A DNA stretch of 48,371 nucleotides, taken from positions 1-48,371 of the forward strand of contig JACBFI010000028.1 of assembly GCA_013391385.1 (NCBI GenBank), in the 5' to 3' direction. Under the pieces are notes generated by a model. It had not been told where the DNA came from. It saw only the letters and a list, made by a program, of their open reading frames with translations, and ran no database searches. This DNA is from Sediminibacterium sp. Gen4 (GTDB taxonomy: Bacteria > Bacteroidota > Bacteroidia > Chitinophagales > Chitinophagaceae). Of this stretch, positions 1-48,371 are shown piece by piece. Both the position numbers and the translations under genes were made by a program. Within the stretch, counting starts at the first letter, position 1; the number at the start of each line of letters is the position of its first letter.

Positions 1-66
1 AAGTGTGGTTACTTAAAATTAATCCCAACTGTCAGATTAAATCTTGACTTCTACAAGTTTACATAG

Positions 67-86
67 CGCCGGACTTCAGTCCGGCG
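67..86. repeat. GC-rich REP-like palindrome
   Basis: A perfect inverted repeat: CGCCGGACT, a TC centre, then AGTCCGGCG. It lies just beyond the heptamer array that follows the leftward HMA gene. It is much richer in GC than its surroundings and resembles REP-type palindromes. In transcripts of the gene it would form a 9-bp hairpin, so it may stabilise or terminate the mRNA. No second copy is seen in this window. Confidence 0.6.
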
Positions 87-98
87 AAAACTTGAATC

Positions 99-166
99 TT
101 GAGCCTTGTTTCTTGTAACTTCCTTGTGTCTTGTCTTCTTGTGTCTTGTCCTCTTGTCTCTTGTAC
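99..166 (-). repeat. heptanucleotide array, CAAGNNN unit
   Basis: Read on the minus strand this is a run of CAAG-type units spaced 7 nt apart, with a few 8-nt steps. It begins two bases after the stop codon of the HMA gene. Its last ~46 nt align base for base, with about eight differences, to the array inside the ABC-F gene at 14241-14303, so the two are copies of one dispersed family. Confidence 0.75.
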
Positions 167-167
167 C

Positions 168-572
168 TTAATTAAAGGGTTTGACATGGCAAGGCTTTCG
201 TGGCTGTGGTCCGCCGCCATCTGTTGCTCTTTTACAGGCAGGAGGTAGTTTTTTGTAGGCATCTTCGGAGGCCTTGGTATCATCTGCATCGAAACCGGCA
301 TTGTTCAAAGTTACTTTGAGTGCATCCGGATTGGTATAATTCGGCAGATACTGTATTCTGATCTCTCCTTGTAATAAATTGATTTTCCACTGCACTAATC
401 CGCCCTCAAGAATCCCTTTTTCTTCCAACAGGTACTTATCCAAGACCTCTTTACACTCCCAACACTTAAGGTTATTCGATTTGATGCTCACCCACTCAGG
501 TTTGGCTTGCTGGGCATTTGTAATCTTGCTGAAAACAATGAATAAGGTAACTAACAACAACATCTTTTTCAT
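168..572 (-). CDS. secreted heavy-metal-associated (HMA) domain protein
   Basis: The 134-residue product starts MKKMLLLV and has a signal peptide ending near TNAQ (residues 18-21). The rest resembles one HMA fold: a strand leading to C37-W-E-C40 at the head of a helix, then strands and a second helix ending GFDAD. HMA domains bind Cu(I) or similar soft metals through the CxxC pair; here the usual GMTCxxC reads NLKCWEC. A short Cys-containing tail follows. It acts outside the cytoplasm, so it is more likely a metal-binding or accessory protein than a cytosolic chaperone. I chose Met 572 over an in-frame Met at 596 because only the former begins a clean signal peptide. It is followed by a heptamer array and a REP-like hairpin. 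Confidence 0.7.
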   Translation of the reverse strand: MKKMLLLVTLFIVFSKITNAQQAKPEWVSIKSNNLKCWECKEVLDKYLLEEKGILEGGLVQWKINLLQGEIRIQYLPNYTNPDALKVTLNNAGFDADDTKASEDAYKKLPPACKRATDGGGPQPRKPCHVKPFN

Positions 573-591
573 AAACAGAGGATTTAAGTAA

Positions 592-706
592 TTCATTCAG
601 TGCTAATCTGTGCCCTCTCCGAAGGAGTCCTTTGGACAGTGGCAATTCTTTTAATAGACACCTACTGTATAGAAAATGTTGCCACAGAGTACACTGAAAT
701 GCACAG
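592..706. repeat. CTGTG-type intergenic element, copy 1
   Basis: The spacer between pyrE and the HMA gene has two inverted arms made of CAGTG/CTGTG words. They enclose a 30-nt core at 616-645 that begins TCTCCGAAGGAGTC and ends CAGTGGCAA. The same core occurs in opposite orientation at 21247-21276 with one difference in 30, and with the same kind of flanking arms. The core contains its own palindrome (CTCCGAAGGAG). Confidence 0.75.
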
Positions 707-709
707 AAA

Positions 710-1342
710 TTAGAGCCCTTGCCAGTTGGCAGGGTCCTTTCTCCATTCCAGCAATAATTGTTCCGTTTTCAGAGAAACTTGTCCTTTTTCAACTGCCAGA
801 CTGATCAGGCTGCTATAATTTGTTAATGATTTATACGTGATACCCGCTTTTGCAAAAGCCTCATCCGCATGTGGGAATCCATAGGTAAATATGGACACCA
901 TCCCTACTACTTCCACTCCTGCAGCACGTAATACATTTACAACCTGTAAACTGCTTTTACCTGTAGAAATCAGGTCTTCTATGACCAATACTTTTTGTCC
1001 GGTCGAGTAAAATCCTTCAATCTGATTTCCCATTCCATGTTCCTTAGGTTTTGGACGAACATATACATAGGGTAACTTCAACTGATCGGCCGCCATGGCG
1101 CCCCAGGCAATCCCTGCCGTGGCCACTCCCGCCAACATTTCTGCTTCCGGGAATCCTTCAAAAATAACATTGCACAATTCGCTTTTGATAAAATCGCGAA
1201 CATATGGGAAGGATAATACTTTACGATTGTCACAATAAATCGGACTTTTCCAGCCGCTTGCCCAAGTAAAAGGACTTTCCGGACTCAGTTTTACGGCTCC
1301 TACCTGAAGTAGTTTTTCTGCTACTGCTTTTTCGTTGGTCAT
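710..1342 (-). CDS. pyrE: orotate phosphoribosyltransferase
   Basis: This 210-residue enzyme converts orotate and PRPP to OMP, the fifth step of pyrimidine synthesis, in the cytoplasm. The PRPP loop VLVIEDLISTGKS lies at residues 118-130. The N-terminal part has the substrate-binding SPIYCDNR (33-40) and a VRPKPKEHG stretch (95-103) typical of OPRTases. Length is normal. I start it at MTNEK (1342) because the upstream in-frame Met adds residues unlike the family. It is divergent from the Nudix gene; pyrR and pyrB are about 35 kb away, so the pathway is not clustered here. Its 3' side holds a CTGTG-type element. Confidence 0.95.
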   Translation of the reverse strand: MTNEKAVAEKLLQVGAVKLSPESPFTWASGWKSPIYCDNRKVLSFPYVRDFIKSELCNVIFEGFPEAEMLAGVATAGIAWGAMAADQLKLPYVYVRPKPKEHGMGNQIEGFYSTGQKVLVIEDLISTGKSSLQVVNVLRAAGVEVVGMVSIFTYGFPHADEAFAKAGITYKSLTNYSSLISLAVEKGQVSLKTEQLLLEWRKDPANWQGL

Positions 1343-1438
1343 GGTGCGAATGTAGGAGCAATTCTGCAATTTAATCCGCCTAGGCAGATTGAAAATTTGA
1401 AAATTTGAAAATTTAAAAATAATGATCAGATTTGACCT

Positions 1439-1858
1439 ATGGGACTAAAAACAATAAAGGCTGCTGGCGGATTGGTATTGAATGAAAAGCAGGAAATACT
1501 CATGATTTTCCGAAGAGGTAAATGGGATCTTCCAAAAGGAAAACTTGATGAAGGGGAAACCTTAGCATCTTGCGCTGTTCGAGAAGTGATGGAAGAAACC
1601 GGATTAACAAAACTGGATCTAGGTCCGTTACTCAGCATTACCCATCATACTTATTTTGATACCTGGCTTAAAGAAGAAGTGATCAAAGAAACACATTGGT
1701 ATGTAATGCAAGCAAGCTCAAAAGAATTATTAATCCCCCAAACCACAGAAGACATCGAAATCATAGAATGGGTCTCTCCTACTAATATGGTAGATAAACT
1801 GAGCAATAGTTATGATACGATTGTCGAAGTGGTGAGGAAGTTGGCAGTTGATAGTTGA
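1439..1858 (+). CDS. Nudix hydrolase
   Basis: The 139-residue protein is a single Nudix domain. The Nudix box is complete at residues 34-56: G34, then E40, R48-E49, E52-E53 and G55, matching GX5EX7REUXEEXGU. This motif binds the metal that drives hydrolysis of a nucleoside diphosphate linked to another group; the exact substrate cannot be read from sequence. The early WDLPKGKLDEGE stretch is common in housecleaning Nudix enzymes. The gene is divergent from pyrE and its last six codons, including the TGA stop, lie inside a heptanucleotide array. Confidence 0.9.
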   Translation: MGLKTIKAAGGLVLNEKQEILMIFRRGKWDLPKGKLDEGETLASCAVREVMEETGLTKLDLGPLLSITHHTYFDTWLKEEVIKETHWYVMQASSKELLIPQTTEDIEIIEWVSPTNMVDKLSNSYDTIVEVVRKLAVDS

Positions 1859-1919
1859 CAGAAAGAAAAGGAAGGGATTTCCCTAAAAATTCTGTCAACC
1901 GTCAACTATCAACTGTTAA
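1839..1919. repeat. inverted heptamer array (AGTTGAY), convergent terminator-like
   Basis: Left arm 1839-1866 is built of AGTTGGC, AGTTGAT and AGTTGAC units; the right arm 1891-1919 carries the reverse complements with one extra unit. The array separates two convergent genes. The Nudix stop codon lies in the third unit, and the right arm ends 7 nt from the stop of the NTF2-like gene. It could act as a bidirectional terminator. Confidence 0.75.
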
Positions 1920-1926
1920 CTAAACA

Positions 1927-2382
1927 CTACTTCTCACACGGCTCCTTCCTTCTCGTATCAATCAAAAAATGAATCTTCCATCCACTTTTTTCACGGAGTA
2001 ACTGAAAAGAGTTTACGCCACAGTGACTAAAATTTCCATTGAAATAAAATTTGTAGGGAGTCCAAACGACAGCCAAGGGACCATCAATTTTAATGGTTTC
2101 AAATTCGATGCGTTCATCTGCTGCATTTTTTTGTAGTCCCGCTATACTTCTACCAAAATTGGATAACAGATCCGTTTTGGCGCTGATATTACCCTCTTTA
2201 TCGCGAACAATGGTTTGTAAAATATTTTTTTCAGAAAAACAATTGACTACACCGGCGGAATCTGCATTACGCATAGATGTAAACAACTGATTGATGACCG
2301 CTTTTACAGAATCTTCCGCTGACTGCGCTTGTACATGTGTTGCTGCTGCTATCAAGACAATTACCAACAAGTATTTTTTCAT
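1927..2382 (-). CDS. secreted NTF2-like (SnoaL-type) protein
   Basis: The 151-residue product has a signal peptide (MKKYLLVIVLIAAATHVQAQ) and a compact alpha+beta domain: helices containing SVKAVINQLF and MRNADSAGV, then strands ending in SGWKIHFLIDTRR. This pattern fits the NTF2/SnoaL cone fold, as seen in DUF4440-type secreted proteins of Bacteroidota. No catalytic residues can be assigned. Three in-frame Met codons are possible; I favour 2382 because AAGGA stands six bases upstream and the signal peptide starts there. It is convergent with the Nudix gene. Confidence 0.65.
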   Translation of the reverse strand: MKKYLLVIVLIAAATHVQAQSAEDSVKAVINQLFTSMRNADSAGVVNCFSEKNILQTIVRDKEGNISAKTDLLSNFGRSIAGLQKNAADERIEFETIKIDGPLAVVWTPYKFYFNGNFSHCGVNSFQLLREKSGWKIHFLIDTRRKEPCEK

Positions 2383-2435
2383 AGACATTCCTTTCAATAA
2401 AAATAGCTGTAAATATGGTTTGTTCATATCCGTTT

Positions 2436-2474
2436 ATAAAAAAAGTCAGATCGAACAGTATGTCGGATCTGACT
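2436..2474 (-). terminator. intrinsic terminator of the arginine decarboxylase gene
   Basis: Stem AGTCAGATC (2444-2452) pairs with GATCTGACT (2466-2474). On the minus strand it is followed by a run of T (A run at 2436-2443), giving a rho-independent terminator just after the decarboxylase stop codon. Confidence 0.85.
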
Positions 2475-2495
2475 TTTCATTATCGGATGAGGTAT

Positions 2496-3926
2496 TTATC
2501 TTAAATAACCCAATATTTTCAACATGCTTTGTGCTGTTTGTTCTTTAGCATACACCCAATCTTCCAACTTCCCATTTTTATCATATTCAACAATCACATG
2601 TTTGGGAGAAGGGATCAGGCAATGTTTAATACCGCCATACCCACTGATCTGATCTTGGTAAGCACCGGTGTGGAAGAATCCAACATACAGTGGTTCTTTA
2701 TTTCCTTCTGCATCTTTCGGATCAGTATTGGTGAGCTTGGGAAGAAACACTTCATTGATATGCTCTTCAGAATCATAATAATCATGACTATCACAAGTAA
2801 TGCCCCCTAAGACGACTCGTTGGTATTCATTATCCCATTTATTGATGGGTAGCATTAAAAATTTCTCTCCAATGCCCCAGGTATCCGGTAAAGTGGTAAT
2901 GAATGAAGAATCGATCATATACCAGCACTCACGATCGTTCTGCACTTTTTGTCCGATGACACTGTAGATATGTGCCATGCTTTCTCCCACCGTATAACTG
3001 CCGAACTCGGTATAGATATTCGGCATGGGCACTTTGGCTTTCTTACATGCTTTTTTGATATTGCTCACAATCTCATTGATCATGAATTGGTAATCATATT
3101 CAAATCCGAGTGAGTGTTTGATGGGAAATCCACCACCAATATTGATGGAATCCAGTTCCGGACAAATCTTTTTCAGTTGGCAGTACAAGTTGATGATCTT
3201 GTTCAACTCAGACCAGTAATAGATATCATCTTTGATCCCTTTGTTCAGGAAGATGTGCAACATTTTCAACTGAAACTTATCTTCATATCCTTCGATCTCA
3301 TCTACATAAAATTCCAGGATATCTTTTGCACGAATACCTAAGCGTGACGTGTAAAAAGGAAAATTAGGTTCTTCTTCTGCAGCAACACGAATACCTAATC
3401 GGAAGGGGTGTTTTACACTGCGTTTATATGCTTGCAATTCTTCTTTGTTATCCAGAATGGGGATCACATTCTTAAAACCGGTATTGATCAGTTTGGCGAT
3501 ACGTGAAGTGTACGACTTCTGTTTATAGCCGTTACAGATGATATAGATTTCTTTATTGATCTTTCTGCGTTGGTATAAGCGATTGATGATCTCAATATCA
3601 TACGCATACGATGTTTCGAGGTGAATATTATGTTTCAATGCTTCTTCTACAACGAAAGAAAAATGTGAACTCTTGGTACAATAGCAATAAAAATATTCGC
3701 CTTCATACTTATGCTTTTTAAAAGCATCGGCAAACATTTTTTTGGCTTTGTTGATCTGCATTCCAATCTTAGGCAGATAGGTAAGCTTCAACGGAGTTCC
3801 ATACTTCTCGATGATTTTTTTGAGATCCAGTTCATTGAACTGCAAATAGCCATCGTCATTAACATCGAATCCTTCTTGTGGAAAATGGAAGGTCTGGTTC
3901 ACCAGCGAGGTGTAGGTATTGTTCAT
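2496..3926 (-). CDS. speA: biosynthetic-type arginine decarboxylase (fold III PLP enzyme)
   Basis: This 476-residue protein has the alanine-racemase-like barrel followed by a beta domain. K85 in YCTKSSHF sits where the PLP Schiff-base lysine is expected. GGGFPI (264-269) is the glycine loop for the cofactor phosphate, and C378-D379 in GITCDSHD supplies the second subunit's catalytic Cys-Asp pair. Such enzymes decarboxylate arginine (or a related basic amino acid) to start polyamine synthesis. It is about 150 residues shorter than E. coli SpeA, as is usual for the Bacteroidota version. The residues around K85 differ from the common YPVKxN, so substrate is less certain than reaction class. It has its own promoter and terminator. 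Confidence 0.8.
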   Translation of the reverse strand: MNNTYTSLVNQTFHFPQEGFDVNDDGYLQFNELDLKKIIEKYGTPLKLTYLPKIGMQINKAKKMFADAFKKHKYEGEYFYCYCTKSSHFSFVVEEALKHNIHLETSYAYDIEIINRLYQRRKINKEIYIICNGYKQKSYTSRIAKLINTGFKNVIPILDNKEELQAYKRSVKHPFRLGIRVAAEEEPNFPFYTSRLGIRAKDILEFYVDEIEGYEDKFQLKMLHIFLNKGIKDDIYYWSELNKIINLYCQLKKICPELDSINIGGGFPIKHSLGFEYDYQFMINEIVSNIKKACKKAKVPMPNIYTEFGSYTVGESMAHIYSVIGQKVQNDRECWYMIDSSFITTLPDTWGIGEKFLMLPINKWDNEYQRVVLGGITCDSHDYYDSEEHINEVFLPKLTNTDPKDAEGNKEPLYVGFFHTGAYQDQISGYGGIKHCLIPSPKHVIVEYDKNGKLEDWVYAKEQTAQSMLKILGYLR

Positions 3927-3980
3927 TAGCCGGGTTAGAGGTTGTTTAGTGTGAACAAGAATGGTACCTTATACAAACAA

Positions 3981-4009
3981 CAAAAATAGTTGTTTGTGCA
4001 GTTCAACAA
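3981..4009 (-). promoter_or_regulatory. Bacteroidota-type promoter of speA
   Basis: On the minus strand TTG is followed after 18 nt by TATTTTTG, matching the TTG / TAnnTTTG promoter of Bacteroidota. The -7 element sits in the loop side of a perfect 9-bp inverted repeat (ACAAACAAC at 3973-3981 with GTTGTTTGT at 3989-3997), which could be an operator. Confidence 0.7.
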
Positions 4010-4011
4010 AT

Positions 4012-4044
4012 AAAAAAACCGGCAAGTAAGGTTACTTCCCGGTT
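4012..4044 (-). terminator. terminator of the thrS-infC-rpmI-rplT cluster
   Basis: AACCGGCAAGTAA (4017-4029) pairs with TTACTTCCCGGTT (4032-4044) apart from one C-C mismatch. On the minus strand a T tract follows (A run 4012-4018). It lies 24 nt after the rplT stop. Confidence 0.8.
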
Positions 4045-4067
4045 ATATTTTTGATCAGGGTTGCTGA

Positions 4068-4412
4068 TTACTTCACAGAATTTACCAGTGCCTTGAAACT
4101 AGCCGGCTCATTCATAGCCAGGTCAGCCAGCACTTTGCGATTCAGATCGATCCCTTTAACTGCCAATTTATTGATAAACTGGCTGTAAGTCAATCCTTCT
4201 TCTCTCACTGCTGCGTTGATACGGGCAATCCAAAGCTGACGGTATTCGCGCTTCTTCAACTTACGACCTACATAGCTGTAAGTCATACCTTTTTCAACAA
4301 TATTTTTGGCTACGGTGTATACATTTTTACGTTTACCGTAGAATCCTTTGGCCTGCTTGAGGATACGCTTTCTGCGGGCTCTTGATGCTACTGCATTTAC
4401 TGAACGTGGCAT
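4068..4412 (-). CDS. rplT: 50S ribosomal protein L20
   Basis: The 114-residue product shows the whole L20 pattern: [16 protein letters not shown] at the start, GFYGKRKN, then the globular part with [19 protein letters not shown]20 binds 23S rRNA early in 50S assembly. It is the last gene of the thrS-infC-rpmI-rplT order conserved across bacteria, 89 nt after rpmI. In several bacteria L20 represses its own operon by binding a leader; a structured spacer upstream of rpmI is described separately. Confidence 0.98.
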
Positions 4413-4501
4413 AATATCTTTTTTTGTTCCTTCTTCGGTAAACCGATATCAGGATTTGTTTTTAAATGGTTTGATGTCCCTTCCCGGGATAATGGCTTTG
4501 A

Positions 4502-4702
4502 TTAACCTTTCAAACGCAATAAGCGCAGAACGAAATCTTTGTTGGGAGCTCCAACAACACCTTTCTTGTTCAATGCTCTTTTACGCTTCTTTGATTTTTT
4601 GGTTAAAATGTGCCTTTTGAAAGCTTTCTGGAAGGTGATCTCTCCACTGCCAGTCACCTTAAAGCGCTTCTTCGCGCTGGAGTTTGTTTTTACCTTTGGC
4701 AT
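4502..4702 (-). CDS. rpmI: 50S ribosomal protein L35
   Basis: At 66 residues this is a full-length L35: [20 protein letters not shown] at the N-terminus, then the [14 protein letters not shown] basic segment. It binds 23S rRNA in the large subunit. It lies between infC and rplT, as in most bacteria. Its upstream spacer (249 nt) is long for this operon and contains hairpins. Confidence 0.97.
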
Positions 4703-4711
4703 AAATAAATA

Positions 4712-4757
4712 ATCTACTTAAGATTACACCCTGCTGGCGGTCTCGAACAGACGAGAC
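4712..4757 (-). promoter_or_regulatory. structured leader upstream of rpmI
   Basis: Two hairpins lie just before the rpmI start: AATCT/AGATT (4712-4726), and GTCTCG (4740-4745) with CGAGAC (4752-4757) closing a 6-nt loop. They are in the position where L20 leaders occur in other phyla. An L20-binding role is inference; no consensus was matched. Confidence 0.4.
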
Positions 4758-4863
4758 ACTTGTTGAGCCTTACGGGAAAAATTTGGAGTGCAAAAGTAAT
4801 GAAAACAGAGGAATATTGAACAGAGAAACAGCGGAATTTTAAAGTACGAGTGCCCTCTACACA

Positions 4864-4894
4864 AGAAATGTCGATGAAATTCATCGACATTTCT
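4864..4894. promoter_or_regulatory. 15-bp hairpin in the infC-rpmI spacer
   Basis: AGAAATGTCGATGAA (4864-4878) and its exact reverse complement (4880-4894) form a 31-nt palindrome. Around it are inverted runs of CAGAGGA/TCCTCTG words (about 4801-4835 and 4929-4970). No clear T tract follows on the minus strand, so it may stall or process the operon mRNA rather than end it. Confidence 0.55.
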
Positions 4895-4951
4895 TATATA
4901 ATCAATTGAAAAACAGATACTTATTTTCTCTGTTGCTGATTCCTCTGTTCC

Positions 4952-5545
4952 TTATTCCTCTGTTTTACTTGCTGCTTTCTTCTTCCCTGTTTTAGGGGTA
5001 AAAATGGCGAACATACGCTTGCCTTCGAGTTTGGGCATGCTTTCTAAGGAGCCTGCTTCTGCCAAGCGTTCAGCAAATTTCAAGAGTAACAATTGCCCAC
5101 GGTCCTGGAACATGATGGCACGTCCCTTGAACTGTACATAGGCTTTTACCTTATTTCCATCTTTCAGGAATTTCTCAGCATGTTTGGCTTTGAAGTCAAA
5201 ATCATGATCATCGGTTCCAGGCGTAAAGCGGATCTCTTTGATCTCACTTTGCTTGGAATTGGCTTTCATCTCCTTCTCTTTCTTCTTCTTTTCGTAAAGG
5301 AACTTTTTATAATCGATCACCTTACAAACGGGAGGGTCAGCTGTTGGAGAAATTTCCACTAGATCCAGTTCTTGCTCTTGCGCAATTTTCAATGCTTCCT
5401 GTGTGGAGTAAACGCCAACAGTTACATTGTCGCCAACCAAACGCACTTGTGGTACCCGGATTCTTTCGTTGATACGATGTTCAGGCTCCGGTTGCCTGTT
5501 AAACCTGGGATTGAATCTTCCGCCCCCTCTTGGTGGTAATGCCAT
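4952..5545 (-). CDS. infC: translation initiation factor IF-3
   Basis: The 197-residue protein has the IF-3 N-domain (INERIRVPQVRLVGDNVTVG, then DLVEISPTADPPVCKVIDY), a lysine-rich linker helix, and the C-domain (IKEIRFTPGTDDHDF, KAYVQFKGRAIMF). It binds the 30S subunit, prevents early 50S joining and checks the start codon. It begins with a normal ATG and a basic, Pro/Arg/Gly-rich extension of about 20 residues before the conserved part. It lies 59 nt after thrS. The last codons run into a region of CCTCTGTT words. Confidence 0.97.
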   Translation of the reverse strand: MALPPRGGGRFNPRFNRQPEPEHRINERIRVPQVRLVGDNVTVGVYSTQEALKIAQEQELDLVEISPTADPPVCKVIDYKKFLYEKKKKEKEMKANSKQSEIKEIRFTPGTDDHDFDFKAKHAEKFLKDGNKVKAYVQFKGRAIMFQDRGQLLLLKFAERLAEAGSLESMPKLEGKRMFAIFTPKTGKKKAASKTEE

Positions 5546-5604
5546 TAAAACTTGTTTAGTTAAAAATTTAGGTGTTAAAGATATAGCTATTTCCTTATTC
5601 CGAA

Positions 5605-7542
5605 TTATTCTCCGCTTTTTCGGTGGAGAATTTCATCTTGAATCAATGTGATAAACGCTGCTAATTCCTGTGTTCCCAGATCACCTTTTCCTTGTCTGCG
5701 CACAGCCAGTTTTCGCTCAGCGGCTTCTTTCTCTCCCACTACCAACATATATGGTACCCGACTCAGTTCCGTATCCCGGATCTTCTTTCCGATCTTTTCG
5801 CTTCGATCATCGATCTCAACTCTCACTCCTATGGCACGCAGCTCCTGCTTCACTTCTAGCGCATAATCCATGAACTTATCACTGATCGGCAATATCTTCA
5901 CCTGCAATGGCGCCAACCATACCGGGAATTTGCCTGCATAATGTTCCAACAAGAATCCGATAAAACGTTCATGAGTTCCCAATGGCGCACGGTGTATGAT
6001 CAATGGCACTTCAGGCTGGTTGTTCTGATTCACATAATTCAACTTGAATTTGTTCCCTGAATTAAAGTCAACCTGATTGGTCGCCAATGTAAACTCTCTT
6101 CCAATCGCACTCCAAATCTGTACATCAATCTTTGGTCCATAGAAAGCCGCTTCATCCGGTACTTCTACAAATGGAATATTGGATTCAATCAATACATTAC
6201 GTACCATGGCTTCTGTTTCTTTCCAAAGCTCTGGTTCATTTACATATTTGGCGCCCAGTTTAGTAGGCTCATGTAAACTCAAACGCATCACATATTTATC
6301 GATACCAAATATTTTAAAATACTTGATGTACATATCATTCACCGCACGGAACTCTGCTGCAAACTGCTCTTTACTACAGTAAATATGTGCATCATTCATG
6401 TGCAGACAACGAACACGCATCAGACCAAACAATTCCCCGCTCTGCTCATAACGATAACAGGTACCATATTCAGCGATACGGAATGGAAGATCCTTATAGC
6501 TCTTAGGTTCTGCATCAAATATTTTATGGTGATGCGGACAGTTCATAGCTTTCAGATAATACTTGGTTCCGTCCAATTCCATGGGCGGGAACATACTATC
6601 AGCATAATAAGGAAGGTGTCCGCTGGTGAGATACATACTCTCTTTGGCGATATGTGGTGTTACCACACGCTTATAGCCTGCATCTTCTTCTGTTTGCTTG
6701 GCCAGTTTCTCCAATTCTTCAATGATAACAGTACCATTGGGTAACCATAAAGGCAATCCGGCACCTACATCATCATCCATGGTGAAAATACCCAGCTCTT
6801 TTCCGAGTTTACGATGATCTCTTTTTTTGGCTTCTTCCAGCATCAACAAGTATTCATCCAACTCTTTTTGATTCGGGAATGTTACACCGTATAAACGAGT
6901 GAGCATTTTATTCTTCTCATCCCCTTTCCAATAAGCACCGGCAATACTGGTGAGTTTGATGGCTTTGATGAAACCTGTATGTGGAATATGTGGTCCGCGA
7001 CAAAGATCAGTGAATTGCCCTTGTGTGTAGAAAGTGATCGAACCGTCGTCTAATCCTTGCAAAAGATCAAGTTTATACTCATCTGATTTCTCTTGAAAAT
7101 AAGTAACCGCCTCTTGTTTGGATATTTCTTTACGCTGATAAGCATTGTTCTGCTTGGCCAGTTCATTCATTTTCTTCTCAATCGCTACTAAATCTTCTTC
7201 TGAGATATGTTGTCCACCCAAATCTATATCATAATAAAATCCTTTATCCAATGCCGGTCCAACCCAAAACTTTACACCCGGATACAAAGCTTCTACCGCT
7301 TCCGCCATTAAGTGAGCAGAAGAATGCCAAAAAGTATTTTTTCCTTCTGCATCATCCCAGGTATGCAGTTTAAGTGAACTATCAGTCGTAATCGGACGCG
7401 TAGCATCCCATACTTGTCCATTCACACTTGCCGCCAATACTTTTCTGGCCAGTCCTTCACTGATTGATTTAGCAATATCCAAAGCACTCACGCCTGCTTC
7501 ATACTGCCTTTCTGCCCCATCGGGAAAACGAATCTTAATCAT
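5605..7542 (-). CDS. thrS: threonine--tRNA ligase
   Basis: This 645-residue class II synthetase charges tRNA-Thr. Domains in order: TGS (from MIKIRFPDGAERQY), the editing domain with HSSAHLMAEAV, the catalytic core with AMNCPHHHKIF (zinc Cys and His) and motif 2 around FRIAEYGTCYRYEQSGE, and the C-terminal anticodon domain (PLQVKILPISDKF to the end). I start at 7542 because the upstream Met adds a non-family segment. It heads the leftward thrS-infC-rpmI-rplT cluster and has a TATTTTTG -7 element 40 nt upstream. Confidence 0.98.
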   Translation of the reverse strand: MIKIRFPDGAERQYEAGVSALDIAKSISEGLARKVLAASVNGQVWDATRPITTDSSLKLHTWDDAEGKNTFWHSSAHLMAEAVEALYPGVKFWVGPALDKGFYYDIDLGGQHISEEDLVAIEKKMNELAKQNNAYQRKEISKQEAVTYFQEKSDEYKLDLLQGLDDGSITFYTQGQFTDLCRGPHIPHTGFIKAIKLTSIAGAYWKGDEKNKMLTRLYGVTFPNQKELDEYLLMLEEAKKRDHRKLGKELGIFTMDDDVGAGLPLWLPNGTVIIEELEKLAKQTEEDAGYKRVVTPHIAKESMYLTSGHLPYYADSMFPPMELDGTKYYLKAMNCPHHHKIFDAEPKSYKDLPFRIAEYGTCYRYEQSGELFGLMRVRCLHMNDAHIYCSKEQFAAEFRAVNDMYIKYFKIFGIDKYVMRLSLHEPTKLGAKYVNEPELWKETEAMVRNVLIESNIPFVEVPDEAAFYGPKIDVQIWSAIGREFTLATNQVDFNSGNKFKLNYVNQNNQPEVPLIIHRAPLGTHERFIGFLLEHYAGKFPVWLAPLQVKILPISDKFMDYALEVKQELRAIGVRVEIDDRSEKIGKKIRDTELSRVPYMLVVGEKEAAERKLAVRRQGKGDLGTQELAAFITLIQDEILHRKSGE

Positions 7543-7581
7543 TGGTTCGATTGCTGAAAAATTGAATAATTCTAAGGATTG

Positions 7582-7589
7582 CAAAAATA
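7582..7589 (-). promoter_or_regulatory. -7 element of thrS
   Basis: TATTTTTG on the minus strand, an exact TAnnTTTG match, ends 40 nt before the thrS start. I see no clear TTG at the expected upstream distance, where a GAGCYRY heptamer arm lies instead. Confidence 0.55.
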
Positions 7590-7595
7590 GTGTAA

Positions 7596-7696
7596 AGCTG
7601 CGAGCTTCGAGCCATGAGCTATGAGCAGATACTTTATTTTATTCAGGTTTATTAAAAAGTAAATCGCTCGTAGCTCATGGCTCGTAGCTCATAGCT
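7596..7696. repeat. inverted heptamer arms (GAGCYRY) between divergent genes
   Basis: Left arm 7596-7626 and right arm 7666-7696 are reverse complements over 31 nt with four differences. Each arm is four tandem heptamers of the type GAGCYNY. Unlike most arrays here it lies between two divergent promoters, so it is unlikely to be simply a terminator. Confidence 0.8.
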
Positions 7697-7737
7697 TATT
7701 TAACGCTTCTTTATCAGCATACACTATATTGCAATCG

Positions 7738-7745
7738 TAGTTTTG
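7738..7745 (+). promoter_or_regulatory. -7 element of the 7751 gene
   Basis: TAGTTTTG matches TAnnTTTG exactly and ends only 5 nt before the ATG at 7751, so the mRNA would be nearly leaderless. No convincing TTG is seen 17-23 nt upstream. Confidence 0.5.
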
Positions 7746-7750
7746 CCCGA

Positions 7751-9016
7751 ATGAGACTGAATATTACCCTAACCTCTTTTTTACTGTTCTGTTCACTTGC
7801 CCTGGGTGCCCAAAATTTGACGGGTATCTGGAGAGGTTATTTTGGCTCATCGAGTGGCTTATATAAGGGTGATACGCGACAAGAAATGTATAAATATGAA
7901 GTGCAGATCGATCAGCAAAGCAATAATGCACTAAAAGGTGTTACCTACTCTTACCAAAGCACCGTTTTTTATGGGAAAGCTACTTTACAGGGTATTTATA
8001 CGGTACAGACCAAGAATCTCATCTTAAAAGAGCTGGTTTTAGAAGAACTAAAAATTGCCGATAAAAGTGAGCCTTGTCTCATGACCTGCTATCTTGAATA
8101 TTCCAAAATGGGAAATCTGGAAGTATTACAAGGCACTTTTATTTCCATAAATGCCAAAAGCAAAGTGGATTGCGGCAGCGGAAAAGTGTATTTGGAAAGA
8201 GTCAAAGAATCAGATTTTGAATTGGAACCTTTTTTAGCAAAGAAAAACGGTTTTTCTTCAAAGCGTGGTAAAGACTCTGCCAAGCCACCCATCACTGTTC
8301 AAAAAACAACGCCTAATAATAAGCCGTCTACAACCACACCCAAAGACAATACTACAAAAGCACCTGTAAAAACACAGGCGGCTCCACCTACGAATAAAAA
8401 AGCTTCTCCGGTCACACAAACACCTTTAACGCAGAGAAACAATAGTACTGCTCAAAAAAAGCCGGTTACAAAACCTGCTACCAATACAACTAAGAGTACT
8501 CCCAAAACAACCAAGCCTGCACAAAAAGAGGAGGTAACCAATACTCTTCAGCCACCTGTTGCCAACAACTGGAGACAGGACGCTACAATCACAAGCAGAA
8601 AAGCAGATACGCCGATTGTAAAATGGGAACAGCCTAGTCCCATAAAAGGCCCTATTCCAAAAGTGTTATTGGAAAGAGAGAATAATCTGATCAAGACCAT
8701 ATACACCAATGAACAAGTAGCCACAGTAGAAATCTTCGACAATGGCACCATTGATAATGATACCATTTCTCTTTATCACAATAACAAATTGGTGATCAGT
8801 CAAGCTAAGTTGACCTATACGCCTCTTCGTTTGAAAATTGATTGTTCCGGAGATAATAAGCGACATGAATTAATCATGGTAGCGGAAAATTTAGGTGAGA
8901 TTCCGCCGAACAGTGCTTTAATGGTGATTACCGCTGGAAAAAAACGTTATGAAATATTCCTCATTTCAAATGAGCAGAGAAATGCAAAAGTGGTTATTGA
9001 ATATAAACCTGACTGA
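7751..9016 (+). CDS. secreted protein with Pro/Thr/Lys-rich linker
   Basis: I recognise no named function. The 421-residue product has a signal peptide (MRLNITLTSFLLFCSLALGA), an N-terminal beta-rich domain (about 22-155, starting LTGIWRGYFGSSSG), a low-complexity linker rich in Thr, Pro, Lys and Gln (about 170-280), and a C-terminal domain (about 310-421) containing IYTNEQVATVEIFDNGTIDN and ending in VVIEYKPD. The C-terminal segment, with DNGTIDNDTIS and MVAENLGEIPPNSALM, resembles a conserved domain of Bacteroidota secreted proteins. The linker suggests it spans a distance at the cell surface. The next gene follows after 5 nt, so the two are probably cotranscribed. Confidence 0.65.
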   Translation: MRLNITLTSFLLFCSLALGAQNLTGIWRGYFGSSSGLYKGDTRQEMYKYEVQIDQQSNNALKGVTYSYQSTVFYGKATLQGIYTVQTKNLILKELVLEELKIADKSEPCLMTCYLEYSKMGNLEVLQGTFISINAKSKVDCGSGKVYLERVKESDFELEPFLAKKNGFSSKRGKDSAKPPITVQKTTPNNKPSTTTPKDNTTKAPVKTQAAPPTNKKASPVTQTPLTQRNNSTAQKKPVTKPATNTTKSTPKTTKPAQKEEVTNTLQPPVANNWRQDATITSRKADTPIVKWEQPSPIKGPIPKVLLERENNLIKTIYTNEQVATVEIFDNGTIDNDTISLYHNNKLVISQAKLTYTPLRLKIDCSGDNKRHELIMVAENLGEIPPNSALMVITAGKKRYEIFLISNEQRNAKVVIEYKPD

Positions 9017-9021
9017 TTATT

Positions 9022-9414
9022 GTGCTAGAAAAACTCATACATAATCCAAAATTTGTTTTTCTTTTTGATGCGTTAGGTGCATTGCTTACTTGTACGCTGA
9101 TCGGTGGATTACTGGTAGCTTATCAATCCTATATTGGACTTCCTTTCACTTGGCTTTATATTCTCGCTTCTATAGCTGCAGTATTAACTGTTTACTCAAG
9201 TTTATGCGCGGTATTGATTCAAAAAAAATGGAGCCCTTTTTTAAAAGTCATTATCACAGCCAATACCCTTTATACTTGCCTCACAACTGCTTTGATCATC
9301 ATTTACAGTCAAGAACTCGAAAGCTTAGGCTTCGCTTATTTTATTGGGGAGATACTTGTTTTAATTGGTGTGATTTGGTTAGAGATAAAAGCATTGAAAG
9401 CATTACCCCACTAG
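9022..9414 (+). CDS. small four-helix membrane protein
   Basis: The 130-residue product has four hydrophobic segments (about 15-35, 42-66, 75-95 and 103-124) and almost no soluble part, so it is an inner-membrane protein. It begins with GTG only 5 nt after the preceding stop codon, which supports coupling to that secreted protein. No motif assigns a function. It is followed by a heptamer array and faces a convergent TonB receptor gene. Confidence 0.6.
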   Translation: MLEKLIHNPKFVFLFDALGALLTCTLIGGLLVAYQSYIGLPFTWLYILASIAAVLTVYSSLCAVLIQKKWSPFLKVIITANTLYTCLTTALIIIYSQELESLGFAYFIGEILVLIGVIWLEIKALKALPH

Positions 9415-9468
9415 AAGCATCCTCACACAGCACCGAAATACTGTACAAGTTCAAATAGATGTATAGTT

Positions 9469-9510
9469 CTTGAAGCCTGTTGCTTGAAGCTTGTAGCTTG
9501 TAGCTTTCGT
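9469..9510. repeat. heptamer array CTTGNAG
   Basis: Six tandem 7-nt units (CTTGAAG, CCTGTTG, CTTGAAG, CTTGTAG twice, CTTTCGT) between two convergent genes. The next 30 nt remain low in complexity (TTTCTTC words). Confidence 0.7.
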
Positions 9511-9541
9511 GTTCCCTGTTTCTTCTTTCTTGTTTCTTCCC

Positions 9542-11893
9542 CTACATCTTAATATTCCAAGTTACCGCGGGTATAACAGGGAACAATGATACCTGTCTAG
9601 CCGTTACCCGCAGATCACCATTGGAAGCTTGTCCTTCCTGATCAAAATAAATGAAATAGGGATTCAACCTGCTATATGCATTGTACAAACTAAATACCCA
9701 ACTAGAAGTATACTTTCTTATTTTTTTAGGAGTGGGTGTATAAGTAAATGAAAGATCCATTCGATGATAAGGTTTCATTCGATAGGCATTGATACGGCTA
9801 TATTCCTGCGTTAACACCCCACCAACAAAATAAAAACGTTCGGGCAATGAAGTAGCATTACCTGTTCCATACACAAACACACTGGACACCTTCCACTTTT
9901 TTGATAATTCATATGTACCCACAATCGACATATCATGTCTTCTGTCGTAGCGACTCGGATATTTCAAACCGTCATTCAAATCTTCAAATCTACGCCAGGT
10001 CCAACTCAGTGTATAACCGATCCATCCCGTGAATCTACCGCGTACTTTATTGATGAACAATTCAGCACCATAACTCCACCCCTTTCCAAAAACAAATTCT
10101 TCTTCAGGATCTTTGAGAGAAGGTGTATACCCTTCTTTATATTCGATCTGATTATTCATCGTTTTATAGTACACTTCCAATGAAGTCTCAAACATACCAT
10201 TGTTGAAATTCCGGAAATAACCGGCTGCATATTGCCAACCTGTTTGCGGACGCACCCTGATGGTGCTGGGTACCCATAGATCAGTGGGCAAAGTTGTACC
10301 TGCATTCGTCACTAAATGGATGTATTGAATGTTTCTGGTGACTGCTGCTTTGAAAGACGATAACTCTGACAGAGCATATCGAACTGTTAGTCTAGGTTCC
10401 AATCCTCCGTATGCTTTCACAGTTTGTCCGCGACCATACACCACACTATCCAATTTATTACCATCATCATCTCGTTGGTATAAGGTATACCTGCCTATTT
10501 GCTGAAACACACTGTATCGTAACCCTGCATTCACTTTGATCTTATCAGAAAGCTCCCAATCATCCTGTATATAAACCGCATATTCATTCGCTAATTTTCT
10601 GCTGGCATTATTGGGTTCGAAGATGACAGAATCCTGACTGCCGCTTACAATATTGGGCAGAAAGCTGTGGTGGGTGTATTGTATACCAAATTTCAACTTG
10701 TGTTCGGGTACCGGATAAAAGTCAAAATCTGTTTTCAGATTGAGGTCACGGATACCCGATGATAAATTGATGTTGAAATCATTTTGTCTACCTGCCAACT
10801 CAAATTTATAGTCATTATAGACGGCGGTAGTATTCGCAAATAATTTTTTATTGAATACGTGATTCCAGCGAAGTGTAGCCGTAGAATTTCCCCATGGTAT
10901 TCTGGTGCTGAAAGAACGTTGTGTATTATTGAACGTAAATTTATCTCTACCGAAATATCCACTCAGGTACAACACATCTTTTTCTGAAAACCGATAATTC
11001 ATTTTTGCGTTCAGGTCATAGAAATAGTATCCTGAGCCATAGAATTCACTTTCCTTACTGATAAAAGGTTTTGATAAAAGATCAACATAGGTTCTTCTGG
11101 CTGATAAAATATAAGAAGCTTTGTTCTTCTTTAAAGGTCCTTGAATCGAAAAACGAGAGGCGATCAATCCAATTCCGGCATCGATCTGCGTTTTGTTGTT
11201 ATTGCCTTCTTTCATCGCCACATCTACCACAGAAGACAAACGACCTCCATATTGAGCGGGCATCCCTCCTTTGATTAGGGTAACATTTTTAATAGCATCA
11301 GCATTGAAAATAGAGAAGAATCCGAAAAGGTGACCGGTATTGTACACAACTGCATCATCCAATAAAATCAGGTTTTGATCCGGTCCACCACCACGTACAT
11401 AAAATCCGGCATTCCCTTCTCCAGCATTACGTACGCCAGGTAAGAGTTGTAAGGTTTTTAAAGGATCTACTTCTCCCAAAAAAGCAGGTAAAGCTTTCGC
11501 TGTATTCATGCTCAGCTCAATCTTACCCATCTGAGCAGTCTTGACATTGTTCTCTCGTTTTCTGGCAACAACCGTCACATTGCTGATGACAGCTGTATTG
11601 GGCAACAATAAGATATTCTGCTGAATGTCTTTTTTCAGATCAATCGTCAATTCAGCGGTTTGGTATCCGATAAAAGACACCAAAAGACGATATACCCCCT
11701 TTTCCAGAGAAATGGAATAAAAACCATATTGATTGCTTTGCACACCTTTCCCTTGTCCGACCACTTGTAGGTTGGCACCGATCAAGGTCTCACCTGTTAG
11801 AGAATCTTTGAGATAACCGTTGAGTGTTACCCTCTCCTGCGCAGCCACAGAAACAACACAACAACACCACAACAGCAAAATCGATATACGCAT
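9542..11893 (-). CDS. TonB-dependent receptor with carboxypeptidase-regulatory-like domain
   Basis: The 783-residue outer-membrane protein has a signal peptide (MRISILLLWCCCVVSVAAQ), a beta-sandwich repeat (about 22-105, LNGYLKDSLTGETLIGANL), a plug (about 135-240, with GEVDPLKTLQLLPGVRNAGE and FYVRGGGPDQNLILLDDAVV) and a beta-barrel to the C-terminal K-M. This is the layout of Bacteroidota TonB-dependent transporters without a SusD partner. The ligand is not visible in the sequence. It lies 58 nt downstream of a DUF3347 lipoprotein gene on the same strand, so a metal substrate is possible. Start 11893 was chosen for the signal peptide. Confidence 0.9.
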   Translation of the reverse strand: MRISILLLWCCCVVSVAAQERVTLNGYLKDSLTGETLIGANLQVVGQGKGVQSNQYGFYSISLEKGVYRLLVSFIGYQTAELTIDLKKDIQQNILLLPNTAVISNVTVVARKRENNVKTAQMGKIELSMNTAKALPAFLGEVDPLKTLQLLPGVRNAGEGNAGFYVRGGGPDQNLILLDDAVVYNTGHLFGFFSIFNADAIKNVTLIKGGMPAQYGGRLSSVVDVAMKEGNNNKTQIDAGIGLIASRFSIQGPLKKNKASYILSARRTYVDLLSKPFISKESEFYGSGYYFYDLNAKMNYRFSEKDVLYLSGYFGRDKFTFNNTQRSFSTRIPWGNSTATLRWNHVFNKKLFANTTAVYNDYKFELAGRQNDFNINLSSGIRDLNLKTDFDFYPVPEHKLKFGIQYTHHSFLPNIVSGSQDSVIFEPNNASRKLANEYAVYIQDDWELSDKIKVNAGLRYSVFQQIGRYTLYQRDDDGNKLDSVVYGRGQTVKAYGGLEPRLTVRYALSELSSFKAAVTRNIQYIHLVTNAGTTLPTDLWVPSTIRVRPQTGWQYAAGYFRNFNNGMFETSLEVYYKTMNNQIEYKEGYTPSLKDPEEEFVFGKGWSYGAELFINKVRGRFTGWIGYTLSWTWRRFEDLNDGLKYPSRYDRRHDMSIVGTYELSKKWKVSSVFVYGTGNATSLPERFYFVGGVLTQEYSRINAYRMKPYHRMDLSFTYTPTPKKIRKYTSSWVFSLYNAYSRLNPYFIYFDQEGQASNGDLRVTARQVSLFPVIPAVTWNIKM

Positions 11894-11951
11894 GAAAGGA
11901 AAATGAAAAGTTGAATGAACGCTTACAAGATCAGCAACAACTAAGCGATCA

Positions 11952-12536
11952 TTAGAGTTTTCTAAAATCAATTGAATCTTTTACTTCCCCACAGATCAGC
12001 ATTTTCTTGGGTAAATATGGATTACGAATATCAGAGGAATTACTCAACCAAAATGCCCCGGCATCATTGAATGCCATTGGACAATATTGATGGTATACTA
12101 CCGCACGATCATATTTAACGGCACGGATCAGATCATACAATTGTTCGCTCAGCACCTGAAAAGATTTACGGCGTTCTTCGATATCTTTTTCTTGCTTCAC
12201 GGCAGCAAGTTCATTGCTGATGCCGGTAGTATAGGTCTTTGCAGTAGAAATGATGCTGGGATCAGCTTTTAACTCACCCAGTACCCCGTCTGTAGCATTG
12301 ATATCTGCCAAAAGCTGCACTGTACTTTTCGTAATCAAGGTATCATTCTCCTTAATGAAATGGTCTTTCAACTGAAAATAGCTATCCAGCATTTTACCAA
12401 ATACCAGATTGAACGTATCTGAATTAACACTTTGTCCAAGTGGCGCCTGTGGAGCTTCTGTTACGGCTGCTTTTTCATCATTTCCGCCACAAGCGGCTAA
12501 AAACAGAATGGTAGCCAGTGTCAATATCCTTTTCAT
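11952..12536 (-). CDS. DUF3347 lipoprotein
   Basis: The 194-residue product has a lipobox (LFLAAC, Cys near residue 16) and so is membrane-anchored. Its second half is a DUF3347 domain: helices with DSYFQLKDHF and LSEQLYDLIRAV, then YHQYCPMAFNDAGAFWLS and NPYLPKKMLICG. In other Bacteroidota this domain occurs with copper efflux and HMA proteins, and the conserved Cys, Met and His residues suit copper binding; that role is inference. It starts 58 nt upstream of a TonB receptor gene and probably shares its transcript. A TAAATTTG -7 element lies 15 nt before the start. Confidence 0.8.
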   Translation of the reverse strand: MKRILTLATILFLAACGGNDEKAAVTEAPQAPLGQSVNSDTFNLVFGKMLDSYFQLKDHFIKENDTLITKSTVQLLADINATDGVLGELKADPSIISTAKTYTTGISNELAAVKQEKDIEERRKSFQVLSEQLYDLIRAVKYDRAVVYHQYCPMAFNDAGAFWLSNSSDIRNPYLPKKMLICGEVKDSIDFRKL

Positions 12537-12551
12537 GGGTAAAATTTTGCA

Positions 12552-12559
12552 CAAATTTA
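12552..12559 (-). promoter_or_regulatory. -7 element of the DUF3347 gene
   Basis: TAAATTTG on the minus strand, an exact TAnnTTTG match. It lies back to back with the ABC-F promoter, so the two divergent promoters fit in less than 50 nt. Confidence 0.5.
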
Positions 12560-12566
12560 CAGCAAA

Positions 12567-12597
12567 TTGAAATGGCAGCCGTTTGCAATTACCTTTG
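12567..12597 (+). promoter_or_regulatory. Bacteroidota-type promoter of the ABC-F gene
   Basis: TTG at 12567-12569, 20 nt, then TACCTTTG at 12590-12597: a full match to the TTG / TAnnTTTG promoter. The gene starts 23 nt further on. Confidence 0.75.
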
Positions 12598-12620
12598 CGC
12601 TCCTAAACCATTGTTAAGAA

Positions 12621-14606
12621 ATGTTGATCGGCTTACAAAATGTGACTTTTGAATTTGGTGCCCGTGTAATTGTGGAAGATGCCACTTGGCATATACAACC
12701 CGGTGATCGTATCGGATTGATTGGGTATAACGGTACCGGCAAATCTACCCTATTGAAAGTATTGGTAGGAGAATATACCCCTTCCAGAGGATCTGTTGAA
12801 AAGGGAAAAGATACCACTATTGGTTACCTACATCAGGATCTATTAAGCTTTGATACCAATGATACCATTACCGAAGTGGCATTGGGTGCATTTGAACGGG
12901 TACGTCAAGTAGAAAAAGAAATTGAAACCCTGGGACATGAACTGGAAAAAGATCCAGAGAATAATGATCTTTTGATTCGTTATACCGATGCATTACATGA
13001 ATTGGATGTATTGGATGGATACAATATTCATCATAAAGCCGAAGAAGTATTACATGGCCTGGGATTCAGCAATGAAGACCTAACCCGCCCTTATAAAGAG
13101 TTTAGTGGTGGATGGAGAATGCGTGTTTTATTGTGTAAAATGATTTTGCAACAACCCGATGTACTCTTATTGGATGAGCCTACCAACCACCTTGATCTTC
13201 CTTCGATCGAATGGTTGGAAAAATATCTTCTCCACTATCAAGGTAGCGTCGTAATTGTAAGCCACGATAAATTTTTCTTGAACCGAATGGTGAATAAGAT
13301 CGTGGAAGTTTACCAACAGCAACTGCATATTTATTCAGGCGATTATAACTACTATGAAACAGAGAAAGCTTTGCGCATAGAGATGCAACAAAAAGCTTTT
13401 GAAAATCAGCAAGACTATATTCGTCAGCAAGAACGCTTTATTGAACGATTCAAAGCCAAAGCCAGTAAAGCTGCTCAAGCCCAGAGTATTCAAAAGCGAC
13501 TGGATAAAATTGAGAAGATAGAAGATGTGAAACTGGAGCGTCCTGATTTACGCATCAACTTTCAATTGGAAAAAGTCCCTGGCAAAGTACTGGTGGAATT
13601 GAAAAATGCCAGTAAAAGTTTCGGCAAGATTAAAATTTTAGAAGCAGCACAGGCTGAAATTGAACGAGGTGATAAGATCGCACTCATTGGTGCCAATGGA
13701 AAAGGTAAATCTACGGTGTTACGTATGGTAGCAGGCAACGAGCCATTCGAAGGACAACGTGTATGGGGACATAATGTCGAAGAAAGTTTTTACGCACAAC
13801 ACCAATTAGAAGCACTTACATTGACCAATACTATTTTGGAAGAGTTACAACAATGTGGCAGTAAGAAAACAGATGTGGAGCTGCGTGCATTATTGGGTGC
13901 TTTTTTGTTCAGTGGCGATGATGTAGACAAGAAGATACGCGTATTAAGTGGTGGAGAGAAAGCACGTGTAGCATTGGCGAAAACCATAGTGAGTAAAGCC
14001 AACTTTTTGATGCTCGATGAACCGACCAACCACCTCGATATGCATTCTGTGGAATTGTTAGCAGAAGCACTGAATAAATACGAGGGTACAATCATTCTCG
14101 TTAGTCACGATCGTTATTTCATTTCTAAAACAGCCAATAAGATCTGGGAAATCGTTGATCATCAAATCAAAGAATTCAAAGGCACTTATCAGGAATGGGT
14201 GGAATGGAATGAGCGAATGGAGAGAATAAAAGAGGAAGAAGCAAGAGGGAAGAAACAAGAGACAAGGAAGGTTCAAGAAACAGAGCATAAGATTCAGGTT
14301 GAAAACAAAAAAGTAGAAGTTGTTGAACCGGTGAAATCTGCGCCTGCTAATCTACCCATTGATAGAGAGAAACAGAAGGAATTACAGAAACAGAAAAGAA
14401 GACTGAGTAATTTGGAGATAGAGTTGGACAAATTGAAACAGGAGAAAATAAAACTAGAGACGGCACTCGGAGATCCATCCAATTATTCAGACCCCACTAA
14501 ATTTCAACAACTGGAAGCCTCCTATAAACAAATTCAATCGAAGTGGACTACTTTGAATCAGGAGTATGAGGAAGTGTTTGAAAAAGTGATGGAGGGGGAA
14601 GCGTAA
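12621..14606 (+). CDS. ABC-F family ATPase (Uup/EttA-like)
   Basis: The 661-residue soluble protein has two ABC domains and no membrane segment. Domain 1: Walker A GYNGTGKST (35-43), signature FSGGWRMR (about 160), Walker B LLLDEPTNHLD (about 181). The interdomain linker follows, then domain 2: GANGKGKST (about 357), LSGGEKAR (about 442), LMLDEPTNHLD (about 460). A C-terminal coiled coil (about 580-661) is like that of Uup. ABC-F proteins act on ribosomes, in translation or in antibiotic protection; which applies here is not visible. Residues about 541-561 are encoded by nine tandem heptanucleotides of the CAAG family, an in-frame 63-nt segment between domain 2 and the coiled coil. A clear promoter precedes it. 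Confidence 0.93.
   Translation: MLIGLQNVTFEFGARVIVEDATWHIQPGDRIGLIGYNGTGKSTLLKVLVGEYTPSRGSVEKGKDTTIGYLHQDLLSFDTNDTITEVALGAFERVRQVEKEIETLGHELEKDPENNDLLIRYTDALHELDVLDGYNIHHKAEEVLHGLGFSNEDLTRPYKEFSGGWRMRVLLCKMILQQPDVLLLDEPTNHLDLPSIEWLEKYLLHYQGSVVIVSHDKFFLNRMVNKIVEVYQQQLHIYSGDYNYYETEKALRIEMQQKAFENQQDYIRQQERFIERFKAKASKAAQAQSIQKRLDKIEKIEDVKLERPDLRINFQLEKVPGKVLVELKNASKSFGKIKILEAAQAEIERGDKIALIGANGKGKSTVLRMVAGNEPFEGQRVWGHNVEESFYAQHQLEALTLTNTILEELQQCGSKKTDVELRALLGAFLFSGDDVDKKIRVLSGGEKARVALAKTIVSKANFLMLDEPTNHLDMHSVELLAEALNKYEGTIILVSHDRYFISKTANKIWEIVDHQIKEFKGTYQEWVEWNERMERIKEEEARGKKQETRKVQETEHKIQVENKKVEVVEPVKSAPANLPIDREKQKELQKQKRRLSNLEIELDKLKQEKIKLETALGDPSNYSDPTKFQQLEASYKQIQSKWTTLNQEYEEVFEKVMEGEA
14241..14303 (+). 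repeat. nine heptamers of the CAAG family inside the ABC-F gene
   Basis: 63 nt in register as nine 7-mers, starting GCAAGAG and ending GGTTGAA. About 46 nt align to the reverse complement of the array at 99-166 with about eight differences. Because 63 is divisible by 3 the reading frame is kept. The encoded residues are charged and low in complexity (KKQETRKVQETEH). Confidence 0.75.
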
Positions 14607-14613
14607 AAAAAAT

Positions 14614-14736
14614 AAAAAGTCAAAAGTTAAAAGTTAAAAAAAACTCTGTGATCCTCTGTGCCTAACTCTGTCAACTCTGTGGTAAAAAAAATAACCGCAG
14701 AGTTACACGGAGTCCGGCACGGAGTAGCACAGAGTT
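14614..14736. repeat. CAAAAGT heptamers followed by CTCTGTG inverted arms
   Basis: A short array of TAAAAGT/CAAAAGT heptamers (14614-14641) follows the ABC-F stop. It is followed by two arms of CTCTGTG words, 14642-14683 and 14694-14736, that are reverse complements at roughly 34 of 43 positions, around an A-rich loop. The genes on both sides are convergent, so the long imperfect hairpin may terminate both. Confidence 0.75.
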
Positions 14737-14745
14737 TTTTATTAC

Positions 14746-15672
14746 TTATGGGAGCAACACTGCATCAATTACATGCACCACACCATTGCTGGCAACGATA
14801 TCGGTACTTGTGATATTTGAAGCAGTCATATTACCGTTACCTCTTACCCTAGCGCCACCTGCCAATGTAATGGTTACGGTTCCACCGTTAACCGTTGCAG
14901 GTCTAGCTCCTTCCGTTAAATCAGAAGAAAACACCCTGGCAGCGATCACATGGTATGTAAGGATAGAAGCCAATGTATTGGGATCGGCTTGTTGAATTGA
15001 TTCAATTGTAGGAAAGCCTGCATTTTGAAAAGCTGTATTGGTAGGCGCAAACACAGTGAAAGGTCCGGAACCAGATAATACAGCTGCAACATTGGTGGTA
15101 CCCTGACTAGCTCTTACAACAGCAGCTACCAGGAAAGAAAGATTTGCATTGCCTTGTGCCAACTGTACAATATTACCTGGTGGCGGCATTAACACTTTAT
15201 TGATCACATGTACAACACCATTAGCGGCATCTACATCTGCTGTAGTCACAGCAGCGCCATTTACAAAAACACCATTGGTATTTTTGGTAACATACACATT
15301 AGCTTGACCTGCACTTGCTAATTCAGTGGTAGCTGAAGGTATGGCTCCGGATGTGTACTCCTGTCCAAGTACATGGTACAAAATAATTTGACGTAAAGTC
15401 GCTTCAGGAACTGCATTGATAGCCGCTTCAGTACCTAAACCTGCAGCAGCGAAAGCGTTGTTATCTGGCGCAAACACGGTAAATGTTCCTTGTCCGGATA
15501 ATGTTTCAACCAATCCTGCTCTTACAACAGCAGTTCTCAGTAAAGAAAGATTTGCATTTTCCGTTACCAATGTTGCAATCGTTTTAGCGGGTGCTGCCTC
15601 ATCTTTTTTGCATGATACCAACGCGAAAAGTGGTAGACATGCCAGCATCAGGATTTTAATGTGTTTCATCAT
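14746..15672 (-). CDS. fasciclin (FAS1) two-domain lipoprotein
   Basis: The 308-residue product has a lipobox (FALVSC, Cys 21) followed by KKDE and then two FAS1 domains (about 33-165 and 170-308). Each shows the FAS1 marks: FTVFAPDNNAF or FTVFAPTNTAF, YHVL or YHVI, and a final NGVVHVIN or NGVVHVID. FAS1 domains mediate adhesion in extracellular proteins. The protein is probably anchored at the cell envelope. Start could also be the second Met, one codon later. It is convergent with the ABC-F gene, and a 565-nt gene-free stretch lies upstream. Confidence 0.92.
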   Translation of the reverse strand: MMKHIKILMLACLPLFALVSCKKDEAAPAKTIATLVTENANLSLLRTAVVRAGLVETLSGQGTFTVFAPDNNAFAAAGLGTEAAINAVPEATLRQIILYHVLGQEYTSGAIPSATTELASAGQANVYVTKNTNGVFVNGAAVTTADVDAANGVVHVINKVLMPPPGNIVQLAQGNANLSFLVAAVVRASQGTTNVAAVLSGSGPFTVFAPTNTAFQNAGFPTIESIQQADPNTLASILTYHVIAARVFSSDLTEGARPATVNGGTVTITLAGGARVRGNGNMTASNITSTDIVASNGVVHVIDAVLLP

Positions 15673-16172
15673 ACTTTGGTTTTTTGTTGATTAATAATGG
15701 GATATGTAAAAGATGTTGGTTTGAGAAATAGCACTATTAGTCACCACATGCATCTTACCCTTACCATGCATGAGTAAATAGATGGCTTGCCAAGATTGCA
15801 TTACAGACATAAGTTTATCAGTTGGATACATAGCTGTTCCATTAAAGTGTGAAATATTTGAGCAGGGGTTCCGACTGCGCCGGCATTCAACGTTGTTATA
15901 GCAGTATCAAGAAGAAACTGCGTACGACAATCTCAACAAATTATATTGGTACGAATAAGGGTTGTATCGATCGTGTTTTGTAGGGAAACATCGACCTATA
16001 TTTTTTTCAAGAGGGGATGATAAAGGAACAACAGCACAAAGTTTTTGTTCTGAGAAAATGATAAAAAAATGTTAGAAGAATTTTTGTTCGAAAGATGATG
16101 ATGAAAAAACAAGAAAGGTTCTACAAATGAAAGATCAATTATAAAGATGAAACAATTCCAAATTTCAGTGAC
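15673..16172. other. gene-free stretch upstream of the FAS1 gene
   Basis: About 500 nt without a credible gene on either strand. It holds a 7-bp inverted repeat, CATGCAT (15747-15753) and ATGCATG (15766-15772), and several A- or T-rich tracts after 16000. It presumably includes the FAS1 promoter, but I find no good TAnnTTTG match near the start. No RNA family is recognised. Confidence 0.5.
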
Positions 16173-16196
16173 AAAAAAAGGTGAGCAAAGCTCACC
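16173..16196 (-). terminator. terminator of the acyl-CoA dehydrogenase gene
   Basis: GGTGAGC (16180-16186), AAA loop, GCTCACC (16190-16196); on the minus strand a seven-T tract follows. It lies 42 nt after the stop codon. Confidence 0.85.
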
Positions 16197-16204
16197 TCTA
16201 TTTT

Positions 16205-16232
16205 CACTTTTGACTTTTCACTTTTGACTTTG
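16205..16232. repeat. heptamer array CACTTTT/GACTTTT
   Basis: Four tandem 7-nt units between the acyl-CoA dehydrogenase stop codon and its terminator. The unit is the reverse complement of the CAAAAGT family found after the ABC-F and recF genes. Confidence 0.7.
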
Positions 16233-16237
16233 CATGC

Positions 16238-17395
16238 TTACTTACTCAAAATACTCCTACTAATCACAATCCGCTGCACTTCACTAGTACCTTCATAAAT
16301 CTGAGTGATTTTTGCATCACGCATCAGTCTTTCTACATGGTATTCTTTTACAAAACCATAACCACCATGTACCTGAACAGCTTCAGTTGAGATCCACATC
16401 GCTGCTTCACTCGCATATACTTTCGCCATAGATGAACTGAGGGTATAGTCTAGTCCATTGTCTTTCTCCCATGCCGCTTTTAAACACAATAAACGAGCTG
16501 CTTCAATTTTAGTAGCCATATCAGCCAATTTAAATTGAATAGCTTGGTGATGCATGATCTCTTTACCAAATGCCTTACGTTGTTTACTGTATGCTAATGC
16601 CAATTCATAAGCACCACTTGCAATACCCAATGCCTGAGAAGCAATACCGATACGACCTCCGGCCAAAGTCTTCATTGCGAATTTGAAACCAAATCCATCT
16701 TCACCGATTCTGTTTTCTTTGGGCACTTTTACATCTGTTAATAAGATGCTGTGTGTATCACTACCTCTGATACCTAATTTATTTTCTTTTGCAGCTACAG
16801 TAACCCCCGGCCAGTTTTTTTCAACGATAAATGCATTGATCCCTTTACTTCCTTTCGCGGGGTCAGTTTGTGCAATCACTAAATACACAGAAGCTGATGA
16901 GCCGTTGGTGATCCAGTTTTTGGTACCATTCAATAAATAATGATCGCCCATATCTTCTGCGGTGGTACGCTGACTGGTGGCATCACTACCTGCTTCAGGT
17001 TCACTTAATAAGAAAGCGCCGATATATAATTCACCATCTTTACGTCCTTGTGCCAATGGCGTCAGGTATTTTTGCTTTTGTTCTTCAGAACCGAAGGTTT
17101 CCAATCCCCAACAAACCAAACTATTATTTACACTCATACAAACACTGGTACTCGCATCTACTTTACTGATTTCTTCCATAGCGAGCACATAGCTAACGGT
17201 ATCCATACCGGCACCACCATATTTAGGATCCACCATCATACCCATGAAACCTAATTCGGCCAGTTTCATGATTTGTTCTTTGGGAAACTGTTGTTTTTCA
17301 TCACGCTCAATAACGCCGGGCAAGCACTCATTTTGGGCAAAATCACGAGCCGCTTTCTGGATCATTACATGTTCTTCGCTTAACTGGAATTGCAT
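16238..17395 (-). CDS. acyl-CoA dehydrogenase (short/medium-chain type)
   Basis: The 385-residue flavoprotein has the full family fold: N-terminal helices, a beta domain with AFLLSEPEAGSD and NGTKNWITNG, and a C-terminal helical domain with RKAFGKEIMHHQAIQFKLAD. The catalytic base is E368 in QIYEGTSE, the position used by short- and medium-chain and butyryl-CoA dehydrogenases. It oxidises acyl-CoA to enoyl-CoA with electrons passing to ETF. The chain length cannot be read with certainty. A CTAAC-N4-GTTAG dyad next to the -7 element suggests control by a TetR-type fatty-acid regulator. The gene is monocistronic, with its own terminator. Confidence 0.92.
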   Translation of the reverse strand: MQFQLSEEHVMIQKAARDFAQNECLPGVIERDEKQQFPKEQIMKLAELGFMGMMVDPKYGGAGMDTVSYVLAMEEISKVDASTSVCMSVNNSLVCWGLETFGSEEQKQKYLTPLAQGRKDGELYIGAFLLSEPEAGSDATSQRTTAEDMGDHYLLNGTKNWITNGSSASVYLVIAQTDPAKGSKGINAFIVEKNWPGVTVAAKENKLGIRGSDTHSILLTDVKVPKENRIGEDGFGFKFAMKTLAGGRIGIASQALGIASGAYELALAYSKQRKAFGKEIMHHQAIQFKLADMATKIEAARLLCLKAAWEKDNGLDYTLSSSMAKVYASEAAMWISTEAVQVHGGYGFVKEYHVERLMRDAKITQIYEGTSEVQRIVISRSILSK

Positions 17396-17415
17396 ATGTT
17401 TTCTTTTTGGCGCTG

Positions 17416-17439
17416 CAAAAATAAGCTAACAAACGTTAG
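17416..17439 (-). promoter_or_regulatory. promoter and possible operator of the acyl-CoA dehydrogenase gene
   Basis: TATTTTTG on the minus strand (17416-17423) is an exact -7 element 20 nt before the start. Two bases upstream of it is the dyad CTAAC-AAAC-GTTAG (17426-17439), shaped like a TetR-family operator. The regulator is not in this window. Confidence 0.5.
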
Positions 17440-17454
17440 GAAAGAAGATTTTTG

Positions 17455-17483
17455 ATTTTTTGATCGCTGATTTTTTGATTTTT
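17455..17483. repeat. heptamer array GATTTTT
   Basis: Units GATTTTT, GATCGCT, GATTTTTT and GATTTTT (7, 7, 8 and 7 nt) in the spacer upstream of the acyl-CoA dehydrogenase gene. The same unit occurs at 20253-20316. The remaining spacer up to 17611 holds nothing I recognise. Confidence 0.6.
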
Positions 17484-17611
17484 GGGGATTCTGCTTCACA
17501 GGAAGAGTTCTATATTGACCGATTCAAACAGCGGATTGAGCCTGCAATCAAATATCACCGGAGAATTTGTTAAACAATTGGCTTTTGTCATGCGTTTAAG
17601 AGCGATCAAAG

Positions 17612-17619
17612 TAGTTTTG
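17612..17619 (+). promoter_or_regulatory. -7 element of the second TonB receptor gene
   Basis: TAGTTTTG matches TAnnTTTG and would leave a leader of roughly 60 nt before the start at 17685. A TTG lies 24 nt upstream, longer than usual. Confidence 0.45.
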
Positions 17620-17684
17620 CATTTTATCACTCCCCTGGCATTTAGGTTATTTCTTAACTGCATATCACTGACAAATCACAAATC

Positions 17685-20246
17685 ATGTTGAAAAATTTAC
17701 GTTACGTATTGATTGGATTATTGTTTACAGCCCGGGCTCTTGCACAAGATGAGAGAGATATGGATGTTGATAATCTCACTTTTAAAATTGCCAGTAATCG
17801 AATATTTGGAAAAATAACAGATGCCATTACCAATAAACCTTTGGAAGCAGTATCTGTTCAACTTTATGGTAAAGGGGTATACGGCAATGATAGTTTACTA
17901 AATGCTGTATTAACACGTACGAACGGTGATTTTCGTTTCACCAACTTACCCAAAGCCGATAGTTTTAAGCTGGTCATCAGCAGTATTGCATATGCTTCTA
18001 AAACATTCTCTGTTTTATTTACACCCGGCAATGTTCGAAAAATTGCTGAAACAGGATTCGTAGAAAAAGATTTGGGTAATATTTCGCTTGAACAAGATGC
18101 AACTACCCTCGCAGCGGTAGTGGTACGCTCTACCGCCAAGCCCGCACTAGAAATGGGTATCGATCGAAAAGTCTTCAACGTAGAGAAAAGTTTGACCGCT
18201 ACCGGTGGTACTGCCATCGATGTAATGAAAAATATCCCTTCTGTTTCAGTTGATGTGGAGGGAAATGTGCAGTTACGTAACAGTCAACCACAGATTTTTG
18301 TAGATGGTCGCCCTACCATTCTCACGTTGGATCAAATTCCATCAGATAATATTGAAACGATAGAACTGATTACCAATCCCTCTGCAAAATTTGATGCTGC
18401 CAGTACCGGTGGTATCATCAATATTATCCTGAAAAAAAATAAAAGAATCGGATTAAACGGCGTGGCAAGCATTGGTGGCGGCTACCCTGATATTTACAAT
18501 GGCAATCTGGCGATCAATGCCCGTCAGGGTAAAGTGAACTTATTTGCAAGTGGAAGTATCAATCAATCAGGTGGTATTGCTCGTGGTGAGTCATTAAGAG
18601 AAAATCGTGTCAATGGCGTAGCGGATAATTTCTTTAACCAATATTCTTCCAATGCACGTTTGAGAAGATTCAATTCCATTCGATTTGGATTAGATTACTT
18701 TCTTGATAACAGAAACACTTTATCTTTTACGCAAGGTATTGTAGACGGAAAATTTACCAATCGAGAGGAACAGGATCAATTCTACTTTGACAAAACAGGG
18801 ACCCTGCAAAGAACCGGAGACCGCTTAGCTGAAAACAGATCTGGGTTCAAACGGTATAATAGTCAGTTAAACTTTATACACAAATTTCCTGAAAATGGGA
18901 AGGAGTTAACAGCGAATGTGAACTTGAACTATGGTAGTGGTAATAATTTATCTAATATCACGAATGCCTTTTTCAATAACGATGGCACCCCCTTTTCACC
19001 AACTGCCAGAGTGAGAAATGACGGTACCAATAAAAACAATCAGCTCACCATTCAGGTAGATTATAGTGATCCAAAAGGCGAGAATGGCAAGCTGGAAACT
19101 GGATTAAGGTCTTATATCAATGATGTTAGTAGTTCATTTGCTGCTTTTGCGTTAGGGAATGGAGTAGAAACCAAATTGCCTTTAAGTAATAATATTCGCT
19201 ATAAAGAATCAGTACACGCCGGATATATTACGTATTCAAATAAGATCAATACCTTTTCTTATCAAGCCGGATTAAGAGCTGAGTATTCTGAGTTCGAAGG
19301 TGAATTATTGGATAGCGCTCGCAAATTTGGATATACCTATCCAAATAGCTGGGATCGTTTCTTAGATGGTTTCTTCCCTAGCTTATTTCTTACCAAAACG
19401 ATCAATGACAATACCGATATTCAACTGAATTATAGCCGTAGAATACGTAGACCTAATTTCAGACAATTAAACCCATTCGTGGATATTACCGACCCTGTGA
19501 ATCTCAATCAGGGAAATCCGCAGTTACAACCAGAGTTTACCAATTCTTTTGAATTCAATTACAATACAAAATATAAAAACGGCAGCTTTCTCGGTGTTCT
19601 ATACTTTAGGAATAATCAACGAGATATTACCCGCTTTAGCGATACCATAACAGCAGCACAATACCAGCAATTAAACAACGCAGCTGTTGATCCCAATGCA
19701 ATTTTAAATACATTCATCAATGCCCAATATACCAATCGATTCGGAGCAGAGTTTACACTACAACATAAAGTAGGTACTGATTTCGACCTTACACCCAGTG
19801 TTAACATGCAATACCGAAAAGTGAAAGCCATAGTCGGCGGACTTGATCTTAGCAATCAAGGCTTCAACTGGGAAGGAAAATTAATTGCGAACTATCGCTT
19901 TCCTACTACTAAAACATCCTTATTCAAAAACTTAAGTGTGCAAATGGTTGGTGAGTATGAATCTATGGAAGTAACGGCACAAGGTAAAACCATTGAACAA
20001 TACAGCATTGATTTAGCTTTTAGAAAAGATTTCTTGAAAGATAAAAAAGCGTCTCTCACATTAGCTGTAAACGACGTCTTCAATACCAACAGAAACGGAA
20101 ATATTTTTGATACAGAACTGTTCTATCAAACCGGCTATAACAGGAGAAATGTCAGAAACTTCCGTATTACTTTCTCTTACAAATTCGGAAGCGCTACATT
20201 TAAGCTGTTTAATAATAGGAATGGGAATAGAGATGATGAGGATTAA
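17685..20246 (+). CDS. outer-membrane beta-barrel family protein (TonB receptor-like)
   Basis: The 853-residue protein has a signal peptide (MLKNLRYVLIGLLFTARALAQ), a carboxypeptidase-regulatory-like repeat (about 38-130, IFGKITDAITNKPLEAVSV), a plug (about 150-250, with TAIDVMKNIPSVSVD and IETIELITNPSAKFDAAS) and a long beta-barrel ending FSYKFGSATF. The plug signature IDVMKNIPSVSVD and NPSAKFDAASTGGIINI is that of the outer-membrane beta-barrel subgroup of TonB-dependent receptors. The ligand is unknown. It resembles the gene at 27186-29633 in plan and they may be paralogues. A long inverted array separates it from the convergent amidase gene. Confidence 0.9.
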   Translation: MLKNLRYVLIGLLFTARALAQDERDMDVDNLTFKIASNRIFGKITDAITNKPLEAVSVQLYGKGVYGNDSLLNAVLTRTNGDFRFTNLPKADSFKLVISSIAYASKTFSVLFTPGNVRKIAETGFVEKDLGNISLEQDATTLAAVVVRSTAKPALEMGIDRKVFNVEKSLTATGGTAIDVMKNIPSVSVDVEGNVQLRNSQPQIFVDGRPTILTLDQIPSDNIETIELITNPSAKFDAASTGGIINIILKKNKRIGLNGVASIGGGYPDIYNGNLAINARQGKVNLFASGSINQSGGIARGESLRENRVNGVADNFFNQYSSNARLRRFNSIRFGLDYFLDNRNTLSFTQGIVDGKFTNREEQDQFYFDKTGTLQRTGDRLAENRSGFKRYNSQLNFIHKFPENGKELTANVNLNYGSGNNLSNITNAFFNNDGTPFSPTARVRNDGTNKNNQLTIQVDYSDPKGENGKLETGLRSYINDVSSSFAAFALGNGVETKLPLSNNIRYKESVHAGYITYSNKINTFSYQAGLRAEYSEFEGELLDSARKFGYTYPNSWDRFLDGFFPSLFLTKTINDNTDIQLNYSRRIRRPNFRQLNPFVDITDPVNLNQGNPQLQPEFTNSFEFNYNTKYKNGSFLGVLYFRNNQRDITRFSDTITAAQYQQLNNAAVDPNAILNTFINAQYTNRFGAEFTLQHKVGTDFDLTPSVNMQYRKVKAIVGGLDLSNQGFNWEGKLIANYRFPTTKTSLFKNLSVQMVGEYESMEVTAQGKTIEQYSIDLAFRKDFLKDKKASLTLAVNDVFNTNRNGNIFDTELFYQTGYNRRNVRNFRITFSYKFGSATFKLFNNRNGNRDDED

Positions 20247-20252
20247 TTTAAT

Positions 20253-20316
20253 TTTTGATTTTTTGATCTATGATTTTTTGATTTGAATCAAGAAATCATA
20301 GATCAAAAAATCAAAG
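20253..20316. terminator. 31-bp inverted heptamer array between convergent genes
   Basis: Left arm 20253-20283 and right arm 20286-20316 are reverse complements over 31 nt with two differences, around a 2-nt centre. Each arm consists of GATTTTT/GATCTAT units. It begins 6 nt after the TonB receptor stop and ends 2 nt before the amidase stop. It should fold into a strong hairpin with U-rich arms in both transcripts. Confidence 0.75.
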
Positions 20317-20318
20317 AA

Positions 20319-21128
20319 TCAATAATATTTCTTTTGAAGATTATACAAAACACTTTTATCTAAATCATTCATTCGCTTAGTGGTATCCTGTAAGAAATGG
20401 CGCTTGAAGGATTGTATGGCTGCGCTGGTATCTTTTACATCATAACCTATAATACGCAATGCCTGAATATGATTAAAATTTGCGGGAACAGGTTCTCTGA
20501 TTTCATCATACCAAAGACCAAATCCTTTTTCTGCCAATAATTTCCAGGGAAACCGATAATTGGGATCATTTTTACGTGTTGGGGCAATATCACCATGACC
20601 AATAAAGTTGGCAGATGGAATAGCATATTGCTTTTTGAGTCTATCTAACAAACTCAATAAACTATTGATCTGCAAACTATCAAAGGGCTCAAATCCATTG
20701 TTGTCTAATTCAATTCCTATGGAGACAGAATTGATATCGGTTTGGTTACCCCACTTCCCTACTCCACCATGCCATGCACGCAGATAATCGTTCAACATAT
20801 GATGTAATACACCAGATTTACAGATCACATAATGCGCACTTACAGAAGTACGGGGAAGTGTAAATGTTTTGAGTGTCTGGTCACAAGAATTTTGTGCAGT
20901 ATGATGAATGATGACAAAACTGGGCTTTCGCAAATTAAAATTGGTAGTCCCGACCCAATACGGAGGTAATAAAGCAGAGTCGGAAAATGCATTCTCCTTC
21001 GGCAATGCCGCTATCTCTTTGGCATAAGCTTTTACTTTTTGCTTGTATACCTTATTGGTAGACTTATATGGATGCGTTGAACAAGCAATGAAGATGAATA
21101 CAAAGAGTAATAAAACTGAACTTCTCAT
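20319..21128 (-). CDS. N-acetylmuramoyl-L-alanine amidase, lipoprotein
   Basis: The 269-residue protein has a lipobox (FIAC, Cys 16) and an amidase_2 (AmpD/PGRP) domain from about residue 68. It shows VIIHHTAQ (H75/H76), SAHYVI, the tryptophan of AWHGG, IGIELDN with E140, and GHGDIAPTRKNDPN with H178 and D188. H75 or H76, H178 and D188 would hold the zinc. Such enzymes cut the bond between muramic acid and the stem peptide in peptidoglycan. About 70 C-terminal residues (from about 200) form a helical extension. It probably sits in the periplasm on a lipid anchor and serves wall recycling or remodelling. It is divergent from the HD gene. Confidence 0.9.
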   Translation of the reverse strand: MRSSVLLLFVFIFIACSTHPYKSTNKVYKQKVKAYAKEIAALPKENAFSDSALLPPYWVGTTNFNLRKPSFVIIHHTAQNSCDQTLKTFTLPRTSVSAHYVICKSGVLHHMLNDYLRAWHGGVGKWGNQTDINSVSIGIELDNNGFEPFDSLQINSLLSLLDRLKKQYAIPSANFIGHGDIAPTRKNDPNYRFPWKLLAEKGFGLWYDEIREPVPANFNHIQALRIIGYDVKDTSAAIQSFKRHFLQDTTKRMNDLDKSVLYNLQKKYY

Positions 21129-21198
21129 ATATTAGGTTAAGACGGAAAAATACAAAGAATATAATGATGAAGAATCTGTGTCACTAAATATCTCCTAT

Positions 21199-21300
21199 TT
21201 ACCTATTTTTATTCAGTGTTTTTCTGTGTTCTCTGTGGCAATTGATTTGCCACTGTCCAAATGACTCCTTCGGAGAAGACACTGAAAAACACTGAATAAA
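21199..21300. repeat. CTGTG-type intergenic element, copy 2
   Basis: Outer arms are near-perfect reverse complements (TTTATTCAGTGTTTTTC on the left, its complement ending at 21300), with inner TGTGGCAA/TTGCCACT. The right arm carries the 30-nt core shared with 616-645. The element fills the spacer between the divergent amidase and HD genes and ends 9 nt before the HD start. Confidence 0.8.
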
Positions 21301-21309
21301 TGATTGAAT

Positions 21310-21918
21310 ATGTCTTTACACTTGGGAAGAACAACATTTGGAGATCCTGTTAACAAAGGAAATGTACTATCCAGAGAAGAAGCAGAAGCACTATTTCATG
21401 AATGGGTAATAAACCCCAGATTGAAATTACACATGCTTCAGGTTGGACACCTGATGAAATGCTGGGCAGCTGAAAAGCTACAGGCTGATGATGCCACACA
21501 ATGGCGTTGGGAAATGGCCGGACTTCTACACGACGCAGACTGGGATCAATGGCCGGAATTGCATTGTAAAAAAATCATTGAAGAACTGGAACAGCGGAAT
21601 ATCGATCCGGAGATCATTCGTGCCATCGCCTCTCATGGTCATCATTATTTTGGCGTGATACCGGAAACCGAAATGGATAAAATGCTCTATGCATTTGATG
21701 AATTGTCCGGACTCATTCATGCGTATTCATTGATGCGTCCGGGTGGATATGATGGCATGGATGTAAAAGGCGTCAACAAACGACTCAAAGAAAAATCATT
21801 TGCCGCGAATGTTTCCCGAGAAGATATCAAAGATGCTTGTGAAAGAGCAGGAATAGACTTGAATGAGCTTATTGCATTTATTATTCCGAGACAGAGGGAG
21901 GTGAAGGGTGAAGGGTGA
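21310..21918 (+). CDS. HD-domain protein
   Basis: The 202-residue product is a single HD-type domain: H in LHMLQVGHLMKCW, then LLHDADWD with the HD pair, then ASHGHHYFG and a later D in YAFDELSG. HD domains are metal-dependent phosphohydrolases acting on nucleotides or similar substrates; this small stand-alone kind is often annotated as a predicted HD hydrolase. The substrate is unknown. An in-frame TTG at 21304 also exists, but ATG at 21310 is preferred. The last codons and the TGA stop lie within the start of the long heptamer array, which gives the tail REVKGEG. Confidence 0.8.
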   Translation: MSLHLGRTTFGDPVNKGNVLSREEAEALFHEWVINPRLKLHMLQVGHLMKCWAAEKLQADDATQWRWEMAGLLHDADWDQWPELHCKKIIEELEQRNIDPEIIRAIASHGHHYFGVIPETEMDKMLYAFDELSGLIHAYSLMRPGGYDGMDVKGVNKRLKEKSFAANVSREDIKDACERAGIDLNELIAFIIPRQREVKGEG

Positions 21919-22032
21919 AAAGTGAAAGGTGAAAGGTGAAAAGAAAATCAAAAGTAAAAAATCAAAAATCAGACATCCGACATCAGACATCAGACATTAG
22001 ACATTAGACATCAGACATCTACCATCTGACAT
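21900..22032. repeat. array of 19 heptamers in one register
   Basis: 133 nt can be divided into 19 consecutive 7-mers without a gap. The unit changes along the array: GGTGAAR (six), then AAAA-rich (four), then CAGACAT, CCGACAT or TAGACAT and related (nine), while the 7-nt register is kept. It begins within the last codons of the HD gene and ends 12 nt before the M24 peptidase start. This is the longest array in the window. Confidence 0.85.
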
Positions 22033-22044
22033 AAACAACTCTTT

Positions 22045-23388
22045 ATGAAAAAAATACTATTATTTGTTGCCATCACTCTGTTTTGCACATTTGTGGTTCG
22101 TGCGCAATATATTTTGCCTTTGAAAGAACAAGCCAGAGTGATCGATGAATTATTAGCGGAACGTTTGAACCATGTATTGCCTAGTTTGATGAAAGAGGAA
22201 GGTATTGATATGTGGATTGTAATTTCCCGAGAATACAACGAAGATCCGGTGATCAAAACCATGCTGCCTGCTACTTGGATTTCTGCCAGACGAAGAACCA
22301 TATTGGCTTTTTATAACAATCCGAATGGTACAATTGAAAAATATGCTATTGCGCGTTATAACGTAGGCAATGAGATCAAAGCAGCTTGGGATATGACTAA
22401 ATTCCCTGATCAATGGGACGCATTAACCGATCTGATCCAACAAAAGAATCCCAATAAAATCGGATTGAACTATTCTACGCATTATGGTCACGCTGACGGA
22501 CTCACTTTTACAGAACAAAAAGAGTTGATGGCGAAATTACCGGCCTCGACTGCTGCAAAAGTAGTGGGTGCTGAAAAATTGGCTGTACGTTGGTTAGAGA
22601 CCAGAACAGAAAGAGAAATGCAATTATACCCTCAATTAATTCAAATCACACATGATATTATCAAAGAAGGTTTTTCTGAGAAAGTGATCATGCCCGGTGT
22701 GACTACTACTGATGATCTGGTTTGGTGGTTTAGACAAAAGATCAGAGACTTAGGATTGGATACCTGGTTTCACCCTTCTGTAGCCGTTCAAAGAAATGAT
22801 CCGGAGAGTTTTGATCACTTGCGTTCATTTTCCAATCGTCCAAAAGATGAAGTGATACGTACCGGTGATCTTTTACATGTTGATATTGGCATCACTTACC
22901 TAAGATTGAATACCGATATTCAACAACATGCGTATGTACTACAGCCGGGAGAAAAAACGGCACCGGATTATCTGGTCAAAGCTTTTGAGAAAGGAAATCG
23001 TTTACAAGATATCCTCACCTCACAATTCAAAACAGGAAAGACGGGGAATCAGATATTGGCAGATGCATTAGCGCAGGCTAAATCTGAAAATATCCAGGCA
23101 GTGATCTATACACACCCAATCGGGTTTCATGGACATGCTGCAGGTCCAACCATTGGCTTATGGGATCAACAAGGAGGTGTACCCGGATCGGGAGACTTTC
23201 CCCTACATAAAAACACAGCCTATTCTATTGAATTGAATGCTGCATCAGAAATAACACAATGGAAAAAATCCATTCGCATCATGCTGGAGCAGGATGGATT
23301 TTGGGATGGTAAGCAATTCAGGTACATCAGTGGCAGACAAGTAAAACTACTGACCATACCATCACATGCATCACATATCGGCGATTGA
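22045..23388 (+). CDS. secreted M24-family metallopeptidase (Xaa-Pro aminopeptidase-like)
   Basis: The 447-residue protein has a signal peptide (MKKILLFVAITLFCTFVVRAQ), a creatinase-like N-terminal domain (about 25-190) and a pita-bread catalytic domain. Metal ligands expected in the M24 family can be placed: D280 in LLHVDIG, D291 in LNTDIQ, a His in HPIGFHGHAAGPTIG (357-371), E396 in SIELN and E415 in MLEQDGF. All five are present, so it is probably active. Such enzymes remove an N-terminal residue before proline, but the family also includes other hydrolases. It acts in the periplasm or outside. It is probably cotranscribed with the methyltransferase, 41 nt downstream. Confidence 0.85.
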   Translation: MKKILLFVAITLFCTFVVRAQYILPLKEQARVIDELLAERLNHVLPSLMKEEGIDMWIVISREYNEDPVIKTMLPATWISARRRTILAFYNNPNGTIEKYAIARYNVGNEIKAAWDMTKFPDQWDALTDLIQQKNPNKIGLNYSTHYGHADGLTFTEQKELMAKLPASTAAKVVGAEKLAVRWLETRTEREMQLYPQLIQITHDIIKEGFSEKVIMPGVTTTDDLVWWFRQKIRDLGLDTWFHPSVAVQRNDPESFDHLRSFSNRPKDEVIRTGDLLHVDIGITYLRLNTDIQQHAYVLQPGEKTAPDYLVKAFEKGNRLQDILTSQFKTGKTGNQILADALAQAKSENIQAVIYTHPIGFHGHAAGPTIGLWDQQGGVPGSGDFPLHKNTAYSIELNAASEITQWKKSIRIMLEQDGFWDGKQFRYISGRQVKLLTIPSHASHIGD

Positions 23389-23429
23389 TTGTTATTGTAT
23401 AGGAATCAATCAGCATTAAAAAGGATTCA

Positions 23430-24020
23430 ATGAATCAATTTCTTTCTCAGGAATATTGGAACAACAGGTATTTACAACATCAAACAGGTTGGGATATAGG
23501 CACTGTTTCAACACCGCTTAAGGAATATATCGATCAATTGTCTGATAAACATATCAGCATTCTCATTCCCGGAGGCGGCAACAGTTACGAAGCATTGTAT
23601 TTATTGGAACAAGGATTTACAGATGTTACCGTTATTGATTTGGCACCGGCAGTAACAGAAAAATTGAAATCTGAAACCAAATCCTATCAACCACATATAA
23701 AAATTCTCACTGGAGATTTTTTTGAATTAAATGGACAATACGATCTCATCCTTGAACAAACATTTTTCTGTGCCATCGATCCGGCATTAAGAGGACATTA
23801 CGTTACCAAAATGTCGGAACTACTGAAACCTCAAGGCAAATTGGTTGGAGTATTGTTCAACAGATCTTTCGAAGGTGGCCCACCTTTTGGCGGAAGTGAA
23901 GCGGAATACAGGACACTATTCAGTTCAACATTTCAGCAAATTCACATGGAACCTTGCTACAACTCCATTAACCCACGTTCAGGTAGTGAGTTATTTGTTG
24001 TGTTGGGAGATAGCGTATAG
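23430..24020 (+). CDS. SAM-dependent methyltransferase, TPMT-like
   Basis: The 196-residue enzyme opens with YWNNRYLQHQTGWDIG, the TPMT-type start (W-x-x-R ... T-G-W-D). The SAM-binding loop is ILIPGGGNSYEALYL (about 45-59), followed by VTVIDLAP and GDFFEL. Members methylate sulfur or other small acceptors; thiopurine methyltransferase is the named example. The natural substrate is not known. The final TAG stop overlaps the first unit of a heptamer array. It faces bshB1 convergently. Confidence 0.85.
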   Translation: MNQFLSQEYWNNRYLQHQTGWDIGTVSTPLKEYIDQLSDKHISILIPGGGNSYEALYLLEQGFTDVTVIDLAPAVTEKLKSETKSYQPHIKILTGDFFELNGQYDLILEQTFFCAIDPALRGHYVTKMSELLKPQGKLVGVLFNRSFEGGPPFGGSEAEYRTLFSSTFQQIHMEPCYNSINPRSGSELFVVLGDSV

Positions 24021-24118
24021 CTTATGGTTCATGGCTAATAGGTTATAACCTATGGCAAATAGTAAATAGTGTACCTATCAATTAAGCTATAAGCAATAAA
24101 CTATAAGCTATAAACATC
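24016..24118. repeat. heptamer array TATAGCT/AATAGGT with inverted part
   Basis: Nine units at 24016-24078 (TATAGCT, TATGGTT, CATGGCT, AATAGGT and similar), then five at 24084-24118 (AAGCTAT, AAGCAAT, AAACTAT and similar) in opposite sense. The methyltransferase stop codon is inside the first unit, and the array ends 3 nt before the bshB1 stop. Confidence 0.75.
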
Positions 24119-24120
24119 GC

Positions 24121-24849
24121 CTATGTACTATGCTTAATAATCGCATCAAAGCTCCTAATACCGATGATCTTCTCCGTAATATATCCTTCGGCATAGCCCA
24201 CTCCTATTCTTTTTCCCAGCATCATGGCACGGGCTTTTACTGTTTCTAAAAACTGTGGCGTGGAGATATAAGTTTGGGGCTCATCACCGCCCGTGCTATT
24301 AAATTGTGTGGTATAAGCCAAGACAGATTCAATCTTTTTATCCATGTATGCGGTGATATCGACAACAAATGATGGCTGAATAAAACGATCCTGTATGTAA
24401 TGAAAAACATAAGTAGGTCGCCATACTTCTTGTTTTATATCATCCACTATCGTTTCAATTTTTCGCAATCCGGATAAGAAAGCAGCATCGGAAACCAGTT
24501 TAGCACTTCGTCCATGATCCGGATGTCTGTCTTCCGGTGCATTGGCTAAAACGATCTCAGGCTGGTATTTCCGGATCATTTGAATCACAAGGCGCTGATG
24601 TGTTTCATCATTCTGGAAAAAACCATCTGCCATACCTAGGTTTTCTCGTACTTGAACACCTAGAATTTTGGCAGCAGCAGCAGCTTCCTGTTTACGAGTT
24701 TCTGCGGTACCACGAGTACCCAATTCACCACGCGTAAGATCTACAATTCCTACTTTCTTTCCTTCTGCCAATGCAGCCAGAATGGTACCGGAACAACCCA
24801 GTTCAACATCATCCGGATGAACGCCAAACGCCAATATATCCAGTTTCAT
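24121..24849 (-). CDS. bshB1: bacillithiol biosynthesis deacetylase BshB1
   Basis: The 242-residue LmbE-type enzyme removes the acetyl group from GlcNAc-malate in bacillithiol synthesis. Zinc-binding HPDDVELGC is at 11-19, with EDRHPDHGRS near 115-125 supplying the third ligand and a general acid-base His. The conserved VDLTRGELGTRG stretch and the C-terminal SFDAIIK fit the BshB1 subgroup. I start at MKLDILAFG (24849), since upstream in-frame Met codons add non-family residues. A TACCTTTG -7 element lies 18 nt before the start. A bacilliredoxin at 31158-31574 suggests that bacillithiol is used in this organism. Confidence 0.9.
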   Translation of the reverse strand: MKLDILAFGVHPDDVELGCSGTILAALAEGKKVGIVDLTRGELGTRGTAETRKQEAAAAAKILGVQVRENLGMADGFFQNDETHQRLVIQMIRKYQPEIVLANAPEDRHPDHGRSAKLVSDAAFLSGLRKIETIVDDIKQEVWRPTYVFHYIQDRFIQPSFVVDITAYMDKKIESVLAYTTQFNSTGGDEPQTYISTPQFLETVKARAMMLGKRIGVGYAEGYITEKIIGIRSFDAIIKHST

Positions 24850-24867
24850 ATTTTTTCGATTGAATGA

Positions 24868-24875
24868 CAAAGGTA
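24868..24875 (-). promoter_or_regulatory. -7 element of bshB1
   Basis: TACCTTTG on the minus strand, an exact TAnnTTTG match 18 nt from the start codon. No TTG is seen at the usual distance. Confidence 0.5.
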
Positions 24876-25022
24876 AGGTTTGCATTTGCATAAATAAGAT
24901 AGGGTATTTGCTTGAACACCCATCCCATCAAATCAATCTGCACTGTGATCATCAATAATAATAGAATTGTGTATTGGTTTCGATCACTACACCTGATGGA
25001 TCCTGATACAGAAATTTCTTTG

Positions 25023-25766
25023 TCAAGGGTTTTGCCTGTTGATCATAAGTAAACTGGCTATTGAATGTGGTGATGATACCATTGCTCTCTCTCTTTTCGT
25101 AATTCTTTTACCAGGATTATTTTTCATACGAACAATTCCATAATAATAAGGTACTTGTCGAACCAGTTCTTCTGCATTCAATTTATTATCATAATCTGAG
25201 TATTCAATGGTCATATGTTTAATCAATTGTCCTGTGAATGCATTCACGGTGTAAGTCACTTCTTCCTTCAAATTACCATCCGGATAAAAGCTGTAGGTAT
25301 GCAGTCCACTGAATTCATAGCCTCTGGCAGCCCCATTGTAATTGTAGAGCTCCATAGAAGTAAGCACATCATTGTTATAATTAAAGAATTTATAGGAAGA
25401 CTTATGCTCATTCATGTATTGACTGATACTGGCAAGTTTTCCATTGGCATATTGATACAAATAATACCAGCCCTCACTACTATTGATACGTTCAATTTTA
25501 CCGGAGACATCATACCTTAACTCATAGCTAACCCCACCCCCTGCTGCAGGATCTATATTGTTCACCAGTTTGGAGAGACGTCCATCAGCGAGATAATACA
25601 ATGAGTCATATGCTCCGGTATCATATACCAGTTTAGATAATTTACCAGTGGGTTGTTGCGGTTGAGGTGTTGGTATTTGTGGGCTAACTGGCTGCTTCTT
25701 ACAAGCAGTAAACATCAGACTTGATACGATGATTGTTGATGTTATAATTTGTCGGATCTGTTTCAT
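25023..25766 (-). CDS. YD-repeat-like lipoprotein, C-terminus frameshifted
   Basis: The 247-residue frame begins MKQIRQIITS, has a lipobox (LMFTAC, Cys 22) and a Pro/Gln-rich spacer, then repeating beta units of YD/RHS type: YYLADGRLSKLV, LRYDVSGKIERI, YQYANGKLASIS, YSFYPDGNLKEEV. Such lipoproteins are common in Bacteroidota and have no known activity. After KRITKRE the frame ends in an unlike tail. A shift of 2 nt at an (AG)5 tract gives a continuation that fits the family (FNSQFTYDQ, KFLYQDPSG, ending TQFYYY) and stops at 24952. So the ancestral gene probably covered 24952-25766. It could be a real mutation, a switch, or a sequencing error. Confidence 0.7.
   Translation of the reverse strand: MKQIRQIITSTIIVSSLMFTACKKQPVSPQIPTPQPQQPTGKLSKLVYDTGAYDSLYYLADGRLSKLVNNIDPAAGGGVSYELRYDVSGKIERINSSEGWYYLYQYANGKLASISQYMNEHKSSYKFFNYNNDVLTSMELYNYNGAARGYEFSGLHTYSFYPDGNLKEEVTYTVNAFTGQLIKHMTIEYSDYDNKLNAEELVRQVPYYYGIVRMKNNPGKRITKRERAMVSSPHSIASLLMINRQNP
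25085..25094 (-). repeat. (AG)5 dinucleotide tract at the frameshift
   Basis: Read on the coding strand this is AG repeated five times, next to an AAA. Loss of one AG unit would restore the longer family-like frame of the YD-repeat lipoprotein. It is the only such dinucleotide run in the gene. Confidence 0.65.
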
Positions 25767-25856
25767 TTTTACGAATTGTAAGAACAAAACTACCCTTACG
25801 TTCTCCCCCTCACTATCGCATAAGAATGTGGTTGATGATGAACGGAAATTATGGGC

Positions 25857-25890
25857 AAAAAAAAGTCCCGCAAGTAGTACAAGCGGGACT
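25857..25890 (-). terminator. terminator of rpmE2
   Basis: AGTCCCGC (25864-25871) and GCGGGACT (25883-25890) form an 8-bp stem. On the minus strand it is followed by a T tract (25857-25863), 22 nt after the rpmE2 stop. Confidence 0.88.
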
Positions 25891-25912
25891 CTTAATATAG
25901 TTGAAGTTGAAA

Positions 25913-26164
25913 TTATTTCTTCTTCTCGTAACGCTTCTTGAATTTATCGATACGACCTGCTGTATCAACCAGCATGTTTTTACCGGTATAGAAAGGGTGA
26001 GAAGTGTTAGAGATCTCCAATTTGATAACTGGATACTCATTACCATCTTCCCAAACGATGGTTTCTTTTGAAGCTGCAGTTGAACGGCTCAGGAATGAAT
26101 GTCCATTACTCATATCCTTGAACACTACAAAACGATAATTTTCCGGATGGATACCTTGTTTCAT
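25913..26164 (-). CDS. rpmE2: 50S ribosomal protein L31 type B
   Basis: The 83-residue product starts [17 protein letters not shown] and has [13 protein letters not shown] and a basic tail (FKKRYEKKK). It has no Cys, so it is the zinc-free type B form, which in other bacteria replaces the zinc-binding L31 under zinc limitation; here it may simply be the main form. Start 26164 follows the family; a longer frame upstream is not protein-like. It has its own promoter (26219-26249), a hairpin in the leader and a terminator. Confidence 0.95.
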
Positions 26165-26182
26165 AATTTTTATTTTTAGGTG

Positions 26183-26200
26183 GTACGGATTTGGCCGTAC
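26183..26200 (-). promoter_or_regulatory. hairpin in the rpmE2 leader
   Basis: GTACGG (26183-26188) pairs with CCGTAC (26195-26200) around a 6-nt loop, within the short leader between promoter and start codon. It is a candidate for autogenous control by L31; this is inference. Confidence 0.4.
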
Positions 26201-26218
26201 GCTTATTTTTAAGGATTG

Positions 26219-26249
26219 CAAAAGTAACGAAATATGGCTTATTTGCCAA
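26219..26249 (-). promoter_or_regulatory. Bacteroidota-type promoter of rpmE2
   Basis: On the minus strand TTG, 20 nt, then TACTTTTG: a full match to the TTG / TAnnTTTG promoter. The -7 element lies 54 nt before the start codon. Confidence 0.75.
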
Positions 26250-26266
26250 AAAAATGAACGGTTAAG

Positions 26267-26312
26267 CGTCAAGAATGAAGGTACAAGACTCAAGAAAGGT
26301 TCAAGAATGCAA
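26267..26312. repeat. CAAG-family heptamer remnant
   Basis: CAAGAAT, CAAGACT, CAAGAAA and similar words spaced at multiples of 7 or nearly so, downstream of yajQ. It is the least regular member of the family also found at 99-166, 14241-14303 and 35364-35440. Confidence 0.5.
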
Positions 26313-26319
26313 GTATTTT

Positions 26320-26811
26320 TTAGCTTTTCATATTGATGTATTGGAGGGGGATACCGAATCCGCCTGCATTACATTTTGCTATAACTTCTTGTAAATCATC
26401 AATTTTCTTGGCAGTTACCCGGATAATATCGTCCATGATGGCGGCTTGCACCTTCAATCCGCTGTCTTTGATCATTTTGACGATCTTTTTGGCATCTTCC
26501 TGCTTGAGACCATTTCGAACCGGCACTTCCTTTTTCACCACTTTACCGCTGGGATAGGCATCTTTCGAAAAATTGAAAGCATTCCCATCTATCCCCTGCT
26601 TAATAGCCCGACTAATGAGTACATCGATCAGTTGCTTCATTTTCATATCACTCTCTACTTCCAGAGAAACGATAAAATCTTTCTTATTCAGTTCGACAGA
26701 AACAGGAGAATCTCTAAAATCAAATCTACCCGCAATTTCTTTTTTCACCGTATTGATGGCATTATCAAGTGTTTGCAGGTCTACTTTGCTGGCTATGTCA
26801 AAAGAAGGCAT
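26320..26811 (-). CDS. yajQ: YajQ family (DUF520) nucleotide-binding protein
   Basis: The 163-residue product is the full two-lobed YajQ fold: [20 protein letters not shown] at the start, [25 protein letters not shown], and [15 protein letters not shown] near the middle. YajQ proteins bind nucleotides, and in Xanthomonas a member is a cyclic-di-GMP effector; whether this one responds to c-di-GMP cannot be told. It acts in the cytoplasm. A TATCTTTG -7 element lies 14 nt upstream of the start. Confidence 0.93.
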
Positions 26812-26825
26812 GGTGTTGTTTTTTG

Positions 26826-26833
26826 CAAAGATA
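26826..26833 (-). promoter_or_regulatory. -7 element of yajQ
   Basis: TATCTTTG on the minus strand, an exact TAnnTTTG match only 14 nt before the start codon. Confidence 0.5.
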
Positions 26834-26841
26834 GGGAGGAT

Positions 26842-26988
26842 TATAGCTAATAGGTAATAGCTTATAGGTAATGGCTTATAGCGTAGTCCAATTTGTAACT
26901 AAGCGTTTTAGAAATATTTAATCCCATAAACTTCAATTTACCAACTACTCACAATTACCTATTAGCCATAACCTATCTGCCAAGAACT
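26842..26988. repeat. inverted heptamer arms AATAGGT/TATAGCT in a 374-nt spacer
   Basis: Six units at 26842-26883 (TATAGCT, AATAGGT, AATAGCT, TATAGGT, AATGGCT, TATAGCG) and about five units at 26954-26988 in opposite sense (ATTACCT, ATTAGCC, ATAACCT). They occupy much of the gene-free stretch 26812-27185, which otherwise holds the TonB receptor terminator; I see no gene or RNA in the rest. Confidence 0.75.
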
Positions 26989-26994
26989 ATATGC

Positions 26995-27022
26995 AAAAAA
27001 AAGCCCCGATAGACATCGGGGC
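26995..27022 (-). terminator. terminator of the third TonB receptor gene
   Basis: GCCCCGAT (27003-27010), AGAC loop, ATCGGGGC (27015-27022), followed on the minus strand by eight T. It lies 164 nt beyond the TonB receptor stop, so the 3' UTR would be long, unless an unrecognised short transcript lies between. Confidence 0.75.
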
Positions 27023-27185
27023 CGCCTTCTATATAATGCACATGAGAAAAAAAACAAAGTTGATGCAGCTAAATTGACAGCTAAACACTACATAAAATTG
27101 TCAAATAAGGATGAACGGAGTCATTTTAGGTCGAATGGAAAATAGTATCTATTCTACCGCTAAACTCCGTTCATGAATCTGTCCA

Positions 27186-29633
27186 TTAATTACCTCCACC
27201 GATGCTCACGCGATTCTGTTCTTCATTCGCACCGCCTCTCTTACGCTGAGCTGCAGTTTTACCTTTACTAAAGCGGTAAGTGAAACTCAAGTTTACTACC
27301 CTGCTATCTCTTGCTTGACGGATCGTTACATCTACATTCTGGTATCTGCTATATCCACGGAATTGTTGTGTATAGAGGATATCACGTACCACCAATCGGA
27401 TGGTTCCTTTATTTTTCAATACCTGCTTGGTAAAGCCAACATTAATAGCACCCATCGATCTCATCGCCAATACGCCTTCTACTCCCCCGCTGCGGTAAAA
27501 TCCACTCAATTCAGCACCCCAACCTTTTGGTAAAGTAAATTGGTTAGAGATATTCGTCATGAAGGTTGCACCTCCTACTGATATTTCTCCACCGTTTACA
27601 ATACCTGTGAATTTGTTATAAAACCCATTCATATAAATATTGGTTCTAAACCATTTATTAATCGGCATACCCAGACTCACAGAAGCTCCGATATTTTGTC
27701 TGCGTGCAATATTGCTCTTCTTTACAAATGAACTATTGGTACTATCAATCTGCTCCAGTACATCTTGAAGAATATCATTAGTAGTGCTATAGTTGATAGA
27801 GGTATTCAAGATTCCTCTGAAAGTATGATTCAACTCGATATTATGACTGAATTGCGGTCTCAAGTATGGGTTACCCACCTGGTAAGTATATTTATCCAGG
27901 AAGTAAAAGAATGGATTCAAGTCCTGATAGTTCGGACGATCAATACGACGACCATAACTCAAAGCAAACTGATTCTTTTCGTTCGCTGTATAACCAATGT
28001 ACATGGTTGGGAATACTTGCGTATAGTTGCGTTTAAATACTTCTCCGGTTGTTAATTGATTACCGGTAATATTGGTATTCTCTGCACGAAGTCCTAATTG
28101 CGCACTCCATTTTTTGTTGAATTGTTTATTCAAATTCAGATAAGCTGCATTGATATTTTCTTTATAGAGAAAGTGATTGCTACGGGTAACATCATTTACA
28201 AATGAAGTACCATTCCAATTGGCATATTGCGCATCATTATCCGTATTTACATAACTACTTTTCAATCCGGCTTCTAATTTCATTTGTCCTTTGAGTGATT
28301 GAGAGTAATCTGCTTTCACACTATAAATATTGATCGCTGCCGGTAAGATACCACGTAAGATTTCTTTAGGTGATTTGATATTACCTGACTGATCATAGAA
28401 ATCATTGGTCAGCATTTGGGTATTATCTTGTGTGTATCTGATATAATCAGCATCAACAGTCAATTCTCTTCCGGTACTATCAAATACATGACGCAGGTTC
28501 ATATTCACGCCTACATTATTAAAATGAAGATGTACATCATTAATGGCTTGTGTACGTGTTACCAAAGCCCCCATCGGATCTTTGATAAAAGTTGTATTGT
28601 CTGTGTATTCAATACCCTTACTGTCATAACCATTTACAACCAATCCTAAAGTGGTTTTCTTACTCATGAAATAATCAAATCCGGCTTTGTAATTATAACT
28701 CTTGAACTCACGCTGGTTGTCAGCGAATTGATCAAAAGAAGATAATAAAGCATTGGTATTTTGATTGCGGAAGTTTCTATCGATCTTCAGTGCTCCGAAG
28801 TTTTCATTATAGTTATGACTTGCATTTCCGAAGAAATTCATTTTCCCTTTTCTATAATTCAGATTCACACTGTTATTGGTTTTCGGAAGAACACCTTGTG
28901 TATATCCTGTAGTGATACTGGCATTATAACCCATCACTTTGGTCTTTTTAGTTTTGATATTGATCACGCCTGAATTACCCGAAGCATCAAAACGCGCCGG
29001 TGGATTGGTCATGATTTCAATAGACTCAAGATTGGAACTCGACATATTGTTCAACATATTAGCAAGATCTTGCGCACTGAGATAAGTAGGTTTGCCATCT
29101 AACATCACTATTACCCCTTGTTTTCCTTTCAAGCTAATATTACCATCCTTATCTACAGCAATACCCGGAGATTTTTCAAGTACTTCCATCACAGTAGCAC
29201 CTGCATTGGTAGGAGAAGCATCTACATTAATGATGGTTCTATCCAATTTCTGCTCAATCAAAGGCTTTTTAGAGCTTACCACTACAGCCTGTAACTCCTT
29301 TGATGCATTTACCAGCGTAACAGGTTTCAAAGTGTAGACTTGGCCATTCGCCAGCTCAAAAGATTCACTGTAATATTTGGCATAGCCAACAGACTGAATC
29401 ACCACCAGGTATTTACCTGCGGCTAATTTTTCAACTTCAAACTGACCGGTCTTATCTGTAACAGCCAGTTTTACCACTGCTGAATCTTTAGCGCGTAGTA
29501 CACCTACCGAAGCGGCTTCTACAGCTTTTTGACTACCGTTTACGGTACCGTTTACTTTTCCTGTTTGTGCCTGAGCCGCCAAAGACATGGTCGTTAGTCC
29601 GATTGTGGCGAGCAGGGTCATCAACTTTCTCAT
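27186..29633 (-). CDS. outer-membrane beta-barrel family protein (TonB receptor-like)
   Basis: The 815-residue protein has a signal peptide (MRKLMTLLATIGLTTMSLAAQAQ), a carboxypeptidase-regulatory-like repeat (about 25-108), a plug (about 125-230, TVMEVLEKSPGIAVD, IVMLDGKPTYLS, MTNPPARFDASG) and a barrel. The C-terminal tail is unusually basic and Gly-rich (GKTAAQRKRGGANEEQ). The plan matches the receptor at 17685-20246. The ligand is unknown. The upstream region carries a striking 18-bp palindrome with -7-like sequences in both arms, so expression is probably regulated. Confidence 0.9.
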   Translation of the reverse strand: MRKLMTLLATIGLTTMSLAAQAQTGKVNGTVNGSQKAVEAASVGVLRAKDSAVVKLAVTDKTGQFEVEKLAAGKYLVVIQSVGYAKYYSESFELANGQVYTLKPVTLVNASKELQAVVVSSKKPLIEQKLDRTIINVDASPTNAGATVMEVLEKSPGIAVDKDGNISLKGKQGVIVMLDGKPTYLSAQDLANMLNNMSSSNLESIEIMTNPPARFDASGNSGVINIKTKKTKVMGYNASITTGYTQGVLPKTNNSVNLNYRKGKMNFFGNASHNYNENFGALKIDRNFRNQNTNALLSSFDQFADNQREFKSYNYKAGFDYFMSKKTTLGLVVNGYDSKGIEYTDNTTFIKDPMGALVTRTQAINDVHLHFNNVGVNMNLRHVFDSTGRELTVDADYIRYTQDNTQMLTNDFYDQSGNIKSPKEILRGILPAAINIYSVKADYSQSLKGQMKLEAGLKSSYVNTDNDAQYANWNGTSFVNDVTRSNHFLYKENINAAYLNLNKQFNKKWSAQLGLRAENTNITGNQLTTGEVFKRNYTQVFPTMYIGYTANEKNQFALSYGRRIDRPNYQDLNPFFYFLDKYTYQVGNPYLRPQFSHNIELNHTFRGILNTSINYSTTNDILQDVLEQIDSTNSSFVKKSNIARRQNIGASVSLGMPINKWFRTNIYMNGFYNKFTGIVNGGEISVGGATFMTNISNQFTLPKGWGAELSGFYRSGGVEGVLAMRSMGAINVGFTKQVLKNKGTIRLVVRDILYTQQFRGYSRYQNVDVTIRQARDSRVVNLSFTYRFSKGKTAAQRKRGGANEEQNRVSIGGGN

Positions 29634-29681
29634 ACTTGGTTTATTTAAAGGTTTTTAGTTCTCGTTGTTGCTAATTACAGA

Positions 29682-29722
29682 ACAAAACTATGTACTATGT
29701 TTTGCATAGTACATAGTTTTGT
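29682..29722. promoter_or_regulatory. 18-bp palindrome upstream of the third TonB receptor gene
   Basis: ACAAAACTATGTACTATG (29682-29699) and its exact reverse complement (29705-29722) flank a 5-nt centre. Each arm contains TAGTTTTG, a -7-like octamer, one per strand. The minus-strand octamer lies about 50 nt before the TonB receptor start. The symmetry suggests an operator for a dimeric regulator; CTATGTA/TACATAG half-sites would suit a PadR-type protein, but that is a guess. Confidence 0.6.
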
Positions 29723-29781
29723 AATGAACGGTGCTTTACAAGGATGAGCGGTAATGGACTTAAACTAGGTAAAAAATGGAC

Positions 29782-29820
29782 AAAAAAAATCGTCTATCTG
29801 ATTGATTATCAGATAGACGA
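29782..29820 (-). terminator. terminator of lgt
   Basis: TCGTCTATCTGAT (29790-29802) and ATCAGATAGACGA (29808-29820) form a perfect 13-bp stem; on the minus strand eight T follow. It lies 27 nt after the lgt stop. Confidence 0.9.
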
Positions 29821-29847
29821 CTCCATATTACAGTTGAGGCTGGGGTA

Positions 29848-31002
29848 TTATTTAGAATACTTTCCGAACCAATCTTTGGCCTTGACCATCAATAAAATAC
29901 CTGCAATGATCATCGTAAATGAGATCAGTTCTGCCTGTGTGGGCTGAAATGGAAGGTCTTCATACTTGGTATTCACCCGAATTTTTTCAATAAAGAAACG
30001 TTCCAGACCATTCAGAATCAGATAAAGACCGGAAAGCTGTCCGGCTATTTTTAGCTTTTTACGATAATACCATAATACTCCAAAAAGAATCATACAAGCT
30101 ATGATCTCATATAATGGGGTTGGGTACACAGCCGGGATTAATTCATTACAGTAAGGACCTTCGCAACCTGCTATAGGCTTACCCTCACCAATTACATTGT
30201 GTGGATAGTTGTACGCCCATAACCAATCGGGCATCCAACTCAATGGTTTGGGATTCGTATTCACAATACCCCAATCACCATCACCACTAACCTGACAACC
30301 CACTCTACCGAATGCATATGCAAACATCATGGTAGGTGCCATGGCATCGGCCAGATGAATAACATTGATCTTTCTTTTTTTAGCATAAAGAACAATCGCT
30401 ACGCCCGCACAGATCAGTCCACCATAAAAAGTGAGTCCGCTAAATGAGATCAACGCTCCGATCGGATCTTTTGAAAATTCATTCCAATTCTCCAGGTTAT
30501 GAAACACTTTAGCACCCAGAAAACCAAAGATCGCCGCATACAAAACAATATCTCCTACTCTATCGTGTGGCCAAATTCTGATCACTCGCTCTTCCGGCTT
30601 ATTTAATTTTTGTTTTTGTTTTTCCCACCATTTCAATCCGCCAAAAACCAAGCCTACCAATAATCCCATCACCAAGCTTCCTTTTGAAGAGAGAATAAAT
30701 GCTTGTGGATCATTAAAAGCATCATCGGTTACAAAAGCGCCGATGATTTTATATCCGAAAACAAAACCCAACAAAAAATTGATCAATAACTCACTAAAGG
30801 AAGCCGGTGCGCCCACGAATATTTTCTCTTCCGTAAAAGTGAACAAACCTTGATTTTGTTTTCGCTTCAATTCGAGGGTTAGTATCCAGGCAGAAAGAAT
30901 AAAAGATAATGCTACAAAAAAACCAAAACTGTTGACCAGCTTCAATCCTTCCAATTCTATTCCGAAAATGTCTTTAAAAGCGTAGTATAAATTAGGATAC
31001 AT
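29848..31002 (-). CDS. lgt: prolipoprotein diacylglyceryl transferase
   Basis: The 384-residue membrane protein has about seven hydrophobic segments and the Lgt signature region FAYGRVGCQVSGDGDWG (the usual GRxGNF is changed to GRVGCQ, as is common in Bacteroidota). It transfers diacylglycerol from phosphatidylglycerol to the lipobox Cys of prelipoproteins in the inner membrane, the first step for the many lipoproteins encoded in this window. It is longer than E. coli Lgt (291 residues), with an inserted loop of about 45 residues after the signature (NPKPLSWMPDWLWAYNYPHN and on). Monocistronic with its own terminator. Confidence 0.92.
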   Translation of the reverse strand: MYPNLYYAFKDIFGIELEGLKLVNSFGFFVALSFILSAWILTLELKRKQNQGLFTFTEEKIFVGAPASFSELLINFLLGFVFGYKIIGAFVTDDAFNDPQAFILSSKGSLVMGLLVGLVFGGLKWWEKQKQKLNKPEERVIRIWPHDRVGDIVLYAAIFGFLGAKVFHNLENWNEFSKDPIGALISFSGLTFYGGLICAGVAIVLYAKKRKINVIHLADAMAPTMMFAYAFGRVGCQVSGDGDWGIVNTNPKPLSWMPDWLWAYNYPHNVIGEGKPIAGCEGPYCNELIPAVYPTPLYEIIACMILFGVLWYYRKKLKIAGQLSGLYLILNGLERFFIEKIRVNTKYEDLPFQPTQAELISFTMIIAGILLMVKAKDWFGKYSK

Positions 31003-31088
31003 AGTCAGTTAGTCTATAGTTCATGCAAAGTTTGAATGCTGCAATGATAACTAGAAATTATGATACGGAAAGCTGCTTTCATACATAC

Positions 31089-31117
31089 AAAAAAGAGGCC
31101 CTGCCGAAGCAGAGCCT
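31089..31117 (-). terminator. terminator of the bacilliredoxin gene
   Basis: AGGCCCTGC (31096-31104), CGAA loop, GCAGAGCCT (31109-31117), one mismatch; a T tract follows on the minus strand. It lies 40 nt after the stop. Confidence 0.75.
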
Positions 31118-31157
31118 ATACTTACTAACCCATCCGTGAACAAAACTAAGGTAAAAA

Positions 31158-31574
31158 TTAATTGCAATGTTCATCAAAAACCGAAATCAAATGCTGCGCA
31201 ATCACCTGAGCAGGACGACCTTCAATCTGATGACGCTCCACCATGCTCACCAACTGTCCGTCTTTGAATAAAGCAATGGCCGGAGATGATGGCGGATAAG
31301 GCAATGTATGCTTACGCACCTGATTCACCGCCTCCATATCGAAACCGGCAAAACTAGTGGTTAATCTGTCCGGACGCTTTGTTGCATTCTGAACTGCCAT
31401 CAATACGCCGGGTCTACAAGTGCCTGCTGCACAACCACATACGGAATTTATTACGACCAAAGTGGTACCTTCTTGTTTCAAGGTTTCATCAACCGAAGCT
31501 GCAGTTGTCATCTCTTCAAAACCATTATCAGTCAACTCTGCTTTCATGGGTAATACGATCTCTGCGGGATACAT
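31158..31574 (-). CDS. BrxA/BrxB family bacilliredoxin
   Basis: The 138-residue protein has the family fold with C46-G-C48 in NSVCGCAAGTCRPG and C53. Bacilliredoxins reduce mixed disulfides between bacillithiol and proteins, with C46 as the attacking Cys. The C-terminal half (PPSSPAIALFKDGQLVSMVERHQIEGR) is the thioredoxin-like cis-Pro region. Length is normal. It lies 6.3 kb from bshB1, the only other bacillithiol gene seen here. A TAATTTTG -7 element is 25 nt upstream. Confidence 0.9.
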   Translation of the reverse strand: MYPAEIVLPMKAELTDNGFEEMTTAASVDETLKQEGTTLVVINSVCGCAAGTCRPGVLMAVQNATKRPDRLTTSFAGFDMEAVNQVRKHTLPYPPSSPAIALFKDGQLVSMVERHQIEGRPAQVIAQHLISVFDEHCN

Positions 31575-31599
31575 AATTGCTTGTTTATTTAGTACAACA

Positions 31600-31607
31600 C
31601 AAAATTA
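31600..31607 (-). promoter_or_regulatory. -7 element of the bacilliredoxin gene
   Basis: TAATTTTG on the minus strand, an exact TAnnTTTG match 25 nt before the start codon. Confidence 0.5.
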
Positions 31608-31646
31608 CTATTAAAAGTTGTAACACTAAAAAAGCTTTAAATCAGC

Positions 31647-31685
31647 CATTTTGTCAATATAATTTCTTAGATAAGTCATTTTGTC
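31647..31685 (+). promoter_or_regulatory. paired CATTTTGTC sites upstream of hsp20
   Basis: CATTTTGTC occurs at 31647-31655 and 31677-31685, 30 nt apart (about three helical turns). They lie about 60-95 nt upstream of the -24/-12-like element at 31741, the distance expected for enhancer sites of a sigma-54 activator. Confidence 0.4.
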
Positions 31686-31740
31686 TTATGCAAAGCAAGA
31701 AAATTGCCATCATGCCTCATGAATAGATCAAAAAAAGCAG

Positions 31741-31755
31741 TGGTACAGCCTTTGA
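31741..31755 (+). promoter_or_regulatory. possible sigma-54 promoter of hsp20
   Basis: TGGTAC, five bases, then TTGA resembles TGGCAC-N5-TTGC with two differences, including A for C in the -12 GC. Spacing is exact. Transcription would start near 31767, about 30 nt before the ATG. No TAnnTTTG element is visible here. Confidence 0.4.
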
Positions 31756-31797
31756 AGTATGATATGCGTATTCATTAAAAACTAAAAACATAAGAAT

Positions 31798-32226
31798 ATG
31801 ACACTCGTAAAGCACAACACAGCACCTTTCAACAGTCTCTTCGACGAACTCTTCAACAGTTTCCCTGCGGCATGGGGCAGAGATGCTCATCAGGCTTATG
31901 CTTCTGTTCCAGTTAACATTCACGAAACCAACGAAGGCTATCACCTGGAATTGAACGCACCGGGTAGAAACAAAGAAGATTTTAAAGTGAATGTGGAAAA
32001 TGGCTTATTGACCATCAGTTATGAGAAGAAAGAGAGCCAGGAGCAAAAAGATTACAAAACAATCAGAAGAGAATTCAGCTTCCGTTCTTTCAAACGCAGC
32101 TTCAGCATTGATGATAAGATCAATGCGGATGCTATCCAGGCTCGTTATGAAAATGGTGTTCTGAAAGTATTCCTGCCCAAAAAGGAAGAAATTAAAGTTT
32201 CTCCTAAAGAGATTTCGATTTTATAA
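31798..32226 (+). CDS. Hsp20 / alpha-crystallin small heat-shock protein
   Basis: The 142-residue chaperone has a short N-terminal arm (FNSLFDELFNSFPAAWGR), the alpha-crystallin domain from about residue 38 (VNIHETNEGYHLELNAPGRN to the YENGVLKVFLPKK strand) and a C-terminal tail. The ENGVL/KVFLPK motif is typical. It binds unfolding proteins in the cytoplasm without ATP. It stands alone between a possible sigma-54 promoter and a strong terminator, so it is probably stress-controlled as a single gene. Confidence 0.95.
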   Translation: MTLVKHNTAPFNSLFDELFNSFPAAWGRDAHQAYASVPVNIHETNEGYHLELNAPGRNKEDFKVNVENGLLTISYEKKESQEQKDYKTIRREFSFRSFKRSFSIDDKINADAIQARYENGVLKVFLPKKEEIKVSPKEISIL

Positions 32227-32277
32227 GATTTTCATAGTAGTGTCTACTCAGACACACATGCAGTTGGTTTTGGTTAC

Positions 32278-32305
32278 GCCCCGGATGTCTATCCGGGGCT
32301 TTTTT
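32278..32305 (+). terminator. terminator of hsp20
   Basis: GCCCCGGAT (32278-32286), GTCT loop, ATCCGGGGC (32291-32299), then six T. A classic rho-independent terminator, 51 nt after the stop. Confidence 0.92.
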
Positions 32306-32340
32306 GTGTTCCAGTAATATTTTAGCTGGTTCTGCGACAC

Positions 32341-33228
32341 ATGTTAAAAAGCAAAGACATGTTATTCAGATTTTTCATTGTACTGATATCCGCTTTCACT
32401 TTCAGCGGAACATCCTATAGTCAGGAATCCCCAAAAAACTCGTTGTTATGGATGATCAGTGGTAAAGATCTCTCCCGCCCTTCTTATGTATTTGGCACTT
32501 TTCACATGATGTGTAAATCTGATTTTACCATCACCGATCCATTAAAAGAGAAATTAAGTGCTACGGAACAGTTCTATGGAGAATTGGATATGGATGATCC
32601 GGGATTACAGATGTCGATGATGAGTAAAATGCGTTTGAAAGATAAAACACTGAAAGACCTGATGAGTGAAGCCGATTACACCACCCTGAGTGAAAACTTC
32701 CAACGTGTTACAGGCATGCAATTGCAACTATTCAATCAGTTTATGCCCTTCATGTCATTAAGCTTATTAACATTGAACAGTATTGAATGTTCTGATAAGA
32801 TTCAGCCTGAAGGCGAGTTTGTAAAGCTTGCCCAACAGCAAAAATTACCCATACTGGGATTGGAGACCATCGATGACCAGATTGAAGCGATCAATAGTCA
32901 GCCGCTGGATTCACAGTTGTATTCATTGAAAAGAATGGTGCTTGCTTATGACAGCGTAAAACAATCCATGAACAAAATGATTGCTGTGTATAAAGAAAAT
33001 AATGTTGATAAACTGTATGACTTTATCAGGGAGAATAGCAATGGAGATGACCGTTTTGAAACCGAAATGTTAGCTAAGAGAAATAAAAGATGGATCCCCA
33101 TTATAGAAAAAGCCATTCATGAAAAGCCTAGCTTTTTTGCCGTAGGTGCAGGTCACTTGGGCGGCAAAGAAGGTGTGTTGGAACTTCTACGGAAACAAGG
33201 ATATACACTCACTCCTGTATTGTACTAA
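32341..33228 (+). CDS. TraB/GumN family secreted protein
   Basis: The 295-residue protein has a signal peptide (cleavage after SYSQ near residue 28) and a TraB/GumN (Tiki-like) domain: LLWMISGKDLSRPSYVFGTFHM, then GELDMDD, LGLETIDDQIEAI, and near the end FFAVGAGHLGGKEGVLELLR. The two GTFH/GAGHLGG segments and the central LETID match the EreA/Tiki fold that can carry a metal-dependent hydrolase. Function in bacteria is mostly unknown. A second Met at residue 7 is an alternative start. The ECF sigma gene begins 9 nt after it. Confidence 0.87.
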   Translation: MLKSKDMLFRFFIVLISAFTFSGTSYSQESPKNSLLWMISGKDLSRPSYVFGTFHMMCKSDFTITDPLKEKLSATEQFYGELDMDDPGLQMSMMSKMRLKDKTLKDLMSEADYTTLSENFQRVTGMQLQLFNQFMPFMSLSLLTLNSIECSDKIQPEGEFVKLAQQQKLPILGLETIDDQIEAINSQPLDSQLYSLKRMVLAYDSVKQSMNKMIAVYKENNVDKLYDFIRENSNGDDRFETEMLAKRNKRWIPIIEKAIHEKPSFFAVGAGHLGGKEGVLELLRKQGYTLTPVLY

Positions 33229-33237
33229 TTTCGCCGC

Positions 33238-33738
33238 ATGTCTAAGGAGAAGGAATTCATTTCACTGCTTAATGAACACCAACGCATTATCCATAAAGTG
33301 TGTAATCTTTATATGGATGCACATGCCGATCGTGAAGACCTGTTCCAGGAGATCACATTGCAAGCATGGAAGGCGTATGGTAATTTCAGAGGTGATGCAA
33401 AATTCTCTACTTGGCTATATCGCGTAGCCCTGAATACTGCCATTACTTTTTTTCGAAAAGAGAAAAGACAACCGGATATTTTTTCTACTGAAACAGTACC
33501 CGATTTCAACGCAACTGATGCTTATGACCCTATAGAAGAGCAAGTAAAAGCCATGTATGCTGCGATCGGCGAATTATCAAAGATTGATAAGGCCATCGTA
33601 ATGTTATACCTGGAAGACTATAGTTATAATGATATTGGAGACATGATGGGAATCACCGCCAATAATGTGGCAGTTAAGATGAACCGCATCAAAACAAAAT
33701 TGAAAGAATCCACACAAAAATATATGACCCCCGCATAA
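33238..33738 (+). CDS. ECF-type RNA polymerase sigma factor
   Basis: The 166-residue protein has sigma region 2 (about 10-80, DREDLFQEITLQAWKAYGNF and FSTWLYRVALNTAITFFRK) and region 4 (about 105-160, LSKIDKAIVMLYLEDYSYND and the helix-turn-helix GITANNVAVKMNRIKTKLKE). It would direct RNA polymerase to a small regulon. It is followed after 10 nt by a membrane protein that may be its anti-sigma factor. TraB/GumN lies 9 nt upstream, so all three may be one operon. Confidence 0.93.
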   Translation: MSKEKEFISLLNEHQRIIHKVCNLYMDAHADREDLFQEITLQAWKAYGNFRGDAKFSTWLYRVALNTAITFFRKEKRQPDIFSTETVPDFNATDAYDPIEEQVKAMYAAIGELSKIDKAIVMLYLEDYSYNDIGDMMGITANNVAVKMNRIKTKLKESTQKYMTPA

Positions 33739-33748
33739 ATGAAGTGCT

Positions 33749-34381
33749 ATGGAATTGGATGAACTAAAATATCAACTCAATCAAAAACTGGCAACGGATC
33801 ATGCCAGTAGAAGTAATGCCGATATCTCTGCATTGCTTAAAAAGAAAACACATTCTGTCATCAGCAAAATAAAACGTAGTCTGATCATTGAAATGGTCTT
33901 ATGCATACTGTTTTTTGCAGCCATGCTATACGTTTGTTTCATCACTGATTATTGGTCTATCCGTGTGTATTTTGGCGTATTTACTGTATTGACCATACTC
34001 ATGACTTTTGTATTATACTATTTGTATCGCAGAACCGATACATTGAGCAATTCAGATCAACCCATCAAAGCCAATCTTCAAACCTTGGTAGGTTTATTGG
34101 AAGAATTTGTAAAAAGATATTTTCAATTCACCATGGCACTGCTTCCGGTTTGTTTTATGTTCTCCATGATCCTATCCTATGCAGATCCTGTTGAAATACC
34201 TGAGATCGAAAAATTTTCTGTGAAAGTGTTCACCGCCCGCTGGCAGGTGATGTTGTTTTTGGGTATTTATATGATTGTCTTGGCGATTTCGGTGTATTAT
34301 TTCACCAAGTGGTACCTGAAAAAACTGTATGGCAACTATTTAAACGAATTGAAACAATACATTGCAGAACTAGACCAATAG
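33749..34381 (+). CDS. membrane protein, putative partner of the ECF sigma factor
   Basis: The 210-residue product has a cytoplasmic-looking N-terminus (1-44, charged, ELDELKYQLNQKL), two helices (about 45-67 and 71-92), a middle segment, then two more helices (about 125-145 and 168-190). It is predicted to be an inner-membrane protein. I see no zinc-binding HxxxCxxC anti-sigma motif and no FecR-like domain, so the anti-sigma role rests on position alone: it starts 10 nt after the ECF gene. Its stop abuts directly the stop of the convergent thioesterase gene. Confidence 0.65.
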   Translation: MELDELKYQLNQKLATDHASRSNADISALLKKKTHSVISKIKRSLIIEMVLCILFFAAMLYVCFITDYWSIRVYFGVFTVLTILMTFVLYYLYRRTDTLSNSDQPIKANLQTLVGLLEEFVKRYFQFTMALLPVCFMFSMILSYADPVEIPEIEKFSVKVFTARWQVMLFLGIYMIVLAISVYYFTKWYLKKLYGNYLNELKQYIAELDQ

Positions 34382-34819
34382 TTATTGGGCTTTACGTTTG
34401 AGTACTGCAACAGTAAGGCGACTGATACATACCAATTTTTCTCTTTCATCATAGATCTTGATCTCCCATACCTGTGAGCTGGCGCCAATATGTATGGGCT
34501 TGGCTATACCCGTCACCAACCCACCACGAACGCTGCGTAAATGATTGGCATTGATCTCTTGTCCAACACAAATAAGTTGATGGTGATCCACTACCAATGC
34601 CGCGCCTACACTTCCCAAAGTTTCTGCCAATGCCACTGATGCGCCCCCGTGTAACAATCCATAAGGCTGTTGGGTACGATGATCTACGGGCATGGTAGCT
34701 TTCAAATAATCTGCCCCTAGTTCAGTAAACAGCATTCCGAGATGCTCACCCATGGTATTCTTTCCCAGTGGTTGAATATCTTCCACGGTTAGGTCTTTTT
34801 TAAACCAGATCACTGACAT
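34382..34819 (-). CDS. hotdog-fold thioesterase (PaaI/MenI-like)
   Basis: The 145-residue protein is a single hotdog domain with the active-site stretch GLLHGGASVALAETLGSVGA; HGG followed by an acidic residue in the helix (E in ALAET) is the PaaI/EntH/MenI pattern. These cleave acyl- or aroyl-CoA; MenI acts on DHNA-CoA in menaquinone synthesis, but that assignment would be a guess. It begins 8 nt after coaD on the same strand, so both are probably one transcript and both concern CoA. Confidence 0.85.
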   Translation of the reverse strand: MSVIWFKKDLTVEDIQPLGKNTMGEHLGMLFTELGADYLKATMPVDHRTQQPYGLLHGGASVALAETLGSVGAALVVDHHQLICVGQEINANHLRSVRGGLVTGIAKPIHIGASSQVWEIKIYDEREKLVCISRLTVAVLKRKAQ

Positions 34820-34827
34820 ACGGCCGC

Positions 34828-35295
34828 TTATTTTTGAATAGACTGAATAACTGCCTCCGGAAGAAAAGGCGAAGCATCCCCACCATTTTTAAGGATATCA
34901 CGAACAATGGTAGAAGCCACAGAAGTATATTTTGGCTCACCGGTTAAAAAAATCGTTTCAATATTTTTATCCAATGTCCGATTCGCATCTGCTATGGTTT
35001 TCTCGTATTCAAAATCACTCACGTAGCGAATACCTCTTAAAATAAATCTTGCTCCGATTTTTTTACAATAATGGATCGTCAATCCATCATACACCACACT
35101 CTTTACCCTAGGCTCATCGCGATAGATCTCTTTGAACCATTCCATACGTTGCTCCGGACTAAACATCGGAGACTTTGCAGAATTGATACCGATACCCACA
35201 TAAATCTCATCAAACAAAGGCAATGCCCTGTTGATGATATCAATATGTCCCAATGTAACAGGATCAAAGGTTCCGGGGAATAAGCATATGCGCAT
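34828..35295 (-). CDS. coaD: phosphopantetheine adenylyltransferase
   Basis: The 155-residue enzyme joins 4'-phosphopantetheine and ATP to dephospho-CoA, the penultimate step of CoA synthesis. The nucleotidyltransferase motif is GTFDPVTLGH (8-17), and the second motif TSVASTIVRD corresponds to the ISSTxVR signature. ILRGIRYVSDFEYE is the conserved substrate segment. Length is normal. It precedes the thioesterase gene by 8 nt. Confidence 0.96.
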   Translation of the reverse strand: MRICLFPGTFDPVTLGHIDIINRALPLFDEIYVGIGINSAKSPMFSPEQRMEWFKEIYRDEPRVKSVVYDGLTIHYCKKIGARFILRGIRYVSDFEYEKTIADANRTLDKNIETIFLTGEPKYTSVASTIVRDILKNGGDASPFLPEAVIQSIQK

Positions 35296-35351
35296 GAAAC
35301 TGTTTTAGGGTACTAAGTAACAGAAAAAAGAACAAAGTATGGCATAAAGCA

Positions 35352-35440
35352 TTGTGACGAAGTCACAAGGGACAAGAAACAAGACACAAGGAAGATGCAA
35401 GAGACAAGAAACAAGGTACAAGAAAGATCGAATGTTCAAG
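35352..35440. repeat. hairpin plus CAAG-family heptamer array
   Basis: TTGTGAC-GAA-GTCACAA (35352-35368) is a perfect 7-bp hairpin. From 35364 about eleven 7-nt units follow in register (CACAAGG, GACAAGA, AACAAGA, CACAAGG, AAGATGC and similar). It lies upstream of coaD and downstream of pyrB on the minus strand. Confidence 0.75.
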
Positions 35441-35514
35441 GAATATGCCACAGGCCATACGCTGCATGCTGCATGGAACCTTGAAAATTGCTTCTTGACA
35501 CTTCCGTGCAACGT

Positions 35515-35549
35515 GTAGCTTGCAGCTTGAAGCTAGCAGCTAGCAGCCT
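35515..35549. repeat. heptamer array GCAGCTW
   Basis: Five tandem units (GTAGCTT, GCAGCTT, GAAGCTA, GCAGCTA, GCAGCCT) ending 4 nt before the pyrB stop codon. Looser words of the same kind continue to the left at about 35455-35475. Confidence 0.7.
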
Positions 35550-35553
35550 TCCT

Positions 35554-36480
35554 CTACCCTTGCTCATTCGCCAACAAATACAACACCGCCATTCTCACCG
35601 CCACCCCATTTTCAACCTGATTCAAAATAATAGAGAAGGGTCCATCAGCAACATCACTGTCCAATTCGACGCCTCTGTTGATGGGGCCGGGGTGCATGAT
35701 GACGATTTCTTTACCCAGACTTTCCAACAATTTTCTGTTGATGCCGTATGCGAGATTATATTCACGAAGAGAAGAGAATAGAGGTTGGTTTTGTCTTTCG
35801 AGCTGAATACGTAATACATTGGCTACATCGCACCATTGTAATGCTTTCTTAAGATTATATTCCACTCGCACATCCAAAGCCTGTTCAATGTATTTCGGAA
35901 TCAGTGTGGGTGGACCAGCAATCGTAACCTCTGCCCCCATTTTTTTAAGCAAGTACATGTTACTGAGTGCAACACGACTATGCATGATGTCTCCGATGAT
36001 AGCTACTTTCAGTCCCTCCAGTTTTCCCAGTTTTTCTTTCATAGAGAAAGCATCCAATAAAGCTTGGGTAGGATGTTCATTGATACCATCTCCTGCATTC
36101 ACAATAGCTGCCGGAATATGTTTTGCCAGAAAATGAGGAGCTCCTGATGCACTATGACGCATCACCACCATATCTACTTTCATGCTCAGGATATTGTTCA
36201 CTGTGTCTAACAGTGTTTCGCCTTTTGCTGCTGAAGAAGTGGTAGCTGCAAAGTTCAACACATCTGCAGAAAGTCTTCTTTCAGCCAATTCAAAAGACAT
36301 CCTTGTGCGCGTGGAGTTCTCATAAAAAAGATTCACAATCGTCACATCCCGCAACGAAGGCACTTTTTTAACCGGACGCTGCAATACCTCTTTGAATTGT
36401 TCTGCAGTAGAAAGAATTAATTGAATATCATCTCGGGTGAGATCTTTAATACCAAGGAGATGTTTGGTAGAGAGTTTCAT
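35554..36480 (-). CDS. pyrB: aspartate carbamoyltransferase, catalytic subunit
   Basis: The 308-residue enzyme makes N-carbamoyl-aspartate, the second step of pyrimidine synthesis. Carbamoyl-phosphate binding is shown by FYENSTRTRMSFE (about 53-65), the loop with MVVMRHSASGAPH, and INEHPTQALLD; the aspartate domain has HPGPINRGVELDSDVADG. Length is normal for the catalytic chain and no PyrI gene is seen. It follows pyrR on the same strand, with a 199-nt spacer that is largely made of inverted CAGACAT heptamers. Confidence 0.97.
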   Translation of the reverse strand: MKLSTKHLLGIKDLTRDDIQLILSTAEQFKEVLQRPVKKVPSLRDVTIVNLFYENSTRTRMSFELAERRLSADVLNFAATTSSAAKGETLLDTVNNILSMKVDMVVMRHSASGAPHFLAKHIPAAIVNAGDGINEHPTQALLDAFSMKEKLGKLEGLKVAIIGDIMHSRVALSNMYLLKKMGAEVTIAGPPTLIPKYIEQALDVRVEYNLKKALQWCDVANVLRIQLERQNQPLFSSLREYNLAYGINRKLLESLGKEIVIMHPGPINRGVELDSDVADGPFSIILNQVENGVAVRMAVLYLLANEQG

Positions 36481-36517
36481 TAAAGGTCGAAGATATAGTA
36501 AAAATTAATACCAGCAA

Positions 36518-36680
36518 ATGTCGGATGTCTGATGTCGGATGTCTGATTTATTGAAAACAACAATTTCAGATACATACTATATCCATTAAGTTTTATTAAA
36601 ATAATCGATATTTGCAAATCCAATCAGACATCAGACATCAGACATCAGACATCAGACATCAGACATCAGACATCAGACAT
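36518..36680. repeat. inverted CAGACAT heptamer arms between pyrR and pyrB
   Basis: The left arm is four units of ATGTCKG (36518-36545); the right arm is eight exact copies of CAGACAT (36625-36680). The arms are reverse complements with a 79-nt loop. The last base of the right arm is already the first of the pyrR stop codon (TCA on the plus strand). The eight perfect copies imply recent expansion. Confidence 0.85.
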
Positions 36681-37201
36681 CAAACCAGCACCACTTCATC
36701 CACCTCATCCCTCTCCTTCCAGCAAACTTTTACCTTCTGGGAAATGATGGTATCAATGGTTTTACCGGAGAAATCGGGTTGAATGGGGAGTTCGCGGCTG
36801 AAGCGACGATCGATCAGCACGCAGAGTGACACTTTTGAAGGTCTGCCAAAGTCGAGTAATGCATCCAGTGCCGCACGGATTGTTCTACCGGTGTATAAGA
36901 CATCATCAATCAGTATCACATGTTTGTTTTCCAGGCTAAAGGGGATATCGGTACTATTGGCAATATGTAAGCCCTGACGCACATCATCACGATAAAAAGT
37001 GATATCCAATTTTCCGTATTGAATGGCTCCGGGTTGTACTAGACCTCGTAACTCAGCAACAATTCGGTCGCTAAGAAATATCCCCCTCGGTTGTAATCCA
37101 ATGATCACCGTATCCTGTAATGTGGCATTATGCTCAAGTATCTGATGTGCCAATCGCTTTACCGTAAGGGTCAGTTGCTGTGCTGATAATATCGTCTTCA
37201 A
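36680..37201 (-). CDS. pyrR: PyrR: pyrimidine regulator / uracil phosphoribosyltransferase
   Basis: The 173-residue type I phosphoribosyltransferase has the PRPP loop VILIDDVLYTGRT, then the PyrR mark AALDALLDFGRP and LCVLIDRRFSRELPI. In Gram-positive bacteria PyrR binds pyr mRNA and causes attenuation, and has some uracil phosphoribosyltransferase activity. In this phylum its role is less clear. It lies upstream of pyrB on the same strand. I saw no attenuator resembling the known PyrR-binding consensus in the spacer. Confidence 0.92.
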   Translation of the reverse strand: MKTILSAQQLTLTVKRLAHQILEHNATLQDTVIIGLQPRGIFLSDRIVAELRGLVQPGAIQYGKLDITFYRDDVRQGLHIANSTDIPFSLENKHVILIDDVLYTGRTIRAALDALLDFGRPSKVSLCVLIDRRFSRELPIQPDFSGKTIDTIISQKVKVCWKERDEVDEVVLV

Positions 37202-37283
37202 ACCAATTTTTTATTAAAAATAATTGCTTTCACTGATACCTGCGATGAATTATTCCGGCTTGGGTGCTTTAATTTGCCGTTCT

Positions 37284-38366
37284 ATGTTCCGGTTGAATGA
37301 TATTACCCTGGTTCAGTTTCGCAATTATGTGCAGCAATCTTTCCATTTTTCAGAAAGAGTGATCGGTATTTGCGGACAAAATGGTACCGGAAAAACCAAT
37401 CTCTTAGATGCCATTTATTACCTAAGCTTTTCCAAAAGCTATTTTTCCCGTCCGGACGCACAAAATGTGCACCATGGTTCAGCCGGACTTCGTATTCAGG
37501 GGCAGTATTCTCTGGAAGAAAAAAAGATGACGGTGACTGCCATCGTTCGCGAAACCGGAAAAAAAGAATTACAACTGGACGGAGAGCCTTATAAGAAATT
37601 CTCAGACCATATTGGTACCATTCCGGTAGTGATGATTGCTCCTGATGATATTGAGTTGATCAGTGGTCCGGGGGAAGAAAGAAGAAAATTTCTAGATACA
37701 CTGATCTCACAGTTAGATCATGCTTATTTACAGCAACTGATCAATTATCAAAAAATATTACAACAAAGAAATAGCTTATTAAAGCAGGCAGGTGAATCAG
37801 GTCATATAGATGAAACATTACTGTCGATTTTGAATGATCAACTGAGCGATAGTGGTAGTTTTCTTTATGAAACGCGTAAAACTTTTCTTGCGAGTTTATT
37901 ACCACTGGCATTTACTATCTATGAACGTATTGCTGGAAAATCAGACGAACTCTCTTTGGCATATTTTAGTCCATTGGCAACGAATCATTTCAAAGACCTG
38001 CTACAAAACAATAGAGCCAAAGACTTCGCTTTACAACGAACAAGCTCAGGCATTCACCGCGATGATATTGTACTATCGATGGGTAATGAACTATTCAAAT
38101 CAGAAGCTTCGCAAGGACAAAGAAAAAGTCTACTCTTTGCACTCAAGCTCGCCGAATGGCAGATATTAAAAGAAAAAAAAGGTTTCACCCCCATCCTACT
38201 GCTCGATGACGTTTTTGAAAAATTAGATGATACCAGAATGTCGCAATTATTACAATGGGTTTGCTCGGAAAGTGATGGACAGGTATTTATTACAGACACA
38301 CATCCGGAAAGACTCAAACAACAACTAACTGGTACAAAAGCAGCATTTCAAATGATTACATTGTAA
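37284..38366 (+). CDS. recF: DNA replication and repair protein RecF
   Basis: The 360-residue SMC-like ATPase has Walker A GICGQNGTGKTN near residue 30, the signature SEASQGQRKSLLFALKLAE (about 275-293) and Walker B PILLLDDVFEKLD. RecF works with RecO and RecR to load RecA at gaps. I use the ATG at 37284, which gives the family N-terminus MFRLNDITLVQFRNY; upstream in-frame Met codons at 37224 and 37245 add unlike residues. It is divergent from pyrR. The DUF721 gene follows, an order common in Bacteroidota. Confidence 0.95.
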   Translation: MFRLNDITLVQFRNYVQQSFHFSERVIGICGQNGTGKTNLLDAIYYLSFSKSYFSRPDAQNVHHGSAGLRIQGQYSLEEKKMTVTAIVRETGKKELQLDGEPYKKFSDHIGTIPVVMIAPDDIELISGPGEERRKFLDTLISQLDHAYLQQLINYQKILQQRNSLLKQAGESGHIDETLLSILNDQLSDSGSFLYETRKTFLASLLPLAFTIYERIAGKSDELSLAYFSPLATNHFKDLLQNNRAKDFALQRTSSGIHRDDIVLSMGNELFKSEASQGQRKSLLFALKLAEWQILKEKKGFTPILLLDDVFEKLDDTRMSQLLQWVCSESDGQVFITDTHPERLKQQLTGTKAAFQMITL

Positions 38367-38368
38367 TG

Positions 38369-38512
38369 CAAAAGTCAAAAGTAAAAAGGCAAAAGTGAAT
38401 AGGCATCTTCTATAGGCTATGAACTATTAGCCCTCTGCTTCAAGCCGCAAGCTACACGCTACACGCTTTAATTTTTGACTTTTTACTTTTGACTTTTGAT
38501 TTTTGACTTTTC
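38369..38512. repeat. inverted CAAAAGT heptamer arms between recF and the DUF721 gene
   Basis: The left array at 38369-38403 starts 2 nt after the recF stop (CAAAAGT, CAAAAGT, AAAAAGG, CAAAAGT). The right arm at 38471-38512 is six units of ACTTTTG and variants, the reverse complement. Between them are AAGCYRC-type heptamers. A weak promoter (TTG, 17 nt, TACCTTTA) ends at 38523, partly inside the right arm. Confidence 0.75.
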
Positions 38513-38527
38513 CCCTACCTTTACCCC

Positions 38528-38809
38528 ATGTCCGAATTCCACATTGGCGATGCTATCAAAGGCTTCTTGAAAAAGAGCAATCTCCGCAACGGTGTCAGAG
38601 CTGTGCAGATTGAAGACATCTGGGAAAAACTGATGGGAAAAACGATCGCGCGGTATACTGATAAGATTCAAATCATCAACCAGAAACTTTTTATTACTAC
38701 CAGCGTGGGGCCACTTAAGAATGAATTACTCTACCAAAAGGCACAAATTATTGAACGCGTGAATGAAGCTTTCGGTGAGAAAGTGATCACGGAAGTCGTT
38801 ATTCAATAA
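38528..38809 (+). CDS. DUF721 (DciA-like) protein
   Basis: The 93-residue product is a DUF721 domain: IGDAIKGFLKKSNLRNGV, then VQIEDIWEKLMGKTIARYT and LFITTSVGPLKNELLYQK. This family includes DciA, the ancestral loader of the replicative helicase in bacteria without DnaC, and the place next to recF agrees with a role in replication. The short length is usual in Bacteroidota. The stop codon TAA overlaps the first base of a GAGCYRY heptamer array. Confidence 0.88.
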   Translation: MSEFHIGDAIKGFLKKSNLRNGVRAVQIEDIWEKLMGKTIARYTDKIQIINQKLFITTSVGPLKNELLYQKAQIIERVNEAFGEKVITEVVIQ

Positions 38810-39015
38810 GCTGTGAGCTACGAGCTGCGAGCCACGAGCTTTGAGTGGCAGTTGTAATAGGCATTATACTATCAATTGTGCAAATGATAAGGCTTGAGAA
38901 ATAGTCTTAGTCTAAGATCAATTAAGGGCAATACATCAAGTGTCTAAACAAGCTATTTGATCCTTCAAATTAAACTTACAAAAAGCTCACAGCTCATGGC
39001 TCATAGCTCGCAGCT
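38809..39015. repeat. inverted GAGCYRY heptamer arms between convergent genes
   Basis: Arms 38809-38840 and 38984-39015 (32 nt each) match as reverse complements at 24 positions, and all eight differences are transitions. Each arm reads as tandem GAGCYRY units. The 143 nt between the arms show nothing recognisable. The arms abut the stop codons of both convergent genes. Confidence 0.8.
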
Positions 39016-39018
39016 ATT

Positions 39019-40107
39019 TCAGGGAATCAATCGAGTCGCTTTTCCCGCCGGTAATTTTTCTTTGACCAAAGATCCATTCATCAGAAAATAAGTGGGATTA
39101 ACCCTTGCAGCTGTTTTAATGACCGTGGCATCACCTTTTAATAAGGTTATTTCTGGGAATACTGATCTGGCTTTCTCAGCATCTGCTGTTACCAATAATA
39201 CGGTAACACCTTTTGATGTCCATTGTTGATTTTGGGCGATGAACTCCTCCTTCCATTGATCAGCTTTACTCATATCCTGAGCTAATACCAGTACATAATC
39301 TTCTTTCCTTGAGAAAACAGCTTGTGTCGTATCTTCTCCTGAAAAATTCTGCAACGTAAAGTCAACGATCTTAGCGGTTAAGCCATTCCCTTTTCTTACC
39401 AGCTTATCTTCTCGATCAATGTATTCGTAGGTTGAATCAAAATCATCCGGGAATGAGGTTTGGTCAAAGCTGATTGCTTTACCGTCTTTTTTGTACTTAA
39501 AAACAATCGCAAAACTATCCGGTATGGCTCCTTCGGGTGTTTGCATTTGTTGGACGATATCATTTCCTTTTTTGTAAGGCAAACAATCAACCAAGGGTAG
39601 ATTTTTCAACACATACCATTGTAAAGCTGCAGTTGCTAACAAACTAATAAACACAATCGTAATACTGCCCGTTTCACTCATCATAGCAGGCACGCGATCT
39701 ACAGTGAACAGTAGTATCAAAATGAGTACGAGCAATAGAATATCTTTTCCAAACGACATCGCAGGTGTTAATGGGATACAATCACCAAAACATCCGCATG
39801 TTTTTATTTTTCCTGAGAACAATGCGTAACCGGTAAGGAAGGTGAAAAAGATGATCAACAATAAAAGCATCCAGGTGATGCTGCGCAAACGCCAGCCAAC
39901 GATCACCGCTACTCCGGCAACGATCTCAAATACATTCATCACCAATGAGAATACCAAGGTATAATCATGTAGGAAATGCCAACCCCAGACTTCAAAAAAC
40001 TCCTGCATTTTATAGCTCAATCCCAATGGATCATTGGCTTTCACCAATCCGGAGAAAATAAACAGCAATCCAACGATCCAGCGGATCAGGGTAATCATGT
40101 TTCTCAT
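39019..40107 (-). CDS. BT_3928-like DoxX/MauE-type membrane protein
   Basis: The 362-residue protein has an N-terminal DoxX/MauE-like membrane domain with four helices (about 1-145, including FSGLVKANDPLGLSYKMQEF and the Cys-rich KTCGCFGDCIP), another helix near 150-170, and a soluble C-terminal part with thioredoxin-like features (DYVLVLAQDMS, VTVLLVTAD, PTYFLMNGSLV). The CGCFGDC motif suggests redox chemistry, as in MauE-like proteins. The exact role is unknown. The start overlaps the DUF1599 stop by 4 nt, so the two are translationally coupled. Confidence 0.82.
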   Translation of the reverse strand: MRNMITLIRWIVGLLFIFSGLVKANDPLGLSYKMQEFFEVWGWHFLHDYTLVFSLVMNVFEIVAGVAVIVGWRLRSITWMLLLLIIFFTFLTGYALFSGKIKTCGCFGDCIPLTPAMSFGKDILLLVLILILLFTVDRVPAMMSETGSITIVFISLLATAALQWYVLKNLPLVDCLPYKKGNDIVQQMQTPEGAIPDSFAIVFKYKKDGKAISFDQTSFPDDFDSTYEYIDREDKLVRKGNGLTAKIVDFTLQNFSGEDTTQAVFSRKEDYVLVLAQDMSKADQWKEEFIAQNQQWTSKGVTVLLVTADAEKARSVFPEITLLKGDATVIKTAARVNPTYFLMNGSLVKEKLPAGKATRLIP

Positions 40108-40655
40108 GCACTATGTTTTCCTTCGTCAATTAAAATCAATGCAAAAACGGCGTAGTTGATGATGTCTACATAATTGGCATCAATGCCTTCGCTGATCAGG
40201 GTTTTGCCGTCATTTTCGAGTATTTGTCTGATGCGTAATAGTTTCATGAGTATCAAATCAGCAAAGCTTTCCTGACTCATATCTCTCCATGCTTCACCAT
40301 AATCATGGTTTTTATCCAGCATGGTATTTTTAGCGAATGTTACATATTTATTGTAGTTCTCTTCTACCACCGTAACAGGCAATTCTTCTACTTGTGGATT
40401 GCCCATTTCCAATTGAATCAATCCAATAATGGCATAATTGATAATCCCTTTAAATTCAGAAGGAATATCATCTCCAATCTTTTGCGTTTTCAGGTCTTGA
40501 ATAGTACGAATACGCAATGCTTTGATGAAAATCTGATCTACCACCGAAATGGTACGTAATACACGCCATGCAGTGCCATAATCTTTTGTCTTCTTGATGA
40601 AAATATCTTTACATCCTTGAATTGCCTGGTCGTATTGTTGATTTGTTGTGCTCAT
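40104..40655 (-). CDS. DUF1599 protein (duplicated domain)
   Basis: The 183-residue product holds two copies of a helical unit: KKTKDYGTAWRVLR then RTIQDL, and DKNHDYGEAWRDMSQ then RIRQIL. Each copy keeps K/H-DYG-AWR, and each ends with IINYA. DUF1599 has no firm function; its DYG-AW motif recalls all-alpha nucleotide pyrophosphohydrolase-like folds, but I cannot show that. I start at 40655 (MSTTNQQYDQ), since the longer frame runs over the folP promoter. It is divergent from folP and coupled to the BT_3928-like gene. Confidence 0.85.
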   Translation of the reverse strand: MSTTNQQYDQAIQGCKDIFIKKTKDYGTAWRVLRTISVVDQIFIKALRIRTIQDLKTQKIGDDIPSEFKGIINYAIIGLIQLEMGNPQVEELPVTVVEENYNKYVTFAKNTMLDKNHDYGEAWRDMSQESFADLILMKLLRIRQILENDGKTLISEGIDANYVDIINYAVFALILIDEGKHSA

Positions 40656-40684
40656 TTTTCGAGAACCACTTAGGGCTTTGGTAA

Positions 40685-40692
40685 TATCTTTG
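40685..40692 (+). promoter_or_regulatory. -7 element of folP
   Basis: TATCTTTG, an exact TAnnTTTG match, 18 nt before the folP start. No TTG at the usual distance. Confidence 0.5.
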
Positions 40693-40710
40693 AAGTGTGC
40701 TGCAATATAA

Positions 40711-41547
40711 ATGAAACCAAGGATGTTTACACTCAACTGCAAAGGAAGATTATTGACAATTGATCAGCCGATCGTAATGGGCATCATCAATACCACCCCC
40801 GACTCCTTTTATGAGGATAGCCGGAAATCATCTCTCGACGCAGCCCTGTCGCAAGCCGAAAAAATGATTCGCGAAGGGGCTACCATTCTTGATATTGGCG
40901 CACAGAGTACTCGTCCGGGTAGCACTGCTGTTGGACCAGAAGAAGAAATACAACGACTTGCTGCCGTGATTCCTGCAATACACCATCGTTTTCCGGATAC
41001 GATTCTTTCAGTAGATACCTATTACAGTGCAGTTGCCATAGCCGCTGCAGAGATGGGTGCTTCTATTGTTAATGACATCAGTGGCGGACAATTTGATACA
41101 GCAATGATTGCAACTGCGGCTAACTTACACATGCCTTTTGTATGTATGCACGTAGAAGGAAAAAATGACACCATGCACCAAACACGGGTGGAAGGTAATG
41201 TCACCATAAGTGTTACAGATTATTTTATAAAAAGAATAGGTATTTGTAAAGAACAAGGCCTCACAGACCTCATCTTAGATCCAGGTTTCGGCTTTAGTAA
41301 AACGACTGATCAGAATTTTGAATTGATCCGTTCTGTATCACAATTCAAATTATTAGGAAAACCCGTATTGATGGGCGTTTCCAGAAAATCTACGATTTAT
41401 AAAACTTTGAACTGTACAGCAGCAGAAGCATTGAATGGCACCACGGTATTACATACAGCAGTCCTTCTAGGTGGTGCGGATATTTTGAGGGTGCACGATG
41501 TAAAGGAAGCGATGGAAGCTATTACACTCACACGATATTTACTATAA
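40711..41547 (+). CDS. folP: dihydropteroate synthase
   Basis: The 278-residue TIM-barrel enzyme joins p-aminobenzoate to the pterin diphosphate in folate synthesis and is the sulfonamide target. Motifs in order: MGIINTTPDSFYED, DIGAQSTRPGS, LSVDTYYS, IVNDISGG, FVCMHVEGKNDTMH, DPGFGFSKTTDQN, GVSRKS. All family loops are present. It is divergent from the DUF1599/BT_3928-like pair, an arrangement frequent in Bacteroidota. Confidence 0.97.
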   Translation: MKPRMFTLNCKGRLLTIDQPIVMGIINTTPDSFYEDSRKSSLDAALSQAEKMIREGATILDIGAQSTRPGSTAVGPEEEIQRLAAVIPAIHHRFPDTILSVDTYYSAVAIAAAEMGASIVNDISGGQFDTAMIATAANLHMPFVCMHVEGKNDTMHQTRVEGNVTISVTDYFIKRIGICKEQGLTDLILDPGFGFSKTTDQNFELIRSVSQFKLLGKPVLMGVSRKSTIYKTLNCTAAEALNGTTVLHTAVLLGGADILRVHDVKEAMEAITLTRYLL

Positions 41548-41587
41548 AAAGAGATTGTCTCAAAGGCCTTGAGATTCGTTTGAGGGT

Positions 41588-41636
41588 TTATGGCTTATGG
41601 ACCATAGACCATGGTCCATGGTCTATGGTCTATGCT
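41588..41636. repeat. palindromic heptamer array CCATGGT
   Basis: Seven tandem units (TTATGGC, TTATGGA, CCATAGA, CCATGGT twice, CTATGGT, CTATGCT). The middle part, 41600-41630, is a perfect palindrome with a single central base, because the unit itself is nearly self-complementary. Confidence 0.8.
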
Positions 41637-41643
41637 AAAAGAA

Positions 41644-41678
41644 AGAGGCTGTATCAAAAATCTGATACAGCCTCTTTT
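41644..41678. terminator. bidirectional terminator between folP and the FKBP gene
   Basis: AGAGGCTGTATCA (41644-41656), AAAATC loop, TGATACAGCCTCT (41663-41675), then T on the right; only a short A run (41642-41644) on the left. It separates convergent genes and is better as a terminator for folP. Confidence 0.8.
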
Positions 41679-41698
41679 ATAAAATTATGCAGTTGCTA

Positions 41699-42619
41699 TT
41701 ATTGTTGAGGTGCACCTGGATTTGTCGGCTGAGATTGTGGTGTTGGCTTAGTAACATCCACTATTTCAATATCAAATCCGAGATTTGAGTATGGAGGAAT
41801 TACCGGAGCGGAGCCCTGCTGACCATAGGCCATCCATGCCGGAACGATGATACGTCCCTTACCGCCTTTACCAAATAAACGCAGTGCTTCATCCCAACCC
41901 GGAATTACGGATCTGGTTCCTACTACCACAGGGTAAGGTTGGTTATTAGGTCCATTCGGATTCATATTGGTATCAAATACTTCCCCGTCTTTTTTACCCT
42001 GTGTAAAATAACCTTTATACAAAACTGATGCCTGCCAACCTGAGTCAGCTTTTTGTCCCGTACCTGGATTCAGTATCTCCACCTGAACACCTGAAGCCGT
42101 AGACTGTACTTTCATGTTCTTTTTATTGGCATATTCTTTTACTTCTGCTATTTCTCTTTGCTTTTCAAGCTCCATTTCCTTCTCATAATCTACTTTTACT
42201 TCATCCTGGGTGTTGAATACTTTCAGGACCTCAAAACGTCCGTTAATCATATCACCCTGTTTGAACATCTCATTGTATTCAATCATCTGCATTCTTTTCA
42301 GGGTATCGAGAAACAGTACAAACTCAACTTTATCTCCGGATGCACATTTTGTAATGATTTCGGTGAATGTATGTTTACCCAGATTAGCAGTATCCAAAGG
42401 GAAATAAACAGGAATACGACCAAAAGAAGATTGCAATACAGAATCCTTAGATTTCAACTTGTATTCAATATGTAGTTTCAAAAACTGTCCTTGCTTAACT
42501 TTTTCCTTGGTTCCTCCGCTGGTGATTTTATACGTCATTCCGGAAGGTGCTTTTTCGAATTGGTTACAGCTTGCAAGCAAAACGATCGCCAGTAACAGCG
42601 AAGTGGTTGTTCTCATCAT
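41699..42619 (-). CDS. FKBP-type peptidyl-prolyl isomerase lipoprotein
   Basis: The 306-residue protein has a lipobox (VLLASC, Cys 18), a first FKBP-like half (about 28-135) that lacks the usual active-site residues, a charged helix (about 140-170) and a canonical FKBP domain (about 172-290): VLYKGYFTQGKKDGEVFDTN, SVIPGWDEALRLFGKGGKGR, AYGQQG and FDIEIVDV. It would catalyse prolyl isomerisation in folding envelope proteins. The C-terminal tail is Pro/Gln-rich. It starts 4 nt after nrnA, so the two are one operon. The start may be the second Met. Confidence 0.9.
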   Translation of the reverse strand: MMRTTTSLLLAIVLLASCNQFEKAPSGMTYKITSGGTKEKVKQGQFLKLHIEYKLKSKDSVLQSSFGRIPVYFPLDTANLGKHTFTEIITKCASGDKVEFVLFLDTLKRMQMIEYNEMFKQGDMINGRFEVLKVFNTQDEVKVDYEKEMELEKQREIAEVKEYANKKNMKVQSTASGVQVEILNPGTGQKADSGWQASVLYKGYFTQGKKDGEVFDTNMNPNGPNNQPYPVVVGTRSVIPGWDEALRLFGKGGKGRIIVPAWMAYGQQGSAPVIPPYSNLGFDIEIVDVTKPTPQSQPTNPGAPQQ

Positions 42620-42623
42620 TGTT

Positions 42624-43631
42624 TTATTGTAATTGATTGTGATACGCTTTTATGATCTCTTTAAATTGTTTAACAGTTGTTTCTAGACTTTCACTGCTTC
42701 TGCCACCGGCTGCATTTTTATGACCGCCTCCTTCAAAATGTTTTCTGGCAAATGTGTTCACATCAAAATCACCCTTGCTTCTAAAACTCCATTTACGCTC
42801 TTCATCTCTGTCGATGACAATGGCTCCGAGTTTGATGCCTTGAATCGTTAATAAATAATTCACCAATCCCTCTGTGTCACCCGTTTTGATATCGAATTTT
42901 TGCAAATCAGCTCGTGTAATATACATCAGACTGGTATTGAATTCATACAAAACTTCCATTCTGTTCAATAATGCATGTCCAATAAACCGCAATCTGTTTT
43001 CCAAAAAACTATCATAGATACTTTCATGCACTTTGGTGTGGTTCATCCCTGTTTCCTTCAAATGTGCCGCCATTCTGTGTACGGAAGCGGTAGTGGCAGG
43101 AAAACGGAAAGATCCTGTATCTGTCATCAAACCGGTATACAAACATTCAGCCATCGCTACATTCAGGCGATCTGCATAACCGGAAGACATAATAAAATCG
43201 TACACCATTTCGCAAGTAGAGCTTTTGGAAGTATCGCTGATACCATAGGTAAAAGCTTCTTCTTGTGGCTGTTGGTGGTGATCGATCAATATTTTAATGC
43301 ATTTCGCCTCCGTTAATGGCTGTTCCATATGTTTGGTGCGATGTAAGACATTAAAGTCGAGACAAAACAGCACTTCCGCTTTTTGGATGATGTCCAATGC
43401 ATGGTGTCTTCGCTGTTCAAAATCGATGACTTCGCTGCAACCGGGCATCCAATCCAGAAAATTGGCCCAATTGGTAGGTGAAATCACGGTTACCTCATGA
43501 CCTAAGGATTGGAGAAAATGGTACAATCCCAAAGCTGACCCCATGGCATCGCCATCCGGTTTCTGGTGCATGGTAATGACCGCTTTGAAAGGGGTTTTGA
43601 GAGAAGGTAGAAATTGATCGATTGATTGCAT
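42624..43631 (-). CDS. nrnA: DHH-family bifunctional oligoribonuclease / PAP phosphatase
   Basis: The 335-residue protein has the DHH domain motifs: MHQKPDGDAMGSALGL (motif I), FCLDFN, LIDHHQQP (the DHH motif), and TGLMTDTGSFRF, and the DHHA1 domain with FEGGGHKNAAGG near the C-terminus. NrnA degrades short RNA oligonucleotides and hydrolyses 3'-phosphoadenosine 5'-phosphate in organisms lacking Orn. The start 43631 (MQSIDQFLPSL) is chosen over an upstream Met that would overlap the ndk promoter region. It is followed directly by the FKBP gene. Confidence 0.92.
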   Translation of the reverse strand: MQSIDQFLPSLKTPFKAVITMHQKPDGDAMGSALGLYHFLQSLGHEVTVISPTNWANFLDWMPGCSEVIDFEQRRHHALDIIQKAEVLFCLDFNVLHRTKHMEQPLTEAKCIKILIDHHQQPQEEAFTYGISDTSKSSTCEMVYDFIMSSGYADRLNVAMAECLYTGLMTDTGSFRFPATTASVHRMAAHLKETGMNHTKVHESIYDSFLENRLRFIGHALLNRMEVLYEFNTSLMYITRADLQKFDIKTGDTEGLVNYLLTIQGIKLGAIVIDRDEERKWSFRSKGDFDVNTFARKHFEGGGHKNAAGGRSSESLETTVKQFKEIIKAYHNQLQ

Positions 43632-43735
43632 AGTTAGGCGGCAAAATTGCGGTTTCCCAACTGTTCCGGCAAATGATTTTCCTACCATTTAACAAAATTC
43701 CTATGATAATCTCCACAAAACGCCCTGCTTTGCTG

Positions 43736-43743
43736 TACTTTTG
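43736..43743 (+). promoter_or_regulatory. -7 element of ndk
   Basis: TACTTTTG, an exact TAnnTTTG match, 26 nt before the ndk start. No convincing TTG is seen at the usual distance. Confidence 0.5.
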
Positions 43744-43769
43744 CCGCCGAAATCGATAAAGCAAGTACT

Positions 43770-44186
43770 ATGAGTAACAGAACTTTTACCATGATTAAAC
43801 CGGATGCTACCGCTAAAGGACATACCGGTGCTATTTTAGACCAGATCGTGAAAGCCGGATTCAGCATCAAAGCCATGAAATGGACTCGTCTGACCCCTGA
43901 GCAAGCAGGTTTATTCTATGATATCCACCGTGAGCGCCCTTTCTTTGGAGAGTTGGTTGAATTCATGAGCAGTGGTCCGATCGTTGCTGCCATCCTTGAA
44001 AAAGAGAATGCAGTAGCTGATTTCCGTAAATTGATCGGTGCTACCAATCCGGCACAAGCTGAAGAAGGAACCATTCGTAAATTATATGCTGCTTCTGTTG
44101 GCGAAAATGCTGTTCATGGAAGTGATAGCGATGAGAATGCTGTGATTGAAGGCGATTTTTTCTTCTCTAAGTTAGAGAGATTCTAA
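43770..44186 (+). CDS. ndk: nucleoside-diphosphate kinase
   Basis: The 138-residue enzyme balances NTP and dNTP pools by passing a phosphate through a His. The start [17 protein letters not shown], the [11 protein letters not shown] stretch, [15 protein letters not shown] and the active-site segment [12 protein letters not shown] with the phospho-His (about residue 116) are all present. Length is normal. It ends at a heptamer arm and a strong terminator, the last clear core gene before the tRNA fragment. Confidence 0.97.
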
Positions 44187-44230
44187 ATAGTTGACAGTTG
44201 AAAGTATCTAGTTGACAGGGATAGAAATGA

Positions 44231-44262
44231 AAGAGGCGAACAGTAAACTGTTCGCCTCTTTT
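44231..44262 (+). terminator. terminator of ndk
   Basis: AAGAGGCGAACAG (44231-44243), TAAA loop, CTGTTCGCCTCTT (44248-44260), with further T. A 13-bp perfect stem 44 nt after the stop. Confidence 0.9.
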
Positions 44263-44401
44263 GTGCTGTTATTGAGTAAAGTGTAGTAAAAAAGACTGAC
44301 CGTTCGATTGATCTCTATTTATTGGAACAACTGTATTATAATACCGACGACATTGTCGGTCTCGATGCTGATATTGATGAACAATGGCATAATACACAAA
44401 T

Positions 44402-44429
44402 CAGACATCCGACATCCGACATCCGACAT
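44402..44429. repeat. heptamer array CAGACAT/CCGACAT
   Basis: Four units in register: CAGACAT then three CCGACAT. Same family as 21970-22032 and 36625-36680. Confidence 0.75.
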
Positions 44430-44473
44430 AAAAAATTCTCCCCCTGTCATCTGTCAACTCTCAACTGTCAACT

Positions 44474-44506
44474 AAAAAAAAGAGGCTAAGCATCAACTTA
44501 ACCTCT
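44474..44506 (-). terminator. terminator of the former tRNA-Pro gene
   Basis: AGAGGCTAAG (44481-44490), CATCAA loop, CTTAACCTCT (44497-44506), with one mismatch. On the minus strand a T tract follows (44474-44480). It lies 4 nt after the tRNA 3' end. Confidence 0.75.
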
Positions 44507-44510
44507 CTCC

Positions 44511-44559
44511 TGTCGGGACGACTGGATTCGAACCAGCGACCTCTTGCACCCCATGCAAA
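44511..44559 (-). other. 3' fragment of a tRNA-Pro gene (putative att site)
   Basis: On the minus strand the sequence holds an anticodon arm (stem TTTGC/GCAAG around loop ATGGGGT, anticodon GGG), a variable loop, a T arm containing GGTTCGAATCC, and the acceptor 3' strand ending GTCCCGACA. The 5' half (acceptor 5' strand and D arm) is absent: upstream there is unrelated AT-rich DNA. CCA is not encoded. A 3' tRNA fragment with its terminator is the usual trace of tRNA-targeted integration, where the intact gene is rebuilt at the far end of the element. The 5' part of the tRNA points rightward, so the element lies to the right. It is not a functional tRNA by itself. Confidence 0.8.
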
Positions 44560-44638
44560 CCAAATACTTCGCTTTAAATGCCTCTTCGTATTTGTTAATC
44601 AATGATTTGCAAAACAACCTCTTTCTTTAAAGAACTCT

Positions 44639-44662
44639 GATACCCAAATTGATACCCAAATT
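44639..44662. repeat. tandem 12-mer GATACCCAAATT next to the att site
   Basis: Two exact, adjacent copies of GATACCCAAATT, 80 nt inside the element from the tRNA fragment. Direct repeats at this position could be arm-type binding sites of a tyrosine recombinase. The rest of the 44560-44753 spacer shows nothing else. Confidence 0.5.
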
Positions 44663-44753
44663 GGTTAACTAATATTTATTCACAACACCTATAGGATTTT
44701 GACTGACTGACCAGCTATTCTATCTTCATTTCATAAAACATGAACTTACGAAA

Positions 44754-45353
44754 ATGGAAGAAATAATAATTACTAAAAGCAGTAGATGTTATTCTGAAAT
44801 AGATAGCTTGATAATTGTAATGGCTGCTTTAAGCCTTTCTATGGATTATAAACATAGTGGTAAAGCGAACTATAATCCAGGAGATTATTTAGTTGCAGAA
44901 GGGTTATCTACTGGGAAAATGGTTAGGCTACCACTCTATGGTCCAATTGAGGCTGTTCTTATGAATAAGAAGCCTGATCAAATTACTTTAACAGTAGAAA
45001 AAAAATCCCCCCCAACTGTAAGATATGAGACTCATACCGATGCCCTAAAACAAACAGTTAATTACATAATTACTCCATATTTTGTTACTTTTTATGAAAA
45101 TAACTCTAATCACGCTGTTAGTAAATTTGGTTCAGACTACACAAAATGGCCTAGTACGTGGAGGATGGGATGGGTAGTAAGAAATGCATTATCACATAAT
45201 GGGAAGATTTTTTTTAAAAACTTAACAACACCTGCAATCGACTGGAATGGAATAATAGTTACGACAGCCTTTCAACATAAACCAATACATGATATATTCA
45301 GCTTTGCAGATATTCTATTGCTTTTATTAGAAATGGAAACAGAATTAAACTAG
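44754..45353 (+). CDS. hypothetical protein with a HEPN-like RNALSH motif
   Basis: I do not recognise the family. The 199-residue product has a helical N-terminus (DSLIIVMAALSLSMDY), a beta-rich middle (about 40-120) and a C-terminal part with WRMGWVVRNALSHNGKIFF. R143-N-A-L-S-H148 fits the Rx4-6H motif that forms the RNase site of HEPN domains, with Asn after Arg as is usual. The C-terminal helix FADILLLLLEMETELN would fit a HEPN bundle. If so, it may be an RNA-targeting toxin or defence protein; this is inference from one motif. It is the first gene of the island, 47 nt before the next gene, which could be a partner. Confidence 0.55.
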   Translation: MEEIIITKSSRCYSEIDSLIIVMAALSLSMDYKHSGKANYNPGDYLVAEGLSTGKMVRLPLYGPIEAVLMNKKPDQITLTVEKKSPPTVRYETHTDALKQTVNYIITPYFVTFYENNSNHAVSKFGSDYTKWPSTWRMGWVVRNALSHNGKIFFKNLTTPAIDWNGIIVTTAFQHKPIHDIFSFADILLLLLEMETELN

Positions 45354-45400
45354 TTGTTTTTTAGTTCCCAAAATAACCATTACTGAATTATAAATTATAC

Positions 45401-45769
45401 ATGCAAAGTATGATTCAAGATTTCTTTCGAAAATTCAGGGAATATATACTCTATTGTTATCACGAAATAACCGTTAGGAATAAATGGACTATAGATTCAG
45501 TAGAGATATATTTTGATAATGATTTAGAACAAGCAGTATTTCATGTAAATGCAACTACTGATACACATCAAAATGTTGAGATGTGTACTTTACCCTCTGC
45601 AAGCCTGTATAAAGAACTTTTACAAGTCTGTTATTCTATGGGGTACTATTCTGAACCTCTTTATGATGGGAATTTTGAAGATGAAATAATAGGACAAATG
45701 AGAAGTCAATTTGAAAATCATCCCTTATTTGAAGAGTCATTTAAATTTGGGGAAGTCCCTATGGAATAA
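45401..45769 (+). CDS. hypothetical protein, possible partner of the HEPN-like gene
   Basis: The 122-residue protein is acidic and shows no known motif. It has an amphipathic N-terminal helix (IQDFFRKFREYILYCYHEI), a few strands (VEIYFDNDLEQAVFHVNAT) and a helical C-terminal half with SLYKELLQVCYSMGYYSE. It lies 47 nt after the HEPN-like gene on the same strand, which fits a two-gene unit such as toxin and immunity protein, but nothing in the sequence proves it. A second Met at residue 4 is a possible start. It ends 4 nt before a convergent gene. Confidence 0.55.
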   Translation: MQSMIQDFFRKFREYILYCYHEITVRNKWTIDSVEIYFDNDLEQAVFHVNATTDTHQNVEMCTLPSASLYKELLQVCYSMGYYSEPLYDGNFEDEIIGQMRSQFENHPLFEESFKFGEVPME

Positions 45770-45773
45770 AATG

Positions 45774-46400
45774 TCAGTTTAATATCGCTATAATATTTTC
45801 TTTGTTGAATGACTCAGATTTATCAGTAGTGACAGTCAAATAAATGCGCCTTTTTAGATCTGATTCTGATAAAGGGCAATGTAAAATAAAATTACCCGTT
45901 TCATTGTAATCAAAATATTGTTCAAGCACATAGTAGGAATCTTTAGGCTTATAATAGAAATTAATATCCATCTTCTTTAAGAATATGAAGTCATCTGTTG
46001 TAACAGAATCTTTATCTGAGGTAAGTTTATATATCCTAAAGTCTGGTAAAAAATCTCCTTTTGAATTATTCCATTTCTGACTTGCACTAAGTTTAATCCT
46101 CAAAGAAATAAATTTTTCATTGCGCTCTGCACTTTTTGAGCGATAATAAGTGTTGTATGAAGTTTCTTCAATTTCAATATTTACTTTTTTACTGACTGTC
46201 AGTTTTGATAGTGGCAAAATTGTGAACTCCCCATTAATTGAATTTTCCTTTCCAATCTTTTTACTTTTTGAAACTTTCAATTCCTTTTTTGAGAATTTCT
46301 CGATAGGTGGTTTAGTTATTTCAATTTTAGTGCTTGTTTCAGGATTATTACAGTTTGTTAAAAACATGAAAATAGATGCAACCAATACTATGTTTTTCAT
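45774..46400 (-). CDS. hypothetical lipoprotein
   Basis: The 208-residue product has a lipobox (MFLTNC, Cys 17) after a hydrophobic stretch, a Lys-rich segment (KKELKVSKSKKIGKEN, about 36-51), and then a beta-rich domain to the C-terminus (EFTILPLSKLTVSKKVNIEI, FISLRIKLSASQKWN, FILHCPLSESDLKRRIYLT). No family is recognised. I start at 46400, where the signal sequence begins; the longer frame overlaps the JAB gene region. Codon use is AT-rich like its neighbours. It is convergent with the gene at 45401. Confidence 0.6.
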   Translation of the reverse strand: MKNIVLVASIFMFLTNCNNPETSTKIEITKPPIEKFSKKELKVSKSKKIGKENSINGEFTILPLSKLTVSKKVNIEIEETSYNTYYRSKSAERNEKFISLRIKLSASQKWNNSKGDFLPDFRIYKLTSDKDSVTTDDFIFLKKMDINFYYKPKDSYYVLEQYFDYNETGNFILHCPLSESDLKRRIYLTVTTDKSESFNKENIIAILN

Positions 46401-46467
46401 GACTTTTTTTAGTAATATAAAAAATGTTAACCCATTTTCAAAACTAAAATTTAGAAACCCCTTTAAC

Positions 46468-46914
46468 TCACAAAACCCATTCATCAGCAAAACTATAGTA
46501 TCCATCCGCTGTAAGAATAATATGGTCTATTACTTTGATATCCATTAATAAACCTCCTTGTTTCACCTTTTCAGTAGACCTCTTATCATGCTCAGATGGT
46601 GATAGATTACCTGAAGGGTGATTATGAGCTAAAATAATGGCTGTAGCAGCCGATTTAAGGGCTGTTCCTAGTATTAACCTAACATCTACCATTGTTGAAT
46701 TTATACAGCCCACAGAGTGCCTATAAACCCCTATAATTTTATTGTTATTATTCAGGTACATCACAACAAACATTTCCTGTAATTGGATAGTTTCTGGAGG
46801 AAAGAATTGTTTCAGGACTGCATATACATCCTTACTGCTTTTCAATTCTTGAGCTGGGTAAATGGTAGGTCTGTAACTAATACAGATTTCGGATAACTGT
46901 GTTAACTGTTCCAT
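46468..46914 (-). CDS. JAB (RadC-type) domain protein
   Basis: The 148-residue product has the RadC core: an upstream helix-strand part (VYAVLKQFFPPETIQLQEMF, VVMYLNNNNKIIGVYRHSVG) and the JAMM-like metal site AHNHPSGNLSPSEHD, with H-x-H-P-S-G and the later D. RadC-type proteins are common cargo of Bacteroidota conjugative and integrative elements. Despite the name, a role in DNA repair is not established and the function is unknown. It lacks the N-terminal helix-hairpin-helix of long RadC. Its presence supports the island reading. Confidence 0.9.
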   Translation of the reverse strand: MEQLTQLSEICISYRPTIYPAQELKSSKDVYAVLKQFFPPETIQLQEMFVVMYLNNNNKIIGVYRHSVGCINSTMVDVRLILGTALKSAATAIILAHNHPSGNLSPSEHDKRSTEKVKQGGLLMDIKVIDHIILTADGYYSFADEWVL

Positions 46915-47048
46915 GTTTTTTAAAGAGGAAACACAGGGAAATCAGGTATATCTAGTAAAAACCGTTTATAAATTACTGCATTACAAAATCAACAACTACA
47001 TTTTGATTTTTTTACTAAATTTAATGCTATAGTAAAATACTAAAAATT

Positions 47049-47249
47049 ATGAATAAAGATGAAATAAAGCCAAGCCAAGCGTTTTTATTTTTATCGATTA
47101 CTATTTTAATCTTATTCCTCTTGGGATCGTTAATTAGTTTTTCATTTAATTATTCTAACTGGAATTTAATATCTAAGATTCTCTTTTGGGGACCTTCTAT
47201 TATCTTAACAGTGTGGACTGTTAATGATTATTTATTCAAACAAAACTAA
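47049..47249 (+). CDS. small two-helix membrane protein
   Basis: The 66-residue product has two hydrophobic segments (about 13-34 and 43-61) and few other features: MNKDEIKPSQAF at the start and NDYLFKQN at the end. No motif suggests a function. It ends 6 nt before the next gene and is probably cotranscribed. Such small membrane proteins are frequent in mobile elements. Confidence 0.5.
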   Translation: MNKDEIKPSQAFLFLSITILILFLLGSLISFSFNYSNWNLISKILFWGPSIILTVWTVNDYLFKQN

Positions 47250-47255
47250 AAGTAC

Positions 47256-47702
47256 ATGTCTTCTGTTTTACAAATCATGAGATTATTTGCTCCTGACAAA
47301 TTGGTGGAGGTATTTGCAGAGTCATATATTTATTTTCATGGCGAGAAAAAAGTAAAGGAAATTTTTCAAAAAATCGAATCATCTCCTAAGGTTTTACAGT
47401 ATATACAACAACTTATTATACGCAATGAAAAGCCCTCAGCAGAGTATATCAGTCACATGCTGAATTCGATTGGGTATTTTATGTTTTCTAAGGGAGAAAC
47501 TTTATGCTTAGGAGGATTAGCCCTAATAACATTATGGCAGCACCATTCAAACAGCTACATAGTTAATTATGGTGAGGATCAAGATATAACAGATACCTGT
47601 ATAGATTACATATTGAGATGTAACAAATTAAAAATACATACTGGCGAAAACTGCTTTTCTAAATTCTTTAATGAAATAAACAGAATTCACAACCAAGCTT
47701 AG
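47256..47702 (+). CDS. hypothetical helical protein
   Basis: The 148-residue protein appears all-helical (VLQIMRLFAPDKLVEVFAES, VLQYIQQLIIRNEKPSAEYI, CIDYILRCNKLKI), with one moderately hydrophobic central helix (LCLGGLALITLWQHH) that may be buried rather than transmembrane. I recognise no family. It follows the small membrane protein after 6 nt, which suggests a two-gene unit. It is convergent with the next gene. Confidence 0.5.
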   Translation: MSSVLQIMRLFAPDKLVEVFAESYIYFHGEKKVKEIFQKIESSPKVLQYIQQLIIRNEKPSAEYISHMLNSIGYFMFSKGETLCLGGLALITLWQHHSNSYIVNYGEDQDITDTCIDYILRCNKLKIHTGENCFSKFFNEINRIHNQA

Positions 47703-47729
47703 TTGTCAGCACTGCTTGCTATACTTTAT

Positions 47730-47963
47730 CTAGTTTGTATTATTATCTACATTTTTATCCCAAACAACATTTGGTTTCATACAATGAATCCAGATCATTG
47801 CAATTATAGGCATCATAAACCCAAAAAATCCCCATCCGCCCGTACTTCTATTCAACTCTTTTGCTTTGCTGGAACAAACAATTGCACCCACAACCCTTAA
47901 GATAAGTGTTATTATTAAAACTATTGGCTCAGTACCCATTGATTGCGATTGTAATAAAATCAT
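47730..47963 (-). CDS. small membrane protein
   Basis: The 77-residue product has two hydrophobic segments (about 13-30 and 46-62) joined by a short basic loop with KAKELNRSTGGWGFFGF. The pattern of a charged loop followed by WGFFGFMMP is often seen in small bacterial membrane proteins of unknown role. A Met at residue 9 is an alternative start. It lies 15 nt after the J-domain-like gene on the same strand, so it is probably in its operon. Confidence 0.5.
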   Translation of the reverse strand: MILLQSQSMGTEPIVLIITLILRVVGAIVCSSKAKELNRSTGGWGFFGFMMPIIAMIWIHCMKPNVVWDKNVDNNTN

Positions 47964-47978
47964 AGTTTTTAATTGTAA

Positions 47979-48344
47979 TTAGAAATTAATTTTTAATTCA
48001 TTTATTGCTATCTCTTTCAACTCCAATAATTTATTATAATTCCTTTTATTTTTTGTTATTTCCTGATATATCTCGTTAGCCTTTGCATTGAGCTCTGCAT
48101 CTAAAAATCTATCTGGATGACATTTACTACTTAACTGTTTAAATAGATCCTTTGAAAGTAGTATACTGTTCATAACATTATCCATATCTACATTAACACT
48201 TTTAGAACTTTTCACCTTTTGCATTACTTCACTATCTATAGCACTTCTTTTCTTTTTAACTATTATGATTAATAAAATAATTATTAAAACAAATTGGGTA
48301 CACACTGTGTACAATAGTGTAAGCTCCCCATAATTTAGTGCCAC
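47979..48344 (-). CDS. membrane-anchored J-domain-like protein
   Basis: The 121-residue product has one transmembrane helix near the N-terminus (about 10-29) followed by a basic KKKR, a spacer, and a J-domain-like segment at about 60-121: LFKQLSSKCHPDRFLDAELN, with H76-P77-D78, then a helix AKANEIYQEITKNKRNY. The HPD tripeptide is what J proteins use to stimulate Hsp70 ATPase. The domain is short and the helix before it (MNSILLSKDLFKQLS) is brief, so it may be a degenerate J domain. It would place a DnaK-recruiting site at the inner membrane. Only 27 nt lie between its start and the window edge. Confidence 0.6.
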   Translation of the reverse strand: MALNYGELTLLYTVCTQFVLIIILLIIIVKKKRSAIDSEVMQKVKSSKSVNVDMDNVMNSILLSKDLFKQLSSKCHPDRFLDAELNAKANEIYQEITKNKRNYNKLLELKEIAINELKINF

Positions 48345-48371
48345 GTTTAGTTAGAGTTTTCTAAGGTAATA

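Follow-up and report, generated by a model that had tools for sequence, protein, structure and literature searches.

Inverted heptanucleotide arrays between the genes of a Sediminibacterium genome: probable ends of an S23 selfish-element family

We have analyzed the short tandem repeat arrays that lie between the genes of Sediminibacterium sp. Gen4 (G000), in a stretch of 48,371 nucleotides (the window) and in the wider genome. Arrays of the kind present in the window bracket genes of the small four-helix-bundle protein S23, or 23S-rRNA-intervening-sequence protein (PF05635, TIGR02436), and taken as a whole the evidence makes it likely that they are the paired inverted recognition ends of a selfish-element family whose one gene encodes this protein, which some bacterial 23S rRNA intervening sequences encode as well. 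S23 would bind the repeated unit on each arm, one unit per subunit, and gene-less cassettes would be non-autonomous or relic (orphan) forms, often settled near stop codons. The window itself holds no S23 gene or remnant, and its cassettes are inverted arms without an ORF. By pyrB, its closest named relatives are Chitinophagaceae and not heterocystous cyanobacteria.

Degenerate tandem 7-mers concentrated between genes, as in the cyanobacterial STRR sequences, are a prominent feature of this DNA. In the intergenic part of the window the identity at lag 7 is 0.351, against 0.27-0.29 for the rest of the range between lag 5 and lag 13, and harmonics stand at lags 14 (0.324), 21 (0.310) and 28 (0.293); coding DNA of the window gives 0.258 at lag 7, without a peak. 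A 400-kb sample of the 3.52 Mb genome (20 stretches of 20 kb) yields intergenic values of 0.315, 0.303 and 0.298 at lags 7, 14 and 21 and just 0.276 at lag 28, with the other lags mostly at 0.26-0.28. Array calling on sample and window together identified 87 arrays of lag 7 in the 44.9 kb that lie between genes, compared to between 0 and 6 at lags 4-6 and 8-13, 69 at lag 14 and 11 at lag 15; lag-7 calls numbered 0 in one shuffle and 11 in 403 kb of coding DNA. The intergenic excess at lag 7 proposed in an earlier note on this DNA therefore stands, being sharp relative to the neighbouring lags. The locus coordinates given there are essentially correct, although GATTTTT, listed as a heptad unit, is really an 8-mer, TTTTTGAT, at 20247-20318. 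Many of those loci are two mutually reverse-complementary arms; this pairing and the link to S23 were absent from the earlier note. The loci of the window are as follows (no strand is assigned).

90-164: heptad array of unit CTTGNNY, belonging to the CAAG family, at the edge of the contig; inspection of 1-89 by eye showed no partner
1389-1420: 8-mer array, TTGAAAAT x4; by eye resembles AATTTGAA, the 8-mer that one S23 clade has as its unit
1836-1922: AGTTGAC cassette in a convergent spacer; arms 1836-1861 and 1894-1921; loop inverted in the relative G084
7596-7699: GAGCNNN cassette; arms 7596-7626 and 7666-7699, co-varying in relatives
9469-9538: GCTTGTA array continuing into a TGTTTCT array, convergent spacer
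14607-14639: CAAAAGT array, single arm, adjoining a CTCTGTG inverted repeat
16201-16231: TTTTSAC array, single arm, 6 bp off a stop codon
17449-17483: TTTTTGAT 8-mer array
20247-20322: inverted cassette of the 8-mer TTTTTGAT, which takes up a convergent spacer; at another place in the genome this unit brackets an S23 gene
21899-22032: composite of GGTGAAR, CAAAAGT and CAGACAT arrays
24010-24113: cassette of unit ATAGCTT; the arms span 24010-24070 and 24083-24113, and those of G084 are ATGGTCC
26842-26988: ATAGCTA/ATAGGTA cassette; ATGGTCC in G084 and AAGTCCG in both G077 and G095; G083 showed none
35365-35547: CAAGNNN array and GCAGCTW array, 3' of pyrB
36518-36685: cassette of unit GTCTGAT in the pyrR-pyrB spacer; arms 36518-36547 and 36623-36685
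38369-38511: CAAAAGT cassette separating recF from a small ORF downstream
38809-39015: GAGC cassette with a 144-bp loop; G000, G084 and G088 have homologues of the arms and the loop at loci that are not orthologous
41585-41636: self-complementary CCATGGT array, followed directly by a terminator-like hairpin
44188-44473: AGTTGAC cassette; arms 44189-44205 and 44444-44473; nested CAGACAT array 44400-44429

Most arrays are paired, with one arm, a loop and then the reverse-complement arm. Of the 35 array pairs within one spacer in sample and window, 27 are inverted and none is direct, while 8.4% of random pairs are inverted. The median arm length is 4.4 units and 49 of 116 arms measure between 4 and 5 units. 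Among spacers of at least 40 bp, arrays occur in 18/43 convergent, 36/134 tandem and 6/62 divergent ones, and 43% of the distances from an array to a stop end are below 10 bp, as compared to 23% by chance. Six window cassettes fold as RNA hairpins better than their shuffles (z from -2.7 to -10.5). The idea that the arrays are themselves terminators was rejected, since separate terminator-like hairpins, recognized by eye, adjoin several of them.

The association with S23 genes was scored as an inverted repeat around the gene with a score of at least 16 (bracketed). All five copies in G000 are bracketed, as are 64 of the 81 copies examined in the genus, against 1/130 control genes; lag-7 arrays lie on both sides of 41/81 S23 genes and 0/130 controls, and on at least one side of 60/81 and 25/130, respectively. 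Across the Bacteroidota 17/30 copies are bracketed (controls 1/25); the copies that do not reach the threshold number 17/81 in the genus and 13/30 in the phylum. The plasmid copies analysed, from four phyla, are all bracketed (22/22), with 7 as the best period in 21; the shuffled flanks of 2 of these 22 loci also exceed 16, but never the score of the locus itself. A divergent S23 paralogue serves as an internal control and is bracketed in 0 of 13 cases, while 5 of six other single-copy loci are bracketed. The five S23 loci of G000, the window cassettes and the plasmid loci inspected sit between ORFs or annotated genes, and not in 23S rRNA. The protein has the four-helix-bundle fold of solved S23 proteins; the nearest relatives with a solved structure were deposited as entries of five chains. 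PF05635 matches occur in 157 of 198 sampled Bacteroidota genomes; within the one genus the copy number varies from 0 to 15, and some copies contain stops. Identity with a defence or phage family was dismissed for the two S23 proteins tried, neither of which matched a PADLOC or PHROGs family name.

Both the unit and the period of the arrays follow the S23 tree more closely than shuffled data do. The linked periods are 7, 8 or 9, and mapping them on the tree requires 8 changes (mean of 300 shuffles 14.0, minimum 11); the unit clusters, at a cut of 0.5, require 20 (shuffle mean 41.4, minimum 37). Unit sharing increases with S23 protein identity; taken over every pair in the genus, protein identity and unit match are weakly rank-correlated (0.09), and the fraction of pairs with equal period rises just from 57% to 68% with increasing identity. 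Particular S23 clades have bracketing arrays that the units of the window resemble. A match of at least 0.8 to an S23 arm was found for 85 of 95 arrays, against 40 for the reversed and 32 for the permuted control; with exact 9-mers the figures are 92/95 and 57 reversed, the unit-match control being permissive. These sequence comparisons indicate that S23 lineages tend to have their own repeat. The earlier suggestion of one mechanism behind unrelated units thus gains weight, given that window unit families recur as inverted S23 brackets in the genus and that the S23 tree fits unit and period better than it fits shuffled data. Over 15 genomes, those rich in S23 tend to be rich in arrays (Spearman 0.72 between copy number and array density); G046 has arrays and no PF05635 match.

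The interiors of the cassettes bear on how they spread. A loop of at least 35 bp is present in 17 of 36 paired cassettes, and a convincing non-orthologous homologue was found in the searched sequence for two of these loops, both of the ~145-bp GAGC family; most cassettes are thus not demonstrably copies. For the other 15 loops no shared interior was seen in the searched sequence, and a third scripted match stemmed from nested heptads. Whole cassettes, arms and loop together, recur at non-orthologous places in the GAGC family alone, and whole-cassette copying was therefore rejected as a general rule. By eye, gene-less cassettes and S23 elements have no common interiors; with no S23 remnant in the window either, simple internal deletion of S23 elements was discarded as the origin of the cassettes. 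Inspection by eye, the GAGC-cassette alignment included, showed no target-site duplication. Arm pairing at one spacer is 0.61 within species and 0.29 between species. The same spacer in relatives may have different units or none, and arrays differ in copy number between relatives. In orthologues of the pyrR-pyrB spacer (G084, G095, G064 and G077), there is an S23 gene flanked by CAAG arrays. We favour spread at the DNA level, which would proceed by host replication or recombination on hairpins, because nine S23-rich genomes (G000, G084, G095, G064, G088, G047, G137, G097 and G050) have no match to the PF00078 reverse transcriptase (RVT_1).

Other origins of the arrays were weighed against this reading. 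The S23 protein could be a resident nucleic-acid-binding regulator, with arrays as operators or 3'-UTR sites selected for a function such as termination or mRNA stability and the brackets around its own gene as autoregulation. The preference of arrays for 3' ends, their proximity to stop codons and the folding of the six window cassettes all fit such a role. We nevertheless consider it unlikely: terminator-like hairpins, recognized by eye, are present beside several arrays, the different or missing units in the same spacer of relatives are not those of a conserved regulon, and the S23 gene itself varies from 0 to 15 copies in one genus, some of them with stops. Ordinary replication slippage with palindrome correction in hairpins 3' of genes, S23 being a bystander or a settler in such hairpins, would account for arms that co-vary and loops that flip, as expected of template switching, for the copy-number differences between relatives and for the many loops without a non-orthologous homologue in the searched sequence. 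It leaves unexplained the favoured period of 7, the tracking of the S23 tree by unit and period and the contrast in bracketing between S23 genes and controls in the genus, and heptamers also accompany S23 in the Coxiella intervening sequence (IVS) and on plasmids from other phyla; it seems rather improbable to us.

Two routes that involve a partner enzyme are less probable still. A reverse-transcriptase route, in which S23, sharing the fold of the Avd protein of diversity-generating retroelements, recruits the enzyme to hairpin RNA, is very unlikely. Three other S23-rich genomes do have a PF00078 match, but its absence from the nine named above led us to reject the enzyme as a required partner. 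Spread of the arrays by a Y1 transposase, as in REPIN/RAYT elements, is hardly credible, although the intergenic inverted hairpins are REPIN-like and G000 has one Y1_Tnp gene. Hairpins of another type, CTCCGG, adjoin that gene in place of the arrays, the nearby heptad-like stretch lying beyond the next ORF, and RAYT was rejected as the spreader.

The selfish-element reading of the S23-linked arrays can tentatively be extended. Bacterial heptanucleotide repeats generally, including cyanobacterial STRRs, the Beggiatoa TAACTGA repeats, the Bacteroidota arrays and the Coxiella IVS heptamers, might be the ends of one recombinase-free selfish superfamily, in which a pentameric S23 ring would read the array one unit per subunit and make or move hundreds of gene-less cassettes; the protein would thus set the unit and the period (7, 8 or 9), with about five units per arm. 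Our results suggest that one family of selfish DNA has as its calling card bacterial repeats for which an explanation has long been lacking. They join the repeats and S23, a protein whose function is described as not known (PMC4990558), into a single question, whether S23 binds the unit of its own lineage and moves or maintains the arrays, and the clade-by-clade units offer many ready-made protein-target pairs.

Several known systems resemble the arrays in part. The STRR heptanucleotide repeats of cyanobacteria have been known for decades and used as fingerprints, and we know of no explanation of their origin. Like the arrays described here, they are degenerate tandem 7-mers between genes in several unit families; the present arrays, unlike STRRs as known, are in Bacteroidota, form inverted pairs and are tied to S23. 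The kinship with these repeats raised by the earlier note holds for plasmids, where 18 cyanobacterial S23 genes are enclosed by inverted brackets, in 17 cases of period 7. As in MITEs and REPINs, the cassettes are dispersed short inverted repeats between genes, but their ends are variable tandem arrays, a shared interior is seen in the GAGC family alone and no transposase link was found. Avd works with a reverse transcriptase, whereas nine S23-rich genomes, G000 among them, are without a PF00078 match. In titles and the beginnings of abstracts, mainly outside subscription journals, we found no general connection between heptamer arrays and S23 genes. MacGregor (2015, PMC4679880) describes TAACTGA direct repeats in Beggiatoaceae, cyanobacteria and five Bacteroidetes, so that the earlier statement that no Bacteroidota counterpart had been described is not quite right, and speculates that a repeat-binding protein could be the mobile element; "four helix" and "S23" are absent from the main text of that paper. 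These repeats share with ours the tandem intergenic heptamers and the patchy taxonomy, but as described there have one unit in direct orientation and, in the main genome, usually sit immediately 5' of start codons. In the Coxiella IVS described by Warrier (2016, PMC4990558), where a 23S rRNA IVS with an S23p ORF is called a selfish element, the element lies within 23S rRNA and is excised by RNase III, while the loci studied here lie between genes, many cassettes have no gene and the units are linked to lineage. In that IVS tandem heptamers precede S23p; as at the S23 loci of this study, an S23 ORF lies between terminal inverted repeats with tandem heptamers beside it, and in G000 such repeats enclose all five S23 genes, the ORF being inside at these five loci and not in the window cassettes.

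In its 3.52-Mb draft genome the window makes up contig C22, and its nearest named relatives, judged by pyrB, belong to the Chitinophagaceae. When intergenic DNA is compared with itself at different lags, identity rises sharply at lag 7 and again, as harmonics, at 14 and 21. This holds for the window and for 400 kb sampled from the genome; a further harmonic at 28 is clear in the window only, and the coding DNA of both lacks the lag-7 peak. Array calling on sample and window together gave 87 arrays of lag 7 across 44.9 kb of intergenic sequence, compared with 0 to 6 at each of lags 4-6 and 8-13 and eleven at lag 15; one shuffle yielded none at lag 7, and 403 kb of coding DNA yielded 11. These counts confirm an earlier note's claim that intergenic heptad repeats share a period of 7, including the excess over lags 6, 8 and 9.

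Array pairs within one spacer are reverse-complementary in 27 of 35 cases and direct in none (8.4% for random pairs), and 76 of 98 arrays have an inverted partner within 250 bp (control 15/98). RNA folding of six such cassettes (arm, loop and reverse-complement arm) from the window gave z-scores of -2.7 to -10.5. Among spacers of at least 40 bp, arrays occur in 18/43 convergent, 36/134 tandem and 6/62 divergent ones. Distances from arrays to stop ends (n=113) are below 10 bp in 43% of cases versus 23% under random placement, and those to start ends (n=77) in 10% versus 20%. Because 7 is no multiple of 3, units containing TGA or TAG (AGTTGAC, GTGAAAA, ATAGCTA) can be expected to place stop codons in all three frames directly after genes, for example at 44188-44473 and 1836-1922. 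Other repeats were also seen. The inverted repeat at 14650-14737 consists of CTCTGTG motifs that recur every 10-12 bp or so, and similar CTCTGCG blocks lie within a heptad cassette of a related genome (G095). At the contig start (61-90), the hairpin GCCGGACTTCAGTCCGGC resembles the CTCCGG-type hairpins that adjoin the single Y1_Tnp (RAYT-like) gene of locus L159.

The arrays are associated with genes for S23, the small four-helix-bundle protein of 23S-rRNA intervening sequences (IVS; PF05635). Five such genes were found in the genome holding the window (G000), all lying between inverted arrays, with five different units of which one is an 8-mer. Across the genus, 57 of 147 genomes have PF05635 matches, and the number per genome ranges from 0 to 15. 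We surveyed 81 distinct copies out of the 221 genus matches, a selection favouring high scores and array-rich genomes; 130 genes with lengths of 300-600 nt served as controls. Inverted repeats with a score of 16 or above surround 64/81 S23 genes and 1/130 controls (Fisher p about 7e-37); lag-7 arrays stand on both sides of 41 and 0, respectively, and on at least one side of 60 and 25. The best period among the 64 bracketed copies is 7 in 48, 8 in 12, 9 in three and 10 in one. Nineteen further single-copy loci comprise six ordinary S23 genes, five of them bracketed and the sixth with arrays on either side yet below the inverted-repeat score, and 13 copies of a divergent, mutually similar paralogue, none of them bracketed, which serves as an internal control. 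This array-less paralogue (L350-L362, 13 genus genomes) is perhaps a domesticated form.

The S23 protein goes with the repeat unit of its brackets. A tree of the 81 copies was built by a quick method from few columns, and 31 of its 78 inner branches stay open. Many of its clades have unit and orientation in common; period changes 8 times (mean of 300 shuffles 14.0, minimum 11) and unit cluster 20 times (mean 41.4, minimum 37). Where two genus copies have no flanking sequence in common, they agree in unit and orientation, with rising protein identity, in 24/1004 (<25%), 19/857, 22/365, 18/88 (45-60%) and 3/6 pairs (60-80%). The signal resides in the closer pairs: over all of these pairs the rank correlation is weak at 0.09, and the share of pairs with equal period grows no further than from 483/853 to 52/77. 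When at least one copy comes from another genus, pairs, which may include orthologous loci, share a unit in 3.9% of cases below 30% identity, in 23/70 at 60-80% and in 13/15 at 80-95%. By two permissive tests, arrays of the window's own genome match an S23 bracket arm well in 85/95 cases (reversed 40, permuted 32), or in 92/95 by exact 9-mers (reversed 57). Across 15 genomes, array density correlates with S23 copy number (Spearman 0.72, p 0.002); G046 (arrays, no S23) and G047 (13 S23 genes, modest density) fit poorly.

The link between S23 and arrays is wider than the genus. Among 30 high-scoring Bacteroidota S23 loci, one per genome, 17 pass score 16 and 22 pass score 14, compared with 1 and 2 of 25 control genes. 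The 80 named pyrB-relative loci contain three S23 copies, two passing score 16 and one at 15.4. Of 25 plasmid records found, 23 were fetched and one place was analysed in each of 22, the profile having recovered no S23 in the remaining one. All 22 pass score 16 and 21 have 7 as best period, although the number of independent cases is lower, since near-identical loci are among them (three of Planktothrix, some of Nostoc). Eighteen come from cyanobacteria, two from Chlorohelix (Chloroflexota), one from Treponema saccharophilum and one from Bernardetia; shuffled flanks exceeded score 16 at two AT-rich loci, never surpassing the score of the locus itself. In two cyanobacterial plasmids (L321, L322) cas2 and cas1 flank the S23 gene, which is encoded on the other strand. 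The S23 gene stands directly before cas1 in L339, and between genes annotated as defence-type (DUF1156/Swt1 HEPN, DISARM/BREX or type IIL, type I restriction) in L324, L327, L328, L340 and L342, the last being a weaker tblastn match missed by the profile. L324 (Gloeocapsa) and L340 (Chlorohelix) have context and unit in common across phyla.

Comparison of orthologous spacers, which the earlier note had suggested, revealed that one spacer can carry a different unit family, or none, in relatives, and that both arms change together. A GTCNGAT-unit pattern is present in 8/147 genus genomes, among them G084, whose identity to the window along long stretches is about 91-93%. In the spacer at 24020-24121, ATAGCTT of G000 corresponds to ATGGTCC in G084, and the spacer at 26811-27186 exists in four states. 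Median arm pairing is 0.61 within species (n=40) and 0.29 between species (n=118), a count that took in all inverted repeats with scores from 13 upwards, ordinary hairpins among them. Loops recognisable in four species pairs have the same orientation in two and are inverted in two. In the pyrR-pyrB spacer, a four-helix-bundle protein gene lies between CAAG arrays in G084, G095, G064 and G077; its strand in G084 is opposite to that in the other three, either through a flip between the arms or through independent insertions.

Bracketing, lineage-linked units, concerted arm change and, in two cases, loop inversion are direct observations. One cassette family was dispersed whole: its arms and loop recur together at a number of non-orthologous sites in three genomes. 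In a comparison covering a small part of these genomes, a convincing non-orthologous homologue turned up for 2 of the 17 longer loops and no more, so cassettes may arise by array growth in place at hairpins under the action of S23 as well as by transposition. PF00078 RT is not needed by all S23-rich genomes, since nine lack it; three have one. An S23 ring would bind the arrays with one unit per subunit; arm length (median 4.4 units, 49 of 116 arms holding 4-5) is compatible with five subunits without proving them.

Our literature searches turned up no earlier description of an S23/IVS-kind gene with STRR-like arrays as intergenic, lineage-linked elements having a large gene-less population. 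Arrays of the window type resemble the STRR heptanucleotide repeats of cyanobacteria, and the gene tied to them here is the S23 gene of IVS elements. On a bolder reading, one superfamily would explain bacterial heptanucleotide repeats in general.
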